In this document: piece after piece, positions 1-64,000 of the stretch
Layout of the letters: each line of letters opens with the position of its first letter
Numbering within the stretch: the stretch's first letter is position 1
NCBI RefSeq assembly: GCF_011801145.1
Contig: NZ_CP046172.1
Location: 3,162,001 to 3,226,000, forward strand
Source: Nocardia arthritidis
GTDB lineage: Bacteria > Actinomycetota > Actinomycetes > Mycobacteriales > Mycobacteriaceae
Reading direction: 5' to 3'
DNA: 64,000 bases
Translations under genes and position numbers: made by a program
The notes under the pieces: model-generated
The model's input: only the letters and a program-made list of their open reading frames with translations
What the model was told of the DNA's origin: nothing
The model's database searches: none

Positions 1-88
1 TGGTTCGGTCGTGGCTCAGCCCGATTCGACCATTCGGCCGTGGCTCAGCCGATTCGGCCGTGGGATTTGCCGATTCGCCGTAATGCTG

Positions 89-272
89 GTCCGTGCGTCC
101 GTGCGTCCGTGCGTCCGTGCGTCCGTGCGTCCGTGCGTCCGTGCGTCCGTGCGTCCGTGCGTCCGTGCGTCCGTGCGTCCGTGCGTCCGTGCGCCGGTGC
201 GTCCGTGCGCCGGTGCGTCCGTGCGCCGGTGCGTCCGTGCGCCGGTGCGTCCGTGCGCCGGTGCGTCCGTGC
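89..272. repeat. 8-bp tandem repeat array, 23 units
   Basis: Twenty-three contiguous 8-bp units. The first 13 (89-192) are identical copies of GTCCGTGC. From 193 the units alternate GCCGGTGC and GTCCGTGC, giving five copies of a 16-bp higher-order unit. The flanking 1-88 stretch holds degenerate repeats related to ATTCGGCCGTGGCTCAGCC. Because 8 is not a multiple of 3, the array stays open in several frames and encodes an 8-residue periodic peptide, so the open frames here are artefacts. It lies upstream of the lipoprotein gene at 386. No gene is supported in 1-385. Confidence 0.95.
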
Positions 273-385
273 CGATGCGGCCGGGTGTGCGGCTATCCGG
301 CTGTGGCTGCGTTGTGCGGGTCCGGAACACGCCGTGGTGACCGAGCGCCGGGTGGTGACGACGGCGGGTGGCTACCCTCTGCTGC

Positions 386-1156
386 ATGGGGCGGATCCTG
401 CTCACCACCACCTGCGCCGCAGTCGCGGTGCTGGCGGTTGCGTGCGGCGGCAAAGACTCGGCGGACCGGACCGGGACGCCGACCACGGTCACCGCGGGTT
501 CGTCCACCAGCTCGGCCGGTCCCAGTACCCCTGACGCCGAACTGCCGCTGTGCGGCGATGTCGCGACCCCGCCGGATTCACCGCGGGACTGCAAGCTCAC
601 CTCCACCGACAGCGCCGGTGAATCGTTCACGGTGCGCCACACCACCGAGAACGGTCAAGCCACGGTGACCATTCAGGTGATCGGGCGGGACGGCGCGCGT
701 AGGCAGACCATCGTCGAGCACGACAATCGGATCGTCGGCGAACCCGTGCTCCGCGATCTCGACGCCGACGGCCGAGACGAGCTGGTGGTGCCGCTGTCCC
801 AGGGCGTGGTGAACTCCCGCTTCGTCATCTATCACGCCACCGGCGGCGACCCGGAGTTCGTCAACTCGGGGGAGCTGTTCGGTCTCGGCCCGGAACGGAC
901 GCCTAGCGGGTATGTCGCGATCGACGCCAGAGACGGTGCGGCGCACTGGGATATCGATTTCGCGACCTTCCAGGGCGCCCAGCTGCGGCGTGTGGTCACC
1001 GCACGGGTCGACCTGAGCAAGGACGCCGCCGGAAAGGTCTCGGGCACCTGTACGGTCGCGGACGCGGGTGGTCTCGCCGCCACCGGGCTGACACCGGACG
1101 AGGCCACCAAGCGGTTCTGCGCCGAGCCGATGGTGTTGCGGCACCTGCCATCCTGA
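386..1156 (+). CDS. Putative secreted lipoprotein of unknown function
   Basis: I do not recognise a family. The 256-residue product starts MGRILLTTTCAAVAVLAVAC. This is a short basic N-terminus and a hydrophobic core ending at a lipobox-like A-V-A-C, so Cys20 would be the lipidated residue. A low-complexity Ser/Thr/Pro spacer follows (about 25-50), then a globular region with an 'LRDLDADGRDELVVPLSQG' stretch that resembles FG-GAP/VCBS-type repeats. An upstream in-frame GTG at 368 would place six residues before the signal, so ATG 386 is preferred. It ends 4 bp from the convergent TerD-HNH gene. The lipoprotein call is inferred from the signal; function is unknown. Confidence 0.7.
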   Translation: MGRILLTTTCAAVAVLAVACGGKDSADRTGTPTTVTAGSSTSSAGPSTPDAELPLCGDVATPPDSPRDCKLTSTDSAGESFTVRHTTENGQATVTIQVIGRDGARRQTIVEHDNRIVGEPVLRDLDADGRDELVVPLSQGVVNSRFVIYHATGGDPEFVNSGELFGLGPERTPSGYVAIDARDGAAHWDIDFATFQGAQLRRVVTARVDLSKDAAGKVSGTCTVADAGGLAATGLTPDEATKRFCAEPMVLRHLPS

Positions 1157-1160
1157 GTTC

Positions 1161-2972
1161 TCAAATCCGGGCGCCCTTGGCGCGGTTGCAGGATCGGCAC
1201 AGGATCTGCAGATTGCTCGCGCTGGTCGCGCCGCCGCGGCTGAGCGGGATGATGTGGTCGAATTCGAGGTAGTGGCCGTCGCCGCATTCGACGCATTTGC
1301 CACCGTCGCGTTGCCACACTTCGGCTTTCACCTCCTGCGGGATGCTGCGGGTGTCCAGCTGGCGCGGGGTGAGCACCAGCCGCTTGGCCACCCGCAGCGT
1401 GCCCTCCAACGCGGCGGCGACATAGTCGGGGTCACCCACCTCGAAGGTGGCTCCGCCGCGCGCCGAGGTGGCCCCGAGCACAACGGTATTGGCCTCAGCA
1501 TGTACCGAAACGATTCGGGACCAAGGGATTTCGGTGCCGGTACCGGCCCCGACGAAGCGCAGCTTCTTATTGCTCGCCAGCAGGCGGCCCTCGGTGAACT
1601 TCGGTCCGCGGGCCAGCTGCCGGACGTGGACGGCGGGCAGATCCAGGTGCACCTTCTCCTCCGGATCCAGGTGCAGGCCGCGGGTGCGCACCTGCGGCAG
1701 CTCGCCGCCGCGCAGCCGGGACAGCGTGCGGCCCCGGTGCATTCGCCTGCGCAGCTCCTCGATCTGCGGCCCGTACAGGCCCAATTCGGCGATCGCGTGC
1801 TCGAAGGCGTCCAGCTCCGCCTGTTCGATCTCGCCGTCCGCGAACGCGAAGGTCACCAGGCGCTCCACATAGGTGAGTCCCATGTCGCGCAACGCGTTAC
1901 GGCCCGCGTCCGCCGAAATCCGCTGGTAGCGCAGCGAGGCCCACAGCTCCGCCCATTCGGGCCCGCGCGCGCCGGAGCCGGTCAGCACCCGCCAGGCGCG
2001 GGAATGCCAGTGGGTCAGGAACTCCTCGATCTCCGCAGCGCAGCTCTGACACGGCACGGTTCCGCCGAACAGTTTGCGCCGCAACGGATTACCGCACCTG
2101 GCGCAGTTCCCGGGGCGCAGTGGCGGGGGAGTGAACGTCGATCCGGTCCATTCCGTGCCATCCCACCAGCGCAGTCCGGGCCGACCCTCCGGATCCGGAT
2201 GCCAGTCCGCCAGTTCGGGATTCGGCGGCGGCGCGGGCGGTATCTCGATCGTGCGCCGATCCAGTTCGACCCGCCGGACCGGATCGGTCCGACGGTGTTC
2301 GGCATCGCCGTGCCCGCTGGAGCGAGTGTGACCCTCGGCCGGACCGTGGCGCCGGCCGGATGCGGCCGACCCGCTGTCGGCTCGATGGGTGCCGTCGGAT
2401 CGGTCCTCGGCCGCGCCGAGTCCGTCTGCCGCCGAGCCGGATTCATGGCGCGAGCCCGCCCGCGCGTTCGGCTCGTCGACCCGCACGCCGAATTCGGTGA
2501 CCAATCCGGCGAGGCCGTTGTCCCAGCCCTGTGCGACGGCACGGAAGCGCCACCCGCCGTCGCGCCGGTAGAACTCGCCGAACACCATCGCCGTCACCGG
2601 ATCGGGCGCATCGATCTCGAAGGTCAGCGCGGGACCGTCGGCATCGTGCACGGTGACGGCCAAACCCGCGAGATCGCCGAAGGTTCCGTCGTCCACCGAG
2701 CCTGCGATGACGATGCGCTCGACATCGGGTTCGGTGCGCGGCAGCGAGACGCTCAGCCGGGCGGTGCGCGGCGCGGGTTCCTGGTCGAGCGTCACCGCCT
2801 GCGAGATGTGCCGGGGCGCGTTGTAGAACACCAGATCCCGGTCGGCACGCACCCGGCCCGAACCGTCGAGCAACAGCGCGTTCGCATCGATGACCGGTCC
2901 GGACCGCCATGAAACAACCACGGCGAGAAGCGATGTCGGGATCGGTGCGTTGGCGCCTTTGCTGAGTTTCAT
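1161..2972 (-). CDS. TerD-domain protein fused to DUF2510, zinc ribbon, TerB-like region and HNH nuclease
   Basis: A 603-residue multidomain protein. Residues 1-185 form a TerD (tellurium-resistance/stress) domain, opening MKLSKGANAPIP and including 'HDADGPALTFEIDAPDP'. A charged linker follows (about 195-260), then a DUF2510-type Trp motif (ADWHPDPEGRPGLRWWDG), a CxxC...CxxC zinc ribbon (CARCGNP...CQSC), an acidic helical part resembling TerB (AFADGEIEQAELDAFEHAI), a PH-like beta region (GRLLASNKKLRFVG), and a C-terminal HNH nuclease with CxxC zinc ligands (CVECG ... LEFDHIIPLSRGG ... CRSCNRAKG). The reading frame stays open upstream to 4463, but that part is antisense to pabAB; ATG 2972 matches TerD N-termini. 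TerD proteins bind Ca2+ and act in stress or phage-defence modules; the joined nuclease suggests a DNA-targeting stress effector. That role is inference. Confidence 0.85.
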   Translation of the reverse strand: MKLSKGANAPIPTSLLAVVVSWRSGPVIDANALLLDGSGRVRADRDLVFYNAPRHISQAVTLDQEPAPRTARLSVSLPRTEPDVERIVIAGSVDDGTFGDLAGLAVTVHDADGPALTFEIDAPDPVTAMVFGEFYRRDGGWRFRAVAQGWDNGLAGLVTEFGVRVDEPNARAGSRHESGSAADGLGAAEDRSDGTHRADSGSAASGRRHGPAEGHTRSSGHGDAEHRRTDPVRRVELDRRTIEIPPAPPPNPELADWHPDPEGRPGLRWWDGTEWTGSTFTPPPLRPGNCARCGNPLRRKLFGGTVPCQSCAAEIEEFLTHWHSRAWRVLTGSGARGPEWAELWASLRYQRISADAGRNALRDMGLTYVERLVTFAFADGEIEQAELDAFEHAIAELGLYGPQIEELRRRMHRGRTLSRLRGGELPQVRTRGLHLDPEEKVHLDLPAVHVRQLARGPKFTEGRLLASNKKLRFVGAGTGTEIPWSRIVSVHAEANTVVLGATSARGGATFEVGDPDYVAAALEGTLRVAKRLVLTPRQLDTRSIPQEVKAEVWQRDGGKCVECGDGHYLEFDHIIPLSRGGATSASNLQILCRSCNRAKGARI

Positions 2973-3043
2973 CGTCCTCGAACTATGCCACGCGCCTCCG
3001 ACACACCGATCGCGGCGGCGTGTTTGTTCGGCGATCCGTGCGA

Positions 3044-5143
<2,100 letters not shown>

Positions 5144-5221
5144 GGTGCCCGCAGCGTACGCCCAGGCCCGTGCCGGAAACTGTGGTCACCTGACATCAGT
5201 TTACGGAGGCGGTGGTGCAGA

Positions 5222-6286
5222 ATGTTGGGCATGTCTACTTCGCAACCGGTCGACGTCGACCAGGCCGTCGTCGATTTCGCCGCCGTCGGTCGGTGGATGG
5301 ATGAGCAGGGCCTGCCAGCGGGCGAATTCGAGCGGGTGGTCGCGCTCGGCGGCGGCACCCAGAACGTCATGTTGCGCTTCACCAGGGGCGGCCGCGACTA
5401 TGTGCTGCGTCGCGGCCCGAAACATCTGCGCGCCAAGAGCAATGACGTCATCGGACGCGAGGCCAAGGTGCTCGGGGCGCTCACCGGAACCGATGTGCTC
5501 GCGCCGCGGGTGATCGCGGCCTGCCTCGACGAATCGGTCATCGGCGCGGTCTTCTACCTGATGGAACCCATCAACGGCTTCAACCCGCAGAACGAACTGC
5601 CCGAGTTGTACGCGTCGGATCCGGAGGCGCGCAGGCAGATGGGTCTGTCCGCGGTCGAGGCCATCGCCCGGCTCGGCGCGGTCGACTACACCGCCATCGG
5701 CCTCGCCGATTTCGGTAAGCCGGAGGGTTTCCTGGAACGTCAGGTCCCGCGCTGGCTCGGTGAGCTGGAGTCGTACTCCGCCAACGCCGGATATCCGGGC
5801 CCGGAGATTCCCGGCGTGCAACGGGTCGGCGAATGGCTCGATCGCAACCGGCCCGCCACGTGGACGCCCGGCATCCTGCACGGCGACTGCCATCTGGCCA
5901 ACATCCTCTTCTCCTATGACGAGCCGAAGGTGCTCGCGCTGGTCGACTGGGAGATGTCGACGATCGGCGATCCGCTGCTCGACCTCGGCTGGCAGATCGC
6001 GACCCGGCCGGAACCAGGCACCACCGGATCCGCGCTGATCGGCACGCTCGGCCCGGCGGGCGGGCTGCCGACGCCCGCGGAGATGGTCGCGCACTACGGC
6101 AAGTTCTCCGATCGCGATCTCAGCTCGATCACCTGGTACACCGTGCTCGCCTGCTTCAAGCTCGGAATCGTCTTGGAGGGCACGCACGCTCGCGCGTTCG
6201 CGGGCAAGGCGCCCAAGCAGGTCGGCGATTTCCTGCACGCGATCACCTTGGAGCTCTTCGAGCAGGCCCATCGTCTGATGGAGTGA
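5222..6286 (+). CDS. APH-family phosphotransferase (acyl-CoA-metabolism-associated type)
   Basis: A 354-residue aminoglycoside-phosphotransferase-fold protein. It carries the ATP-site Lys in DYVLRRGPK, the catalytic loop ILHGDCHLANILF (Brenner motif HGDxxxxN) and the metal-binding DWE of LVDWEMSTIGDPLLDLGW. This subgroup ('phosphotransferase family protein', similar to the ACAD10/11 N-terminal domain) usually sits among fatty-acid beta-oxidation genes and is thought to phosphorylate a hydroxy-acyl substrate rather than an antibiotic. ATG 5222 follows GGAGG (5205-5209) by 12 nt; ATG 5231 is a possible alternative with poorer spacing. Confidence 0.9.
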   Translation: MLGMSTSQPVDVDQAVVDFAAVGRWMDEQGLPAGEFERVVALGGGTQNVMLRFTRGGRDYVLRRGPKHLRAKSNDVIGREAKVLGALTGTDVLAPRVIAACLDESVIGAVFYLMEPINGFNPQNELPELYASDPEARRQMGLSAVEAIARLGAVDYTAIGLADFGKPEGFLERQVPRWLGELESYSANAGYPGPEIPGVQRVGEWLDRNRPATWTPGILHGDCHLANILFSYDEPKVLALVDWEMSTIGDPLLDLGWQIATRPEPGTTGSALIGTLGPAGGLPTPAEMVAHYGKFSDRDLSSITWYTVLACFKLGIVLEGTHARAFAGKAPKQVGDFLHAITLELFEQAHRLME

Positions 6287-6355
6287 CCGGATCTCGCCGA
6301 ATTCTGGCGTGATATCTATCGCCGATCAAATGCTGCCACGGATATCTTCGGCGGC

Positions 6356-6886
6356 ATGCCGATCGTTCCCGATACGAAGAACTGGACCTGGGTACTCGAA
6401 CGGGCCTGTCCCGAATGCGGTTTCGACGCGGGCGCCACCGCGTACGAGGCCGTGCCCGAGCTGACCCGCGATGTCGCGCGCCGCTTCGCGACGGTGCTGC
6501 GTCGTCCCGACGCCGCCGTGCGCCCCGACGAATCCACTTGGTCGGCCCTGGAATACGGCGCGCACGTGCGTGACGTGTGCCGTCTCTTCGATCAACGACT
6601 CGGTTTGATGCTGGCGGGCACCCCGGGCGGCGCGGTCCCGAAGTTCGCGAACTGGGATCAGGACGAGACCGCGATCGCCGACGGCTACGCCACCCAGGAT
6701 CCGGCCGCGGTGTCGGCCGATTTGTCCGCAGCCGCCGAAATCGTCGCGCACAGCTTCGAGTCCGTGCCCGCCGCCGAGCGTGCCAAGCAGGGCGCCCGCA
6801 GCGATGGCGCGACTTTCACGGTGGACTCCTTCGCCCGCTACTTCATCCACGACCTGGTGCATCACGCATACGACGTCAAAGGATGA
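6356..6886 (+). CDS. DinB-like / mycothiol-dependent-type helical bundle protein
   Basis: A 176-residue protein of the DinB/maleylpyruvate-isomerase-like four-helix family. Likely metal ligands are the His in EYGAHVRDV and the pair in FIHDLVHHAYD near the C-terminus. The pattern of one His in helix 2 and an HxxxH-type motif in the last helix is typical of metal-binding DinB proteins, some of which use mycothiol as cofactor in actinomycetes. The N-terminus carries CPECGFD, which resembles half of a zinc knuckle. It stands alone between the phosphotransferase and the alcohol dehydrogenase. The substrate cannot be deduced. Confidence 0.75.
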   Translation: MPIVPDTKNWTWVLERACPECGFDAGATAYEAVPELTRDVARRFATVLRRPDAAVRPDESTWSALEYGAHVRDVCRLFDQRLGLMLAGTPGGAVPKFANWDQDETAIADGYATQDPAAVSADLSAAAEIVAHSFESVPAAERAKQGARSDGATFTVDSFARYFIHDLVHHAYDVKG

Positions 6887-6892
6887 GGTTTC

Positions 6893-6906
6893 TGGAACGC
6901 GTTCAA
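6893..6906. promoter_or_regulatory. KstR-type operator, distal copy
   Basis: TGGAACGCGTTCAA matches the published mycobacterial/rhodococcal KstR 14-bp palindrome TNNAACNNGTTNNA at every fixed position. It lies 117 bp before the alcohol dehydrogenase start, with a second copy 55 bp downstream. Confidence 0.75.
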
Positions 6907-6947
6907 GTCGGTAGGTGAGTGGTACGGACGAATTTTCGACGCAGTAC

Positions 6948-6961
6948 TAGAACGCGTTCCA
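6948..6961. promoter_or_regulatory. KstR-type operator, proximal copy
   Basis: TAGAACGCGTTCCA matches TNNAACNNGTTNNA at every fixed position and shares the 10-bp perfect palindrome GAACGCGTTC with the distal site. The position, about 60 bp upstream of the start, suits repression of the alcohol dehydrogenase promoter by a KstR-like TetR protein that responds to steroid CoA thioesters. Confidence 0.78.
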
Positions 6962-7022
6962 CTTTTCTCGTAGTGTGGGTGCAGTCACATATAAGCACGT
7001 GCATGCGAGAGGGCCGACGGGA

Positions 7023-8156
7023 ATGAAGACGAAGGGCGCGATCCTGTGGGGGATCGATCAGGAATGGTCGGTCGAGGAGATCGAGGTCGGTGATCCGGTC
7101 GCGGGCGAGGTGCAGATCCAGTTGGAGACCGCCGGAATGTGCCACTCCGACCACCACATCGTGACAGGTGCGACCCCGATGCCCGCCTTCCCGGTGATGG
7201 GAGGCCACGAGGGCGCGGGCGTGATCACCAAACTCGGCCCGAACGTGCCGTCGGACCTACAGGTCGGCGATCATGTGGTGCTGTCGTTCATACCCGCCTG
7301 CGGACGCTGCCCGGCCTGCGTCGCCGGGCATATGGCGCTGTGCGATCTGGGGATGGGGCTGCTGTCCGGCCTCGCCGTCAGCGACGGCACCTACCGGATC
7401 CAGGCGCGCGGCCAGAACGTCATCCCGATGTGCCTGCTCGGCACCTTCTCGCCCTATATGACCGTGCACCACACCTCCGTCGTGAAGATCGACCCCACCG
7501 TCCCGTTCGAGGTGGCCTGCCTCGTCGGCTGCGGCGTCCCAACGGGTTTCGGCTCGTCGACGCATGTGGCGAATGTGATGCCCGGCGATACCGTCGTCGT
7601 CGCGGGCATCGGCGGCGTCGGGATGAGCGCGCTGCAGGGCGCGGTACTGTCCGGCGCGGAGAAGGTCGTCGCGATCGATCCGAATCCGTGGAAACTCGAG
7701 CAGGCGCAGAAATTCGGTGCGACCCACACCTATCCGTCGATGGCCGAGGCGATCGTGCCGCTGATGGACGCCACCGAGGGCCGGATGGCGGAGAAGGTCA
7801 TCCTCACCATGGGTGAGATGCACGGCGATTACATCGAGGAGGGCCTGCTGCTCACCGCCAAGGCGGGCACCCTCGTCGTCACCTCGATGGGCCGGATGGA
7901 CGCCTTCGACGTGAAGATGAACAGCTTCCTGCTCTCGATGCTGCAGAAGACCGTCAAGGGCTGTATCTTCGGCGGCGGCAATGCGCGCCTTGACATTCCG
8001 CGCCTGCTGCGCATGTACAAGGCGGGCCAGCTGAACCTCGACGATATGGTCACCCGCTCCTACCGCCTGGAGGACATCAACCAGGGCTACCGGGACATGC
8101 TGGACGGCAAGAACATTCGCGGCATCATCAAGTACACCGACGCCGACCGGGCCTGA
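7023..8156 (+). CDS. NDMA-dependent alcohol dehydrogenase
   Basis: A 377-residue zinc-dependent medium-chain dehydrogenase. The catalytic-zinc region is ETAGMCHSDHHIVTGA and GGHEGAGVI. The structural-zinc cysteines are in IPACGRCPACVAGHMALCDLG, and the cofactor-binding GxGGVG is in VAGIGGVGMSALQGA. The TKGAILWGIDQ N-terminus and overall length are typical of the actinobacterial family that keeps NAD(H) tightly bound and is assayed with N,N-dimethyl-4-nitrosoaniline. ATG 7023 is preferred over an upstream in-frame start because homologues begin with MKTKGA. Two KstR-type palindromes precede it, suggesting induction during sterol or cholesterol breakdown. Confidence 0.93.
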   Translation: MKTKGAILWGIDQEWSVEEIEVGDPVAGEVQIQLETAGMCHSDHHIVTGATPMPAFPVMGGHEGAGVITKLGPNVPSDLQVGDHVVLSFIPACGRCPACVAGHMALCDLGMGLLSGLAVSDGTYRIQARGQNVIPMCLLGTFSPYMTVHHTSVVKIDPTVPFEVACLVGCGVPTGFGSSTHVANVMPGDTVVVAGIGGVGMSALQGAVLSGAEKVVAIDPNPWKLEQAQKFGATHTYPSMAEAIVPLMDATEGRMAEKVILTMGEMHGDYIEEGLLLTAKAGTLVVTSMGRMDAFDVKMNSFLLSMLQKTVKGCIFGGGNARLDIPRLLRMYKAGQLNLDDMVTRSYRLEDINQGYRDMLDGKNIRGIIKYTDADRA

Positions 8157-8282
8157 CGCCCCGGCCGCTGCACGCCGAATCGGCGCGCTCGTAGGTGGTT
8201 GCGCCGCTACGACGTGCGGAATCGCCCGAGGTGGGCGAGTGGTGCGTTGCCATGCGGCGTCGCGTGTCGCACGACACGGAAC

Positions 8283-8354
8283 GGTGCCGCACTCCGTCTT
8301 CGAACCTCACACTTGCTGTTTCGTGTGTGCGGTTCGAAGACGGGGTGCGGCACC
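8283..8354. repeat. Long near-perfect inverted repeat (30-bp arms) between convergent genes
   Basis: Arms 8283-8312 and 8325-8354 pair over 30 bp with two mismatches around a 12-nt loop (8313-8324). The arms begin GGTGCCGCAC and end GTGCGGCACC. No T-run follows, so this is longer than a normal intrinsic terminator. It lies between the 3' ends of the alcohol dehydrogenase and the LPMO gene and could stop transcription from both sides. A smaller palindrome GTGTCG-CA-CGACAC sits at 8264-8277. No coding sequence is supported in 8157-8434. Confidence 0.9.
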
Positions 8355-8434
8355 GAATTATCTACTGACTCAAAGGTAGACGCGAGAAGCGAGCCGTTCA
8401 CCGCAGCCGGCTCCCGCCACGCGTCGGCGTCGGG

Positions 8435-8980
8435 TCAGTTGGCCCGCAGGTGTGCGGCGCTGCTGCCGGTGATGTTCAGGTCGACGCACGAGTAGAAGGC
8501 GTTCGCGGTATCGGCGATGTTCCAGATGCCGATCAGCTTCTGCCGTCCGGTGAAGTTGCCGAGATCCACGGTGTGGGTGACGGTTTCGGGGGGCTGACTG
8601 TCGTTGCCGTCCTCGACGGCGACGCGGGTGTCGCCGATCCAGTACTCCCAGTTCAGCGTCCGGTGCCGGGCGGTGAAGGTCCAGGTGAAGGTTATCGAGT
8701 TGCCGGTCTGGTAGACCTGCCAGGGTTTGCTGTCGTCGTCCAGGTCGGCCCAGCGTGGATCGCCCGCGCTGCAGTTGAGTTGCCCTTTCGGTCCCTCGAC
8801 GCTCTGTGGCTCCCATTTGATTGGGCCGCAAGGCAATTGGTCTCGAGCGCACTGGGCCTGACGGCTCGCGGGCGAGGAGATGTAGCCGTGCGCGCTCGCC
8901 GTTGCGGCGGGCAGGATGGCGACGATGAAGGGGGCGATACCGACGGCACCGACTAAGGACAGGATGCGGTGACGAAACAT
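8435..8980 (-). CDS. AA10 lytic polysaccharide monooxygenase (chitin-binding type)
   Basis: A secreted copper enzyme that oxidatively cleaves crystalline chitin or cellulose. The 181-residue precursor has a signal peptide ending ATASA. Cleavage leaves His as the mature N-terminus (HGYISSPASRQAQC), the first ligand of the histidine brace. It is a single-domain AA10 protein of typical length with the family's paired cysteines (QCARDQLPCG; FYSCVDLNITG). It has no appended carbohydrate-binding module. A GH18 chitinase lies 23 kb away in the same window, so a joint role in chitin breakdown is plausible. Confidence 0.93.
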   Translation of the reverse strand: MFRHRILSLVGAVGIAPFIVAILPAATASAHGYISSPASRQAQCARDQLPCGPIKWEPQSVEGPKGQLNCSAGDPRWADLDDDSKPWQVYQTGNSITFTWTFTARHRTLNWEYWIGDTRVAVEDGNDSQPPETVTHTVDLGNFTGRQKLIGIWNIADTANAFYSCVDLNITGSSAAHLRAN

Positions 8981-9069
8981 GTTCTATTCCTGAGATTGCT
9001 CGTATATCCGTTCCGGGACCGGCCCTGGGTTAATTGGAATCTGAACAATAAATCGCCGTCGCCGAGCCG

Positions 9070-9100
9070 GTCGAGCCTCCCAGGAGTGGGGAGGCTCGAC
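9070..9100. promoter_or_regulatory. 12-bp hairpin upstream of the LPMO gene
   Basis: Arms 9070-9081 and 9089-9100 (GTCGAGCCTCCC / GGGAGGCTCGAC) pair perfectly around a 7-nt loop. It lies in the 394-bp divergent region between the LPMO and the ParB/StrR-like regulator, 90 bp upstream of the LPMO start. It could be an operator or a transcript structure. The rest of 8981-9374 shows no gene. Confidence 0.6.
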
Positions 9101-9374
9101 TGGGGAGCGCGCAGGTGACGGCCCATGGCGGCGCCTCGGCCACGGATGCGTTGGGGCCGAGGCGGATTCCGCAAACGACCGGCACCTGGCTAATTACGAC
9201 CATTCGGCCCGTTATCGTTGCCGCTCCATCTTCCATGTGAAACGATTGCGGTTCGTGCTGGACAATCACCGCCGACCCGGTACAGCGTCGTGCCCAATCA
9301 TCTCCGCTTGATGCGGCGCTCGGATCGGCGTGGATTTGCTACGGAATCGGCTTCGCTGGCAGGGGAGTACCGCC

Positions 9375-10262
9375 GTGAGTGAACACACGTTGAACACGGA
9401 TGACGACACGAGAGCGGGAGTTGTCGACATCGTCGTCGAAATCCCGATCGAGGCAATCGACAATGGAGGCGCGCTTCGGGTACGCGCCGAGAACTGTGCA
9501 CACACGCGGGTGCTCGCCAATACCGAAACTGAGCTGCCACCGATCTTGGTGCACCGCGGCACCATGCAGCTCATCGACGGTGCCCATCGACTACAGGCGG
9601 CTAAATCGAAGGGCGCCAGGGTAATCCGGGCCCGGTTCTTCGACGGCACCGAACAGGAGGCGTTCGTGCTCGCGGTGCGGGCCAATATCGCCCACGGCAT
9701 GCCGCTGACCACGGTGGATCGAAAGGCCGCCGCGCTGCGCATCATGCGCATGTATCCGCTGTGGTCGGACCGCAAGATCGCCGAGGTCACCGGATTGGAC
9801 CACAAAACCGTCGGCGCGGTGCGCAGACAGTCCGCTGGGGACGTTCCCCAGACCGGACACCGGCTCGGCCGCGACGGCCGGATGCGCCGGGTGCGCGGCA
9901 CCGCGGATCGTAAGGGCTGCAAGACAACTCGAAAACGCACCGGGGTGCCGCAACCAGCGCCGGAGCCGGAGCCGCTGCCCGCGCAGCCGGTGTGTTCCGC
10001 GGCGCTGCTGCAGAGCCTGCGCCGCGATCCGTCGCTGCGGCTCACCGAGACCGGCCGAATGCTGTTGCGCTGGCTGGACGCCAGTCCGCGCACGCCGACG
10101 CAGTCGGTGGACCTCGCCGACCGGATCCCGGAGCACTGTCTGAACGTCATCCTCGATATGGCCAGGCAGAACGCGGCCAACTGGCAGGGTTTCGCGGCCC
10201 GGATAGGTGACCGTTTGCAATCCAGGACCCGGAAAGGACCGCCGTCGGAATACGTGGCATAG
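9375..10262 (+). CDS. ParB-N-domain / StrR-like transcriptional regulator
   Basis: A 295-residue protein. The ParB/Spo0J-type N-domain spans about 15-100 (EIPIEAI ... ILVHRGTMQLIDGAHRLQAA ... GARVIRARFFDG) and is followed by a helix-turn-helix (SDRKIAEVTGLDHKTVGAVRR). A basic linker and a helical C-terminus of unknown function complete it. This layout matches StrR-type pathway activators rather than chromosomal ParB: there is no parA, and the length and context differ. The GTG at 9375 sits 7 nt after AGGGGAG (9361-9367); an in-frame GTG at 9330 lacks a ribosome site. It lies between the LPMO and M4 protease genes. The target is unknown. Confidence 0.75.
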   Translation: MSEHTLNTDDDTRAGVVDIVVEIPIEAIDNGGALRVRAENCAHTRVLANTETELPPILVHRGTMQLIDGAHRLQAAKSKGARVIRARFFDGTEQEAFVLAVRANIAHGMPLTTVDRKAAALRIMRMYPLWSDRKIAEVTGLDHKTVGAVRRQSAGDVPQTGHRLGRDGRMRRVRGTADRKGCKTTRKRTGVPQPAPEPEPLPAQPVCSAALLQSLRRDPSLRLTETGRMLLRWLDASPRTPTQSVDLADRIPEHCLNVILDMARQNAANWQGFAARIGDRLQSRTRKGPPSEYVA

Positions 10263-10366
10263 CCGTCGAATTCGGATTTCTGCGCAGAGTGCGCAGAATC
10301 CGGGCGATCCCGGACGTCGCGAGTTGGCAATCGGGAACGGCGGTACCGTATTTCTCGGGTGCGCCG

Positions 10367-10399
10367 CTCGGCGTAGACCACGCTATGGTCTGCGCCGAG
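10367..10399. terminator. Hairpin after the StrR-like gene
   Basis: Arms 10367-10380 and 10386-10399 pair over 14 bp with one mismatch around a 5-nt loop (CGCTA). It lies 105 bp after the regulator stop and 250 bp before the protease start. It could be a Rho-independent-like stop without a T-run, or an operator. No gene is supported in 10263-10648. Confidence 0.5.
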
Positions 10400-10595
10400 G
10401 GCGGGCTCGTCGGCAACTGCCCGACCTTTCATTATCGCACGGCTCCGGAATCGCAATACTGCATTCGCCGGAATCGCAAAGCATTTGGTGCCGAACCTAT
10501 TCGGCGTAAATGCGGGTTTCGTTTCGGCAATTGAATTCTCGGCCGTCGCCGAGATGATTAGGATTCGCTCGGGCAAATCTCCGCGCACACCCCCG

Positions 10596-10613
10596 TCCCC
10601 ACTAATCCCCACT
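10596..10613. promoter_or_regulatory. TCCCCACT direct repeat, 10-bp period
   Basis: TCCCCACTAATCCCCACT is two copies of TCCCCACT spaced exactly one helical turn apart, 36 bp before the M4 protease start. The same 18-mer with one difference occurs upstream of the chitinase gene (31690-31707). Confidence 0.6.
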
Positions 10614-10648
10614 CGAAAGTAACGGCCCGAGTGTGGTTCTACTTGGGC

Positions 10649-12559
10649 ATGAATTCCGCACATCGAAGGGCATCTCGCTATACCGCGGCAGCGGTATCCG
10701 CGGTGCTGGCATCGTTTTTCGTGACCAGCTCCGCGATCGCGCAGCCGCCGACGACACCGACAACTCCACCGAGCTCACCGTCCGCGCCGGCCACGCCGAC
10801 GACACCGGCCGCCCCGACGAAACCGACGACACCGGCCGCCCCGTCCACCTCCGCCCCCAAACCGCCCGCGCCGCGTCCGGTGCCACCGAGCAGCTCGACC
10901 CGGCCGTCCATTCCGGTGGTGCCCGCAACGCCGACCACTCCGTCCGTGCCGCAACCGATTCCGCCGAAGCCGCCCACCGGCTCGTACACCGGCTCCGAAT
11001 TGGGCGCCGTGCCAAAGGATGTGCTGAAGGACCCGCAGGGCAGCGTCACCCAGGTGACGCCGAAGCAACCGCTGCCCGCGCCACCGGGTATCGCCACCGA
11101 ACCGTCCGCCGCGGCGCAGGCGCAGGCCGACGGCGTCAAGAAGGTATTCGGTGACGTGCCAGGCGAACTCGTCGTCGACAAGGTGCTTCCGGTCGGCGAC
11201 GGCTCCACCGTCCGGCTGCGGCAGGAAATCGATGGCATCCCGGTCTTCGGCGCCGCCGCCTCGGAGTCGCTGGCCGCCGACGGCTCGCTGCTCTCGGTGA
11301 CCGGTGCGCTGGCGACCAAGTCGCAGGGCAGCTACCCGGCCGACGCGGCGACCCCGCCCGACGAGGTGGGCGCCACCGCGCTGCAGGCGCTCGTCGACCA
11401 GACCAAGGTATCGGCCGACAAGTTCTCCGTCGTCGAGACGAAGGCCAACTGGTACGCCCCGAAGCTGGCCGCCCTGCACGATGCGGCGAGCGTCGCGGTT
11501 CCCGCGTACAAGGTCGATATCAAGGGCGACGGCAAGAAGGGCGAGGAGCCGGGGCGGTGGATCGTCTTCGTCGACGCCAACGACACCGGCAAGGTGCTCG
11601 ACAGTTGGAGCAACACAGAGCATCTCAACCGTGTGATCTGCGATGCGGCCGAGGCGCAGGTCGACCTGAATGGTGCGACCGACCCGACCATGTGCGGCAC
11701 CCCCGACGGATTCCAGGCCACCAGGACCGAGGGGCAGGACCCGTCCGGCATCGATGATGTCGACGCCGTCTACAACTGGTTCGGCACGACGGAGAACTTC
11801 TACGCGACGTACACGCCGTTGAAAAGCCTGACCGACCTCATCGGCAGCGATACCGGTGACGGCAACGGAAGGGCGTTGCGCGGCACCGTTCGCATCTGCT
11901 CGCTCGATCAGTGCCCGTACCCGAACGCCTTCTGGAACGAGGGCCATATGGCCTACGGCGAGGGCGTCACCACCGAGGACATCACCGGCCACGAGCTCAC
12001 CCACGGCGTGACCGAGAAGCTCAACGGCCTGATCTACCGCGACGATTCGGGGGCGATCAACGAGTCGATGTCGGATGTCTTCGGCGAGTTCACCTTCCTG
12101 ACCGATACGGCCAACCCGTGCAACACCGATGCCAACCGGTGGCAGCTCGGCGCATGCAGCTCCCTCGGCGTGATCCGCGATATGCGCGACCCGCACGCAC
12201 ATCAGCAGCCCGACACCTACCAGGGCCAGTACTGGTACACCGACACCAGCAACCAGTCGCGGCTGGTCCACATCAACAGCGGTGTCGGCAACAAGGCGGC
12301 CGAGCTGATGGTGGACGGCGGCACGCTGAACGGCACCTCGGTCACCGGTATCGGCATTCCGAAGACGGCCGCGCTGTACTACACGACGCAGACGCTGCTG
12401 ACCCCGAACGCCACCTACGGAACGCTGGGTAGCACGCTGCGTCAGGCGTGCAGCACCAACGTGCAGAACCATGTCGCCGGAACGACGGCCGAAGACTGCG
12501 TCCAGGTGGGTAATGCCGTGAAGGCCGTTGCCATGCCGAGTCTTCAGGTCAACACGTGA
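10649..12559 (+). CDS. Secreted M4 (thermolysin-family) metalloprotease
   Basis: A 636-residue zinc endopeptidase precursor. A signal peptide (to about AIAQ) is followed by a Pro/Thr-rich stretch (about 30-120), an FTP-type propeptide (VFGDVPGELVVDKVLPVG ... IDGIPVFGA) and the catalytic domain. His448 and His452 of HELTHGVTEK and Glu472 of GAINESMSDVFGEF form the zinc site, with the 24-residue spacing seen in thermolysin. ATG 10649 is chosen because it directly precedes the signal peptide; the frame also opens at GTG 10631. The Pro-rich insert between signal and propeptide is unusual and may span the mycolate wall. Confidence 0.93.
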   Translation: MNSAHRRASRYTAAAVSAVLASFFVTSSAIAQPPTTPTTPPSSPSAPATPTTPAAPTKPTTPAAPSTSAPKPPAPRPVPPSSSTRPSIPVVPATPTTPSVPQPIPPKPPTGSYTGSELGAVPKDVLKDPQGSVTQVTPKQPLPAPPGIATEPSAAAQAQADGVKKVFGDVPGELVVDKVLPVGDGSTVRLRQEIDGIPVFGAAASESLAADGSLLSVTGALATKSQGSYPADAATPPDEVGATALQALVDQTKVSADKFSVVETKANWYAPKLAALHDAASVAVPAYKVDIKGDGKKGEEPGRWIVFVDANDTGKVLDSWSNTEHLNRVICDAAEAQVDLNGATDPTMCGTPDGFQATRTEGQDPSGIDDVDAVYNWFGTTENFYATYTPLKSLTDLIGSDTGDGNGRALRGTVRICSLDQCPYPNAFWNEGHMAYGEGVTTEDITGHELTHGVTEKLNGLIYRDDSGAINESMSDVFGEFTFLTDTANPCNTDANRWQLGACSSLGVIRDMRDPHAHQQPDTYQGQYWYTDTSNQSRLVHINSGVGNKAAELMVDGGTLNGTSVTGIGIPKTAALYYTTQTLLTPNATYGTLGSTLRQACSTNVQNHVAGTTAEDCVQVGNAVKAVAMPSLQVNT

Positions 12560-12664
12560 GCAGTTCGGCGTCGATCACGGATCGGGCGTTTCCCGCCGCC
12601 ACCTCGGGCACGGAAACGTCCGATCTCGTCGCGTAATCACCCGTAATCCCTTGTGAGGTCCCCG

Positions 12665-14506
12665 ATGTCAGCCAAGTCCACCCGATATCTGGTCACCACG
12701 ATGACGGCCGTCGGCGTCGCCGCGGGCCTCGCCGCCGCGCCGGCCCCCGCACATGCGGGAACCGCCGGCTGCGCAACAACTTTCAACCTGTTCATCCCCG
12801 GCACCTGGGAGACCGACGAACACGCCGATCCCACCCGGCCCACCGGGATGCTCGGGCCGATCGCCGAGGCGCTCCAGCGCGCGCACGGCACCGACTCCGA
12901 CATCTACTTCACCCCGTACATGGCGCGCGCCTTCGACAACGGCCATACGTATGCCGACAGCAAGTCCACCGCGCTGAGCAATGCGCGGACCGCGCTGCGT
13001 AACTACGAAACGCGGTGCCCAGCGGCGAGATTCACCATCACCGGATACAGTCAGGGCGCCGATGCGGCGGGTGATCTCGCCGCCGATATCGGCAACGGCC
13101 GCGGCCCGGTATCCGCCGACCGGGTGATCGCGGTGGGGCTGCTCGCCGATCCGGGCGCGGGGACCAACGGCGAATCGGAGGTCGGGCCGCGTTCGTCCGG
13201 CACCGGCATCGCCGATCCGCGGGCCGAGGGTATGGGCAAACTGTCCGGGCGGGTGGTCTCGATCTGCGATCCCGGTGACCTGTACTGCTCGATCGAGAAG
13301 GGCGACAACCCGTTTCTGGGATTGCTGGGTTCGGTGCTCAGCAAGACCCGCGCCGACGGCTCTCGCTTGGCGAGCGCGCTGACCTCGGATTTCTCCAAGG
13401 CCGATCTGCCCGGTCTGGTCGCGGCCCTCAATGATCTGACCGCGGCCCTCGACGCGCGCGACGGTCTCGATCTGACTCGGATACGAAGCAGCGCAGGGAA
13501 ATTGGCGGGCACCATCGATCCGCTCGCGGATCTGCTCGGCTCCGGCGCGGTGAATCAGGCCGCCACCGCGCGGCTCGACGCGGCACCGGCCGGGTCGCCG
13601 GAGAACAGCGCGGGCCAGGTGCTCGCGGGCGCCGCGCAGTCCGATCTGACCGACGCCGCGTCGGCGCTGCGGTCGATCACCGCTACCGCCGACCGGCTGC
13701 TGAACGGCGGAACCGCAACGTTGCCAATGGATTCGCCCGACGCCACCGCATTGAACAGCGCGATCGATGCGCTGAGCGGCCAGCTCGCGCCGCTCACCGC
13801 GACGCCACCCGACGTGCTCGGCTCGGCGTCCGGAATCCTCCCGACGCTCAAGACCAGCGCGTTCGTCGATCAGACCCTGGATGCCGTATCCGCGGTGTCG
13901 ACAATGGATTTCGCCGGAATCGGGTCGGATATCGCCCTGCTGGTGCAGCAGGTGGCGACGGGAGATGCGCAGAGCGCCAGCCAAACCGCCACCGATCTGA
14001 ACAATCGGTTCCAGCCCTTGCTGAAGGGATCCGTCGACTTCGACTGGATTTCGAAAATGCTGTCGGCGGCGCCCGATACCCGCGGCTACGCGAGCTCGAT
14101 CGCGCGGCTGACCGCCATTCTGTCCAAGGTCGATTTCAGCAAGCTGGCCAAGATCGTCGGCCAGATCCAGGATGTCGCCACCTCGGTGGTCGCGAAGCTG
14201 GCCCCGCCGCCGGGACAGCGGCCCGATGCCGACGGTGCGGCCGCGGCATTGGCCGGGCTGAAACCGGTGGGCCGCGATCTGGCCGCGATGTTGCAGCAGG
14301 TGGACACCCAGACTCTGGCCGACGCGCTCGGTGGCCTACTCGCATACGGCGCAGTGGATTTCGGCGCGCTGATCGGTGACGGGTTGAGCGCCGCGACCTT
14401 CGTCACCTCGGGAGCCCATATCAACTACAACTCGCTCGTCGTCGACGACACCGGCCGCACCGCCATCCAGTGGCTCGGCGATTGGTTGAACGGGCAGATC
14501 GGCTGA
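12665..14506 (+). CDS. Cutinase-like secreted esterase with a long helical C-terminal extension
   Basis: A 613-residue protein. A signal peptide ends near AHAGTAG. An alpha/beta-hydrolase domain of the cutinase/PE-PPE type follows (about 35-230), with the nucleophile elbow ITGYSQGADAAG and a disulphide-type Cys pair. Asp and His partners probably lie in ICDPGDLYC and a later His. The last 350 residues are Ala/Leu/Asp-rich, predicted helical, and match no domain I know. The signal and catalytic core are typical of mycolic-acid actinomycetes, where such enzymes attack cutin, lipids or cell-wall esters. ATG 12665 follows GAGG (12655-12658) by 6 nt. Confidence 0.82.
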   Translation: MSAKSTRYLVTTMTAVGVAAGLAAAPAPAHAGTAGCATTFNLFIPGTWETDEHADPTRPTGMLGPIAEALQRAHGTDSDIYFTPYMARAFDNGHTYADSKSTALSNARTALRNYETRCPAARFTITGYSQGADAAGDLAADIGNGRGPVSADRVIAVGLLADPGAGTNGESEVGPRSSGTGIADPRAEGMGKLSGRVVSICDPGDLYCSIEKGDNPFLGLLGSVLSKTRADGSRLASALTSDFSKADLPGLVAALNDLTAALDARDGLDLTRIRSSAGKLAGTIDPLADLLGSGAVNQAATARLDAAPAGSPENSAGQVLAGAAQSDLTDAASALRSITATADRLLNGGTATLPMDSPDATALNSAIDALSGQLAPLTATPPDVLGSASGILPTLKTSAFVDQTLDAVSAVSTMDFAGIGSDIALLVQQVATGDAQSASQTATDLNNRFQPLLKGSVDFDWISKMLSAAPDTRGYASSIARLTAILSKVDFSKLAKIVGQIQDVATSVVAKLAPPPGQRPDADGAAAALAGLKPVGRDLAAMLQQVDTQTLADALGGLLAYGAVDFGALIGDGLSAATFVTSGAHINYNSLVVDDTGRTAIQWLGDWLNGQIG

Positions 14507-14515
14507 GACGCGGCG

Positions 14516-14555
14516 GGCTCCGTCGCGACGGATCAGCCGACGTCGCGGCGGAGCC
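14516..14555. terminator. Bidirectional hairpin between convergent genes
   Basis: Arms 14516-14530 and 14541-14555 (GGCTCCGTCGCGACG / CGTCGCGGCGGAGCC) pair over 15 bp with one mismatch. The hairpin follows the cutinase-like stop and includes the last codons of the convergent DUF3145 gene. Confidence 0.7.
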
Positions 14556-15066
14556 AGGTCACCTCGGCGCCGGATTCGTAACCGTAGCGGTAGATTTCGA
14601 GGTCCTCGTCCCACGGGGTGCCGATGGCGCGGTCGATTTCGGCGGCCAGGTCGTAGCCGGAGTAGCGGCCGAGTTCGCGGGCGGCCTGCAGCATGGCGCG
14701 CAGCCGCATCTCGCCGAGGATGACATCGCCGTTGGCGCTGGTCGAACCGTGCCACAGCCCGAGTCCGGGTACGAAGGTGTAGCGTTCGCCGTCCACGCCG
14801 TCGCTCGGCTCCTCGGTGACCTCGAAACGCAGTACGGGCCAGGACCGCAGCGCCTGGGCGATGCGCGATGCGGTGCCGACGGGACCGATCCATTCGCTGG
14901 TCGCGCGTAGCTGGCCGTCGGCGGGTTGCGCGGTCCAGCGCAGTTTGGCGGGTGCGCTCAGGGCGGAGGCCAGCGCCCACTCGACGTGCGGGCACAGCGC
15001 GGCGGGCGACGAGTGGATGTAGACCACACCCGCCGTCGCGTCCGCGAACTGACTCGATGCGCGCAC
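14533..15066 (-). CDS. DUF3145 family protein
   Basis: About 177 residues, matching the conserved actinobacterial DUF3145 family. The N-terminal RASSQFADATAGVVYIHSSP and C-terminal SGYDLAAEIDRAIGTPWD segments are the most conserved parts. It has no signal peptide or membrane segment. The biochemical role is unknown. Three GTG codons (15075, 15069, 15066) are possible starts. GGAGG at 15075-15079 (minus strand) places 15066 at 8-nt spacing and gives the family's usual MRAS N-terminus. Confidence 0.88.
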   Translation of the reverse strand: MRASSQFADATAGVVYIHSSPAALCPHVEWALASALSAPAKLRWTAQPADGQLRATSEWIGPVGTASRIAQALRSWPVLRFEVTEEPSDGVDGERYTFVPGLGLWHGSTSANGDVILGEMRLRAMLQAARELGRYSGYDLAAEIDRAIGTPWDEDLEIYRYGYESGAEVTWLRRDVG

Positions 15067-15162
15067 CACTAACACCTCCAGCTTCGACGAGGACCGTCTT
15101 CCCCAACGACCCGTCGTACTGGCTGTGGCCCGAGTGTACTGGAGTGTCCGAAGTTACACGTG

Positions 15163-15993
15163 TTACTTCGGAACCGTGTTGCCGGTATGTGATGTCTCGG
15201 CGATCACGGCATCGCTGAACGGCGGCCAGGCCGCACGCGCCCAGTCGCCGAAATTCTCGTCGGTGAGCGCGAGACACGCCAGCGCCGACTCGGGGTCGAC
15301 CCACAGAAATGTTCCCGACTGCCCGAAATGCCCATAAGTTCGAGCCGAATTCGTGGCACCCGTCCAATGCGGGGATTTCCCGTCGCGGATTTCGAATCCG
15401 AGACCCCAGTCATTGGGGCGCTGCGAACCGAAACCCGGAAGTACGCCGTTGAGTCCGGGGAACTGTACCGAGGTGGCCGCCGCGTGCATTTCCGGCGACA
15501 CCAGCCGAGGTGTGAGCAATTCTGTCGCAAAAGCAGTCAGATCGCGCACGGTCGAGCGCGCGCCATGTCCTGCCGAACCGACCAGTTCCGAGGATTTCAT
15601 GCCGAGTGGTTCGAAGACGGCATCGTGCAGATACTCCTCGAACGCGATGCCGGTCTGCTCGGCGACGAATGCGGCCAGCAACTCGAATCCGGTGCTGGAG
15701 TAGATCCGCTTGGCGCCCGGCGCGGCCAGCAGATCGGCGCTGTCGAAGGCGACGCCGGAGGTGTGGGCCAGCAGATGACGCACGGTCGCGCCGGGCGCGC
15801 CCGCCGGTTGGTCGAGTTCGATCGCGCCCTCCTCGACGGCGATCAGCACCGCGTACGCGACCAGCGGCTTGGTGACGGAGGCCAGTGGGAAAACCAGATC
15901 GATATCGCCCTCGCTGGTCGCACCGCCGGAGGTGACGACCGCGGCGGCCGCATGCCGGGCCGGCCAATCGCGAATCTGCTCGAGAGAACGCAC
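15163..15993 (-). CDS. Beta-lactamase-fold serine hydrolase
   Basis: A 276-residue class C beta-lactamase/esterase-like protein. The SxxK nucleophile motif is PLASVTKPLVAY, a Tyr motif lies in RIYSSTGFEL, and the C-terminal HFGQSGTFLWVDP replaces the KTG triad. It has no signal peptide, so it is probably a cytoplasmic esterase or D-aminopeptidase-like enzyme rather than a resistance enzyme. It is divergent from a second hydrolase of the same fold, with 43 bp between starts. Confidence 0.85.
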   Translation of the reverse strand: MRSLEQIRDWPARHAAAAVVTSGGATSEGDIDLVFPLASVTKPLVAYAVLIAVEEGAIELDQPAGAPGATVRHLLAHTSGVAFDSADLLAAPGAKRIYSSTGFELLAAFVAEQTGIAFEEYLHDAVFEPLGMKSSELVGSAGHGARSTVRDLTAFATELLTPRLVSPEMHAAATSVQFPGLNGVLPGFGSQRPNDWGLGFEIRDGKSPHWTGATNSARTYGHFGQSGTFLWVDPESALACLALTDENFGDWARAAWPPFSDAVIAETSHTGNTVPK

Positions 15994-16036
15994 GCCGCGA
16001 GCCTACCGGCCGGAAGCCGATACCATCGGTACCACT

Positions 16037-17230
16037 ATGAGCGCAGCACTCACCATCCACGGCGAGGTGGCCACCGGTTACGGTCCCGTCGCCGATGCCT
16101 TCCGGCGCAATTTCCAGCGGCACGGCGAGATCGGCGCGGCCGTCGCGGTTTTCGACGGCGACCGGCCCGTCGTCGATCTCTGGGCCGGTCATCGAGACCG
16201 GCGGCGCACAGTGCCGTGGGAGCGGGACACCATCGTTCCGGTGTTCTCCTCGACGAAGGGGATGGCGGCGTTCGTGCTCGCGACCCTGGTGTCGCGCGGC
16301 CTGCTGGATTACGAGCGGCCGGTGGCCGAATACTGGCCCGAATTCGCGGCGGAAGGCAAAGCCGCGGTGACGGTGCGGCAGTTGATCGACCACCAGGCCG
16401 GACTGTCCGGATTGGACACCGTAGTGAAGCTGCCGCAGATCGCCGACCTGGACGGACTGGCGAAGATCTTGGCCGCGCAGCGGCCCGCATGGCGGCCCGG
16501 CACCCGGCACGGCTATCACGCCATCACCCTCGGCCTGTATCAGGGCGAGTTGGTGCGCCGCGTCGACCCCGAGAAACGAACGCTCGGGCGGTTTTTCGCG
16601 GAGGAGATCGCGAAACCCCTAGGCCTGGACTTCTTCATCGGCTTGCCCGCCGACGAGCCGATGGACCGGATCGCGGTGCTCTCGGCCACCAAGGGCGTCG
16701 ACATTCTCCGTTACGAGCGCGACCTGCCGCTGCGAATCGGTATCGATGTCTACCGTAAGCGCGGGCATTCGTATGCGGCGCTTACCAATCCACGCACCGG
16801 CGCACCTGCCCGGGCCACCCGTCGCGAATTCCTCGAAGTGGAGTTGCCGGGTTCCAACGGCGTCGGCAACGCCAGATCCCTCGCCCGGGTCTACGGTGCC
16901 GCCGCGGCGCGCACCGGTGCGCTGCCGATCGACAACGCGGTGCTCGACCGGCTCGCCGTCGGCGACACCGCGGACGACGTGCCCGCCGATGACCTTGTGT
17001 TGCATATGAAGAGCCGCTACCACCTCGGTTTCCGCAAGTCCCGCGGCACCTTCCGCTTCGGCTCGGACAAACGGGCCTACGGCACAACGGGACTCGGCGG
17101 CTCCTTCGGCTTCGCCGATCCGGCGACGGGTCTCGGCTTCGGCTATTCGATGAACCGCCTCGGCATGGCCGTACTCGACGACGTGCGCAGCAGGAATCTG
17201 CGCGCGGCGCTACTGCGCTGCCGGGGCTGA
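16037..17230 (+). CDS. Beta-lactamase-fold serine hydrolase / esterase (LipE/EstB-like)
   Basis: A 397-residue protein of the beta-lactamase superfamily. The nucleophile is in PVFSSTKGMAAF (SxxK), with a GYHAITLGLYQGELVRR region after it and a C-terminal FGSDKRAYGTTGLGGSFGF strand motif. The whole chain matches actinobacterial carboxylesterases of the LipE/LipL type. No export signal is visible. ATG 16037 is preferred: the open upstream frame is antisense to the divergent hydrolase and lacks conserved sequence. It ends 3 bp from the convergent dehydrogenase gene. Confidence 0.87.
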   Translation: MSAALTIHGEVATGYGPVADAFRRNFQRHGEIGAAVAVFDGDRPVVDLWAGHRDRRRTVPWERDTIVPVFSSTKGMAAFVLATLVSRGLLDYERPVAEYWPEFAAEGKAAVTVRQLIDHQAGLSGLDTVVKLPQIADLDGLAKILAAQRPAWRPGTRHGYHAITLGLYQGELVRRVDPEKRTLGRFFAEEIAKPLGLDFFIGLPADEPMDRIAVLSATKGVDILRYERDLPLRIGIDVYRKRGHSYAALTNPRTGAPARATRREFLEVELPGSNGVGNARSLARVYGAAAARTGALPIDNAVLDRLAVGDTADDVPADDLVLHMKSRYHLGFRKSRGTFRFGSDKRAYGTTGLGGSFGFADPATGLGFGYSMNRLGMAVLDDVRSRNLRAALLRCRG

Positions 17231-17233
17231 TCG

Positions 17234-20140
17234 CTACTCGGCGAGCGCGTCGCGGATCAGCTCGACCGGATGCCATGCGGTGCGGCCCGCGCCGTGAAAG
17301 ATCTGCTGGCGGCAGGAAACTCCGGTCGCGGCGACGACGGTGTCCGCGGGCTCGGCGGCCAGCGCCGGGAAGAGCCGGTCGCCGCCGACGTTCATCGACA
17401 TCTGGTAGTGCTCCGATTCGAAGCCGAACGAGCCGGCCATACCGCAGCAACCGGAATCGATCTCCTCGACGCGCGCACCCGGAATCCGCCGCAGCAGCGC
17501 CATGGTCGCGGCCGTGCCCACCTCCGCCTTCTGATGGCAGTGGCCGTGGAAGACGATCCGCTTGCCCGCGAGCGGTGAATCGGCACGCAGGCGTAGCCGC
17601 CCGGCGTCGATCGCCTCGATCAGCAGTTCCTCCACCTGCCGCACCCGGTCCGCGACCGCTCGCACCGCCGCCGTGTCGGGCAGCAGCGCCGCGTGCTCGT
17701 CGCGCAGCATGAACAGGCATGAGGGTTCGCAGCCGACGATCGGTGAGCCTGGTTCGGTGTTCGCGAGCGAATCGATAAGTCCCGCAGCCTTTTTCCGCGC
17801 GTCATCGAGTAGGCCCTTGGACATGCTCGATCGGCCGCAGCAGCCGCCTGCGGCCAGATCGACCCGCCATCCGGCGCGCTCGAGCAGTTCGATGGCCGCG
17901 ATGCCGATCCGCGGCTCGGTATAGGTGCTGAACGAATCGGCGAGCCAGTTGACGGTGCCCAGTGACGTTGCGGGCGCGGCACTTCGGTGGCGGAACCAGC
18001 GAATCAGGTTGCGCCGCTGGTAGACCGGCAATGGGCGGGCGTCCGTGATGCCGAGCGTGCGGTCCATGATGCGGCGCACCGGGCCGATCCGGCCGGGCAG
18101 GTTGGACAGCGGCGCGGTCGCCGAACCGAGCCGGTTGAGCAGCCGAATGGATCCGAAAACCTTTGCGCGCAAGGGTGTTCCGTGGATTTCGTGATGGTGC
18201 GCCAGAGCTTCGGCCTTCAGCGAAGCCATGTCTACGCTCATCGGGCATTCGCTCTTGCATGCCTTGCACATCAGGCACAGATCGAGGATGTCGTGCAGCC
18301 GCTCGTCGCCGAGCGCGGTATGCGGATCCGGTTCGGACAGCGCTTTCACCAGCGCGTTGGCTCGGCCGCGGGTGGCGTGCTCCTCGTTCTTCGTCGCGAT
18401 ATACGACGGGCACATCACGCCGGGACCGGCCTTGCGGCACAGGCCGATATTCATGCAGCGGTCCGCCGCGCCGCGCATACCGCCGACCACCTCGAACGTC
18501 AGCTTCGTCGCGATGGGCGGTGCGGGCGGCAGCGCGTCGCGGTCGCGCAGATGCTCGGTCATCGGCGGCGCGTCGACGATCTTGCCCGGATTCATGATGT
18601 TGCCGGGATCGAAGAGCCGCTTGACCTTTCGCATCGCCTCGTACAGTTCGTCGCCGAAGATGCCCGGATTGAATTCGCTGCGGGCCAGGCCGTCGCCGTG
18701 TTCGCTCGAGTTCACCCCGCCGTATTCGGCGACCAGATCCTTGATCGCCTCGGCGACCGTGCGCATCTTCACCACCTGATCCGGATCGGTGAGATCGACG
18801 AACGGTCGGATGTGCAGGCAGCCCACCGAACAGTGGCCGTAGAATCCGGCCGCCAGCTTGTGCGCGTCCAGAATCTCCTTGAACCGCTTGGTGTATTCGG
18901 CAAGGTGCCTCGGCTCGACGGCGGTGTCCTCCACGAAGGCGAGCGGGCGGCGGGTGCCCTCGCCCGCGGCCATCAGCAGGCCGAGGCTTGATTTACGGAC
19001 CTTCAACAGTGCGGTCTGATCGGCAGGGGTCACCGCGCGCAGGGTGTGATACCCGTGCCCGTCGCGCCGCCACAGTTCATCGAGCCGGTCCAGTTTCGCG
19101 ATCAGCTCGGTCTCGTCGTCGCCGGAGAACGAAACGAAAAGCAGCGCACCGGGATCGCCGACGAGAATTTCGCCGAGCGAGGCATATTCGATCTTCTGCC
19201 GGGACAGGTCGAGGATCGTTTTATCCATCAGCTCGACCTGATGCGGTTCGCAGCTCAGCGCATCGGTGGTGGCCTCGATGGCGCTGATGGCGTCGGCGAA
19301 ATGGCCGACCGCGTACACCGTGTGCGCGGGCTTGGGCACCAGATCGACCAGCGCGTGCGTGACGATCAGCAGCGTGCCCTCCGCGCCGACCACGAACTTG
19401 GCCAGGTCGAACGGGCGGTCCGCGCCGAAACCCGCCAGCCTGTCGAGCCGGTAGCCGCCCGCCCGCCGCCAGAACACGGGCATCCCGGCTTCGATGATCT
19501 GTTCGTTCGCGCTGATCAGATCCGGAAGTGCTTGGTAGATACGGCCTTCCAAGGTCGGCCGGTGCGCGCGACGTTCAAGCTCGGCCTCGTCGACCGGCGC
19601 CAGCCGCACGCGCGAGCCGTCGGCGAGCACCGCGTCCAGCGCGCGGACATGATCGATGGTCATGCCGTAGGTGAGCGAGCCGCTGCCCGCGGAGTTGTTG
19701 CCGATCATCCCGCCGATGGTGGCCCGATTGCTGGTCGAGGTGTCCGGGCCGAACATCAGCCCGTGCGCGGCGGCGGCCCGGTTCAGCTGATCCTGCACCA
19801 CCCCGGCCTCGACGAGCGCGGTGCGGGCCACCGGATCTATGTCGATGATCCGGTTCATGTGCCGGGACATATCGAGTACCAGCCCGGAGCCGACGGTCTG
19901 GCCCGCCAGGCTGGTGCCCGCGCCGCGCGCGACGATCGGCACGCCCTCGGTGCCCGCGGCCCGCACCGCCGCGGCGACATCGTCGGCATCGCGGGGAAAT
20001 ACCACGCCCATCGGCATGATCGAGTACATGCTGGCGTCGCGGGAGAAGAGGTGACGGGTGTATTCGTCGAAAGCGACCTCGCCGCTTATGGTTTCGCGGA
20101 GCGCCCGCTCCAGGCGCTCGGCGGTCGTATTCGATGTCAT
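17234..20140 (-). CDS. FAD-linked 2-hydroxyacid dehydrogenase fused to Fe-S/CCG domain (GlcD-GlpC type)
   Basis: A 968-residue fusion. The N-terminal PCMH-type FAD-binding domain contains VARGAGTSLAGQTVGSGLVLD and GMIGNNSAGSGS. It is followed by a FAD-oxidase C domain (GFYGHCSVGCLHIRPF), ferredoxin-type cysteines (CLMCKACKSECP, plus a nearby Cys group) and two CCG heterodisulfide-reductase-like motifs (GGCCGRSSMSKG; DSGCCGMAGSFG). Such proteins oxidise D-lactate, glycolate or D-2-hydroxyglutarate and pass electrons to quinone. Placement beside glyoxylate genes favours glycolate or a related acid. ATG 20140 follows AAGGAA closely. It is probably co-transcribed with the MFS gene 70 bp upstream. 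Confidence 0.9.
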   Translation of the reverse strand: MTSNTTAERLERALRETISGEVAFDEYTRHLFSRDASMYSIMPMGVVFPRDADDVAAAVRAAGTEGVPIVARGAGTSLAGQTVGSGLVLDMSRHMNRIIDIDPVARTALVEAGVVQDQLNRAAAAHGLMFGPDTSTSNRATIGGMIGNNSAGSGSLTYGMTIDHVRALDAVLADGSRVRLAPVDEAELERRAHRPTLEGRIYQALPDLISANEQIIEAGMPVFWRRAGGYRLDRLAGFGADRPFDLAKFVVGAEGTLLIVTHALVDLVPKPAHTVYAVGHFADAISAIEATTDALSCEPHQVELMDKTILDLSRQKIEYASLGEILVGDPGALLFVSFSGDDETELIAKLDRLDELWRRDGHGYHTLRAVTPADQTALLKVRKSSLGLLMAAGEGTRRPLAFVEDTAVEPRHLAEYTKRFKEILDAHKLAAGFYGHCSVGCLHIRPFVDLTDPDQVVKMRTVAEAIKDLVAEYGGVNSSEHGDGLARSEFNPGIFGDELYEAMRKVKRLFDPGNIMNPGKIVDAPPMTEHLRDRDALPPAPPIATKLTFEVVGGMRGAADRCMNIGLCRKAGPGVMCPSYIATKNEEHATRGRANALVKALSEPDPHTALGDERLHDILDLCLMCKACKSECPMSVDMASLKAEALAHHHEIHGTPLRAKVFGSIRLLNRLGSATAPLSNLPGRIGPVRRIMDRTLGITDARPLPVYQRRNLIRWFRHRSAAPATSLGTVNWLADSFSTYTEPRIGIAAIELLERAGWRVDLAAGGCCGRSSMSKGLLDDARKKAAGLIDSLANTEPGSPIVGCEPSCLFMLRDEHAALLPDTAAVRAVADRVRQVEELLIEAIDAGRLRLRADSPLAGKRIVFHGHCHQKAEVGTAATMALLRRIPGARVEEIDSGCCGMAGSFGFESEHYQMSMNVGGDRLFPALAAEPADTVVAATGVSCRQQIFHGAGRTAWHPVELIRDALAE

Positions 20141-20210
20141 CGGATTCCTTGTGCTCCATTGGTTTTCGCGTCGGTGCCGAAAGTGGCGGCGCATCTCGCG
20201 CGGCTGCCAA

Positions 20211-21611
20211 TCAGCCGAGCCGAGCGGCATCCGTTTCCGATTGGTCGTGCGGTACAACCGATTTGCTTTCAACAGTTGCGCCATCGGGGTAAGCGGATCG
20301 TTCGGCGGCCTCCGGTTGCGGCTGGGTCGCTGAAGTGCTTGTTGCCGCGCGCAATCGTTTTCGCAACGTCAGCACGAGGAGTGCGGCCACCCCGAATACC
20401 GCGCCGAAGAACGCTTGCGTGAGCGCGTAACCACCGCCGCTGAGGTCGCTGAGCCAACCGCCGAGATAGGGCCCGAAGAAACTGCCCAGGTTGCCGACCC
20501 CGTTGATCAGGCCCATGCCCGCGCCCGCGGCGGCGACCGGGGTGAGTTTGGTGACCGTGGCCCAGAACGGTCCGTACCAGGCGATCGACGCGGCGGTGCC
20601 GAAGATCATCGCCGCGAGCACCAGCCACTTCTGCTGTGCCGAAATCAAACTCGCGCCGCCGAGGATCGCCGCCGCGGTCGCGAGCACCAGCGACATGTGT
20701 GCGATATGTCCGCCCCGGCGGTCCGCCGAACGGCCGACGAGGATGATGGCGACGCCCGCGGCCAACTGCGGCAGTATCGCGACGAGACCCACCTTCATGT
20801 CGGTGTGGAATGCCTTTTTGAGCACGCTCGGCAGCCATAGCGTCAGGCCGAGCAGACCCATCTGCGTCAGGGTGTAGATCATCGCGAACTGCCAGACGAT
20901 CGGGCTGGTCAGGGCCGCCTTGAAGGTGCCGCGATGCTGCAGCGGCTCACCCTCGGCCAGCCGGGATCGCTCGATGTAGTCGCGTTCGGCCTGGGAGAGC
21001 CAGCCCGCCTTGGCCGGGGTGTCGCGCACCACCGCAAGCCAGGCGATCAGCCCGACCACCAGCGGGGCGCCGCCCTGGATCAGGAACATCCAGCGCCAGT
21101 CCAGATAGGTGAGGATGACACCGGAGAACGGTGCCGCCACGATCGCCGCGATCGGCGTGTAGAGCTTGAAAATCGCGTAGGCCCTGCCCCTTTCGGCGAA
21201 CGGGAACCACGACCGGATGGTCGTCATCAGCGCGGGCTGCACACCGCCCTCGGCGACGCCGAGCAGGAAGCGCGCGATCAGCAGCTGGCCGACGGAGTGG
21301 GTGAGGCCCGATGCCATGGCGGCGATGCTCCACAGCACCATCAGGATGGCGATCCACTGGCGCGCGCTCCAGCGTTCGGCGATGTAACCGCCGGGGATCT
21401 GCAGTAATAGGTAGCCCCAGAAGAAGATTCCGCTCGCCAGGCCCTGCTGGGACTTGCTGAGATGCAAATCGGTTTCGAGGTGGGGCAGCGCGAAACTGAT
21501 ATTGGTCCGGTCGATGTAACAGATGACGTAGATGAATACGACGATCGGCAAAATGTAGGTCCAGCGCTTCATTTCGGACAGGCGCCGGACGGGGGAAGTC
21601 CGCTCGATCAA
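20211..21611 (-). CDS. MFS transporter, anion:cation symporter (phthalate/glucarate permease) type
   Basis: A 466-residue, 12-helix carrier. The family signature is in helices 1-2: ICYIDRTNISFALPHLETDL, then FFWGYLLLQIPGGYIAERW. This group imports organic anions such as hexuronates, phthalate, tartrate or 2-hydroxy acids. TTG 21611 is chosen because GGAGG lies 7 nt upstream on the minus strand; longer in-frame starts lack a ribosome site. It is followed at 70 bp by the 2-hydroxyacid dehydrogenase, so the substrate may be the acid that enzyme oxidises (inference). Confidence 0.88.
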   Translation of the reverse strand: MIERTSPVRRLSEMKRWTYILPIVVFIYVICYIDRTNISFALPHLETDLHLSKSQQGLASGIFFWGYLLLQIPGGYIAERWSARQWIAILMVLWSIAAMASGLTHSVGQLLIARFLLGVAEGGVQPALMTTIRSWFPFAERGRAYAIFKLYTPIAAIVAAPFSGVILTYLDWRWMFLIQGGAPLVVGLIAWLAVVRDTPAKAGWLSQAERDYIERSRLAEGEPLQHRGTFKAALTSPIVWQFAMIYTLTQMGLLGLTLWLPSVLKKAFHTDMKVGLVAILPQLAAGVAIILVGRSADRRGGHIAHMSLVLATAAAILGGASLISAQQKWLVLAAMIFGTAASIAWYGPFWATVTKLTPVAAAGAGMGLINGVGNLGSFFGPYLGGWLSDLSGGGYALTQAFFGAVFGVAALLVLTLRKRLRAATSTSATQPQPEAAERSAYPDGATVESKSVVPHDQSETDAARLG

Positions 21612-21792
21612 CGACCTACCTCCTCGTAGGTGACCGGCGCGATCGGCGCCGGGTATCGAATCCAGCTCTGCGAGCATGGGTGAGCCACTCGTTGCGGAGC
21701 ATTTCTGAGTCGAAGATCGGATGCCGTCATCGGCGGACGTGCCCAGCAGGGAGCGAGAGAATTTGCGGGCCGAAAAACCTATCGGCCCAAGG

Positions 21793-22962
21793 TTATTCGG
21801 CGCGCAGCAGGTCGAGCGCGGCTTGCAGGCCCGCCGGGTCGACGGTGACGCCCGCCAGTTGCAGACCCATCTGGACGCCGGCGAGGGTTCCGGCCAGCAT
21901 CAGGTCGTTGTAGGAACCGAGGTGGCCGATGCGGAACACCCGCCCGGCGAGTTTGCCGAGGCCCGCGCCGAGCGACATATCGAAGCGGTCCAAGATGATT
22001 CGGCGCACCTTGTCCGCGTCGTATTCGGGGCCGAGCAGTACGGCGGTGAGCACGCCGGAGTACTCGCGCGGGTCGGCGCAAAGGATTTCGAGTCCCCAGC
22101 CGTGGACGGCGGCCCGGGTAGCGGCGGCGTGGCGGCTGTGCCGCGCGAAAACATTAGGCAGACCCTCTTCTTCGAGGATCAGCAGGGCCTCGCGCAGTCC
22201 GTACAGCAGATTGGTGGTCGGGGTGTACGGGTAGAAACCGCGTTCGTTGGCGGTGAGGATGGGCGTCCAATCCCAGTAGGACTTCGGCAGCAGCGCGGAT
22301 TGCCTTGCGGCGAGCGCTTTTTCGCTTATCGCATTGAAGCCCAGGCCCGGCGGCAGCATGAGGCCCTTCTGCGAGCAGCCGACCGTCACGTCGACACCCC
22401 ACGCATCGTGGCGGTAGTCGATGGACCCGAGCGAGGAGATCGTGTCCACCAGCAGCAGCGCGGGATGGTCCGCGGCGTCGACGGCGGCCCGGATCTCCGG
22501 TATCCGGCTGGTCACTCCGGTCGATGTCTCGTTGTGCACCACCATCACCGCCGCGATGGTGTGCGCGGTATCCGCGGCGAGCCGATCGGCGACGGCGGCC
22601 GGATCGACGCCGCGTCGCCAGTCGCCGGGCACGAATTCGACTGCGAGCCCGAGGCGTTCGGCCATCTCCCGCCAAAGGCTCGCGAAGTGACCGGTTTCGA
22701 AGGCCAGCACCCGGTCGCCGGGGGAGAGGGTGTTCACCAGCGCCGCCTCCCATGCGCCGGTGCCGGAAGACGGATAGATGACCACCGGGCCGCCGGTGCC
22801 GAACACCGGTTTGAGCTTGTCCATCAAATGTATTGCGAGTTCGGCGAATTCGGGTCCGCGGTGGTCGATGGTCGGTCGCGCGATGGCCTGCAGCACGCGA
22901 TCGGGGACGTTGGTGGGGCCGGGAATCTGCAGGAAATGCCGTCCACTGTGCGGGGTGATCAC
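21793..22962 (-). CDS. Class V aminotransferase, serine-glyoxylate / alanine-glyoxylate type
   Basis: A PLP enzyme of about 389 residues. The N-terminal LQIPGPTNVPDRVLQAIARP and VIYPSSGTGAWEAALVNTL motifs are typical of serine-glyoxylate aminotransferase. The PLP Lys lies in DVTVGCSQKGLMLPPGLGF. The enzyme would convert glyoxylate plus serine to glycine plus hydroxypyruvate, feeding the isomerase and reductase encoded nearby. The start is uncertain: GTG 22962 gives the usual short N-terminus, while GTG 23007 would add 15 unconserved residues. It is divergent from an IclR-type regulator. Confidence 0.9.
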   Translation of the reverse strand: MITPHSGRHFLQIPGPTNVPDRVLQAIARPTIDHRGPEFAELAIHLMDKLKPVFGTGGPVVIYPSSGTGAWEAALVNTLSPGDRVLAFETGHFASLWREMAERLGLAVEFVPGDWRRGVDPAAVADRLAADTAHTIAAVMVVHNETSTGVTSRIPEIRAAVDAADHPALLLVDTISSLGSIDYRHDAWGVDVTVGCSQKGLMLPPGLGFNAISEKALAARQSALLPKSYWDWTPILTANERGFYPYTPTTNLLYGLREALLILEEEGLPNVFARHSRHAAATRAAVHGWGLEILCADPREYSGVLTAVLLGPEYDADKVRRIILDRFDMSLGAGLGKLAGRVFRIGHLGSYNDLMLAGTLAGVQMGLQLAGVTVDPAGLQAALDLLRAE

Positions 22963-23028
22963 TATCGGGTTCCATTCTGTGCCGTGAGATGGCACACTGT
23001 TCCGCAAGAAGGTTCAGCAAGGGTAGGG

Positions 23029-23790
23029 ATGCCCAATCGAGGAGTCAAGGCTTTGCGGAACGTGCTGAATACATTGCGGGTGCTGGAGGAGGTCGCGGCC
23101 CGGCAGCCGGTCGGGGTCGGTGAATTGGCGCGCGTCCTGGACATGCCGAAAAGTTCGGTGCAGCGCGCGCTGGTCACCCTCGATACGGCCGGGTGGATTC
23201 GTCCCGCATCCGGTGAGGTCACCCGGTGGGTGCTCACCACGAAGGCGCTCGCGGTGGGCGGCCGGGCCGGCGGCGATCTCGGGCTGCGCGGCGCCGCGCT
23301 GCCGATCATGGAGGATCTGCGCAGGCGCACCGGGGAGACGATCCATCTCACCGTGCCGGAGGACGGCAAGATGGTGCTCATCGAGCGACTGGAAACCGAT
23401 AAGCCGGTCCGCACGAATATGGCTCTGGGACACTCACTTCCGTTACACGCCTCCGCCAACGGCAAGGCGGTGCTCGCCTACGCCGACCCGGAGACCGTCC
23501 GGCGCCTCCTCGCCGCCGAACTCCCGCGCTACACCGACACCACCGTCACCGACCCGGACCGACTGCGCGCCGAACTCGCTGCCATCCGCACCAGAGGCTT
23601 CGCCGTCAACCGCGGCGAATGGCGCTCCGACGTAGGCGCCGTCGCCGCCGCCGTCCGCACCCCCGACGCCACCCCCATCGCCAGCCTCAGCGTCAACCTC
23701 CCCATCGGCCGCCTGACCCCCGACTCCGAACCCACCTTCGGCACCGCCGTCCACGAAGCCGCCCAAACCCTCAGCACCCGACTGGGTTAG
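23029..23790 (+). CDS. IclR-family transcriptional regulator
   Basis: A 253-residue regulator. The N-terminal winged helix-turn-helix ([24 protein letters not shown]) is followed by an effector-binding domain ([35 protein letters not shown]). It is divergent from the glyoxylate aminotransferase. A GTGCC-N7-GGCAC imperfect palindrome near 22980-22996 in the intergenic space could be its operator. Its 3' end runs tail-to-tail into the truncated gcl gene, 27 bp from the point where gcl homology stops, so a rearrangement joined the two genes here. The protein itself looks complete. Confidence 0.9.
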
Positions 23791-23817
23791 CGGCGTTACC
23801 TTTTCGAGCGCTCGAGG

Positions 23818-24447
23818 TGCGACGATGAGCGGCCGCTCGGCCGCGTTCAGCATCGCCAGCACCTTCTCCGCTTGCGCGCGGGTCGCGGCCGGACGCTGCA
23901 CCGGCAACGGCTCGTAGGTGTCGATATCGAACTCGATCTCGGCCAGTTGCACATCGATCGGTAGGTCGATCAACACCGGGCCGGGACGGCCTTCGCGCAT
24001 CAGCCGGAACGCCTTCTGGAAGGTGCCGGGCACTTGGGCGGCCTCCAACACCGTGACCGCCCACTTGGTCACCGGCGCCGCGATCGCGGCGATATCGACC
24101 GCCTGGAAATCCTCCTTATGCAGCTTGGCGACCGGCGCTTGCCCGGTGATGCACAGGATCGGGACCGAATCCGCGCTGGCCGAATACAATCCGGTGACCA
24201 TATCGGTCCCCGCCGGACCCGAAGTCCCGACACAGACACCGATATTCCCCGCCGCCGCCCGCGTGTACCCCTCGGCCATATGCGAGGCCGCCTCCACATG
24301 CCGCGCCAGCACATGCCCGATCCCACCGTGGGCCTTCAACGCACTGTAGAACGGGTTGATCGCCGCCCCCGGCAACCCGAAAGCCTGTGTAGCCCCTTCC
24401 TTTTCCAGAATCAACACAGCAGCGTCAACCGCACGCATTCGAACCAT
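23818..24447 (-). pseudogene. gcl: Truncated glyoxylate carboligase
   Basis: Residues 1-210 match the thiamine-diphosphate-binding PYR domain and the start of the central domain of glyoxylate carboligase ([72 protein letters not shown]). Homology stops abruptly after AERPLIVA, where intact enzymes continue with GGG and some 380 more residues including the TPP pyrophosphate-binding domain. The frame then reads antisense through the IclR gene to a stop at 23443, yielding low-complexity Gly/Ala-rich sequence. Without the C-terminal TPP domain it cannot catalyse condensation of two glyoxylates. The start lies 2 nt after the glxR stop, so it was once translationally coupled. Confidence 0.85.
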
Positions 24448-24449
24448 CG

Positions 24450-25391
24450 TCAGTTCACCTTCGCCCGCCCGCTGAGCCGCTCCACCCCGCGCAGCAGCGC
24501 GCTGTGGTCGAGCGCCCCATCGCCGTTCGCCTTGGCGGCGGCCATCAATTGGGTGACCAGCGCGCCCACCGGCAGCACCACACCGGCCTGCCGCGCGGCG
24601 TCGGACACGATGCCCAAATCCTTGTGGTGCAGGTCGATTCGGAATCCGGGCTGGAAGGCGCGGGCCAGCATGGTGTCCTGCTTCAGCTCGAGCACCCGCG
24701 AACCGGCCAGCCCGCCGCCGAGCACCCGCAGCGCCGCCTCGGTGTCGACACCGTATGTCTCCAGGAACACGATGGCCTCGGCCAGCGCCTGGATATTGGC
24801 GGCGACGATCAGTTGGTTGGCCGCCTTGACGGTCTGACCGGAACCGCTGGGGCCAACGTGCACAACGGTTTTGCCCACCGCGTCGAAGATCGGCCGCGCC
24901 CGCTCGAAGTCGGCATCGGCGCCACCGACCGCGATGGACAGCGTCGCGCCGACCGCACCCGCCTCACCGCCGGAGACCGGCGCGTCCAGCATCCGGAGAC
25001 CGGATTCGGCTGCCTGACGGGCGAATTCGGCCGCGACGTCGGGACGGATGGTGGAGAAGTCGATGATCAGCGCGCCCGCTTCGGCGCTGTCGAAGACGCC
25101 CTTCTCGCCGGTCAGCACCGCGCGCACGTCGGGCGAGTCGGGCACCATCACGCAGATCACCTCCGCGCCGCGAACCGCGTCGGCGATCGAGGTCGCGGCA
25201 CGCCCGCCCGCCGCGACCAGCGGCGCGGCCTTCGCGGCCGTGCGGTTGTACCCGGTGACTCGGTGACCCGCATTGGCCAGGTGCACGGCCATCGGGCTGC
25301 CCATGATGCCCAATCCGATGAAGGCGATATCGGGCCCGCCCGTCGCCCGGCCACCGCCCCTCATCGAATCGCTTCGCGATGCTGTAGTCAT
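24450..25391 (-). CDS. glxR: 2-hydroxy-3-oxopropionate (tartronate semialdehyde) reductase
   Basis: A 313-residue beta-hydroxyacid dehydrogenase that reduces tartronate semialdehyde to D-glycerate. The NAD(P) Rossmann motif is [19 protein letters not shown], the substrate-binding signature is [12 protein letters not shown], and the catalytic Lys is in [14 protein letters not shown]. The start begins with a variable 20-residue extension; ATG 25391 is the first good start. It lies 35 bp downstream of hyi and 2 bp upstream of truncated gcl, the usual hyi-glxR-gcl operon order. Confidence 0.93.
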
Positions 25392-25426
25392 TTCGTATCC
25401 CTAGAGTTATTGCTGGACAATGGTTT

Positions 25427-26254
25427 TCAGTCGCCATCGGCGGCGCGGCGGTCGCGCGGCAGCCAGTCGAAGCTGTCGGCGGTGGCGCCGGAGGGCCGGT
25501 ATTCGAGTCCGACCCAGCCACGGTAGCCGCGAGTCCACAACTCGGTGAGCTGACGCGACAACGGCAGTTCGCCGCTGCCCGGTTCGTTCCGGCCCGGATG
25601 GTCGGCGATCTGGACGTGGGCGATCCGGCCGGTGTGTTCGGCGATGACCTTGTCGACGTCGTCGCCGTTGACCGCCAGGTGGTAGAGGTCGGCGAGCAGT
25701 CCGAGATTCGTTGCGCCCGTGGCGGTCTGCACCCGGTCCAGGACGGCGAGGGCGTGCGCGGCGGTGCGCAGCGGGTAGCGGTCGGCGCCGCTGACCGGCT
25801 CGACGAGGACGGTGCCGCCGATGCGGTCGGCGGCCGCGGCCGCGGCGGCGAGGTTTTCCGTCGCCAACTCGTCCTGCTCCTCCGCCGATACTCCGACGAT
25901 CCGATTTCCGTAGAGCGCGTTGAAGTTCCGGCAACCGAGTCGCTCGCCGATCCCGATTGTGACGTCGATATTGTCGCGAAATTCCGCGGATCGGGCCGGC
26001 CAGGAGACCAATCCGCGATCGCCGCCCGGCATATCGCCCGCGGCGAAGTTCAGTCCGGCCAGCGCGACACCCGCATCGGCGACGGCGCCGACGAACGCGT
26101 CGATCTCCGCGTCGCCGGGGACCGCGCTGTCGAACGGCCACCAGAACTCGACCGCGTCGAAGCCGGCCTGCCGCGCCGCCGCCGGGCGCGCGAGCACGGG
26201 TAGTTCGGTGAACAGGATCGAACAGTTGACCTCGTAGCGAAGCGTATGCCGCAC
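25427..26254 (-). CDS. hyi: Hydroxypyruvate isomerase
   Basis: A 275-residue TIM-barrel isomerase (AP-endonuclease-2 superfamily) that interconverts hydroxypyruvate and tartronate semialdehyde. Characteristic segments are GFDAVEFWWPF, LAGLNFAAGDMPGGDRG, VLVEPVSGADRYPL with the metal-binding Glu, and HVQIADHPGRNEPGSGE. GTG 26254 follows GGAG by 5 nt. It is the first gene of the hyi-glxR-gcl operon, with three palindromic sites between it and the divergent IclR regulator. Confidence 0.93.
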   Translation of the reverse strand: MRHTLRYEVNCSILFTELPVLARPAAARQAGFDAVEFWWPFDSAVPGDAEIDAFVGAVADAGVALAGLNFAAGDMPGGDRGLVSWPARSAEFRDNIDVTIGIGERLGCRNFNALYGNRIVGVSAEEQDELATENLAAAAAAADRIGGTVLVEPVSGADRYPLRTAAHALAVLDRVQTATGATNLGLLADLYHLAVNGDDVDKVIAEHTGRIAHVQIADHPGRNEPGSGELPLSRQLTELWTRGYRGWVGLEYRPSGATADSFDWLPRDRRAADGD

Positions 26255-26266
26255 AGTAGCTCCTTA

Positions 26267-26281
26267 TTCCATAATACGGAA
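26267..26281. promoter_or_regulatory. IclR-type operator, copy 1
   Basis: TTCCATAATACGGAA, an imperfect 15-bp palindrome of form TTCC-N7-GGAA, lies immediately upstream of hyi. The second copy begins exactly 21 bp later, two helical turns away. Confidence 0.65.
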
Positions 26282-26287
26282 GAAAGA

Positions 26288-26302
26288 TTCTGATATACGG
26301 AA
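26288..26302. promoter_or_regulatory. IclR-type operator, copy 2
   Basis: TTCTGATATACGGAA shares the right half ATACGGAA with copy 1 and the same 15-bp frame. The 21-bp phasing suggests cooperative binding on one DNA face. Confidence 0.6.
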
Positions 26303-26387
26303 TATGCTAGAAGCCGGACTCCGGCCTCGTCAAGGAATGCCGAAGGTGTCGAGCGGTTTCCGGCCGCATCCGGGGGAGTCGGTAAAC

Positions 26388-26402
26388 TTCCACCATCCGG
26401 AA
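26388..26402. promoter_or_regulatory. IclR-type operator, copy 3
   Basis: TTCCACCATCCGGAA keeps the TTCC-N7-GGAA pattern and lies 20 bp before the iclR start codon, well placed for autorepression. Confidence 0.55.
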
Positions 26403-26421
26403 ACATGGAAGAGGCGAGTTG

Positions 26422-27174
26422 GTGACCGAAACCAAGGGGCGCGGCGGCGTCCAGTCGATCGAGCGCGCGTTCGGGCTGCTCGAGACCATGGCCGATGGGG
26501 GAGGGATGATGGGCCTTTCCCAGCTCGCCGCGGCGTCCGGCCTGCCGCTGCCGACCATCCACCGGCTGGTGCGCACGCTCGTCGACCTCGGCTACCTGCG
26601 GCAGGAGCCCTCGCGTCAGTACGTGCTCGGCCCGAAGCTGATCAAACTGGGCGAAAGCTCGGCGCACATGCTCGGTGTGCGAGCCAGGCCGCAGCTGCAG
26701 CATCTCGTCGACGAACTGGGCGAATCCGCGAATATGGCCATGCTCGACGGCGACCAGGTGGTCTACGTCGCCCAGGTGCCGTCCCGGCATTCCATGCGCA
26801 TGTTCACCGAGGTCGGCCGCAGGGTGCTGCCGCACTGCACCGCCGTCGGCAAGGTGCTGCTGGCGGGCATGCCCGCCGAGCAGGCCCGAGATCTGTTGCG
26901 GCGCACCGGCATGCCCCGCTACACCGAGCACACCGTCACCGACCCGGCCGAATTCGCCCGCCAGCTGGCGGCCGCGGCCCGCGACGGCTACGCCACCGAC
27001 GACGGCGAACAGGAATTGGGTGTCCGCTGCGTCGCGGTGGCGATCCCGGACGCGCCCGCCAAACTGGCCGTCTCCATCTCCGGCCCGGTCGGCCGCATGT
27101 CCGAGGATCTGGTTCGCCGCGCGGTCCCGCTGCTCACCGAGGTGAGTCGCGCGCTGTCCGCCGACCTGAACTAG
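26422..27174 (+). CDS. IclR-family regulator (AllR-like) of the glyoxylate operon
   Basis: A 250-residue IclR protein. The winged helix (GLSQLAAASGLPLPTIHRLVRTL) is followed by an effector domain (HCTAVGKVLLAGMP; RDGYATDDGEQELGVRCVAVAIPD) of the type that binds glyoxylate or allantoin-derived ligands in AllR. It is divergent from hyi, with three TTCC-N7-GGAA palindromes between, so it probably controls both itself and hyi-glxR. GTG 26422 follows GGAAGAGG; a TTG directly before it is also possible. A strong terminator begins at its stop codon. Confidence 0.88.
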   Translation: MTETKGRGGVQSIERAFGLLETMADGGGMMGLSQLAAASGLPLPTIHRLVRTLVDLGYLRQEPSRQYVLGPKLIKLGESSAHMLGVRARPQLQHLVDELGESANMAMLDGDQVVYVAQVPSRHSMRMFTEVGRRVLPHCTAVGKVLLAGMPAEQARDLLRRTGMPRYTEHTVTDPAEFARQLAAAARDGYATDDGEQELGVRCVAVAIPDAPAKLAVSISGPVGRMSEDLVRRAVPLLTEVSRALSADLN

Positions 27175-27234
27175 GCCCTGTGTCGAAGTCCCATCCGGCG
27201 CCTCCGTGGCCCAGCCGGACTTCGACACAGGGCC
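27174..27234 (+). terminator. Terminator of the iclR gene
   Basis: Perfect 18-bp arms 27174-27191 and 27217-27234 (GGCCCTGTGTCGAAGTCC and its complement) enclose a 25-nt GC-rich loop. The first base of the stem is the last base of the TAG stop. Confidence 0.85.
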
Positions 27235-27331
27235 TGGCCGTCCCCGGTTCCGGACGCTTGCGCATCGGCGGCGCGGCTGCGATCCTCGTGCTCATGATCT
27301 TCGATGGAAAGGGCGTTTCGCGCCCGAGCCG

Positions 27332-28864
27332 GTGAGCCCCGACGAGGCCACGTTCGTGGCCCACGCACTATCGCTCGCCGCTCTGTACGGTCCCGGTCCC
27401 TGGCCGGGGGACGGGTATCCGCTTCCGGATGAAAAGCCCCGTGAGCACGGTCGATTCGTACTGCCGAGCGTCGTGCTCGACGGTATCAATACCCATCATC
27501 GCCGGGCCGCGGCACAGCCGGTGACCGAACTGGCCGACGGTGTGGTCGCCGGAATGGACGATCCGGCTCGGCTGCTGGAGCTCTTCGCGGGACTGTCGCC
27601 CGTGCGGATCGCCGACGATCTGGTGCGCGAGTTGCGATCTCGCGACCTACCGCGCGAAAAGCTGCGACGGGCGGCACGATTCGTCACCGAGAACGCCACC
27701 CGCAGGGAGGTGGCCAAGCTCGGTATCGTGCTGCTCGGCATCTGCGGTGACGAACGCGACCGCGAATTGCTGCAATTGCTGGGAACATTGGATGAGTTCG
27801 CGCTTTTCGCGGTCGTCGCGCTGCTGCGAACCCAAACCGACGGTCAGCGCGCGGTTTTCGAGCTGGCGCGCCAGCTCGTGGGCTGGGGCCGCATCCACGC
27901 GGTCGAACGGTTGGCGGGCTGTAGCGACCCCGATATTCGAGCCTGGTTGCTGCGCAGCGGTTTTCGCAACGATGTGATGGACGAGTATCTGGCCTATATC
28001 GCCGCGACGACCGGCGGCCTGTACGAGGCCCTGCTGGACGATACCGTCGACGACGAACTGCTCGACGGGGCCGCGGGCATCCTGCGGGCGCTGGCCTTCG
28101 GCGGCCCCGCCGAGGATATGCGCGACTACCCGGACGCTGTCGCGGCCATGCACCGCTTCGCCGAATTGGTCGACCGCGCCGACCCGGCCATCGTTCGGCT
28201 CGATGCGGCACTCACCATCGAAAAGTGGTTGTCCAACGCGGATTTCGACTGGCCGGACGGCGAACCCGGTCGGCTTCGGGTCCGCTACGCAGCGCTGTTG
28301 TTCAGCGGCTACCGGATTCCGCGACGACGGTGGCGCGAGTTGGTCACCGGTGTGCTCTCGGGTAATTCGGCCGTCACGGGCGAGGGGCATATCTTCGAGA
28401 CCGCGCTGTCCTGCGCGGGCAGGCTCGGCATCGATGCGTTGCCGGACGCCATCGCACGATTGCGCATCGAGCCCGACAACGCCTATGTCTGGCAGTGGGC
28501 GATGCGGCACGCGGGCGCGGATCGGATCGGCGGGGTCGTCGAACTCGCCGAACAGCTGCTGCCGCTTGCCGAGCTGGCCCACGGCCCGTCCGAATCACTG
28601 GGCATCGGCCGGGAATTCGCGGCCGACCGGGTGCTGGAGATCGTCGTCGGACGGCTGCGCGTGCATCCGGGCATCGGCGCGGGCCTGCTGCCCGTTGCGC
28701 TCGCGAATCGGGTCATCCGCTGCCGCCGCGCCGCGCTCGCGACCCTCGCCGCCTGGCCGCCCGCGGTCCGCCCGGCCGCATCGGGCGAATGGGTCGCGGC
28801 CGCCGCGGAGTGGGAGATCGACCCCGAGCTGCGTCGGGAGATGCTGGCATTCCTGGCTGGGTGA
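27332..28864 (+). CDS. Uncharacterised helical (HEAT-like) actinobacterial protein
   Basis: I do not recognise a named family. The product is about 510 residues, has no signal or membrane segment, and is built of repeated amphipathic helices (for example LREKLRRAARFVTENATRRE-like and ELLQLLGTLDEFALF segments), suggesting an alpha-solenoid. Two Trp-rich spots (FDWPDGEPGRLRVRYAALL; YVWQWAMRHAGADRIGG) may mark a binding surface. The start is uncertain: GTG 27332 or GTG 27356 (GAGG 8 nt upstream). The open frame further upstream lies inside the iclR terminator. It stands alone between that terminator and the glycerophosphodiesterase promoter. Confidence 0.65.
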   Translation: MSPDEATFVAHALSLAALYGPGPWPGDGYPLPDEKPREHGRFVLPSVVLDGINTHHRRAAAQPVTELADGVVAGMDDPARLLELFAGLSPVRIADDLVRELRSRDLPREKLRRAARFVTENATRREVAKLGIVLLGICGDERDRELLQLLGTLDEFALFAVVALLRTQTDGQRAVFELARQLVGWGRIHAVERLAGCSDPDIRAWLLRSGFRNDVMDEYLAYIAATTGGLYEALLDDTVDDELLDGAAGILRALAFGGPAEDMRDYPDAVAAMHRFAELVDRADPAIVRLDAALTIEKWLSNADFDWPDGEPGRLRVRYAALLFSGYRIPRRRWRELVTGVLSGNSAVTGEGHIFETALSCAGRLGIDALPDAIARLRIEPDNAYVWQWAMRHAGADRIGGVVELAEQLLPLAELAHGPSESLGIGREFAADRVLEIVVGRLRVHPGIGAGLLPVALANRVIRCRRAALATLAAWPPAVRPAASGEWVAAAAEWEIDPELRREMLAFLAG

Positions 28865-28943
28865 GCCGGATCGACTGTGCGCCAGGCTATTCGGTGATTG
28901 CGGCGCACCGGCCGAGTCGTCTGGCCACGGCGTTCGACCGTCG

Positions 28944-28956
28944 CTATATGATATAA
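28944..28956. promoter_or_regulatory. Putative GntR operator upstream of the phosphodiesterase gene
   Basis: CTATATGATATAA contains the perfect odd palindrome TATAT-G-ATATA. It matches the 13-mer at 30711-30723 in front of the GntR gene in 11 of 13 positions and lies 86 bp before the phosphodiesterase start. Confidence 0.6.
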
Positions 28957-29041
28957 CGTTTGCAGTTCGGGTGCGGATCCGCGCGCCGAAGGTTCATGCG
29001 CCGCCGTCGTGCCGGTGGTGCCGACAACAGGGAAATCATCG

Positions 29042-30028
29042 ATGAGTCACGGGAATTCGCGCACCGCCGCAATCCTGGCGAGCTGTCTCGCCGTATTCGC
29101 CGCCGCAGCGCTCGGCGGCGGGCCCGCACACGCCGACCGGCCGGAGGTCCGGCCGTTCATCCTCGCGAATGGTGGTATGCAGCAGGCGTTTTCCACCGAG
29201 GGCCTGACGAATCAGACGTGTGTCGCCGATCGGATGCTGCCGCCGACGCACCCCTACCTCGAGAATACGATCGCATCGATGCGGGCCGCGTTCGAAATCG
29301 GTGCGGATATCGTCGAATTCGATATCCAGCCGACCGCCGACCGCCGATTCGCGGTCACCCACGAGTGGGATCTGGAATGTCGCACCGACGGAAAGGGAAA
29401 GACCAGCGATCATACGCTGGCGCAGCTGCAAACCCTCGACGTCGGCTACCGCTACACCGCCGACGGCGGAAAGACCTATCCGTTCCGCGGCAAGGGAATC
29501 GGCCTGATGCCCTCACTCGAGCAGGTGCTCGACACCTTTCCGGACAAGCGCCTGCTCATCGATATGAAGAGTAATGAACCGGCCGATGGGCAGCAGTTGG
29601 CGACCGCTTTGTCGACGCTGTCCGAGGGGCGCAGGAAGCTGCTCAGCGTTGAGGGCGGTGACAAGTCGATTGCCGCACTGCGGCAACAACTTCCGGATAT
29701 GCGGGTCACCTCGCGGGCTATTATCGCGGACTGTGTCGCGACCTTCGCCGCAACCGGTTGGCACGGTGACGTCCCGCAGTCGTGCCGAAATATCGAGCTC
29801 CTGCTGCCCGATAAGTTCGCTCCCATGCTGTGGGGCTGGCCGAACGATTTCATCGAGCGCATGGCGGACAACGACACCGTCGTCGTCATCGAAAAGGGTG
29901 ACGGCACCGAGGAATTCTCCAGCGGCTTCGACTCACCCGAAGATCTCCAGCGGCTGCCGCCGGGTTATCGGGGTGGGGTGTGGACCAATCACGTCGACCG
30001 AATCGCGCCGGTATTCAACCGCAACTGA
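29042..30028 (+). CDS. Secreted glycerophosphodiester phosphodiesterase
   Basis: A 328-residue precursor with a signal peptide (ASCLAVFAAAALGGGPAHA) and a GDPD TIM barrel. Key parts are YLENTIASMRAAFEIGADIV, the acidic metal site VEFDIQPTADRRFAVTHE, and LIDMKS. It would release glycerol-3-phosphate from glycerophosphodiesters outside the cell. ATG 29042 directly precedes the signal peptide after AGGGAA. Its last 14 bp overlap the 3' end of the convergent GntR gene, and both carry the same upstream palindrome, suggesting a linked control circuit. Confidence 0.88.
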   Translation: MSHGNSRTAAILASCLAVFAAAALGGGPAHADRPEVRPFILANGGMQQAFSTEGLTNQTCVADRMLPPTHPYLENTIASMRAAFEIGADIVEFDIQPTADRRFAVTHEWDLECRTDGKGKTSDHTLAQLQTLDVGYRYTADGGKTYPFRGKGIGLMPSLEQVLDTFPDKRLLIDMKSNEPADGQQLATALSTLSEGRRKLLSVEGGDKSIAALRQQLPDMRVTSRAIIADCVATFAATGWHGDVPQSCRNIELLLPDKFAPMLWGWPNDFIERMADNDTVVVIEKGDGTEEFSSGFDSPEDLQRLPPGYRGGVWTNHVDRIAPVFNRN

Positions 30029-30683
30029 CACCGCCGAGAATGGCGCGCGCCTCCGCCGCGTTCTCCATGAGATGGATGCGCACCGCGGTGCGCACTCCGT
30101 AGGCATCGCGGTCGCACGCCGCGTCGACGATGGCTTGATGACGGCGCCGGTGCCGGTCGACATCGACCGCGGCGGCGTCGATCGGGTCGAAGGTGAGCCG
30201 GGTGAACCGATCCGCGGCGTCCCAGAGCGCGTGCACCGTGCGCAGATCCCATTCGGTCGCGGCGGGCCGCAGCGGCAGTTCGTGGAACTCCCGATCGTGT
30301 GCCCAGCTCCGCTCGGTGATCGGCGTGCGGAAGGTCGCGTCGAGCAGCCGTTGCAGGCGCGCGAGATCGGCGGGCGTGAGCAGCGGCACGGATTCGGCCG
30401 CCAGCTCCGGCTCGATCGAGATCCTGAGCCGGTAGATCGACTCCAGATCGTGCGCGTCGAGTGCGCACAGCACCGTGCCGCGCGCGGGGCGCGAACTGAG
30501 CAGTCCCTGAGTTCGCAACTGGCGCAACGCTTCTCGGACCGGTAGTTCGCCGACGCCGAGCTGCTCGGTCAGCGTTCGCGCCGCGATGGCCGCACCCGGC
30601 GCCAGCTCGCCGCCGATGACGCGGCGGCGGATCTCGTGCAGTACCTGATCGACCGCGGGCACCTGCCCTGCCGTGTCGTCCAT
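30015..30683 (-). CDS. GntR-family regulator (FCD/FadR subfamily)
   Basis: A 222-residue regulator. The N-terminal winged helix (LTEQLGVGELPVREALRQLRTQGLL) is followed by an all-helical FCD effector domain (HDREFHELPLRPAATEWDL; later His in HRRRHQAIVDAA) with likely metal-binding His/Asp residues. CTATACGATATAG lies 28 bp upstream, fitting autoregulation. It is divergent from another GntR gene of the same subfamily and overlaps the tail of the phosphodiesterase gene. Confidence 0.9.
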   Translation of the reverse strand: MDDTAGQVPAVDQVLHEIRRRVIGGELAPGAAIAARTLTEQLGVGELPVREALRQLRTQGLLSSRPARGTVLCALDAHDLESIYRLRISIEPELAAESVPLLTPADLARLQRLLDATFRTPITERSWAHDREFHELPLRPAATEWDLRTVHALWDAADRFTRLTFDPIDAAAVDVDRHRRRHQAIVDAACDRDAYGVRTAVRIHLMENAAEARAILGGVSCG

Positions 30684-30710
30684 TTCGCCTCCAGCACATC
30701 GCGACCGCGT

Positions 30711-30723
30711 CTATACGATATAG
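30711..30723. promoter_or_regulatory. Putative GntR operator between two divergent gntR genes
   Basis: CTATACGATATAG is an inverted repeat (CTATA ... TATAG) in the 179-bp divergent intergenic region. It resembles the site at 28944-28956. Confidence 0.65.
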
Positions 30724-30862
30724 CGCAGCCTTGCCTCGATTCGCCGCCCACTAGGCGTACCTCCGCATTCGCTCCGGCCATGCGCGGGTCTGCGGACGGG
30801 CTGCGCCCGACAGCGCCCATTAGGCTGGTGGCAGCTACATCGCGATACCGGATCGGAGGACC

Positions 30863-31534
30863 ATGGCCACCCGCGGGGAAGGCGCGGCGCTCGTTCGCCC
30901 GCTGGCGGATAAATCCCTGGCTCAGCAGGTCACCACCGAGATCCGGCGCTCGATCGTCTTCGGGGTGCTGCGGCCGGGCCAAGCCTTTTCGGTACGCGAG
31001 ATCGCCGCGCAGCTGAACGTCAGCTTCATTCCGGTGCGAGAGGCGTTGCGCGAGTTGGAATCTCAGGGCCTGGTAATCAACCGGCCCGGCCGCAGCCCGC
31101 TCGTCGCGCCGCTGTCGGCGGCGGATCTGCGCGGAATCTTCCGGCTGCGCGGGCTGATCGAGCCGGAACTCGGATCGCGCGCCTGCCCGCTGCTCGACGT
31201 GGCGGCTCGGACCCGGCTGCACGAATTGATCGATCGGCTCACCGCACCGGCGGGCGCCGCCGACGAACGATACGACGCCGAGTTGGCGTTCCACCTCGAA
31301 TTGATCCGGCCGGCCGCGACGGCATGGGATATCCGGACATTGGACAACCTGTGGCATGCCGCCAGCCGCTATCGCTTCAACGGTGCGCAGGGGCGCGGCG
31401 TCGAACCGCGCGCCGACTCCTTTCGCGCGCTGGCCGACGCGGCGGACCCGGAACGCGCGCGAGCGGCCGTGCAGGCGCATCTCGACGCGCTGGAGGCCGA
31501 CCTGCGGCGCGGATTGGACGCGACCGACGCGTAA
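30863..31534 (+). CDS. GntR-family regulator (FCD subfamily), second copy
   Basis: A 223-residue protein with a winged helix (FSVREIAAQLNVSFIPVREALRELESQGL) and an FCD domain (DAELAFHLELIRPAATAWDI). The RPAAT-WDIRT segment nearly repeats that of the neighbouring GntR protein, so the two are probably diverged duplicates. GGAGG precedes ATG 30863. It has no obvious target gene downstream other than the chitinase. Confidence 0.9.
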   Translation: MATRGEGAALVRPLADKSLAQQVTTEIRRSIVFGVLRPGQAFSVREIAAQLNVSFIPVREALRELESQGLVINRPGRSPLVAPLSAADLRGIFRLRGLIEPELGSRACPLLDVAARTRLHELIDRLTAPAGAADERYDAELAFHLELIRPAATAWDIRTLDNLWHAASRYRFNGAQGRGVEPRADSFRALADAADPERARAAVQAHLDALEADLRRGLDATDA

Positions 31535-31689
31535 TTCGGCTATTTTCCGTCGCGGTCCGGTCGCTGCCGGAATTTAATTGCCGCGCAAGGCTATTCGGTA
31601 GGCATAGTTCAATTATTGATCACCGGGCGGAGTTTGCCCAGGGAAGTGGTCGAAAACCGGCGGTGATCGAGTAGGCATTCGTCGAGCGA

Positions 31690-31707
31690 TCCCCACTGAT
31701 CCCCACT
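31690..31707. promoter_or_regulatory. TCCCCACT direct repeat upstream of chitinase
   Basis: TCCCCACTGATCCCCACT differs by one base from the site in front of the M4 protease gene (10596-10613). It lies 250 bp before the chitinase start, in a 422-bp gene-free region (31535-31956). Confidence 0.6.
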
Positions 31708-31860
31708 GCCGCATGCTATGGACTCGATCGCGGCGGATGGTCACCCTGTTATTGCTGCGGCATATAACCAGATCGTGTGTCCGGCAGCCTAATCCGATTC
31801 CGGCGCGCGTCGTCCGATTGCGCGCGTTCTCGGCTGCTTCAATCAGAGGTGTTGTGTTCC

Positions 31861-31932
31861 ATGAGAATTCAGCTATTCAACGAACTCCATAGTCAGTTCC
31901 CCGACCGGCTCCCGCGCGAGTCGGCGCGGTAG
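31861..31932 (+). CDS. Possible 23-codon leader peptide before the chitinase gene
   Basis: ATG 31861 follows AGAGG (31845-31849) and opens a 23-codon frame, MRIQLFNELHSQFPDRLPRE and three more residues, ending 24 nt before the chitinase start. It could act in translational coupling, or be chance. Codon use gives no strong support. Confidence 0.25.
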   Translation: MRIQLFNELHSQFPDRLPRESAR

Positions 31933-31956
31933 CCGGTTCGAGCGCAGGAGAGACCC

Positions 31957-33939
31957 ATGCGTACGGCAAGGATTACCGGGCTCGCCGCGGCGGTCGCGAG
32001 TCTGGCGCTCGGCGCGGCGATGGCGCTGGCGGCGCCCGGCACCGCACCGCAACAGGCCGCGGCGGCGTCGCCGACATCGGGCGGTATCAAGGTCGCCTAC
32101 TACGACCAGTGGTCGGTGTACGAAAACGCCTTCTATCTCAAGAGTCTCGATACCGAAGGTATCGCGGGCAAACTCGATTACCTGATCTACGATTTCGAGA
32201 ACATCGACCCGACGAATCTGACCTGTTTCGAGGCGAACAAGGCGGCCAGCCAGGACGAGAACAATCCGAATGCCGGTGACGGCGCGGGCGATTCGTTCGC
32301 CGACTACGGAAAGACGTTCGACGGCTCGATCAGCGTCGACGGCACCTCGGACGCCTGGAACGATCCGATCGTCGGAAACTTCAAGCAGCTCAAGGAATTG
32401 AGGGCGAAGTACCCCAATCTGAAGGTGCTGCTCTCGATCGGCGGTTGGACGTATTCGAAGTACTTCTCCGATGTTTCGGCCAGTGACGGCGCACGCAAGA
32501 AGTTCGTCTCCTCGTGTGTCGACATGTTCATGAAGGGAAATCTGCCCTCGCAGAACGGCTATGGCGGGCCGGGCACCGGCAAGGGGATCTTCGACGGCTT
32601 CGATCTCGACTGGGAGTACCCGGGCGGCGGCGGCCACCTGGGCAACCACGCGTCGAGCGCCGACAAGGCGAACTTCACCGCGCTGGCCGCCGAATTCCGC
32701 ACCGAATTGGACGCGCAGGGCACCGCGGACAACAAGCATTACGCGCTGACCGCCGCCGTCTCGGCCGGGCAGGACAAGATCCGCAACTACGAGACCGAAA
32801 ACCTCGGCAAATACCTGGATTTCGCCGATGTCATGACCTATGACATGCACGGCGGCTGGGAGGCGACCGGGCCCACCAACTTCCAGGATCCGATCTACAG
32901 CCGCCCGGACGACCCGATGAACCCGGTCCCGCCGGGCACCGCCAAGTACAACATCGACGAGGCGATCACCGCGTGGACGACCGGTGACAGCTCGTACGGG
33001 ATAGCGGGCGGTTTCCCCGCGAATAAGCTGACCCTCGGCTTCCCGACCTACTACCGCGGCTGGACGGGTGTCGCCGACGCCGGAAAGCACGGGGTGTTCC
33101 AGCCCGCGTCCGGTCCGGCGGCGGGCGCACCGCTGTCCGGGAATGTGCCGGGCATACGGATGTACAAGGAGCTGTCGGGCGTGGTCGACAATCCGGCCGA
33201 CACCTTCTACGACGCCACCGCGCAGGCCGCCTACTTCTACGACGGCACGAACTGGTGGGGTGGTGACTCCATTCAGTCCATCCAGGCCAAGGTGGACTAT
33301 CTGCACTGCCACGGCCTCGCCGGGGCGATGACGTATTCGCTGGAGGATTTGGACCCGGGCACAACGCTTTTCAACAAGCTCGTCGACGCCGTGAACGGTT
33401 CGGCGGGTGGCTGCGTGCCGCCCACGAGCACGACGACGCCGCCGACCACCACCACGACAACGACGACAACAACGCCGCCGACCTCGACCACCACTACGAC
33501 GACGACAACCACCACTACGACGACAACAACGCCCGGTGGCACCGGAATCGCCAACGGTGACTTCGAAACCGGCGCGTTGACCCCGTGGACCTGCACGGGC
33601 AACCTCGGCTCGGTCGTCGCCACCCCGGTGCACGGTGGCAAACACGCGCTCTCGGGTGCGCCGAGCGCGACCGATACAGCCGAGTGTTCGCAAACCATAA
33701 CGGTCGCACCGAAACACACCTACACCCTGACGGGCTGGGTGAACGGCAACTACGTCTATCTGGGCGTCACCGGTACGGGAGCCACCGACACGTCCACCTG
33801 GACTCCGGGCACCGGCGGTGCGTACCAACAGCTTTCGACCCAGTTCAGCACCGGCGCCGGCACCACGAGCGTCACGGTCTGGGTGCACGGCTGGTACGCG
33901 CAGGGCCAGTACTACGTGGATGACCTCACGCTGAGTTAG
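31957..33939 (+). CDS. Secreted GH18 chitinase with Thr-rich linker and C-terminal carbohydrate-binding domain
   Basis: A 660-residue precursor with a signal peptide (about 1-37). The GH18 barrel spans about 42-485 and carries the SxGG motif LLSIGGWTYSKYF and the catalytic DGFDLDWEYP, where Glu220 is the proton donor of DxxDxDxE. A linker of almost pure Thr/Pro follows (about 488-527), then a C-terminal beta-sandwich of CBM4/9-like type (ANGDFETGALTPWTCTGNLG ... YYVDDLTLS). It hydrolyses chitin to chito-oligosaccharides and would work with the LPMO at 8435-8980. The linker DNA is an ACN triplet run prone to slippage. Confidence 0.94.
   Translation: MRTARITGLAAAVASLALGAAMALAAPGTAPQQAAAASPTSGGIKVAYYDQWSVYENAFYLKSLDTEGIAGKLDYLIYDFENIDPTNLTCFEANKAASQDENNPNAGDGAGDSFADYGKTFDGSISVDGTSDAWNDPIVGNFKQLKELRAKYPNLKVLLSIGGWTYSKYFSDVSASDGARKKFVSSCVDMFMKGNLPSQNGYGGPGTGKGIFDGFDLDWEYPGGGGHLGNHASSADKANFTALAAEFRTELDAQGTADNKHYALTAAVSAGQDKIRNYETENLGKYLDFADVMTYDMHGGWEATGPTNFQDPIYSRPDDPMNPVPPGTAKYNIDEAITAWTTGDSSYGIAGGFPANKLTLGFPTYYRGWTGVADAGKHGVFQPASGPAAGAPLSGNVPGIRMYKELSGVVDNPADTFYDATAQAAYFYDGTNWWGGDSIQSIQAKVDYLHCHGLAGAMTYSLEDLDPGTTLFNKLVDAVNGSAGGCVPPTSTTTPPTTTTTTTTTTPPTSTTTTTTTTTTTTTTTPGGTGIANGDFETGALTPWTCTGNLGSVVATPVHGGKHALSGAPSATDTAECSQTITVAPKHTYTLTGWVNGNYVYLGVTGTGATDTSTWTPGTGGAYQQLSTQFSTGAGTTSVTVWVHGWYAQGQYYVDDLTLS
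33418..33534 (+). repeat. ACN triplet repeat encoding Thr-rich linker
   Basis: A low-complexity stretch of ACC/ACG/ACA/ACT triplets inside the chitinase gene, interrupted by a few CCG and AGC codons. It separates the catalytic and binding domains, and its length probably varies among strains. Confidence 0.9.
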
Positions 33940-33954
33940 CGTCTCCGAATGCGG

Positions 33955-33984
33955 ATGTGGGCCCTACCCTGCGGGGGCCCACAT
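33955..33984. terminator. Bidirectional terminator between chitinase and LysR genes
   Basis: Perfect 10-bp arms ATGTGGGCCC (33955-33964) and GGGCCCACAT (33975-33984) around a 10-nt loop, placed between two convergent stop codons. Confidence 0.8.
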
Positions 33985-34011
33985 TCGCGCGTCCGGATGC
34001 ATTGGGGCACT

Positions 34012-34899
34012 TCAGGATTCGTGACCATCGACGGGAATGCCGAGATCGGTCAGGAAGGCCGTCGCCGCGGGCGTGCGGCCGGAGTTGTTCCAGACGGCGT
34101 ATTCGACGCGCGCGAATTCGTCGTTCACCTCGATGGCGACGACGCCGGTCAGCTGCGGCACATACGCGGCGGGCAGCATGGCGACACCGAGGTTCTGCCG
34201 GACGAGCCGGACGATGTAGTCCCCGGTGCTCACCTCGAAGGTGACGTCGCGCTCCAGACCCGCGGCCGCGAACATCTGGTCGGATTCGGCGCGCCCGGCG
34301 GTCCCGGCAGGCAGGTCGACGAAGGGTTCGGCGGCGAGCCTGCGCAGATCCACCGCCGGTTCGGCGGCGAGCGGATGGTCCGGCGCGACCACCGCGACGA
34401 GCCGGTCGCAGGCGAGTTTGTGCGCCGCGACGCCCTCGGGCCGCGCCGTGATCGGCAGCCCGACGAAGGCCACGTCGATCGTGCCCTGCCTGACCTGTTC
34501 GAGCAGGTCCTCGCTCGGGCGCACCCGCAGGCCGATGCGCACCTGCGGATACCGCCGGCGGAACTCACGCAGCGCATTCGGGATATCGACGGCCGCGGCG
34601 GTGGAGATGACGCCGACCGCGAGCCGCCCGCGCACCTCGCCGACGGCCGCGGCCACCTCGGCGCTCGCCCGCTCGGCGGCGTCGAGGCATTGCCGGGCGG
34701 CGGGCAGGAAGGCCGCACCGGCCGGTGTCAGGCGCACCCGGCGGCTGGTGCGCTCGAACAGTTTCGCGCCGAGTTCCCTTTCCAGCCGTGCGATTTGGTG
34801 ACTGAGCGCGGACTGCACGACCAGGCACCGCTCGGCCGCCCTGGTGAAGCTGTTCGTCTCGGCGACGGCCAGGACATAGCGCAACTGGTGAAGCTCCAT
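34012..34899 (-). CDS. LysR-family transcriptional regulator
   Basis: A 295-residue LysR protein. The N-terminal helix-turn-helix (MELHQLRYVLAVAETNSFTR ... VQSALSHQIARLERELG) is followed by a periplasmic-binding-protein-like effector domain (RLAVGVISTAAAVDIP; IDVAFVGLPI). ATG 34899 gives the canonical MELHQLRYVL start; an open 13-codon extension is not conserved. It lies downstream of the lipase gene on the same strand with a hairpin between, so separate transcription is likely. The effector is unknown. Confidence 0.92.
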   Translation of the reverse strand: MELHQLRYVLAVAETNSFTRAAERCLVVQSALSHQIARLERELGAKLFERTSRRVRLTPAGAAFLPAARQCLDAAERASAEVAAAVGEVRGRLAVGVISTAAAVDIPNALREFRRRYPQVRIGLRVRPSEDLLEQVRQGTIDVAFVGLPITARPEGVAAHKLACDRLVAVVAPDHPLAAEPAVDLRRLAAEPFVDLPAGTAGRAESDQMFAAAGLERDVTFEVSTGDYIVRLVRQNLGVAMLPAAYVPQLTGVVAIEVNDEFARVEYAVWNNSGRTPAATAFLTDLGIPVDGHES

Positions 34900-34916
34900 C
34901 GGCCAATCTTGTATGG

Positions 34917-34957
34917 AGATCGATGAGCTGGCAAACATGTGTCGAGCTCATCAATCT
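34917..34957. terminator. Hairpin after the lipase gene
   Basis: Arms 34917-34929 and 34945-34957 (AGATCGATGAGCT / AGCTCATCAATCT) pair over 13 bp with one mismatch, 16 bp past the lipase stop and just upstream of the LysR start. It could end lipase transcription or act in lysR control. Confidence 0.55.
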
Positions 34958-34972
34958 CGACCGATCTGTCAG

Positions 34973-36241
34973 CTATCGAGTCAGCTCGGCGCACCCGTTG
35001 TCGAACTGGGCACCGTCGAAGCGCGCCTGCAGGAAGGCCATCGCGGCGGGGACGAACATGACACCTGCCGCCAAATGGTTCGCGCCGGAATATTCCGTGT
35101 AGCGAACCGCGACACCTCGGCGGCAGTAATCGGCGGCCAGTGCGCGCTCGTCACCCGCGACCATGACGCCATCGCCGATGCCGTCGACATTGCCGCCACC
35201 GAGGTACAGCGGCGTCTTCGGCGTGCCGGACCTGCCCATCCTGGTCTGTTCGATCATCGGCGCGAGCGCTGGAATGGTGCGGTAGTCCGGATATTCCGGC
35301 CGCAGCAGCTGCTGCATTCGCAGGCCGGGGAATGCGGGGCCGGTGGGTGGTACGCACTCATCGGCGACCTGTGCGAACAGCTGCTTGCCGTAATCCGACA
35401 GATACGGCGTCACATCGATGCCGAATCCACGCGCCGCACCCTGAAATACGTAGGGCAGCAGCGACGCCCACTCCTGGGTGCCGTCCACGTAGCTGACCAC
35501 GTTGGTGAGATCGACCGGATAGCCGCCGAGCGCGGCGCCGACGATATTCAATTCGGGCGAATAGGCGGGCGCCAACTCCGCGGCGAATTCGGTCGCGATC
35601 GAACCGCCGGAGAAGCCGGACATGCCGACCGGAGTCGAGGATGGCGCACCGAGGGCGGTCAGCGCCGCGCGGATACCGTCCAGCGTGGCGTAACCCGACT
35701 TGTGCCCGGCCCCGTACGCGAGGTCGAGACCCTCGTAATCGGTTGAGACAACGGTGAATCCAGCCGCCAGATACGCGGCGTAGATCGGCGCGTCCATCAG
35801 CGTGCTCGTGCCGCCACCGCCGCGCAGCGTGTAGGACGGATCGCACTTGGCGCCGAGCGCGTCATATGCGGACTGGTACGACATGATCCGCAGCGGTCCC
35901 GAATTCGACGGTGGCCGAATGATTGTCGTCACGGTCGCAGTGGGTTCGCCGCGCTCACCGGTGGTTCGGTAGAGCACCTGCGTCGCTTCCATCGGCAGCC
36001 GCGCGCCGACCATCCCGATCGCGGTGGTCCTGGTGCGCAGCACGGTGCCCGGGGCGGCGTCGGCCAGCCGGTCGGGGGCGCGGTAGAAGGGGTCGTCCGT
36101 CGGCAGGGTCAATCCGGTCTCGGCGCGCGCGGTGGGTCCGTCTACGGTCGAAAACATCGGTAGCACAAGGAATGCCGCCAACATCGCCGCGGCCCGCAAC
36201 CACGGCGAGCGCCGTGCGGTACCGCGTTCTGCATCACTCAC
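34973..36241 (-). CDS. Secretory lipase (LIP family)
   Basis: A 422-residue precursor: an Arg-rich N-terminus, a hydrophobic segment (AAAMLAAFLVLPMFSTV), then an alpha/beta hydrolase of the LIP family that also occurs in Candida lipases. The nucleophile elbow is GMSGFSGGSIATEF, a likely acid lies in VDGIGDGVMVAGD, and the His is in GANHLAAGV. Motifs MSYQSAYDALGAKCDPSY and VVSTDYEGLDLAYGAG are typical of the mycobacterial/nocardial group. GTG 36241 is preferred: the longer open frame upstream has no ribosome site and would spoil the signal peptide. Confidence 0.9.
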   Translation of the reverse strand: MSDAERGTARRSPWLRAAAMLAAFLVLPMFSTVDGPTARAETGLTLPTDDPFYRAPDRLADAAPGTVLRTRTTAIGMVGARLPMEATQVLYRTTGERGEPTATVTTIIRPPSNSGPLRIMSYQSAYDALGAKCDPSYTLRGGGGTSTLMDAPIYAAYLAAGFTVVSTDYEGLDLAYGAGHKSGYATLDGIRAALTALGAPSSTPVGMSGFSGGSIATEFAAELAPAYSPELNIVGAALGGYPVDLTNVVSYVDGTQEWASLLPYVFQGAARGFGIDVTPYLSDYGKQLFAQVADECVPPTGPAFPGLRMQQLLRPEYPDYRTIPALAPMIEQTRMGRSGTPKTPLYLGGGNVDGIGDGVMVAGDERALAADYCRRGVAVRYTEYSGANHLAAGVMFVPAAMAFLQARFDGAQFDNGCAELTR

Positions 36242-36466
36242 TGCTGAGTATCCTCGTTCTGTTGTCCGGCAGGAGGTCCAAATCGATTGCCAGGCTAACG
36301 AATATTCGAAAATTTGCATGACCATATTTTCGCGGGCCTGTCCAAGTTGAACGGTCTTCCCTGATCCGTTGTGCGCGTGGAGCATTGGCGACATCGCGCA
36401 GGAATCCCCGGCCCGGTTCGATCGGTTGCCCACCGTGGCCGGTATCAATCGACAGGGGTAAGAGCT

Positions 36467-37201
36467 ATGCGTCGTGTCACCGCAGTGGCATTCATCATGG
36501 GTTGCGCACTCGCCTCGGCAGGGGTTGCCTCGGCGAATCCGCCCGGAACCGGCCCCGCCGGTTCGGCAGGCGCGCCGCCGGCATCGTATTCGTTGCGGGA
36601 CTACGCATTACCCGCCGGTAATCAGGGTGCGGTCGGTTGCGTCTCCGGTTGGGCCACCGGCTACACCGGATACGGGGTGCTGATGAACGAGCAGAACATT
36701 TCCGGCGGGCCGATGGCGCCGATGTACGTCTGCTCGCAGCTCCCGGACAGTCCCTGGCTGAGCGACGTACTGACCCTCGAACAGCAGCAGGGTATCGATA
36801 CCGCGGAGGACTACGGGAATAGCGACAAGCCCACCGACGAGCAGCGGGCGAATGCCGCGCACTACAAGCTTTCCGGCTTCCGGGATTTGTCCAGCGGTGA
36901 CCGGGCGGCCCAGGTGAAGGACGCGATCGCGGGCGGTCTGCCGGTCGTCATCGGATTCGAGGTCAGGGAAAGCTTCGAGAACCTGACCAAGGACAATTCC
37001 CGCTACGACCCGAAGCCCAGCGAACGGATCCTCGGCGGCCACGCCGTGACGATCGTCGCATACGACGAAAACTCCGTCACCATCGAGAACACCTGGGGGA
37101 CCGGTTGGGGTGACAGCGGATTCTTCACCGCGCCTTGGACTTTCATCACCGGTGACGATGTCGACTCGCTTTACTCGATGGGCCCGATAGCCTACCCGTG
37201 A
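36467..37201 (+). CDS. Secreted C1 (papain-family) cysteine peptidase-like protein
   Basis: A 244-residue precursor with a signal peptide ending ASA-NPPG. The mature part begins almost directly with the papain-fold core: the oxyanion Gln and catalytic Cys in GNQGAVGCVSGWATGYTGYG, then GGHAVTIVAYDENSVTIENT with catalytic His and Asn, and WGTGWGDSGFF. It lacks the long inhibitor propeptide of typical papains, and the usual CW after Cys is replaced by CVSGW. It is probably active, but a scaffold role is not excluded. It lies divergent from the lipase. Confidence 0.85.
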   Translation: MRRVTAVAFIMGCALASAGVASANPPGTGPAGSAGAPPASYSLRDYALPAGNQGAVGCVSGWATGYTGYGVLMNEQNISGGPMAPMYVCSQLPDSPWLSDVLTLEQQQGIDTAEDYGNSDKPTDEQRANAAHYKLSGFRDLSSGDRAAQVKDAIAGGLPVVIGFEVRESFENLTKDNSRYDPKPSERILGGHAVTIVAYDENSVTIENTWGTGWGDSGFFTAPWTFITGDDVDSLYSMGPIAYP

Positions 37202-37320
37202 TCCGGGCGTTCAACCGGAGATCCGCCCAGTCGAACATCCGCACCACAGCTTTTGGGGCGTTTGCCCGGTTCGCCGACCCTGTAGCGTCGCTACGGTTGG
37301 GTTGGACGAGAGAGTGTGTG

Positions 37321-37926
37321 ATGGTGCGGGTGAGCGGTCGGCTGCGGCTGACGGTGGGTGTGTTACTGGCCGTTGTGGCCGCGCTGCTGGTGATGTCGGC
37401 GTGTTCGTCGAAGGAATCCAATTCGGGTGCGTCGGCGACGAGTTCGGCGAGTAAGACCTCGGTGACGGCGAGTCCTACCGTGCCGCAGGGGAATCCGAGC
37501 GGATCGCCGGACTCGGATAAACCGCGGTCCGGCAACGGTTCCGGTGCGGATGGCTGCGGTAACAGTTGCGGTACGGACAGCAATCGAACCGACGCGCCGC
37601 CGACGACCGTTTTGGATCACTGCGGTATCGAATACTGCGGCGCGCCCGGTGGGGATCCGAACCAGACCGCCGCACCCACCACGACCGTCATGGACCACTG
37701 CGGAGAGCAGTTCTGCGGCGAGCCCGGCGGTGACAAGTACGTGAAGTGCACGGACAAGATCAACTACGCGGGCGACCCGCGGTCGAATGCCGAGATCAAC
37801 ATTATCGGCGAACGAGATGGCAAGTGCCCGGAGCCGATTCGGATCACGACCGCCCCGGCGCGGCCGTCCGCGACGACATCCGCCGCGCCCAAGCCGACGT
37901 CCGTGGTCACGACGACGACGAAGTAG
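37321..37926 (+). CDS. Cys-rich repeat lipoprotein, unknown function
   Basis: A 201-residue protein with a signal peptide and lipobox-like M-S-A-C (Cys28). A Ser/Thr-rich spacer follows, then three related Cys motifs: DGCGNSCGTDSN, LDHCGIEYCGAPGGD and MDHCGEQFCGEPGGD, separated by APTTTV-type spacers. The second and third copies are clear repeats. A Thr/Pro-rich tail ends the protein. I know no family for it; paired CG-x3-CG motifs could bind metal or form disulphides outside the cell. A GTAGCG-T-CGCTAC palindrome lies 27 bp upstream of the start (37282-37294). Confidence 0.7.
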   Translation: MVRVSGRLRLTVGVLLAVVAALLVMSACSSKESNSGASATSSASKTSVTASPTVPQGNPSGSPDSDKPRSGNGSGADGCGNSCGTDSNRTDAPPTTVLDHCGIEYCGAPGGDPNQTAAPTTTVMDHCGEQFCGEPGGDKYVKCTDKINYAGDPRSNAEINIIGERDGKCPEPIRITTAPARPSATTSAAPKPTSVVTTTTK

Positions 37927-37944
37927 CTCGGGCCGGGAGCGGTC

Positions 37945-38589
37945 CTACTTGCGCCAGAAGAAGTGGTGCACCACCCCGCTCGGGCTGGGGATCTGCTCCA
38001 GGTGGAAGCGGTCGGTGAGCTCGTCGGGGCTCGTCCACAGCCTTTCGCCGCGGCCGAGCTCGATCTTCGATACCGCGACGTGCATGGTGTCGATCAGATC
38101 GGCGGCGAGGAATTCCCGGACCGTCGCGACCCCGCCGCCGATGCGCACATCCTTGCCGTCGGCGGCCTCGAAGGCCCGCGCCAGCGCGTCCTTCGCGGAC
38201 ATGTCGATGAAGTGGAATGTGGTCTGGCCCAGCGTGAACGAGGGCCGCACATGGTGGGTGAGGACGAAAACCGGTGTGCGGAACGGCGGTTCGTCGCCCC
38301 ACCAGCCCTGCCAGTCGTAGTTCTCCCACGGCCCGCGCTGCGGGCCGAACTTGTTGCGCCCCATGATCTCCGCGCCGATGTTGTTGGCGAAGTCGCGGGT
38401 GCAGTAGTCGTCGAGGCCGTAGGTGCCGCCCGGATCTGTCCGGTTGACCCAGTGCGCGGTGGCGCCCGCCCAGGCGAACAGCGCACCCGGATCGGCGTGG
38501 CCGAACGGGCGGTCCAGGCTCTGCCCCTCGCCGGATCCGTATCCGTCGGCGGACACCATGAAGTTCTGTACGCGGACCAACTGTTTCAT
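37945..38589 (-). CDS. Dihydrofolate-reductase-fold protein (RibD C-terminal family)
   Basis: A 214-residue reductase of the RibD_C/YwjB group. The N-terminal strand is VRVQNFMVSADGYGSGEGQS, the nucleotide-binding segment is VRIGGGVATVREFLAADLID, and the C-terminal strand HHFFWRK completes the fold. Such proteins are paired with HxlR or similar regulators and reduce unknown carbonyl or pterin-like substrates with NADPH. ATG 38589 follows AAGGGA. It is divergent from an HxlR gene, with a tandem palindrome between, so it is probably the target of that regulator. Confidence 0.88.
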   Translation of the reverse strand: MKQLVRVQNFMVSADGYGSGEGQSLDRPFGHADPGALFAWAGATAHWVNRTDPGGTYGLDDYCTRDFANNIGAEIMGRNKFGPQRGPWENYDWQGWWGDEPPFRTPVFVLTHHVRPSFTLGQTTFHFIDMSAKDALARAFEAADGKDVRIGGGVATVREFLAADLIDTMHVAVSKIELGRGERLWTSPDELTDRFHLEQIPSPSGVVHHFFWRK

Positions 38590-38604
38590 CGAAATCCCTT
38601 CTGA

Positions 38605-38617
38605 TTGCAACTTGCAA
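38605..38617. promoter_or_regulatory. Tandem TTGCAA operator between HxlR and its target
   Basis: TTGCAACTTGCAA is two self-complementary TTGCAA hexamers one base apart, in the 57-bp space between two divergent starts. The position fits an HxlR operator. Confidence 0.6.
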
Positions 38618-38646
38618 CCGGTTTCGAATATACCTAGACTGATCTC

Positions 38647-39171
38647 ATGGCGCAACCAGTTGTTTACGACAAGTTGCCGGTGCCGCGTGGCAAGTCGGGC
38701 TGTCCGATCAATATGACGGTCGAACTGCTCGGGGACCGGTGGAGTCTGATCGTCTTGCGCGACATCATGTTCAGCGGCAACACCCATTTCCGGGAGCTGC
38801 TGGCCGGATCCATGGAGGGCATCGCGTCGAATATCCTGGCGGCCCGCCTCGCCAAGCTCGTCGCCGCGGGCCTGCTCACCCGCCGCGACGATCCGAGCCA
38901 TCGGCAGAAGGTCGAATACCGCCTCACCGAGGCGGCGATCCAGCTTGTCCCGGTGCTGGCCCAGTTGGGCGCGTGGGGTGCGCGCTGGTTGGATACGACG
39001 CCGGAGCTGACGGTGCGGGCCGAACTGCTCGCGGCGGGCGGGCCGCCGCTCTGGGACCGATTCATGGACGAGCTCCGCGCCACCCACCTCGCGGGTGCGC
39101 CGTCGCCCACCGATGGTGTGCTCGCCGAGTTGACCGCCGCCTATCTCGCGGCCGTCGGCGGCGAAAAATAG
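38647..39171 (+). CDS. HxlR-family transcriptional regulator
   Basis: A 174-residue winged-helix regulator. The HxlR signature covers SGCPINMTVELLGDRWSLIV, then FRELLAGSMEGIASNILAARL. The conserved Cys of the family (Cys19) is present and often senses electrophiles or aldehydes. A C-terminal extension of about 60 residues beyond the usual 110-120 is predicted helical. It is divergent from the DHFR-fold gene and likely controls it through the tandem TTGCAA site. Confidence 0.92.
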   Translation: MAQPVVYDKLPVPRGKSGCPINMTVELLGDRWSLIVLRDIMFSGNTHFRELLAGSMEGIASNILAARLAKLVAAGLLTRRDDPSHRQKVEYRLTEAAIQLVPVLAQLGAWGARWLDTTPELTVRAELLAAGGPPLWDRFMDELRATHLAGAPSPTDGVLAELTAAYLAAVGGEK

Positions 39172-39307
39172 GCGCTCGCAGCATATTTCGGTGTCACGAT
39201 GTCTCTGGTTGTCGGCTCCCCACTGCTCCAACTGGGGTTTCATCACGGCGACGGCTCGGTTTACCTTCCGATCAGCGGGATTTTTCCGTCCCTTTGGAGG
39301 AGCCGAT

Positions 39308-40846
39308 ATGCCCCGTATTCTCAGCCGCGCCAGGGTGTTACCCGCCGTAGCCGCGGCAGTTGTTGCGCCCGTTGTCATTTCACTCGCATGCACGGGTTCG
39401 GTACTCGCCGACCCGGCCATAGCGCCCGAGCGGCAGCAGCTGGCCGACTCGATCCACGCGCCGAATATCAAGCGCCACTTGGAACAATTGCAGACCATCG
39501 CCGACGCCAACGGCGGCATCCGCGCGGCGGGCACCCCCGGTCAGGATGCCTCGCGCGACTATGTGGCCGAAAAACTGCGTGACGCGGGCTATTCGGTGAC
39601 CGTGCAGGAGTTCGACTTCCCGTTCTTCCGGGAGCGGTCGACCGCGGCCATGGAACAGATCACACCCGACCCCAAGACCTATCGGCCGACCCCGCCGAAC
39701 AGCAGTGAACCCGGAGATTTTGCCACGCTTACCTATTCGGGCTCCGGCGAGACTAAGGCGACCGTGCAGGCCGTCAACCTCACCCTGCCGCCCGGCTCGC
39801 AGCCGAACAGCTCGGTCTCCGGCTGCGCGGCCGCGGATTTCGCCGGATTCGGCAAGGGCAATATCGCCCTGGTTCAGCGCGGTACCTGCCCCTTCGGCGA
39901 CAAGGCGCGAAATGCCCAGGCGGCGGGCGCATCCGGCGTGATCGTATTCAATGAGGGCCAGCCCGGCCGCACCGACGCGTTCACCGGAACCCTCGGCGGT
40001 CCCGGCATCACCATCCCGGTGGTCGGCGCGAGTTTCGCCGTCGGTCAGGAACTCGCCGCCGCGAAGGCGGTCATCCGGCTGAAGACCGATACCGAGAGCA
40101 CCACCCGCAAGACGTCCAACGTGGTGGCCGAGACCGGACAGGGCGATGCCGACAAGGTCGTAATGGCCGGAGCCCACCTGGATTCCGTGCTCGCGGGTCC
40201 CGGCATCGACGACAACGGTTCGGGCAGTGCGGGTCTGCTCGAGGTCGCGCTGCGGCTGGCCGGGGTACCGACACCGAACAAGGTCCGGTTCGCTTGGTGG
40301 AGCGCCGAGGAACTCGGACTGCTCGGCTCCGATCACTACGTGAAGAGCCTGTCCGACGCTGATCGTAAGAAGATCGGGCTCTACCTCAATTTCGATATGA
40401 TCGCGTCACCGAACTTCGCATACAAGATCCACGACGGCGCTGCGGGACCCGCCGGGTCCACCGAGATCGAGAAGACCTTCGCCGACTACTTCGATTTCCT
40501 CGGCCTGCCGCACGTCCCGGCGGCGCTCGACGGCCGCTCGGACTACGGGCCGTTCATGACGGCGGGAATTCCGGTCGGCGGGCTGTTCACCGGCGCCGAG
40601 GGCATCAAGACGCCCGAGGAGCAGCAGATGTTCGGCGGCGAGGCGGGCAAGCCGTACGACCCCTGCTACCACAGCGCTTGCGATACGGTCGCCAATATCG
40701 ACGACACGGCGTTGACCGTGAATACCGCCGCCATCGCCTACTCGATCGCGACCTTCGCGTTCAGTGAGAACCTGCCCGGCGCCGGGGCCGCGCCGGAGGC
40801 CGCGTCACAGCGGCAGGAGACGGCCGCCGTCGAACCCGCCAACTGA
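39308..40846 (+). CDS. Secreted M28 aminopeptidase with PA domain
   Basis: A 512-residue precursor with a signal peptide ending near VLA. An M28 zinc-peptidase fold is interrupted by a protease-associated domain (GNIALVQRGTCPFGDKARNA). Zinc-binding parts are GAHLDSVLAGPGIDDNGSGS, WWSAEELGLLGSDHY with catalytic Glu, NFDMIASPN and YHSACDT. It releases N-terminal residues from peptides outside the cell. The fold matches Streptomyces/mycobacterial LpqL-type enzymes. ATG 39308 follows GGAGGAG. Confidence 0.92.
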   Translation: MPRILSRARVLPAVAAAVVAPVVISLACTGSVLADPAIAPERQQLADSIHAPNIKRHLEQLQTIADANGGIRAAGTPGQDASRDYVAEKLRDAGYSVTVQEFDFPFFRERSTAAMEQITPDPKTYRPTPPNSSEPGDFATLTYSGSGETKATVQAVNLTLPPGSQPNSSVSGCAAADFAGFGKGNIALVQRGTCPFGDKARNAQAAGASGVIVFNEGQPGRTDAFTGTLGGPGITIPVVGASFAVGQELAAAKAVIRLKTDTESTTRKTSNVVAETGQGDADKVVMAGAHLDSVLAGPGIDDNGSGSAGLLEVALRLAGVPTPNKVRFAWWSAEELGLLGSDHYVKSLSDADRKKIGLYLNFDMIASPNFAYKIHDGAAGPAGSTEIEKTFADYFDFLGLPHVPAALDGRSDYGPFMTAGIPVGGLFTGAEGIKTPEEQQMFGGEAGKPYDPCYHSACDTVANIDDTALTVNTAAIAYSIATFAFSENLPGAGAAPEAASQRQETAAVEPAN

Positions 40847-40857
40847 CGCGACCCATC

Positions 40858-40898
40858 GCCCCTCGTAACTCGCTGCCGCACAGCGAGTTACGAGGGGC
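40858..40898 (+). terminator. Strong terminator after the aminopeptidase gene
   Basis: Perfect 18-bp arms 40858-40875 and 40881-40898 (GCCCCTCGTAACTCGCTG and its complement) with a 5-nt loop, 11 bp past the stop codon. Confidence 0.92.
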
Positions 40899-41539
40899 AT
40901 TGCCGTCGCCGATTCGCCCGGTCTCAGGCCGTTCATCGTCGGCGGTGGCGAAAGTGGTTGGGCCGTAGCTCGTTTGGTAGTGGATGGCCGATCCGGCAAT
41001 GCTTGCCAGCCGTGGGGATGGCGGTGATCACATTTTCGCCAAATGCAAGAAGTTAGCCGGGCTGCTTACGCATGCCATGGCTGGCAACCTCCGATTGTGA
41101 ACATCGCATCAAGGTGTGGGTGTTGTCCTTGTGATCCTCGGCGAAATGTGTGCGTGTGCCTCGGGATTGAATAAATACCAACGAGTTGGTTTTTGAAAAA
41201 TTGCATATAGCCCGTGAATTCGGCATGAACTGCGGATTCTCGGCGAGGCGGCTGCGCCTGTGGAGATTGTTGATGTATCAGTAATTCGGAGATGATCGTC
41301 GCGTGTCGGCGGCAACTACGTGTTACGTTGTGTAACAAGGTGTTTCGTGGGTAGTTCGGACTTGGAATAGCCATCGGTTCGCCCTGGAACCGACCGGTCT
41401 TGCCCGGCGGGTCGGCGGATTGCGTTGCCTCCGAAGCAGGAGTACTGATGGCGTGGAGCCAAGCGGATCCGGTCGACGCTTGTGCGGCTGCACAAATCGA
41501 GAGACGCGACGGTCTCGATAGCTAGATTCTGGAGGACAT
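40899..41539. other. Long lower-GC intergenic region preceding the lipid cluster
   Basis: About 640 bp without a supported gene, with markedly lower GC between roughly 41140 and 41350. It holds the palindrome TGTTAC-N5-GTAACA at 41321-41337, a good candidate operator for a TetR- or MarR-like regulator. A GGAGG at 41531-41535 serves the first acyl carrier protein. The promoter of the twelve-gene operon must lie here. Confidence 0.6.
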
Positions 41540-41794
41540 GTGACCGCAGCTTTTGTCGTGGGGGAACGAGTAAGCGAAATGTTCCGGCGCGGGCTGCACG
41601 TCACCGAGATAGACGTCGATATCCCGTTGCTGGACTATGGACTGGACTCGGTGCGTTCGGCCGAACTGGTGATCGAGTTGGAGCGTGCGTTCGGCGTCGA
41701 GATCACCGATGCGGAGGCGGCGGAACTGTACACCGCGCGTGACGTAATCGACTGTGTGACAACGAAAATGGGACACACAGGGGTCGGTGCCTGA
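41540..41794 (+). CDS. Acyl carrier protein 1
   Basis: An 84-residue carrier protein. Ser37 in LLDYGLDSVRSAELVIELE is the 4'-phosphopantetheine site. Four-helix acyl-carrier-protein length and charge pattern. The GTG start follows GGAGG; the ATG two bases earlier is followed at once by a stop. First gene of the cluster, 3 bp before the fused reductase gene, so it is the likely acyl donor for the reductase domain. Confidence 0.9.
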   Translation: MTAAFVVGERVSEMFRRGLHVTEIDVDIPLLDYGLDSVRSAELVIELERAFGVEITDAEAAELYTARDVIDCVTTKMGHTGVGA

Positions 41795-41797
41795 GCC

Positions 41798-44700
41798 GTG
41801 TTGCCATTGAATCCCGACTCGGGCGAGCCCTCGCCCGAGTCGATGGAACGCGAGCTGTTCGACGATTTCGCCCGGCACAACCGGCCGGGGCTGGCCCGGC
41901 TGCTGCGGGCCTGCCGCCTCGACGTGGTGTACACCGGCGCGGCGGGCGACCATCTGATCCGTGCCGACGGCACCCAGGTGCTCGACCTGGTCGGCGGATT
42001 CGGCGCCGCGCTGTTCGGGCACAACCACCCCGCGCTGGTGCGTACCGCGACCGCTCAACTGAATCGCTTGGCCCCCTTCGTATCCCAGGGCAGCGTGCGC
42101 CCCGGCGCGGCCCGGTTGGCGCGCCGGTTGTCGGAGCTGGTCGGCGCGAGCACCGGGCGCGAGTACACGGTGACCTTCGGCTGCACCGGCGCGGATGCGG
42201 TGGAGGCCGCCATTCGACACGCGGCGGTCGCGCACGCCCGCGCGCTGACCGAACTGGAGAACGAGCTGCGCCGTACCCTGCGGCGGGCCCGCCGCGACGA
42301 GTCACACGACATCCGGCCCGCGGGCGATTCGCGCACGGTGGCGGGCATACTCGCCGAATCGCTGCGGACGATCGATGAAATACGCGGCCGCGGACCGGTT
42401 TTCGTTTCGCTGTCCGGTGCGTTCCATGGGAAGACCACGGGCGCCTTCGCGCTCACCGAACAGGCCGACACACCGGCCGATCTGGTGGTCCCCGGACCCG
42501 AGCGGCGACGGCTCGAGACCTGGGATCCGGACCGGGTCGTCGCCGCGTTCGACGCCGAAGCGGCTGTGGTGGAACGCATTCTGTTCGACGGTGCGGGCAG
42601 GCCGACCTGTGCCCGGATCCAGATATCGCCGATCGCGGCGATATTCGCCGAACCGATCCAGGGCGAGGGCGGCGTGCACGAGGTGCCCGCCGAAACCCTG
42701 GTGGCCCTGCGTGAATTGGCCGATCGGCGCGGCGCGGCGCTGGTGTTCGACGAGATCCAGTCCGGAATGGGCCGCACCGGAACATTTCTGGCGTCCACGC
42801 CGTCGGGGGTGCGCGCCGATTATTACCTGCTGTCGAAATCGCTCGGCGGCGGGCTGGTGAAGATCTCGGCGCTGCTGGTCGAATCCGGGCGCTCGGTGGC
42901 CGATTTCGGGCGTTACCACACCTCGACCTTCGCCGACGACGAACTGTCCAGTACGGTGGCCGATGCTGCTCTGGATATGTTGCAGGCCAACAGCATTCGC
43001 GTAACCGATGCGGGTGCGCGGCTGCGCGGCCGACTCGACGCGGTGGCGCGGCGGTGGCCGGGGGCCATCGCCGCCGTGCGCGGACGGGGGTTGCTGCAGG
43101 GCATCGAACTGCGGGAGGTGCGGCCGGATTCGGCGCTGCTGCGCGAAATCCTCGACCCGGAGATGCTCGGCTATGTGGTGGCCGGATATCTGTTGCACAC
43201 CCATCGGATCCGGATGCTGCCGACCTTGTCGGCGCCGACCACACTGCGGCTGCAACCATCGGCCTTCATCGCCGACACCGATCTGGACCGGGTCGAAGCC
43301 GCCCTCGACGACCTCGGGGCATTGCTCGACCGCGGAGACTACGCGCGGCTGCTGGCCCACGTCGCCGGCTATCCGTCCACGAATCCCACCGCACCGCAAT
43401 GGAAACCGAAGGTCCGGCAGATGCGTGAGCCCGCGCGGGACCCGAATGCGCCCACCCGTGTCGCGTTTCTGGCCAATTTGCCCGAGGCGGCGGATCTGCG
43501 CCGCATCGCCCCGGAACTGGCCGCCTGGTCCGACGGCGAGTTCGCGGCGCTGCTCGAGCGCCTGCGCGGTGTCGCCGAACCGTTCGAATTATCAAGGCGG
43601 ACAGTGACATCCCCGACCGGAGCCGAGGTCGAGATCTGCTTGATCGCCGTACCGGTCACCGCCGAGCAGATCATCGAAATCCAGCGCGGCGGGCACGGCG
43701 CCTGGCTGCGCGAGCTGGTGCTCGACGCGGTGGATCAGGCGATCGCGGCGGGCGCGACGGTGATCGGGCTCGGCGGTTACACCTCGATCGTCACCAACGC
43801 CGCCCGCGACGTTGTCGCCGACACCGTCAAGGTGACCTCCGGCAATTCGCTCACGGCCGCCTGCGCGTATGAGGTGGTGCGCGACGAACTCGCCCGGCTG
43901 GCCCCGGGACAGCGCCGCGTCGGCATACTCGGCGCGATCGGGAATATCGGCGCGGCGATGGCCGAACTCGTTGCCCCGCTTGCCGATTCGGTGACGTTGA
44001 TCGGTCGTCCCGGCTCGGCGTCGCGGTTGCGGCGGGTCGCGGCGGCACTGCCGGGGACCATCGAGATCAGCGAGGATATCGCCGCGCTGCGTGACTGCCG
44101 CGTCGTGGTGACCGCGACCAATTCCCCGGCGCCGCTGATCACCGCCGATCGGCTCGCCGCCGACCATTCGGTGCTGATCTGCGATCTCGCCGTCCCAGGT
44201 GATGTGGACCCGGCGGTGGCCGAGCGCGACAACGTCACCCTGGTTTCCGGCGGCCGGATGGCGCTGCCGCTGGGCCAGACACCTTCGTTCCCCGAGACCG
44301 GGCTGCCCGCCGGGGTGGTCTACGCGTGTATGGCCGAGACCATTCTGCTCGGCTTCGAACCGCAGACGGCCAGCCCCTCCTACGGCGGTCTTTCGGTGTC
44401 CGGCGTGCTCGCCGCGCGCGAGCTGGCAGACCGGCACGAGCTGCGCCCGGTCCGTCTCCCGAAAGGAGAACCCACCATGTCTTACGTCCCGATGTTCTTG
44501 GGAGCGGCCGATTTCGACGACAATCGCGCCGGTGGCAAAGCGGCCGCCCTGCATGCGCTGTGCGCGGCCGGATTCGACGTGCCGCCCGGCTTCGTGCTCA
44601 CCGCCGAGGTCGATCCGGCGGATATCACCGACGAGCAACTCGAACGCTGGGTGCGCGATATCGGCGGCTTCCCCGTCGCGGCCAGGTCCAGCGGTGTGCT

Positions 44701-47626
44701 GGAGGATCTCGACGACGCCAGCTTCGCGGGCCAGTACGAGTCGTATCTGAACATCCCCGACATCGCCACCCTGCGGACCCGGATCGAACAGTGCAGAGGG
44801 TCCGCGCGCAACGATCGCGTACGCGCCTACCTGTCCCGTGGCGGCTTCGCGGAAGCGAAAGCCGTTGTGGCGGTGTTGATCCAGCGCATGGTCGCGGCCG
44901 AGTACGCCGGTGTCGGATTCAGTATCGATCCGCTGACCGGTATCGAGGAGCACGCGGTGGTCGAATGCTGCCGCGGGCTCGGCGAACGACTCGTCTCCGG
45001 GCATGTCGCGCCGACCCGCTACACGCTGCGGCTGCGCGACGGCGGCGTGGTGGAGCGCGAATCCGGCGGCGAGGACGTCGAACTCGACGCCTCGGCACGC
45101 GCCGGGCTGGCGGCGCTCATGCTGGCGGTCCAGGCGCACCGGCACCGGCCACAGGACATCGAATGGGCCGTCGACGACACCGGCAAACTGTGGCTGCTGC
45201 AAGCCCGCGCGATCACCGCCATCGGCTGGCGCACCGATATCGACCAATTCTCCGACGCCGACCTGCGCGACGGCGGAATCTCCGCGCGAGTGTGCACGCC
45301 GATGATGTTCTCGTTGTACGACAACGCATTCCAGCACTCGATGCAGCGATTCTTCGAACGATTGCAGCTGATCGACTCCGGGGACGAACCGGATTGGCTC
45401 GCCATGTATTACGGGCGCGCCTACTGGAATGTGAGCGCGGTGAAGAACTGCTTTCGCCGCATTCCCGGATACGACGAACGGCATTTCGACGACGACCTCG
45501 GCGTGCTCAACGAGTACGGCCCCGCCGGGCCCGAACGCACACCGAACTCGCCGAGGACGATCGCCCGCGCGCTGCCGGTGGCACTCGCGGTGCAGCGCAG
45601 CTACCGCGACCAGCTCACCGAGGTGGACGCCTTCGCCGCGGCGTGGCCCGCGAAACACCTGGCCTGGCGCGAGCGGGTGCGCGAGCTGTCCCGCACCGAC
45701 GAGGCAAGTTTCGTCGCCGATCTGGCCGATTGCCTGCTGACCTTTCACGCGGGCACCGAACGCGCCTACTTCACCACGATCTACCACAACTCCAGCGTGC
45801 AAAGCGATTTCAAGCAGCTGCTCGACAAGATCGACGCCGCCACCGGCGGGGAAACCTCGGCCGTCACGCTGATGGGAGGTCTGGCCGAGATCAGCCATAT
45901 GAATCTGCAGCGCGGAATCGTCGAGCTCTACCGGGTGGCCGGGGAATTCGGTTTCGACGGTCGCGAATGGGATCGGGCGCTGACGGATTTCCTTGCCGCA
46001 CAGGGCTTTCACGCCGACGCCGAACTCGATCTCACCTGCCCGCGCTGGTCCGAGGCGCCCGAGCGGGTGCGCTCGATGATCGCGGCGATGCTCGAACACG
46101 GCGCGGGCCCGGCCGATCCCGATGCGACGCTGATCGATCAGCGCAAGCGTTACGAGGACGAGCTGGCGGCGGTGCGCGCCAGGGTGCGGGCCAAACCGAT
46201 GACGCGGCTGAAGTTCGCGAACGCGCTCGATCGGCAGGTGGACCGGATGCGCCGCTATCTCATCGCGCGCGAACGGATGCGGGAGTTCTCGCAGCAGTGC
46301 TACGCCATCGTGCGCGCGTATGTCGTCGAGGCCGGGATCCGGCTGGCCGCCGCGAAAGCGATCGCCAACGCCGATGACGTCTTCATGCTGTCGATACACG
46401 AACTGACCGACCTGGCGGCCGGGCGGGTCGACGCCGCCGCGCTGACACCCGAAATCAATTATCGCCGTGCGCTTTACGCCGGATACCGGGATCTCACGCC
46501 GCCACATGAACTCGGTCGCGGCGTCACCGTCGACGCGCCGCGCACCGCCGGAGCGGGTGAGCTCACCGGGCTCGGCTGTAGTCCCGGCATCGCCGAGGGC
46601 ACCGCCAGGGTGATCACCGCACTCGCCGATATCGATCAGCTGCGCACCGGCGATATCCTCGTCACCCGGTTCACCGATCCGGGCTGGACGCCGGCGCTCG
46701 GACTGGTCGATGCCGTGGTCACCGAGGTCGGCGGCATGCTGTCGCACGCCGCGGTCATCGGGCGGGAGTACGGCATCCCCGCCGTACTCAATGTCGCGGG
46801 GGCCACGGCCGCGGTGCGCTCCGGGCAGCGGATCCGGGTGGACGGCGGCACTGGGGTGGTGACCATCCTCGATACCGCCGACGGGAGCGGGCTCTTCCGG
46901 CCGGTGCCGGATCGTGTGCCCGCCGAAAGCGTCACTGCCGCAACGGATTCACCGAAACAGAAAGCGAGCAACACCGTATCCCCATCGTTGCGCCGCTCGA
47001 TGGAATCGACGCGCAAGCGCCTGATCTGCATCGCGGGCGGTGACGGCTCGGGTAAGACGACCCAGGTGGCCCGGATTGCCGCCGAATTCGAGGCGCAGGG
47101 TAAAACCGTTGCGGCGGTGACTATTTGGGATGCCTTCCTGGATCCGGCGATCTCCGCCGGATTGCCGTGGCGGAATCCGGACGAGGTATACGACTATCTG
47201 AAACTGCTCACCCCGCTGAGCCGCGCGCACTTCCTGTTCCACGCCATGCAACTGTCGTTCGATCTGGCCGCGGCCCGCGACGCGGACATCCTGCTGGCGA
47301 ATGCCTACTGGTACAAGTACTTCGCGACCGAGGTCGCGCACGGCGGCGACCCGGCCGTGCTGCGCAGGCTCGCGGCGGGCTTCCCGGAGCCCGACCGCAC
47401 CTTCTATCTCACGGTGAGTCCGCAGGATGCGCTGGGTCGCAAGCAGTTACGCAGCGACTACGAGAGCGGATACGGCGACGAGGCCGCCTTCCTGGAATTC
47501 CAGCGGCGCAGCCATCATGCGCTGGAGGAACTGGCCGATGAACTGGGCTGGGTGCGGCTGGACGGCACATCGACCCCGGCCGAACTCACCGAATCCATTG
47601 TGGGACAACTGGAGGCGGACCGGTGA
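41798..47626 (+). CDS. 1942-residue fusion: class III aminotransferase, acyl-ACP reductase, PEP-dikinase-like, P-loop kinase
   Basis: Residues 1-535: class III PLP aminotransferase (HNHPALVRTATAQLNRLAPF; AIFAEPIQGEGGVHEVP; VFDEIQSGMGRTG; PLP Lys347 in LLSKSLGGG). Residues 545-893: long-chain acyl-ACP reductase like cyanobacterial AAR (VIGLGGYTSIVT, KVTSGNSLTAACAYEV, LGAIGNIGAAMAEL, and catalytic-type Cys844 in YACMAETILLGFE). Residues 894-1735: rifampin-phosphotransferase-like dikinase with ATP-grasp domain (VAARSSGVLEDLDDASFAGQ) and swivelling His1650 (LSHAAVIGREYGIPAV), without the pyruvate-binding barrel. Residues 1735-1942: thymidylate-kinase-like P-loop (GGDGSGKTT, Lys1753). Acyl-ACP to aldehyde to amine is the likely reaction of the first half. 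A ribosome site inside the gene at 44462 suggests a second product from ATG 44477. Confidence 0.85.
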   Translation: MLPLNPDSGEPSPESMERELFDDFARHNRPGLARLLRACRLDVVYTGAAGDHLIRADGTQVLDLVGGFGAALFGHNHPALVRTATAQLNRLAPFVSQGSVRPGAARLARRLSELVGASTGREYTVTFGCTGADAVEAAIRHAAVAHARALTELENELRRTLRRARRDESHDIRPAGDSRTVAGILAESLRTIDEIRGRGPVFVSLSGAFHGKTTGAFALTEQADTPADLVVPGPERRRLETWDPDRVVAAFDAEAAVVERILFDGAGRPTCARIQISPIAAIFAEPIQGEGGVHEVPAETLVALRELADRRGAALVFDEIQSGMGRTGTFLASTPSGVRADYYLLSKSLGGGLVKISALLVESGRSVADFGRYHTSTFADDELSSTVADAALDMLQANSIRVTDAGARLRGRLDAVARRWPGAIAAVRGRGLLQGIELREVRPDSALLREILDPEMLGYVVAGYLLHTHRIRMLPTLSAPTTLRLQPSAFIADTDLDRVEAALDDLGALLDRGDYARLLAHVAGYPSTNPTAPQWKPKVRQMREPARDPNAPTRVAFLANLPEAADLRRIAPELAAWSDGEFAALLERLRGVAEPFELSRRTVTSPTGAEVEICLIAVPVTAEQIIEIQRGGHGAWLRELVLDAVDQAIAAGATVIGLGGYTSIVTNAARDVVADTVKVTSGNSLTAACAYEVVRDELARLAPGQRRVGILGAIGNIGAAMAELVAPLADSVTLIGRPGSASRLRRVAAALPGTIEISEDIAALRDCRVVVTATNSPAPLITADRLAADHSVLICDLAVPGDVDPAVAERDNVTLVSGGRMALPLGQTPSFPETGLPAGVVYACMAETILLGFEPQTASPSYGGLSVSGVLAARELADRHELRPVRLPKGEPTMSYVPMFLGAADFDDNRAGGKAAALHALCAAGFDVPPGFVLTAEVDPADITDEQLERWVRDIGGFPVAARSSGVLEDLDDASFAGQYESYLNIPDIATLRTRIEQCRGSARNDRVRAYLSRGGFAEAKAVVAVLIQRMVAAEYAGVGFSIDPLTGIEEHAVVECCRGLGERLVSGHVAPTRYTLRLRDGGVVERESGGEDVELDASARAGLAALMLAVQAHRHRPQDIEWAVDDTGKLWLLQARAITAIGWRTDIDQFSDADLRDGGISARVCTPMMFSLYDNAFQHSMQRFFERLQLIDSGDEPDWLAMYYGRAYWNVSAVKNCFRRIPGYDERHFDDDLGVLNEYGPAGPERTPNSPRTIARALPVALAVQRSYRDQLTEVDAFAAAWPAKHLAWRERVRELSRTDEASFVADLADCLLTFHAGTERAYFTTIYHNSSVQSDFKQLLDKIDAATGGETSAVTLMGGLAEISHMNLQRGIVELYRVAGEFGFDGREWDRALTDFLAAQGFHADAELDLTCPRWSEAPERVRSMIAAMLEHGAGPADPDATLIDQRKRYEDELAAVRARVRAKPMTRLKFANALDRQVDRMRRYLIARERMREFSQQCYAIVRAYVVEAGIRLAAAKAIANADDVFMLSIHELTDLAAGRVDAAALTPEINYRRALYAGYRDLTPPHELGRGVTVDAPRTAGAGELTGLGCSPGIAEGTARVITALADIDQLRTGDILVTRFTDPGWTPALGLVDAVVTEVGGMLSHAAVIGREYGIPAVLNVAGATAAVRSGQRIRVDGGTGVVTILDTADGSGLFRPVPDRVPAESVTAATDSPKQKASNTVSPSLRRSMESTRKRLICIAGGDGSGKTTQVARIAAEFEAQGKTVAAVTIWDAFLDPAISAGLPWRNPDEVYDYLKLLTPLSRAHFLFHAMQLSFDLAAARDADILLANAYWYKYFATEVAHGGDPAVLRRLAAGFPEPDRTFYLTVSPQDALGRKQLRSDYESGYGDEAAFLEFQRRSHHALEELADELGWVRLDGTSTPAELTESIVGQLEADR
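44462..44470 (+). promoter_or_regulatory. Internal Shine-Dalgarno within the fused gene
   Basis: AAAGGAGAA lies 6 nt before ATG 44477, which begins MSYVPMFLGAADFDDN, the exact N-terminus expected for a free-standing dikinase. The reading frame has no stop between the reductase and dikinase parts, so either a stop codon was lost between two former genes or both long and short products are made. Confidence 0.7.
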
Positions 47627-48468
47627 CCCGGCGCATCGCCATCGTCGGTATCGACGGCTCGGGTAAATCCTCGGTGCTGGCCCGGCTGCGTGCGCTCGCG
47701 CCCGGCGCGGCGGCGCCGACCGTCTTCGCGTCGATGACGTGTCCGGACTTCCACAACACCCGCGATGTCCCGCTCGCGGAGCTGTCCCGGCAGTTGAAGG
47801 CGTTCAGCGTCGGCTGCGACGAGGTCGGCAGCGTCGAGCTGAAGGCCATCGCGATGTATCTGCAGATGACGCTGTTCGGCCCGGTGGAACGCCACTTCGT
47901 CACCACCTTCGAACCGGATGTGCTTGTGTTCGAACGTCATCCGTTGATCGAGCTGCTGGTGTACGGCCCGCTCTACACCGCGCTCGCCCGCCCCGGCTGG
48001 CAGGAGCGGACCCGGCTCGACGAGATCGCCGAGGTGCTCGAGCGATACGCCCCGGGCACCTTCGACGACATTCTGGCCTGGCATCGGGCCGAGGCCGTTC
48101 GGCTCGGCGCGGCCCCGGATATCCGGTCGGTGCTCGGTGAGATCGCCGATCTGGTCGATCGCCCCGTGCCCGAGAGCATCGCGGGTTTCGCCGATCGGTT
48201 CCGCACCACGCTGCCGGACGCGGTGTTGTGGCTGGACACCCCGCCGGAGCAGGCGGCGGCGCGCTGTGCCGCACGGTCGGCCGACGGGCCGGTGGAGGCG
48301 CACGAGACGGCGGAACGGCTCGGCGCGTTGCGCGAAGGCTATGTGCGCGTGCGGCATACGCTCGCCCGCGCCTTTCCCGAGGTCGGTTTCCACCGCATCG
48401 ACACCGGCGACGGCGTCGAGCTGGCGGAATCGGTGCTCGCCTGTGTTACGGAAGGAAAGTTGTTGTGA
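47623..48468 (+). CDS. P-loop (thymidylate-kinase-like) kinase
   Basis: A 281-residue protein with Walker A motif IVGIDGSGKSSVLARL, a DVLVFERHPLIELLVYG segment resembling the DR/Y motif of dTMP kinases, and a LID-like Arg-rich part (AARCAARSADG). Substrate-binding residues for dTMP are not conserved, so another phosphoryl acceptor is likely. It is a second copy of the domain that ends the preceding protein. GTG 47623 overlaps the previous stop by 4 bp, and its own stop overlaps the next gene. Confidence 0.8.
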   Translation: MTRRIAIVGIDGSGKSSVLARLRALAPGAAAPTVFASMTCPDFHNTRDVPLAELSRQLKAFSVGCDEVGSVELKAIAMYLQMTLFGPVERHFVTTFEPDVLVFERHPLIELLVYGPLYTALARPGWQERTRLDEIAEVLERYAPGTFDDILAWHRAEAVRLGAAPDIRSVLGEIADLVDRPVPESIAGFADRFRTTLPDAVLWLDTPPEQAAARCAARSADGPVEAHETAERLGALREGYVRVRHTLARAFPEVGFHRIDTGDGVELAESVLACVTEGKLL

Positions 48469-48695
48469 CGGAAATCGAGCGCCGGGTGCGCTCCGTCGTC
48501 GCCGACGTGTTGTGGGTGGCGGCAGGGGATTTCGATCCGGACGGATCGCTCACCGATTACGGCCTTGATTCGCCCACCTCGATCGAGCTGACGATTCAGC
48601 TGGAACGGACCTTCGGCATCAGCATCCCCGAGGATGTCGCGGCCCGGCTGACCACCGTCGGCGCGATCGTGCGGTACGTGGAGGCGGCGGCATGA
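48465..48695 (+). CDS. Acyl carrier protein 2
   Basis: A 76-residue carrier protein. Ser36 in LTDYGLDSPTSIELTIQLE is the phosphopantetheine site. It lies between a kinase and the fatty acyl-AMP ligase, with GTGA and ATGA overlaps on both sides, and is the natural acceptor of the acyl-adenylate made by that ligase. Confidence 0.92.
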   Translation: MTEIERRVRSVVADVLWVAAGDFDPDGSLTDYGLDSPTSIELTIQLERTFGISIPEDVAARLTTVGAIVRYVEAAA

Positions 48696-50437
48696 CCCTG
48701 CTCCCGCGCCATCCGAGTATCGTGCACGCGCTGCTGGCGAACGCCACGCGCGGTGCGGACGCGCCGCGAACCGTCTTCGTTCCGGAACGGTCCGAGGCCG
48801 CGCTCGGCGAGGCGACCGAACTGCGGCACGACACGGTAGCCGTTGCCGCGTGCCGCGCCGCTCACGCCCTGTCCGAGGCAGGCGTCGCGGCGGGGGACCG
48901 GGTGCTGCTATGTCTGCCCACCGCACCGGAATTCGTGACGGCCTTTTTCGGTTCGCTGCTGCTCGGCGCGATTCCGACCGCCGTCGCCACCCCGGGCGGC
49001 TTCGGCTCGATGGAGCTGTTCCGTGACAAATTCGACCGTCTCACAAGGTATTTGGAGCCCACAGCGATCGTGGCGAGCTCGCTGGTATCGGCGGCGGTGC
49101 GACCAGGAACGACGATGATCGACGGCGCACACCTGCACGACCTCGTCACCACCCCGACGGGACCGATGCTCGAGCCGCGCCTGCCCGCGGGCGACGACGT
49201 GGCGTTCATCCAGGCGACCTCCGGATCGACCGGAACGCCGAAGGGCGTGCGGATCACCCATTCGGCATTGGCCGCCAACTGCGAGCAGATAAGCCGTGCC
49301 GCCGCACTGGAACTCGACGACACCTGGGTCGGCTGGCTGCCCCTGCACCACGATATGGGCCTGATCGGCGGATTCCTCACCCCGCTGTTCCGCGGCGGCG
49401 ACGCGGTGGTGATGCCGCCGAGCCGGTTCCTGCGCAACCCGGCCGAGTGGCTGCGGGCGGTCACCCGCTACCGCGGATCCGTCACCGCCGCACCGAATTT
49501 CGCGTACGGATATGCGGCGGCGCGTATTTCGGACGCGGAGCTGGCCGGTGTCGATCTGTCGAGCTGGCGGTTCCTGTTCTGCGGCGCCGAGCCGATACAT
49601 CCACCCACCGTCCAGGCCTTCGTCGATCGATTCGCGGCGTGGGGGTTGCCGCGCGACGCGGTCGTGCCCTGCTACGGCATGGCCGAGGCGGCCCTGGCCG
49701 TGACGGTGTCGTGGCCGCGCGCACCGATCGACTTCGATACGGTCTCGCGCCGCACGCTCGCCGAAAGCGGTGTGGCCGTAGACGTTTCGGCCGACGATCC
49801 GGATGCCACGCAGATCGTCGACTGTGGTGCGCCGGTGGAGGGCACCGAGGTACGCATCGTCGACGAGACCGGCGCCGTGCGGGAGGAGAGCATGGTGGGC
49901 CGGGTGCAGTTCCGCGGACCGTCCACCACCATCGGCTATTTCGGCATGCCCGAGGCCACCGCCGCGGCGCGGCACGAGGGCTGGTGGGATACCGGGGATC
50001 TCGGCTACCTGCGCGACGGATGTCTGCGCGTCACCGGTCGGCACAAGGATCTGATCATCATCCGCGGCGCGAATTATGCCCCGACCGATTTCGAGGTCGC
50101 GGCCCAGAGCGTCGATGGCGTGCGTCCCGGCGGTGTCGCGGCGGTGGGCCGCATCGGTGCCGACGGGTTGTCCGAGGAACTGCATCTGATTGTCGAATCC
50201 GCGGTTCCCGCAACAGAACACGATGCCCTGCGGCGCGCCGTGCGGGTCGCGGTGAGTAAACGCACCGGTATTCTGCCCGCGGGTATTCACCTCGTCGCGC
50301 CGCGCGCCATCCCGAAAACCACCAGCGGCAAGATCCAGCGTTCGGAGGCGGGCAGGCTCCTGCTGCCCGAGGATTCCCGCGCGGACCGTAATCCGGGGCA
50401 GGGCGATCTGGTCGGCACCGGGGGCGCCGCGTTATGA
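48692..50437 (+). CDS. Fatty acyl-AMP ligase (FAAL, FadD32-like)
   Basis: A 581-residue adenylate-forming enzyme. Motifs: FIQATSGSTGTPKGVRITH (P-loop), WVGWLPLHHDMGLIGGFLTP and AAPNFAYGYAAARIS, both typical of FAALs rather than acyl-CoA ligases, YGMAEAALAVTVSWP, WWDTGDLGYLRDG, and the C-terminal Lys in IPKTTSGKIQRSEAGRL. FAALs activate free fatty acids as adenylates and load them on acyl carrier proteins. The upstream carrier protein overlaps by 4 bp, so acyl-ACP 2 is the expected product. Confidence 0.92.
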   Translation: MTLLPRHPSIVHALLANATRGADAPRTVFVPERSEAALGEATELRHDTVAVAACRAAHALSEAGVAAGDRVLLCLPTAPEFVTAFFGSLLLGAIPTAVATPGGFGSMELFRDKFDRLTRYLEPTAIVASSLVSAAVRPGTTMIDGAHLHDLVTTPTGPMLEPRLPAGDDVAFIQATSGSTGTPKGVRITHSALAANCEQISRAAALELDDTWVGWLPLHHDMGLIGGFLTPLFRGGDAVVMPPSRFLRNPAEWLRAVTRYRGSVTAAPNFAYGYAAARISDAELAGVDLSSWRFLFCGAEPIHPPTVQAFVDRFAAWGLPRDAVVPCYGMAEAALAVTVSWPRAPIDFDTVSRRTLAESGVAVDVSADDPDATQIVDCGAPVEGTEVRIVDETGAVREESMVGRVQFRGPSTTIGYFGMPEATAAARHEGWWDTGDLGYLRDGCLRVTGRHKDLIIIRGANYAPTDFEVAAQSVDGVRPGGVAAVGRIGADGLSEELHLIVESAVPATEHDALRRAVRVAVSKRTGILPAGIHLVAPRAIPKTTSGKIQRSEAGRLLLPEDSRADRNPGQGDLVGTGGAAL

Positions 50438-51801
50438 GCGTATCCGCGCGCCCGCTGGCCGGTCCGGTGAGCCGGAATCCGCTCGGCGCGTACCGCGATT
50501 ACCGCGCCGACCCGCTCACCCTGTTCTACGAGCAGGCGGTGGCGCACGGCGGCAGCGTGCGGCTGCGGCTGGCGCATCAGCGGGTGCACCTGCTCGTCGA
50601 ACCCGACCACATCAACCAGGTGCTGGTCACCAACGCGCACAAGTACGAAAAGGGCGTCAGCTACCGCAGTCTCAACCATCTGCTCGGCCCCGGTCTGCTC
50701 ACCAGCGGCGGCGAACTCTGGAAACGCCAGCGCGCCTTGATCAAACCGGTGTTCGCGCGCCGCGTCGTCGACAACGAGATACCGCTGATGGTGCGGTGCG
50801 CGCGGCGCATGCTCGACCGGCTCGACGCGCGCGCCGACCGCGCCGAATCCTTCGACCTGGTGCCGGAACTGATGGGTTTCGCCGCCGACGTCGTATGCCG
50901 CGCGGTGCTCGGCACGGATATCGACGGTGTGCTGCCGCAGATCGAGGACGATGTGCGGCAGGGCACGTCATGGGTGATGCGGCATATGGCGGCGCCGCTC
51001 TCGCCGCGCATCCCGACACCGGCGAATCTGCGTTTCCGGCAGGTGGTTTCGCGTCTGCACCGGGTGGTGGACGAGATCATCGCGGGGCGGCGCGACGACG
51101 CGGACGCGGCGGCCCGTTCACTGCTCGACCGGTTGTCCGCAGCGCGCGACGACGCCGGGCACGCCATGGACGACGCGCAGCTGCGCCACGAGGTGCTGAC
51201 CTTCCTGTTGGCGGGGCACGAAACAACCGGCGGCGCACTGGCCTGGACCATATACGAGCTGGGCCGCAATCCGGCGATTCTGGACCGGGTACGGGACGAG
51301 ATCGACGCCATACCGGGTACTTCCACCGATATCGAACCGGCGCTGCCCGCGCTGGAACGGACCGGCCGCGCCATCGACGAGGCCATGCGCCTGCACCCGC
51401 CCGCCTGGGCGTTCAGCCGCACCGCACTGGTGCCCGACCGCTTCGACCGCTTCGATCTCGAACCGGGCGCCATCGTGGTGATCAGCCCGTTCGTGAACCA
51501 TCGCTGGCCCGAATTCTGGGATTCGCCACTGACATTCGATCCGGAGCGGTTCACGAGGGATCGGGTGAAGGCCCGTCCGCCGTTCCGCTATTTCCCGTTC
51601 GGCTGGGGCGCGCACCTGTGCGTCGGTCAACACATGGCGCTGACCGAGATACGCATCGGCATCGCAATGCTGTTGGCGCGCTATGACATCGAACTCGTCA
51701 ACGGGCTGCGGGTGCGTGCGAACCCGCAGATCTCCAACTTCCCCGATCCCGTGCTGGTCCGGCTGACCCGGCGTGATCGGCCCGATTCGAGCCCGAGGTG
51801 A
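50434..51801 (+). CDS. Cytochrome P450
   Basis: A 455-residue soluble P450. I-helix AGHETTGGALAWTIYELG, K-helix ExxR in DEAMRLHPPAW, and heme loop FPFGWGAHLCVGQHMALTE with proximal Cys396. The length and the GTS/FNHRWPEF pattern resemble fatty-acid-hydroxylating class (CYP102/CYP4-like) enzymes rather than sterol or macrolide P450s. It has no fused reductase, so it needs a separate ferredoxin. In this operon it probably hydroxylates the acyl chain. Confidence 0.92.
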   Translation: MSVSARPLAGPVSRNPLGAYRDYRADPLTLFYEQAVAHGGSVRLRLAHQRVHLLVEPDHINQVLVTNAHKYEKGVSYRSLNHLLGPGLLTSGGELWKRQRALIKPVFARRVVDNEIPLMVRCARRMLDRLDARADRAESFDLVPELMGFAADVVCRAVLGTDIDGVLPQIEDDVRQGTSWVMRHMAAPLSPRIPTPANLRFRQVVSRLHRVVDEIIAGRRDDADAAARSLLDRLSAARDDAGHAMDDAQLRHEVLTFLLAGHETTGGALAWTIYELGRNPAILDRVRDEIDAIPGTSTDIEPALPALERTGRAIDEAMRLHPPAWAFSRTALVPDRFDRFDLEPGAIVVISPFVNHRWPEFWDSPLTFDPERFTRDRVKARPPFRYFPFGWGAHLCVGQHMALTEIRIGIAMLLARYDIELVNGLRVRANPQISNFPDPVLVRLTRRDRPDSSPR

Positions 51802-51808
51802 ATGTGCC

Positions 51809-54508
51809 GTGACCGATATCAAGACGACCCAGGTCGTTTCGGCGGAAGCCGTTGCGGGGCTGGAGATCGCAGAGGTGGGCGCGAAGGCGGCCGCGCTCGG
51901 CAGGCTGGTGGCCGCGGGCTATCGGGTACCGCCGTTCGTGGTGCTCACCACGGGTGCGTGCGCCCGCATCCTGGCGCCGGCGGCGGATGCCATCGCGCGG
52001 GCGATAGCCGACCTGGACCACACCGACCCGCTGTCCCTGCGATCGGTGGCGAACAGCATCCGCGAATTGATCGCCGGACTCGCCCTGCCCGATGACATCG
52101 CCGACGAAATACATACCGCTGTAGGAACATTCGGTGCAGACGCGCGTTTGGCGGTGCGATCCTCGGTCAGCGGCGAGGATTCGGCCGCCGACTCCTTCGC
52201 GGGCCAACTCGACACCATGCTGAACGTCGCCGCCGACGCGGTGGCGCCCGCGGTGCTGGCGGTGCTCGCCTCCGCCTACTCGGAACGCTCCCTCTTCTAT
52301 CGAGCCCACCGCGGGCTGGACAACGCGCGCATCGACTGCGCCGTCGTACTCCAGGCGCTGATCGAATCCAGCGTCTCCGGCGTGGTTTTCAGCTGCAACC
52401 CGCAGACCGGCGACCCGGCCGAGGCGGTGGTTTCGGCCGGTCTCGGGCTGGGCGAGGGGATTGTGTCGGGCCTCGTCGAGTGCGATACCTACTTCGTCGA
52501 CATGCGTTCCCGGACCGTCGTTTCCCGCGTGATCGCCGAGAAGCGGAGCCGGATCGTCGCATCGGCCGCGGGCACCGCGCTCGAGCGGATCGACCCGGTC
52601 ACCGAGGCGGCGTTGACCGACGCGCAGGTCGCCGAATTGGCCGTCACCGCCACCGCGCTCGCCGAATCCGCGGGCGCACCACAGGATGTCGAGTGGGCCT
52701 ACGACGGCGCGGGCACGCTGTATCTGTTGCAGTCCCGTCCGGTGACCGCGACCGGCCAGCGCGAAACGATCTTCGACAACGTCAATGTCGCGGAGTCCTA
52801 TCCCGGCCTGTCCAGCCCGCTCACCTTCTCCGTGCTGCGGCGGGCCTATGAACAGGTGTTCCGGGTCTCGCACCGTGATTTCGGCGCGACCGGCTCGATC
52901 GTCGACCGCAATGCCGCGGCGCTGTATCCGTACCTCGTCGGCACCGCGCACGGTCGCATCTACTACAACATCAGCAACTGGTATCGGCTGTTCCTGCAAA
53001 TCCCGGGAATGGAATTCGCCATCGAGGGCTGGGAGGCCGCGCTCAATATCGAGAACCGATACCGGCGTCCGGCCGCCCCGGCACGCGGCATCGCGCGCAT
53101 CCGCACGTATCTGCTGCGCGCGCGGGTGATCGCGGTCGTCGGGGCCGGGTGGCTGCGCCTGCCGCGCAGATTGCGTTTCTTCGCCGCCGAGCTCGCGCGG
53201 TTCACCGCCGACCTCGAGCGCCGCCTCGCGCCGGAAACCCCGGACCGCGAACGGGATCCGCACGCCCTGCTGGATTGGCTGGAGCGCTGCTTCGCCGAAC
53301 TGGTGCCCGCGTACTCGGTGCAGATCTTCAACGACTTCCTCGCACAGCAGCTCTTCCACCTCGTCGGCATTCTGCTGGAGCGTGCGGGCATCCCGGGAGC
53401 CGACACCCTGCGCAACGAATTGTTCTGCGGGGAGGAGGGTGTCGAGAGCGTCGACCCGGTCCGCTCGGCGCTCGCGCTGTCCGCGACCATCCGAGCCGAC
53501 CGCGGGCTGCGCGAACTGTTCGAGAGCCCGGCCGATACCGATCAGGTGTGGAAGACGCTGGCGCAGCCGGAATTCGGCGGCTTCCGCCTGGCCTGCCTGC
53601 GGCATATCGCGCTGTTCGGCGATCGCACGGTCGATGAGCTGAAACTCGAGACCGATCCGCTCGGCGAACATCCCGAGCGACTGGTTCCGATGCTGCGCAA
53701 CTACCTTCGCGGCGGGCAGAACATCGAGGAAATGCAGGCGCGCGAGCGGCGGATCCGGCGCAGTGCGGAAAAGACCGTGGCCCAAGCCTTTCGCGGCAAG
53801 CGGCTGGAACGACTCGTATTCCGTTTCGTGTTGGGCCGCGCACGGGAACACGTCAAACAGCGTGAGAACATGCGGTTGGGCCGCAGCCGCTCCTTCGGCC
53901 TGATGAAACGGGTGTTCCGGGAATACGGGCGGCAGTTGCACCGGGCCGGTGTGCTCGACGATCCGCGCGATGTCTTCTGGCTCACCTATGAGGAGATCGC
54001 CGGGCTCACCCGCGGTGCCGCCGTCGACACCGACGCCGCGCGCACGGTCGCCACCCGTAAGCGCGACCACGAACGCTGGCGCGCGGTGGCGCCGCCGTCG
54101 CGCATCGTCACCTCCGGCATCGCCGCAGCCACCCTCGCCGATCCCGTACCGCAATTTTCCGAGGCCGACGCGTCGGGCACGGTGCTCGTGGGCGTCGGCT
54201 GCGCGCCCGGCCGGGTGGAGGCGCCCGCCCTGTCCATCGCGACACCGGATCCGGATATCGAGATAGCGGGCCAGATCCTGGTCGCCGCGACAACGGATCC
54301 GGGCTGGGTGTTCCTGATGGTGGCCGCGGGCGGTCTGGTCAGCGAGAAGGGCAGCATTCTCTCGCACACCGCGATCATCGGCCGGGAGCTCGGCATTCCC
54401 ACCGTGGTCGGCGTCAAGGACGCCACCCGTCTGATATCCACCGGCGACGTGCTGGCCCTGGACGGCAAGGCCGGGACAGTCACCCGCATAGCCCGGGAGG
54501 GCGAATGA
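51809..54508 (+). CDS. PEP-synthase / rifampin-phosphotransferase-like dikinase
   Basis: An 899-residue enzyme. The ATP-grasp domain (AEVGAKAAALGRLVAAGYRV; LAVRSSVSGEDSAADSFAGQ; VVFSCNPQTGDPAEAVVSAG) is followed by a long helical middle domain and a C-terminal swivelling His domain (KGSILSHTAIIGRELGIPTV, His853). The pyruvate-binding barrel of true PEP synthase is missing, as in rifampin phosphotransferase, so ATP would be split to AMP and phosphate while the other phosphate goes to an organic hydroxyl. It resembles residues 894-1735 of the fused protein. GTG 51809 follows GAGGTGA. Confidence 0.85.
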   Translation: MTDIKTTQVVSAEAVAGLEIAEVGAKAAALGRLVAAGYRVPPFVVLTTGACARILAPAADAIARAIADLDHTDPLSLRSVANSIRELIAGLALPDDIADEIHTAVGTFGADARLAVRSSVSGEDSAADSFAGQLDTMLNVAADAVAPAVLAVLASAYSERSLFYRAHRGLDNARIDCAVVLQALIESSVSGVVFSCNPQTGDPAEAVVSAGLGLGEGIVSGLVECDTYFVDMRSRTVVSRVIAEKRSRIVASAAGTALERIDPVTEAALTDAQVAELAVTATALAESAGAPQDVEWAYDGAGTLYLLQSRPVTATGQRETIFDNVNVAESYPGLSSPLTFSVLRRAYEQVFRVSHRDFGATGSIVDRNAAALYPYLVGTAHGRIYYNISNWYRLFLQIPGMEFAIEGWEAALNIENRYRRPAAPARGIARIRTYLLRARVIAVVGAGWLRLPRRLRFFAAELARFTADLERRLAPETPDRERDPHALLDWLERCFAELVPAYSVQIFNDFLAQQLFHLVGILLERAGIPGADTLRNELFCGEEGVESVDPVRSALALSATIRADRGLRELFESPADTDQVWKTLAQPEFGGFRLACLRHIALFGDRTVDELKLETDPLGEHPERLVPMLRNYLRGGQNIEEMQARERRIRRSAEKTVAQAFRGKRLERLVFRFVLGRAREHVKQRENMRLGRSRSFGLMKRVFREYGRQLHRAGVLDDPRDVFWLTYEEIAGLTRGAAVDTDAARTVATRKRDHERWRAVAPPSRIVTSGIAAATLADPVPQFSEADASGTVLVGVGCAPGRVEAPALSIATPDPDIEIAGQILVAATTDPGWVFLMVAAGGLVSEKGSILSHTAIIGRELGIPTVVGVKDATRLISTGDVLALDGKAGTVTRIAREGE

Positions 54509-55776
54509 GCGAAAACTTCAGCCTGGAGCACTATCTGGACGCCGCCGCGCCCACCTTCGAGCGGCGTTTCGACGAGTTCCGGCCCTATGTGACCAACGCC
54601 CGGGAAACCGGTTTCGTACTGCGCGAGATCGCCGGACCCGCCGGACCCGTTGTGCGGGTGCGTGATCCGAGCGGTGGCGGGGTCCGCGACCTGATCATGC
54701 TCGGCTCCAACAACTATCTGGGACTCGCCAGCGAACCCGAGATCGTCGCGGCGGCCATCGAGGCCACCCGCGAATACGGAATCGGTTGCGGCGGACCACC
54801 GCTGCTGAACGGCACCACCTCACTGCACCGCCGTCTGGAGGAACGGCTGGCCGAGACGAAGGGCTGCGAAAGCGCGCTCGTCTTCTCCTCGGGCTACGCC
54901 GCGAATATCGGTTGGGTGACCGGTCTGCTCCGGAAAGGCGATGTGCTGATCTACGACGAGCAGAGCCACGCCAGCCTCTACGACGGCATCCAGTTGGGCC
55001 GGGTGCGCTCGATGGCGTTCGGCCACAGCGATATCGACCAGCTGCGGCACCGGCTCCGGCAGGTGCGCTGGCGCAACCCGGGTGCGAATATCGTCGTCGC
55101 GGTCGAGGGCGTGTACTCGATGGACGGCGATATCGCGCCGCTGCCGGAGATCCGGGCGCTGTGCGATTCGTTCGGGGCCTGGCTGGCCATCGACGACGCG
55201 CACGGCACCGGTGTGCTCGGTGCGAAAGGCCATGGCACCGCCGAACATTTCGGCATGGACCCGGGCGCGGTGGACCTGTCCATGGGCACCTTCTCGAAGG
55301 TGTTCGCCACCACCGGCGGATTCGTCGCGGGTTCCCGGGATCTCATCGACACCCTGCGATTCTTCGCACGCTCCTATATGTTCTCGGCCGCGCTGTCGCC
55401 CGCGGTGGTGGCGTCGGTGCTCGCGTCGATCGATTTCATCGATGCCCACCCGGAACGCGTCGCCCAATTGCACGACAATTGCGCCTATTTCGTTCATGGA
55501 CTGCGTGATATGGGGTTCAGCGTCGATCCGCAGACCGCGATCATCCCGCTGCTGGTGCCCCGGCGGCTGGCGGTGGCCGAGGTGGTTTCGGCCATGCACG
55601 AGGCGGGCGTATTCGTCAACGGCGTCGAATTCCCCGCCGTCCCACGCGAACTCCAGCGGTTGCGGATCTCGATGATGGCCACGCTCACCCTCGCCCAGCT
55701 GGATTTCGCGCTGGAGCAGATCTCGATCGTGGCTCGCCGCTTCGGATTTCACCCTGAGCAGGAAGGTGCCGCCTGA
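54505..55776 (+). CDS. Alpha-oxoamine synthase resembling serine palmitoyltransferase
   Basis: A 423-residue PLP enzyme that condenses an acyl thioester with an amino acid, losing CO2. The PLP Lys265 lies in MGTFSKVFATTGGFVAG; the TFSK form is typical of serine palmitoyltransferases, where AONS and KBL have other residues. Other motifs: MLGSNNYLGLAS, DEQSHASLYDGI (His155), AIDDAHGTGVLG (Asp230, His233) and FARSYMFSAALSPAVVAS, again close to bacterial SPT. The length matches soluble SPTs (about 400-420). Serine with acyl-ACP would give a 3-ketosphinganine-like product. ATGA overlap with the dikinase. The amino acid used cannot be proved from sequence. Confidence 0.85.
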   Translation: MSENFSLEHYLDAAAPTFERRFDEFRPYVTNARETGFVLREIAGPAGPVVRVRDPSGGGVRDLIMLGSNNYLGLASEPEIVAAAIEATREYGIGCGGPPLLNGTTSLHRRLEERLAETKGCESALVFSSGYAANIGWVTGLLRKGDVLIYDEQSHASLYDGIQLGRVRSMAFGHSDIDQLRHRLRQVRWRNPGANIVVAVEGVYSMDGDIAPLPEIRALCDSFGAWLAIDDAHGTGVLGAKGHGTAEHFGMDPGAVDLSMGTFSKVFATTGGFVAGSRDLIDTLRFFARSYMFSAALSPAVVASVLASIDFIDAHPERVAQLHDNCAYFVHGLRDMGFSVDPQTAIIPLLVPRRLAVAEVVSAMHEAGVFVNGVEFPAVPRELQRLRISMMATLTLAQLDFALEQISIVARRFGFHPEQEGAA

Positions 55777-55777
55777 T

Positions 55778-57160
55778 ATGACCGATACGAATATCGCGGT
55801 GGGCGGCACCCCCGAGGAACGCGCGCTGGTGCACGCCGCCCTGGCTCGACCCAGCGAGCTGGAACGAATGCGGTTGCGCGAGTTGGTCGACGACATCGCG
55901 GACTGGCCGGAATTCCTCGCCCTGGCGAAGGTGAACGCCACGGTGCCGCTGGTGCGGCGGCGGCTGGAGCGCGAGAATCGTCTCGACCTCCTACCGCCAC
56001 CGGTCGCGGCCGAATTCGCGGCGATCACCGACCACATCGCCGAGGTCAACGACCGGCGACTGCACGCGGCCATCGAACTATTGGCGCGCTGCCACGAACG
56101 CGGCATCCGCTGTGTGGTGCTCAAGGGCATGCTGTTCGCCACGGAGATCTATCGCGATCCGCGCTACAAGCGGATGAACGATCTGGACATCCTCGTCGAA
56201 CTGGATCAGGTCGACGCCCTCATCGGCGTCTACCGGGAGCTCGGCCTGTTCGCCACCACCGAACTGCTCGGGAAGGCGCCGAAGATTCGCGCCGAGCGCT
56301 CACATCACCTCCCTTCGTTCGTTTCCCGTGACGGCGCGCTCGTCGTCGGCACGCACTGGGGTCTGATCACCCCGCTCGCGCCGTACACCGTTGACTACCG
56401 CGCTATCTGGAATCGGGTGCGCCGCATCGACTTCCACGGTGTTCCCGCATGGGCGATGGCGCACGAGGACAACCTGCACCACCTCGGCATCCACCTGCCC
56501 TACTACAAGACCGGTGTTCGTGAACTCGGCGATATCTGGAATCTGGCCCGCGGCGCCGAACTGGACTACGGCCTGTTGCGGTCCGAGATCGCCGCGGCGG
56601 GCACCGAACGGCTGATGTATCACGCGCTGTCGCTGGCGCACCGGCTCGTCCCCATACCCGAATTCGCCGAGCTGATCGCCTGGCTCGAACCGGACGTCGA
56701 CCGGTTCACCCGCTACGACACTGCCCGCAAGACGGCCGATATCCATACCCTGCTGCGCAGCCGGTCCACCCACACCTCGCGAATCGAGAAGGCGTACACC
56801 GAGTTCAATATGACCGCGGTGGCGAGCGAGAAGCTCGCGTGCTTCGGCAGGCTGTGGTCGAATCTGCTGCTGGTACCCGGCGACGAGGCCGCGAAGATGA
56901 GCTCGCTGCGCGCACCGAGCGGGCTGCCCGCGCTGGGCGCGCGAATCGCCGCCCCCTACCGGCTGACTCGCGTCTTCCAGCGCGATCTCGGCCGATGGCT
57001 GTTCCCGGCGGCCCTGGCCAAAACCGTCTTCGACCTCGCGGCCAGTTACGGCGGCGAGCTGCGGGGCGGTGCCGAGAAGGCAAAGGGCATAGCCGAATTC
57101 GCCGCGGAACTCGGTCTCGATCGCGCCGAACTGCAAGCGGTGCTGGACAGTCAGGAATGA
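55778..57160 (+). CDS. Nucleotidyltransferase-family protein (NTP_transf_5 type)
   Basis: A 460-residue protein. The nucleotidyltransferase core is in CVVLKGMLFATEIYRDPRYK then RMNDLDILVELDQVDAL, with the paired Asp of a polymerase-beta-type metal site (DLDILV). A helical C-terminal half of unknown role follows. Related proteins occur in lasso-peptide and exopolysaccharide clusters, where they are linked to phosphoryl or nucleotidyl transfer. Here it sits between the alpha-oxoamine synthase and a HAD phosphatase. ATG 55778 lies 1 bp after the synthase stop. Confidence 0.75.
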   Translation: MTDTNIAVGGTPEERALVHAALARPSELERMRLRELVDDIADWPEFLALAKVNATVPLVRRRLERENRLDLLPPPVAAEFAAITDHIAEVNDRRLHAAIELLARCHERGIRCVVLKGMLFATEIYRDPRYKRMNDLDILVELDQVDALIGVYRELGLFATTELLGKAPKIRAERSHHLPSFVSRDGALVVGTHWGLITPLAPYTVDYRAIWNRVRRIDFHGVPAWAMAHEDNLHHLGIHLPYYKTGVRELGDIWNLARGAELDYGLLRSEIAAAGTERLMYHALSLAHRLVPIPEFAELIAWLEPDVDRFTRYDTARKTADIHTLLRSRSTHTSRIEKAYTEFNMTAVASEKLACFGRLWSNLLLVPGDEAAKMSSLRAPSGLPALGARIAAPYRLTRVFQRDLGRWLFPAALAKTVFDLAASYGGELRGGAEKAKGIAEFAAELGLDRAELQAVLDSQE

Positions 57161-57897
57161 ACGGCCCGAATTTCCGGACGGTGCTGTGGGATCTGGACGG
57201 CACGCTGATCGGATTGCGGCGGCGGACCTTCCGGATGTTGATGCCCGCGGTGGCCGCGTGGTGGTTCCGTGATCTCGTCGCGCCGCACCGATTCCTGCTG
57301 GCCTTCGGCGGTGCCCTGAAACCGGTGCGCGCCAACGACTCCACCGAGTCGAACACCGATCTGATGGTGCGGTTGCTCGCCGAACGTCTGCGGATCGACC
57401 GCGCCGTGGCCGGTATGCGATTCCACGACTTGGCGGTGCACGGATTCTCGCTGCTGCGGTGGTGTTTTCCACCGGTGCCCGCGGCGGTGCACACCGTCGG
57501 ACTGCTGCGCGCGGCGCGCATCGGGCAGGTGATCGCTACCAACCCGCTGTGGCCGCGAGAGACGGTCGAAACCCGATTGCGCTGGGGCGGTTACGATCCG
57601 GCTGCTTTCGAGCTCATCACCAGCGGGGACACCATGCGCCGGTCCAAGCCCAGCATCGAGTTCTATCGCGAACTGCTCGACCGGCTCGGCGCGCGGCCGC
57701 GGGACTGCGTGATGATCGGCAACGACGCCGCCAACGATGCGCCCGCGGCCGAGCTCGGCATTCCGGTCTTTCTGGTCAATGTGCCAGAAAGTGATGTGCC
57801 ACAACAGTATTCATCGACAGGTTTGGTCACCACGGGGGATTGGTCCCGGCTGCACGGGTGGCTGGGTATCGAGGAGAAGTCATGCTCGTCGTCCTGA
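57157..57897 (+). CDS. HAD-superfamily hydrolase
   Basis: A 246-residue phosphatase-like protein. Motif I is VLWDLDGTLIGL with the nucleophile Asp, motif II lies in QVIATNPLWP, and the Lys and acidic motifs are RRSKPSIEFYREL and CVMIGNDAANDAPAA. Overlaps: ATGA with the nucleotidyltransferase and 16 bp with the lipid kinase. Likely removes a phosphate from a pathway intermediate. Confidence 0.87.
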   Translation: MNGPNFRTVLWDLDGTLIGLRRRTFRMLMPAVAAWWFRDLVAPHRFLLAFGGALKPVRANDSTESNTDLMVRLLAERLRIDRAVAGMRFHDLAVHGFSLLRWCFPPVPAAVHTVGLLRAARIGQVIATNPLWPRETVETRLRWGGYDPAAFELITSGDTMRRSKPSIEFYRELLDRLGARPRDCVMIGNDAANDAPAAELGIPVFLVNVPESDVPQQYSSTGLVTTGDWSRLHGWLGIEEKSCSSS

Positions 57898-58805
57898 ATC
57901 CGCGGTCCAACGCGGGTACGGCACTGGCCAAATGGCAACCGGTGGAGCGGGAACTGCGCCTGCGCCACCCCGGCCTCGTCGTCGAAACGCCAACGGACCC
58001 ACAGGCCGCCGTCGAACTGGTGCGCGGCGGGCTCGCCACCGGAACGATCGTGGCCGCGGGGGGCGACGGGATGGTGAATCTGGTGCTGAACGCGATCATG
58101 GATCCCGAAACCGATCGGCCGCGTTCGGAGCGCATCGTGCTCGGCGGTATCGGATTGGGCAGTTCCAACGACTTTCACAAACCGATGAGCACCAACGTCG
58201 GCGGCGTGCCCGTGCGCATCGATGCCGAACGCGCCGCACCGATCGACGTCGGCAAGGCCACCATGCTGCTGCCCGACGGCACCCGCACGGTGCGCTATTT
58301 CCTGCTCAATGCCAGCATGGGACTCGTTGCGGCGGGCAATCATTCGTTCAATCAGGCCAGGGGCGCGATCGGCTGGCTCAAATCGCGCAACGTCTCGGTG
58401 GCGATCGCCGCCACCGCGCTGTGGAATATCGCGACGCACAGCCCGCTGACGCTGCGACTGCACGGCACCGACTGGACGCATACCGCGCCCGTCACGAATG
58501 TGGGTGTGCTCAAGAGCGTGCACTTCGCCGGTGGCATGCGCTACGACACCCCCGTGACCAAGGCCGACGGCATGTTCGACGTGAATATCTGGGCGGCCGC
58601 CCCCCGGCTGCGGATCCTCGGCCTCATCGCAGGCCTCTACCGGGGCAGGTTCACCGGATCTCCGCTCGCCACCTGCCTTCGGGACACCGCCGTGGAACTG
58701 CGTCCGGCGAACCCGGCGCCGCTGGAACTCGACGGGGAGATCACCATCGTGGAATCGGCTCGCCTGCAAGTACTTCCGCGTGCGCTGCGGGTGTGCGCGG
58801 CATGA
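57882..58805 (+). CDS. Diacylglycerol / sphingosine kinase-family lipid kinase
   Basis: A 307-residue protein of the YegS/DgkB/LCB5 fold. It starts with LVVLNPRSNAGTAL, then the nucleotide-binding VAAGGDGMVNLVLNAIM (the usual GGDGT is GGDGM here) and GIGLGSSNDFHKPM, which matches the GTGNDFAR region. A C-terminal beta-sandwich part ends with LELDGEITIVESARL. It phosphorylates a lipid hydroxyl: in this context a sphingoid-like amino alcohol, a diacylglycerol or a related long-chain alcohol. ATG 57882 follows GAGGAG, and its stop overlaps the reductase start. Confidence 0.87.
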   Translation: MLVVLNPRSNAGTALAKWQPVERELRLRHPGLVVETPTDPQAAVELVRGGLATGTIVAAGGDGMVNLVLNAIMDPETDRPRSERIVLGGIGLGSSNDFHKPMSTNVGGVPVRIDAERAAPIDVGKATMLLPDGTRTVRYFLLNASMGLVAAGNHSFNQARGAIGWLKSRNVSVAIAATALWNIATHSPLTLRLHGTDWTHTAPVTNVGVLKSVHFAGGMRYDTPVTKADGMFDVNIWAAAPRLRILGLIAGLYRGRFTGSPLATCLRDTAVELRPANPAPLELDGEITIVESARLQVLPRALRVCAA

Positions 58806-59578
58806 CGGTCGTGCTGATCACCGGTGCCGCCAACGGTATGGGAGCGGCGACCGCACGGCATCTTTCGGGGCTCGGATACACCGTCGTCGGCAGCGATATC
58901 GTCGAGCGACCGGGCCTGGACCCGGTCGATGTCAGGGATGACGCGGCCGTGCGTGCGTGGGTGCGATCGGCGCACGACGCCTTCGGCCGCATCGACGCGG
59001 TGGTCACCTTCGCCGTCTCCGCCATCGTCGGTGCGGTCGAGGAGACCGAACCGGACGAGGCCGCAACGATTTTCGACATCAATGTGCTCGGCGCCCACCG
59101 GGTGCTGCGCGCGGTACTGCCGATCATGCGCGCACAGGGCAGCGGCCGGATCGTCCTCGTCAGCTCCGGCGCGGGCGCCATCGCCGAACCCTTCGGCGGG
59201 TGGTACTCGGCCACCAAGGCCGCCATCGAACGCCTCGGCGAGGCGGTGCGCATGGAGACGGCGCCCTTCGGCATCCATACCTCGGTGCTCGCCCCGGGCT
59301 GGACCGTCACCCCGATCATCGATTCGGCCGTGCGGGTATCCGAACCGATCGATGCGTACACCCCGGCCCGCACCGCCGTCGTCGAACGCGTCACCGGATA
59401 TCTGGAGGCGGGCCAAACCGCCGAAGCGGTGGCCCGCACCGTCCAGCGCATCCTGGCGGCTACCACTCCGGAGCAGCTCTACCTGTGCGGATCCGATGTG
59501 CGCTCCTCGTTCTGGAGCCGCAGGCTGCTGCCCGCGCGCCTGTACCACCGCCTCGTCCGCCGCTACTACGGAGTCTGA
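58802..59578 (+). CDS. Short-chain dehydrogenase/reductase
   Basis: A 258-residue SDR. NAD(P) motif LITGAANGMGAATARHLSG, catalytic YSATK in GGWYSATKAAIERL, and the Ser in VLVSSGAGAIAEPF. A C-terminal basic segment (FWSRRLLPARLYHRLVRRYY) could contact membrane. As last gene of the cluster it is the best candidate to reduce the ketone made by the alpha-oxoamine synthase, as 3-ketosphinganine reductase does. It ends 5 bp from a convergent SDR gene. Confidence 0.88.
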   Translation: MTVVLITGAANGMGAATARHLSGLGYTVVGSDIVERPGLDPVDVRDDAAVRAWVRSAHDAFGRIDAVVTFAVSAIVGAVEETEPDEAATIFDINVLGAHRVLRAVLPIMRAQGSGRIVLVSSGAGAIAEPFGGWYSATKAAIERLGEAVRMETAPFGIHTSVLAPGWTVTPIIDSAVRVSEPIDAYTPARTAVVERVTGYLEAGQTAEAVARTVQRILAATTPEQLYLCGSDVRSSFWSRRLLPARLYHRLVRRYYGV

Positions 59579-59583
59579 ATCGG

Positions 59584-60387
59584 CTACCGCCGCAGTCCAT
59601 GGGCGCGGGCGATGAGGCTCTCCATCACCGTGCGCGGCAGCAGCCTGCGGACGGCGAACATCACCGGTGCGTTGCTGCCCACCGCGTAGAGCGGCCGCGG
59701 GCGGGGAGCCTCGATCGCGGTGACGATGGTCGCCGCGACCCGCTCCGGTGCGATGCCGTCCGCCTGATTCTTGTCGAGGCGATCCATGAAACGGTCGAAA
59801 TCGGCACGGTGCGGGGAGTTTTCGCGCACGTACTTGGTGCGGCGCTCGCGGATGCTCGTCGCGATCTGGCCGGGTTCCACGGTGGTGAACCACACCCCGA
59901 ACGGGGATTCCTCGAAGCGGGCGGCGGTGGCGAACCCGCGCAGCGCCGCCTTGGCCGCGACATACGACGAGCGGTAGGGCATCGGAAAACTGGCGAGCAT
60001 GGAACCGACCATGACGATGCGCCCGAACCCGCGCTCCCGCATGCCGGGCAGCACCGCCTGGCCGAGCGTGATCGCGCCGAGCACGTTGAGCCGGAACAGC
60101 CGCTCGATCGCCTCGGTCGGCAACTCGGCCAGCGGCCCGGCCTGACTTTCGCCCGCATTGTTGACCAGCACATCGACGACGCCGAGCCCGGCCGTGAACT
60201 GCTCGATCGATGCGGTATCGGTGAGGTCGAGCGCGCGATAGTCGACACCGGCAATGCGGGCGTCCTCGGCGATCGTCGCCGGATCGCGGCTGGTGCCGAT
60301 CACCTGGTAGCCGCGCGCCACCAGTGCGGTGGCGGTCGCCTTCCCGATACCGGACGACGCGCCGGTGACGACTGCGATACGGGCCAT
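59584..60387 (-). CDS. Short-chain dehydrogenase/reductase (convergent)
   Basis: A 267-residue classical SDR: VVTGASSGIGKATATALVAR, LVNNAGESQAGPL, GSMLASFPMPYRSSYVAAKA (Ser and Tyr-x-x-x-Lys), and a basic hydrophobic C-terminus (FAVRRLLPRTVMESLIARA) similar to the neighbour's. It may be a paralogue of the cluster SDR serving the same lipid pathway or unrelated metabolism. Being on the other strand, it has its own promoter; GGAG precedes ATG 60387. Confidence 0.85.
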   Translation of the reverse strand: MARIAVVTGASSGIGKATATALVARGYQVIGTSRDPATIAEDARIAGVDYRALDLTDTASIEQFTAGLGVVDVLVNNAGESQAGPLAELPTEAIERLFRLNVLGAITLGQAVLPGMRERGFGRIVMVGSMLASFPMPYRSSYVAAKAALRGFATAARFEESPFGVWFTTVEPGQIATSIRERRTKYVRENSPHRADFDRFMDRLDKNQADGIAPERVAATIVTAIEAPRPRPLYAVGSNAPVMFAVRRLLPRTVMESLIARAHGLRR

Positions 60388-60493
60388 GGTGACTCCTGAG
60401 CTGTGGTCGACGGATCCCTGTGACGGTATCCCAGGCCCCAGCTCAGTGCGGGAGCGGTGAGGTCTCCGGTTCGCCGACGCAGCCGCGCCGGTC

Positions 60494-61597
60494 TCAGCTG
60501 CCCGCGGATCCGGTGTTCGGGCTCGGGTCGGTCAGCTGGTAGGTCGCCAGTACGGCTTTGTGGTCGGTGACCCACCGTTGCGGGCTGGCGATGAAATTGT
60601 CCTGGGTGTTCTCGTCGGTCCGCGTGCTGCGGACGATCGAGCCGCGCGGGCCGACCAGTCCGGCCGAGGTCAAGGTCAGCGCCGCACCGGGACCGGTGAA
60701 GATGTAATCGATGCGGTCCCGCTCGTCGGCCTCGGGGGCCCAGGTGAGTTTATTCACCGGCGCCTCGGGATTGCTTGCGGGCCAAGTGAATCCGGGGTGG
60801 GTCACCGGGTCGGGATAGCGGGAGCGGTAGGCGTCGGCGAAACCCGCCTGCTGTAGTCGGCGGGTGCTGCCCCACGGCAGCACGACGCCGTTGTGGTCGA
60901 ACAACTGGGCCGTGGCCGGGGTCCAGTCCAGGGCGGAGGGCTCGTTGAAGTCGCCGCCGAGGATGACCGTGCGCCCGGCCGCCATTTCGGCCCGCGCGTC
61001 GTCGAGGAATTTCCCGATGGTGTCGGGACGGCCCGAGGCATCGTTGACCCGCTGGACCACCGCCGGATCGGTGACCGGGCCGCCGGGCAGCTTGTTCCAG
61101 CCGTACCGCGCGAATTCGTCACCGGAACTGCCGGGGGCATATCCGCGCGGCAAATAGGTTGCGTACCAGCGATATTCGAGGTGGGCTGCGTAGACGGAGA
61201 ACGGTTTCCCATCGATGGTCAGCCGCGCCCGCGTCATCCAGCCGAGCTGCGCCGCGGATTCGATCGGGAAGATGGACAGCACCCCGGTGTCGTCGGAGGG
61301 GGCGTTCGCATAGGTTCGGCCCCTGCGTTGCAACGCGTCGGCGATGCGTCCGGTGGCGCCGCGGAACGCCTCGGTCAGCGTGACGATCGAGGCATCGAGC
61401 GAAACGATCAGATCGGCGACGAGATCGATACCGCCGGAGATGTTGTCACCGGCCTGCCAGATGTTGATGGCCAACACCCGGATCTCGCGGCCCGGCACGG
61501 CCCTGGCGATCGGCGGCACGAATTGCGCGGCGGCGGCAGCACCCGCCAATGCGCCCATGCCGAGGATGACATCGCGCCGTTTGATGGCGTCGGACAT
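60494..61597 (-). CDS. Tat-exported endonuclease/exonuclease/phosphatase-fold enzyme
   Basis: A 367-residue precursor. A twin-arginine-like start (SDAIKRRDVILGMGALAGAA) precedes an EEP domain with LAINIWQAGDNISGG, GGDFNEPSALDW, RIDYIFTGPG and the C-terminal VTDHKAVLATYQL (catalytic Asp-His). The superfamily includes DNases, inositol phosphatases and sphingomyelinase-like phosphodiesterases; which it is cannot be told. Export through Tat suggests a folded metalloenzyme acting on extracellular phosphoesters. AGGAGTC precedes ATG 61597. Confidence 0.82.
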   Translation of the reverse strand: MSDAIKRRDVILGMGALAGAAAAAQFVPPIARAVPGREIRVLAINIWQAGDNISGGIDLVADLIVSLDASIVTLTEAFRGATGRIADALQRRGRTYANAPSDDTGVLSIFPIESAAQLGWMTRARLTIDGKPFSVYAAHLEYRWYATYLPRGYAPGSSGDEFARYGWNKLPGGPVTDPAVVQRVNDASGRPDTIGKFLDDARAEMAAGRTVILGGDFNEPSALDWTPATAQLFDHNGVVLPWGSTRRLQQAGFADAYRSRYPDPVTHPGFTWPASNPEAPVNKLTWAPEADERDRIDYIFTGPGAALTLTSAGLVGPRGSIVRSTRTDENTQDNFIASPQRWVTDHKAVLATYQLTDPSPNTGSAGS

Positions 61598-61724
61598 GCG
61601 GAGACTCCTAACGACTGGCGAAACCGGGAACAGGGTGATCGTCGAGCACCGCCGTGTCGCCCAGGTGGATCGAATGCTGCCGAGATCATTCGCCGACGTG
61701 AACCATCTTGTGCCGCAGCGCCGA

Positions 61725-61841
61725 ATCCGCCGCGCGATGGGTGAATTCGGTATCGCCTACGCGGATCGGTCCGAGGCGGATCACGCGGCGCTGCCAGCGG
61801 CCATCGAGACCGGACGGGTTGCGGCGGACGATCGCGGCTAA
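61725..61841 (+). pseudogene. C-terminal remnant of a DUF2252 gene
   Basis: A 38-codon stretch encodes RAMGEFGIAYADRSEADHAA followed by LPAAIETGRV, which matches the conserved C-terminal tail of DUF2252 proteins (FAxxYADQxExDHxAL). The upstream frame to 61598 has no DUF2252 sequence, so the rest of the gene (over 400 codons) is gone. It ends at TAA 61839-61841. The rest of 61598-61927 shows nothing else. Confidence 0.6.
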
Positions 61842-61927
61842 TGGACGAATCTCGGTTCGGACCAATCGAAATCGGCTCGTGCGTCGAAGCAGTTGGCGAG
61901 TGGTCTTGTTCGAGTAGAGGTTTGGCT

Positions 61928-63037
61928 ATGCGATTTACGGCGGGTATTTCCGCGGAACGAACGATTGCGCGTGCGGTGCTCCTTCCGGACGCGACCGACG
62001 AGGCGGAACACCTCCGATTCATGGAGTTGCGCGGTCCCGGTGGTGTGGACAGGATCGGACCCCGATCCGTGCTCGACCAGCTAGCGGCCGAAATCGATGA
62101 GCCGGACACGATCGATGATGTCGGCGTCGTCTACCGGACCGCCGAGGAGCGGCGCGCCATGGTCGCCGAACTCGCCTCGGGCGCATGGCATTCGGCCTCG
62201 CTGGTGTCGGTGCGGTCCGCGCTGCTCGCCGCGATCGGGAATGCGCGGGAACTCGATGATTTCGGCACGGTCGCGGCATTCGACGTCGCCGAACATCAGG
62301 TGACCTTCGTTGTCGTCGGCGCCGATCGGGACCGCATCGTGGCGACCGGTTCGTGGCGGTCGACGGTCGCGGCCGCGGGTGTCGCCGACGCGATCACTCG
62401 CGCGTGGCGCTCGACGGATACCGCGGAACTGCGCCTCGACGCGGCCATCGTATGTGGTTCTCTGGCAGGGGAATCGGCCATGTCGGCGGTCCGCCGCCTG
62501 GGATCGCGACAGGCCCCGATCGAGGTGCGGTATCGCCCCGAGGCGGTGACGCGCGGCGCCGCGCTCGTCGCCGCCGGTCCGAGACATAGTGCGCCGGTGC
62601 CGATTTCCGGCACAAGATCACGCGGCCCGATGCTCGCCTTCGGCTGCGCGGCATTGGCCGTCGCGATCGGTCTGATCGCCATTCGCGTCGAAACCGGCCG
62701 GGCTTCGGTGGCGCACGCCGCGGGCGTCCCGGTCGCACTGCCGACGCCCGGCCTGCCGCACCCGCCGCCCGCGCCACCGCCGCCCGCGGTGACAATCGCC
62801 GCGCCGGCACCCGAAATCTCTTCGATACCAACACAACCCGTAGCAACCGATGCGCCGGGCCCGACGGAAACCCCAACGGCCACCACCCAGCCCCCGACAA
62901 CCGTCGGCGCCCCGAACATCGTCGGCCTGTTCCCCAGCGAATCCCCGCCACCCCCCATCGGCGCGGGCCCAACCGAATGGCAGACCTGGTGGGACAACCA
63001 TCTGAAGCTGAACCGCCAATGGCTGAACGGCGGCTGA
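61928..63037 (+). CDS. Uncharacterised membrane protein with Pro-rich C-terminus
   Basis: A 369-residue protein. Residues 1-225 form a soluble domain (FTAGISAERTIARAVLLPD; VVYRTAEERRAMVAELASG; VAAFDVAEHQVTFVVVGAD) reminiscent of the ASKHA-like N-domain of mycobacterial DUF7159 proteins, though I am unsure of that link. A single membrane helix follows (MLAFGCAALAVAIGLIAI), then a Pro/Thr-rich tail of about 110 residues ending in a Trp motif (TEWQTWWDNHLKLNRQWL). ATG 61928 follows AGAGG; an open upstream extension is not conserved. It is probably an envelope protein; function unknown. Confidence 0.65.
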   Translation: MRFTAGISAERTIARAVLLPDATDEAEHLRFMELRGPGGVDRIGPRSVLDQLAAEIDEPDTIDDVGVVYRTAEERRAMVAELASGAWHSASLVSVRSALLAAIGNARELDDFGTVAAFDVAEHQVTFVVVGADRDRIVATGSWRSTVAAAGVADAITRAWRSTDTAELRLDAAIVCGSLAGESAMSAVRRLGSRQAPIEVRYRPEAVTRGAALVAAGPRHSAPVPISGTRSRGPMLAFGCAALAVAIGLIAIRVETGRASVAHAAGVPVALPTPGLPHPPPAPPPPAVTIAAPAPEISSIPTQPVATDAPGPTETPTATTQPPTTVGAPNIVGLFPSESPPPPIGAGPTEWQTWWDNHLKLNRQWLNGG

Positions 63038-63040
63038 GCG

Positions 63041-63964
63041 TCACGAACGCCTGCGCCGCGCGGGTATCGCGGGGTCGCCGACGGTGACGGCGTGGGTGCG
63101 CGGCCCGGGCGATTGGGGTTGGGCCAGCAGCGCGGCGCAGATGATCGCCAGAATTCCGATCAGCTGGAGTATCGACAGCGTCTGATGCAGGAACAGATAT
63201 CCGAGCAGGGTCGCCACGATCGGGCTGCCGAGGGAAAGGAAGGAGACCGCCAGCGCGGGCAATTCACCGATGCCGCGGAACCAGATCGCGTAGCTGATGA
63301 CGGCGCCGACGGAGATGAAATAGGCGAACCCGGCGATATTTGTTCCGGTGATGTCCGTCGGCAGGCCCTCGGCGCACAGCAGGAATGGCAGCAGTACGAG
63401 TCCGCCCGCCACGAGCTGCCAGCCGGTGAAGGTGAGCAAGCCGACCCCGTCCGGACGTCCCCATCGTTTGGTCAGCGTAATGCCGGTGGCCATGCAGACC
63501 GCGCCGCTGAGCGCCGCCGCGACACCGGCGAAGTTCAGTCCGACCGTTCCCTTGAATACGAGGAGTACGGCGCCGCCCGCGCCGAGGGCGCAGGCCACCA
63601 CATGCGCAGGCCGAATTCTGTCGCCGATGAACAGCGCCGCCAAGATCAGGACGAACATCGGCTGCATCGACATGATCACCGCGATTATGCCGCCCGGCAG
63701 CTGAAAGGTCGCGACGAACAGCAGATAGAAGAACGCGCCGATATTGAGCGTCCCGAGTATCAGCGACCGCCACAGCCAGATTCCGCGCGGCAAGGTGCGA
63801 GTGCAGGCCAGCAGAATCAGGCCCGCGGGCAGTGCCCGGACGGTGGCGGCCAGCAGCGGCCGGTCTGGCGGCAACCATTCGGTTGTCGCCAGATACGTGG
63901 TGCCCCAGGACGCGGGCGCCAGCGCGGTCACGCCGGTGGTGCGAAGTCGCTGACCGGCTTTCAC
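63041..63964 (-). CDS. EamA/DMT-family transporter
   Basis: A 307-residue, ten-helix drug/metabolite transporter made of two EamA repeats (ALAPASWGTTYLATTEWLPP in helix 1; SMQPMFVLILAALFIGDRI; SFLSLGSPIVATLLGYLFLH; QTLSILQLIGILAIICAALL). The family exports amino acids and metabolites. The start is a GTG near the window end. A basic C-terminal tail (PAIPARRRRS) is cytoplasmic. It is convergent with the Pro-rich membrane protein, 3 bp apart. Confidence 0.9.
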   Translation of the reverse strand: MKAGQRLRTTGVTALAPASWGTTYLATTEWLPPDRPLLAATVRALPAGLILLACTRTLPRGIWLWRSLILGTLNIGAFFYLLFVATFQLPGGIIAVIMSMQPMFVLILAALFIGDRIRPAHVVACALGAGGAVLLVFKGTVGLNFAGVAAALSGAVCMATGITLTKRWGRPDGVGLLTFTGWQLVAGGLVLLPFLLCAEGLPTDITGTNIAGFAYFISVGAVISYAIWFRGIGELPALAVSFLSLGSPIVATLLGYLFLHQTLSILQLIGILAIICAALLAQPQSPGPRTHAVTVGDPAIPARRRRS

Positions 63965-64000
63965 GCCATTTCGCCGAATCGCCGGCCGCGTGACATATCC

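What the first reader, a model, noticed from the sequence alone, without database searches (positions are those of the whole stretch)
41540..59578. Twelve-gene operon for an unknown phosphorylated amino-lipid
Seen: one uninterrupted run on the plus strand, most genes overlapping by 4 bp, bounded upstream by a strong terminator and a 640-bp promoter region and downstream by a convergent gene. Known families: two acyl carrier proteins, fatty acyl-AMP ligase, P450, acyl-ACP reductase plus aminotransferase, SPT-like alpha-oxoamine synthase, lipid kinase, SDR, two PEP-dikinase-like enzymes, two P-loop kinases, nucleotidyltransferase and HAD phosphatase. Inference: a fatty acid is loaded on a carrier protein, hydroxylated, condensed with an amino acid, reduced and repeatedly phosphorylated. 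I know no described cluster of this make-up.
Basis: partly seen in the sequence, partly recalled or inferred. Interest (0 to 1): 0.95.

Follow-up and report, generated by a model that had tools for sequence, protein, structure and literature searches.

The report
Undescribed Nocardia operon for amino-lipids
A twelve-gene operon found intact in a fair share of Nocardia and in some mycobacteria looks like an undescribed pathway that turns fatty acids into long-chain amines and decorates them with phosphate, and its core enzymes recur together in lipid gene clusters of quite different bacteria.

Summary
The operon is real. Twelve same-strand ORFs (41540-59578) follow a perfect 18-bp hairpin; 7 of 11 junctions overlap by 4 bp. 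It is conserved: 28 of 150 same-genus genomes carry the SPT-like gene at 76% identity or more, and 23 of 25 orthologous Nocardia/mycobacterial loci hold the 11 genes searched in one order; the other two are contig ends. One ORF is a 1942-aa four-part protein: transaminase, acyl-ACP reductase, RPH-like dikinase, TMPK-like kinase.

Best reading: FAAL plus ACP load a fatty acid. The transaminase/reductase pair, in the domain order of tambjamine enzyme TamH, makes a long-chain amine. An SPT-like synthase and SDR make a second amino-lipid unit. Two RPH-type dikinases and other kinases phosphorylate or activate it. Some relatives add a methyltransferase and an FtsX/MacB exporter.

New here: dikinases 1 and 2 form two clades that both span several phyla; in 11 of 54 distant loci both lie with the transaminase-reductase, among YghO-like N-acyltransferase, UbiA-like, CarS-like and PS-decarboxylase genes. 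My ten paper searches found no description.

The parts
40858..40898 (+). perfect 18-bp hairpin between the M28 peptidase gene and the operon, possible terminator without a T-run
   Evidence: strand folding z = -8.55, 0 of 200 shuffles; not in the consensus terminator list
40899..41539 (+). 641-bp leader, presumed promoter region
   Evidence: G+C 0.564 against 0.68 in the operon; no sigma-70 consensus hit
41540..41794 (+). ACP1, acyl carrier protein (DSV site)
   Evidence: PF00550 1.6e-12; site; found in 19 of 20 fetched regions
41798..47626 (+). 1942-aa protein: class-III transaminase (about 1-520) + acyl-ACP reductase (about 540-890) + RPH-like dikinase 1 (about 894-1700) + TMPK-like kinase 1 (1735-1942)
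   Evidence: Pfam; Lys in LLSKS, GxxGxxG, Cys in YACMAE, swivel His in MLSHAA, Walker A; PigE model 315.6 bits of cut-off 850; three genes in M. chelonae L030
47623..48468 (+). TMPK-like P-loop kinase 2, narrow family
   Evidence: Walker A; PF02223 23.7 bits, under its cut-off 27; 65 relatives at E<=1e-10 of 2375 candidates; the listed ones that bear an organism name are Nocardia, Mycobacterium, Mycobacteroides or Segniliparus
48465..48695 (+). ACP2, acyl carrier protein
   Evidence: PF00550 7e-16; start GTG 48465
48692..50437 (+). fatty acyl-AMP ligase (FAAL)
   Evidence: PF00501 1.2e-58; best solved relatives are FAALs; best NCBIfam models PRK07768 (named CoA ligase) 420 of 572 and PRK09192 (FAAL) 397 of 600 bits
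50434..51801 (+). cytochrome P450
   Evidence: PF00067 3.7e-69; heme Cys motif FGWGAHLC
51809..54508 (+). RPH-like dikinase 2 (possible upstream start 51773)
   Evidence: PPDK_N 2.5e-73 and PEP-utilizers 2.1e-22, no other Pfam family at E<=0.001; swivel His; clade spanning phyla
54505..55776 (+). SPT-like alpha-oxoamine synthase
   Evidence: PF00155 1.4e-52; PDB best hit serine palmitoyltransferase 3.6e-84; PLP Lys and DDAHGTG; BioF model 363 of 426 and SPT model 358 of 640 bits
55766..57160 (+). NTP_transf_5 nucleotidyltransferase-like protein (possible start 55778)
   Evidence: PF14907 8.7e-39; AF2 mean pLDDT 82.7; weak Foldseek matches, none at E<=0.001, to MenT1, ANT(2'')-Ia, FKRP
57157..57897 (+). 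HAD-family phosphatase
   Evidence: PF00702 1.9e-13; DLDGT
57882..58805 (+). DAGK/YegS-type lipid kinase
   Evidence: PF00781 and PF19279; GGDG
58802..59578 (+). short-chain dehydrogenase
   Evidence: PF00106 1.6e-33; generic oxidoreductase model 182.3 of 310 bits, KdsR model 138.5 of 400; its orthologue is fused to a methyltransferase in L030 and L031

Best explanation
The operon is a biosynthetic cassette for a phosphorylated, probably exported, long-chain amino-lipid. Steps: (1) the FAAL activates a fatty acid and loads it on ACP1/ACP2 (inferred from family). (2) The acyl-ACP reductase domain releases a fatty aldehyde and the fused transaminase makes a long-chain primary amine (inferred from the TamA/TamH precedent and intact catalytic residues). 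(3) The SPT-like synthase condenses an acyl thioester with an amino acid and the SDR reduces the ketone, giving a sphingoid-type unit that the P450 may hydroxylate (inferred). (4) The two RPH-type dikinases pass phosphate from ATP through a swivelling histidine to a lipid hydroxyl or carbonyl, to phosphorylate it or to activate it for joining the amine (inferred; kinase and ligase cannot be told apart). (5) TMPK-like kinases, DAGK-like kinase, nucleotidyltransferase-like protein and HAD phosphatase build or trim the phosphate head group (inferred). (6) In some relatives a methyltransferase and an FtsX/MacB exporter finish and export the product (inferred from neighbours). Shown by sequence: membership, order, conservation, catalytic motifs, recurring neighbours. 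Not shown: any substrate or product.
For: Conservation as a unit. Families and motifs. TamH precedent, same order of domains, acyl-ACP to amine: PMC9594044, parts 1-2 of 5 read; PigE reductase plus transaminase: PMC8341465, outline and one section. RPH-type architecture: Pfam and passages of PMC4844700 and PMC12167813. SPT with its own ACP and acyl-ACP synthetase in Rhodobacteria: passages of PMC9386255. Downstream methyltransferase domain (two tested, L030, L031), ABC ATPase (L030, L031, L033, L034, L038) and FtsX/MacB-type permease (the first four; L038 is cut). MMPL transporter in variant locus L142. The distant core sits among phospholipid-type genes; YghO link. The variant L095/L142 (G068) keeps the four-part protein, FAAL, an ACP, a type-2 dikinase and kinase 2, with no hit for SPT, P450, NTP5, HAD, DAGK or SDR above 25-30 bits in the 33 kb read.
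Against: No enzyme was assayed. The SPT-like specificity is open: the best NCBIfam model is BioF (363 of 426), just ahead of SPT (358 of 640), all below cut-off; the SPT-type PPATP loop (recalled motif) is absent; the 15-row tree did not resolve it. The best model for dikinase 2 is one named PEP synthase (645 of 883); Rph, RedH and PigC models score about equally (292-326), so a ligase role is open. No YghO relative is in the operon, so amide formation is unexplained. None of the window's three neighbouring genes annotated is an exporter or methyltransferase. Kinases 1 and 2 could act on nucleotides or sugars. No chance control for the neighbour counts was run.
Confidence: 0.6

Rival explanations
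1. A prodiginine/tambjamine-like small-molecule cluster: the RPH-like proteins are PigC/RedH/TamQ-type ligases that phosphorylate a carbonyl and join it to the fatty amine, giving an enamine or pyrrole alkaloid rather than a phospholipid.
For: NCBIfam PigE matches the transaminase-reductase (315.6 bits); RedH and PigC match dikinase 2 over nearly its full length (307 and 292 bits) and dikinase 1 (261 and 259). TamH has the same domain order. Alpha-oxoamine synthases also act in prodiginine pathways (recalled).
Against: All these scores lie far below the cut-offs (850, 1350, 1300) and are about equal to Rph. No ketosynthase or second adenylation gene is among the 12 operon genes. The distant core sits with phospholipid-type genes. 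Kinases 1 and 2, DAGK, NTP5 and HAD would be unexplained.
Confidence: 0.17
2. A plain bacterial sphingolipid operon: SPT, ACP, FAAL, KdsR-like reductase and a ceramide/sphingosine kinase make a phosphosphingolipid; the other genes are decoration.
For: SPT + ACP + acyl-ACP synthetase is the known Rhodobacteria set (passages). The E. coli BL21 locus L141 has yghO, FAAL, epimerase, ACP, spt and, some 5-8 kb on, three dTMP-kinase-like genes. SDR with a KdsR match. A passage of PMC12134224 says that some Actinobacteria have been credited with sphingolipid potential.
Against: No YghO relative in the operon and no clear CerR relative (E. coli epimerase against the SDR 7.1 bits). The four-part protein and both dikinases have no role in the ceramide pathways seen in the passages. 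The core occurs without SPT. Kinase 2 and YghR/S/T align only over 27 Walker-A columns.
Confidence: 0.13
3. A drug-tolerance or detoxification operon: the RPH-like proteins phosphorylate rifamycin-type or aromatic compounds.
For: RPH-type architecture; rifamycin phosphotransferase model 326 and 293 bits.
Against: Cut-off 999 not reached; surrounded by fatty-acid activation and amine-forming genes; cross-phylum neighbours are lipid-type genes.
Confidence: 0.03

Closest known systems
Tambjamine YP1 tail pathway, PtTamA + PtTamH (Pseudoalteromonas tunicata)
   Same: adenylating enzyme with ACP, then a transaminase-thioester reductase fusion in the same order; a PigC-type ligase in the same pathway (recalled)
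   Different: here the fusion continues into a dikinase and a kinase; no bipyrrole-type genes; SPT-like enzyme, P450, lipid kinase and nucleotidyltransferase-like protein are added
Bacterial ceramide operons (Caulobacter crescentus, E. coli BL21 yghO-spt)
   Same: SPT-like synthase with ACP and FAAL; a dehydrogenase; lipid kinase in Caulobacter; dTMP-kinase-like genes nearby in BL21
   Different: no N-acyltransferase in the operon; transaminase-reductase and two RPH-like dikinases present; actinobacterial
RPH family of small-molecule dikinases (Rph, HpeHI; PigC/RedH by model)
   Same: ATP-grasp domain, unique central part, C-terminal swivel His domain
   Different: two co-located copies in separate clades; Rph, RedH and PigC cut-offs missed
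PfSgaAB polyketide sphingolipids (Pseudomonas fluorescens MYb115)
   Same: alpha-oxoamine synthase plus KdsR-type reductase making sphingolipids as secondary metabolites
   Different: chain made by an iterative PKS; no transaminase-reductase or dikinase mentioned in the passages read

Membership tests
Prodiginine/tambjamine cluster | transaminase fused to acyl-ACP/thioester reductase | tested here: met
   Pfam and motifs, transaminase then reductase; PtTamH order in PMC9594044
Prodiginine/tambjamine cluster | ligase PigC or RedH above curated cut-off | tested here: not met
   292 of 1300 and 307.2 of 1350 bits for dikinase 2; for RedH none over cut-off in the whole genome
Prodiginine/tambjamine cluster | PigE above curated cut-off | tested here: not met
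   315.6 of 850 bits; none over cut-off in the whole genome
Prodiginine/tambjamine cluster | bipyrrole (MBC) genes in the cluster | tested here: not met
   Pfam shows no ketosynthase and only the one adenylating enzyme among the 12 operon genes; the rest of the genome was not searched for them
Bacterial ceramide operon | SPT-like synthase with catalytic Lys, ACP and FAAL-type acyl-ACP synthetase | tested here: met
   E. coli B SPT 212.7, FAAL 272.8, ACP 16.4 (ACP2) and 10.0 (ACP1) bits against the window proteins
Bacterial ceramide operon | SPT above an NCBIfam SPT cut-off | tested here: not met
   358 of 640, 328 of 500, 264 of 670 bits; BioF slightly better, 363 of 426
Bacterial ceramide operon | N-acyltransferase YghO (bCerS) | tested here: not met
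   E. coli YghO matches no operon part (best 2.9 bits)
Bacterial ceramide operon | ketosphinganine or ceramide reductase | tested here: inconclusive
   KdsR model 138.5 of 400 bits; E. coli epimerase 7.1 bits
Bacterial ceramide operon | product is a sphingoid lipid | not testable with these tools
   needs lipid extracts
RPH-type small-molecule dikinase | ATP-grasp + swivel His domain, no PEP/pyruvate barrel | tested here: met
   only PPDK_N and PEP-utilizers found; His
RPH-type small-molecule dikinase | rifamycin phosphotransferase (equivalog cut-off) | tested here: not met
   326.4 and 292.6 of 999 bits
RPH-type small-molecule dikinase | ATP to AMP + Pi with phosphate on a small molecule | not testable with these tools
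   needs enzyme assay

The most novel reading that the evidence does not exclude
The transaminase-reductase plus dikinase 1 and dikinase 2 are the core of an ancient, undescribed route to membrane or surface lipids built on long-chain amines made without serine palmitoyltransferase. In several Gram-negative phyla the amine is N-acylated by a YghO/bCerS-type enzyme, giving ceramide-like amides, and given a head group by UbiA-like, CarS-like, CDP-alcohol transferase and PS-decarboxylase genes. Nocardia and mycobacteria carry a branch that couples this core to an SPT-derived unit and a P450.
Probability: 0.33. Interest if true: 0.88.

Novelty: new variant of a known kind. Interest (0 to 1): 0.7.

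Why it matters
If true, Nocardia and some mycobacteria, among them opportunistic pathogens (recalled), make a class of phosphorylated amino-lipid that has not been looked for, and two families usually named 'PEP synthase' that occur in several phyla get a testable role in lipid biosynthesis. It also offers a natural four-part enzyme for turning acyl-ACP into amines, and an actinobacterial use of an SPT-like enzyme.

Tried and rejected
Rejected or inconclusive: (a) PEP synthase as name for the dikinases: the best model for dikinase 2 bears that name (645 of 883 bits), but Pfam finds only PPDK_N and PEP-utilizers, as in RPH. (b) TMPK-like kinases as relatives of E. coli YghR/S/T: hhalign aligns 27 Walker-A columns only. 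(c) SPT specificity from a tree: 15 rows, long branches. (d) The Caulobacter CPG pathway as template: passages only; nothing specific shared was found. (e) The same operon in Streptomyces: transaminase-reductase relatives at about 57% are named from Streptomyces, Micromonospora and others (120 of 912 listed). The class-wide sample found the transaminase-reductase in 1 of 394 genomes, the window's own, at E<=1e-150 with 2 candidates scored per genome, so it says little. (f) Greedy ORF choice picked some antisense ORFs (clusters c13, c24), ignored. (g) Plasmid search: no match. (h) Alignment A3 held a wrong row (a FAAL) and was replaced by A5. (i) fetched the wrong stretch of BL21. (j) In one search my first pattern for NTP5, and extra patterns for SPT and DAGK, matched nothing.

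Dropped rows: only 5 of the 25 Nocardia/mycobacterial loci, and only stretches over 650 aa and 100 bits, entered the tree. The 54 distant loci are what is left of the 79 kept (the best 80 of 108 relatives), chosen by similarity to dikinase 2; they are 3.8 to 22.8 kb long, so neighbour counts are lower bounds, with thresholds of my own and no chance control. Regions and loci probably overlap in strains.


Full report
Observation. The stretch 41540-59578 holds twelve plus-strand ORFs without a break. With the likeliest starts seven of eleven junctions are 4-bp overlaps. A perfect 18-bp hairpin (40858-40898; z = -8.55) separates the operon from the M28 peptidase gene, and a 641-bp leader of lower G+C follows. 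The hairpin has no T-run, so the terminator scan does not list it. A convergent SDR gene closes the operon. Catalytic motifs were found in transaminase, reductase, both dikinases, both P-loop kinases, both ACPs, P450, FAAL, SPT-like enzyme, HAD, DAGK and SDR; my first pattern for the nucleotidyltransferase, and extra patterns for SPT and DAGK, matched nothing.

Conservation. The SPT-like gene has orthologues at 76% identity or more in 28 of 150 genomes of that genus, the window's own included; the next matches are at 43% or less. Of the 25 Nocardia/mycobacterial loci found by dikinase 2 in GTDB contigs, 23 carry the eleven genes searched (all but ACP1, which lies outside those stretches) in one order on one strand; the other two are 5.2- and 10.5-kb contig ends. 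Of 20 further regions, 18 have hits for all twelve genes, one is cut before the SDR and one is a short contig. The window's M28 neighbour is in none of these 20, though only about 0.8-1.5 kb of upstream DNA was fetched (none for the short contig), which hints at different insertion sites. Identity to M. chelonae is 36% for ACP1 and 52-74% for the other parts. Kinase 2 is a narrow family: 65 relatives at E<=1e-10 of 2375 candidates, those with organism names being Nocardia, Mycobacterium, Mycobacteroides or Segniliparus.

Variants. In M. chelonae (L030) and Mycobacterium sp. D16R12 (L033) the big protein is three genes. In L030, L031, L033, L034 and L038 the SDR ORF is long; Pfam shows a methyltransferase domain in the two tested (L030, L031). 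An ABC ATPase follows in all five, and an FtsX/MacB-type permease in the four not cut by the contig end. L015, L017, L019 and L036 show weak ABC matches (48-59 bits) about 1-2.7 kb downstream, not followed up. So a fatty-amine core and a sphingoid arm look separable.

Wider family. A tree of 88 dikinases puts dikinase 1 and dikinase 2 in two clades, each holding the window's copy and copies from Planctomycetota, Myxococcota, Thermodesulfobacteriota, Bacteroidota, Spirochaetota and Pseudomonadota, with several of the same sub-groupings in both (quick method, SH-aLRT only, 26 open forks, some long branches, uneven amino-acid make-up). Of 54 distant loci picked by dikinase 2, 19 also have dikinase 1, 12 have the transaminase-reductase, and 11 have all three. 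Neighbours: UbiA-like 40, protein c3 30, PS decarboxylase 19, CarS-like 17, DUF3419 11, PEMT-like 11, CDP-alcohol transferase 10, ABC ATPase 7; FAAL at 100 bits or more 2, SPT 1. No control with random dikinases was run. c3 has no Pfam match in the two tested, but E. coli BL21 YghO finds 29 of them at E<=1e-4, best 193.5 bits; the AF2 model of one (pLDDT 89.5) matches tandem GNAT folds; and YghO is listed as the N-acyltransferase needed for dihydroceramide in PMC9386255 (passages; that this is the bCerS family is recalled). The UbiA-like proteins share a DELKDxExD motif; the one tested against Pfam in L065 passes the UbiA cut-off, the one in L042 just misses it; their substrate is unknown.

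Mechanism. PtTamA/PtTamH turn fatty acids into amines through acyl-ACP and aldehyde, and PtTamH does not accept acyl-CoA (PMC9594044, parts 1-2 of 5 read). The window has the same domain types and order and the same catalytic residue types. RPH-type enzymes move phosphate from ATP through a swivelling His to a small molecule (passages of PMC4844700 and PMC12167813); PigC-type members make bonds instead (recalled). Which of the two happens here is open. NTP_transf_5: its AF2 model (pLDDT 82.7) weakly matches MenT1, ANT(2'')-Ia and FKRP-type nucleotidyltransferases, none at E<=0.001. A nucleotidyltransferase-annotated protein, PsmN, was linked by knock-out to hexose on a phosphorylated peptide (passage of PMC9266682; that PsmN is of PF14907 is recalled), so phosphate tailoring is possible.

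Against. The SPT-like enzyme scores slightly better with BioF (363 of 426) than with SPT (358 of 640), all below cut-off. The best model for dikinase 2 is named PEP synthase (645 of 883), and the SDR's best is a generic oxidoreductase (182 of 310) ahead of KdsR (138.5 of 400). FAAL's best model is named CoA ligase (420 of 572), while its best solved relatives are FAALs.

Membership. By the features tested it is not a prodiginine/tambjamine cluster (RedH, PigC and PigE cut-offs missed, no ketosynthase among the 12 genes) and not a standard ceramide operon (no YghO, SPT cut-offs missed), though it looks to work like parts of both. The dikinases are RPH-type by architecture and not Rph by cut-off.

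Literature. Ten searches of the open-access library found no description of this operon or of the cross-phylum core; most subscription papers are not held. Already in print: TamH homologues are noted in Streptomyces, RPH is said to belong to a large unexplored dikinase group, and some Actinobacteria are credited with sphingolipid potential.

Verdict. A real, conserved, uncharacterised operon whose general nature (phosphorylated amino-lipid) is likely and whose product is unknown.

Noticed in passing
L094 (G000 C1:2661000-2680900), 8975-11845, 11826-15248 and 18203-19901: The window's genome has a second type-2 dikinase (37% identity) followed by a 1140-aa protein with an AMP-ligase domain and an ORF with a UbiA-like match (69 bits, phmmer only). 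Full-length dikinase matches at 35-40% occur in many same-genus genomes; one more, L097, groups with it.
   Followed up: partly
L095 and L142 (G068 C100:4001-37000): Variant operon with the four-part protein, an MMPL transporter, a metallo-beta-lactamase-fold protein and kinase 2; an ORF overlapping the MMPL gene has a 56-bit UbiA-like match without Pfam support.
   Followed up: partly
L098 (G079 C1:5812001-5832000): A 1166-aa dikinase-like protein beside a ketosynthase and an SPT-like gene, another combination of the same families.
   Followed up: no
L073 (Gemmatimonadetes MAG), 5030-14456: SPT-like gene, YghO-like N-acyltransferase, UbiA-like, type-2 dikinase and ABC ATPase together: a possible bridge between ceramide and dikinase clusters.
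   Followed up: partly
L141 (E. coli BL21), 4283-17258: The E. coli B sphingolipid genes sit near genes annotated LptG/LptF and three dTMP-kinase-like genes, yghR, yghS, yghT.
   Followed up: partly
proteins P0005-P0080: Transaminase-reductase fusions at about 51-58% identity are named from Streptomyces, Micromonospora, Saccharopolyspora and Segniliparus; of these, Segniliparus is also named among the dikinase-1 and kinase-2 relatives.
   Followed up: partly
L074 (Candidatus Endobugula sertula): The record carries the dikinase pair, transaminase-reductase, YghO-like, CarS-like and CDP-alcohol transferase genes plus a 953-aa AMP-ligase/carrier protein.
   Followed up: no
L064 and L112 (Nocardia puris): The big protein appears as two overlapping ORFs instead of one; whether this is a real split or a sequence error was not examined.
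   Followed up: no
P0121-P0240: Most dikinase-1 relatives carry a precomputed domain PF27448; its meaning was not looked up. Some are fused to a thymidylate-kinase domain, as in the window.
   Followed up: no
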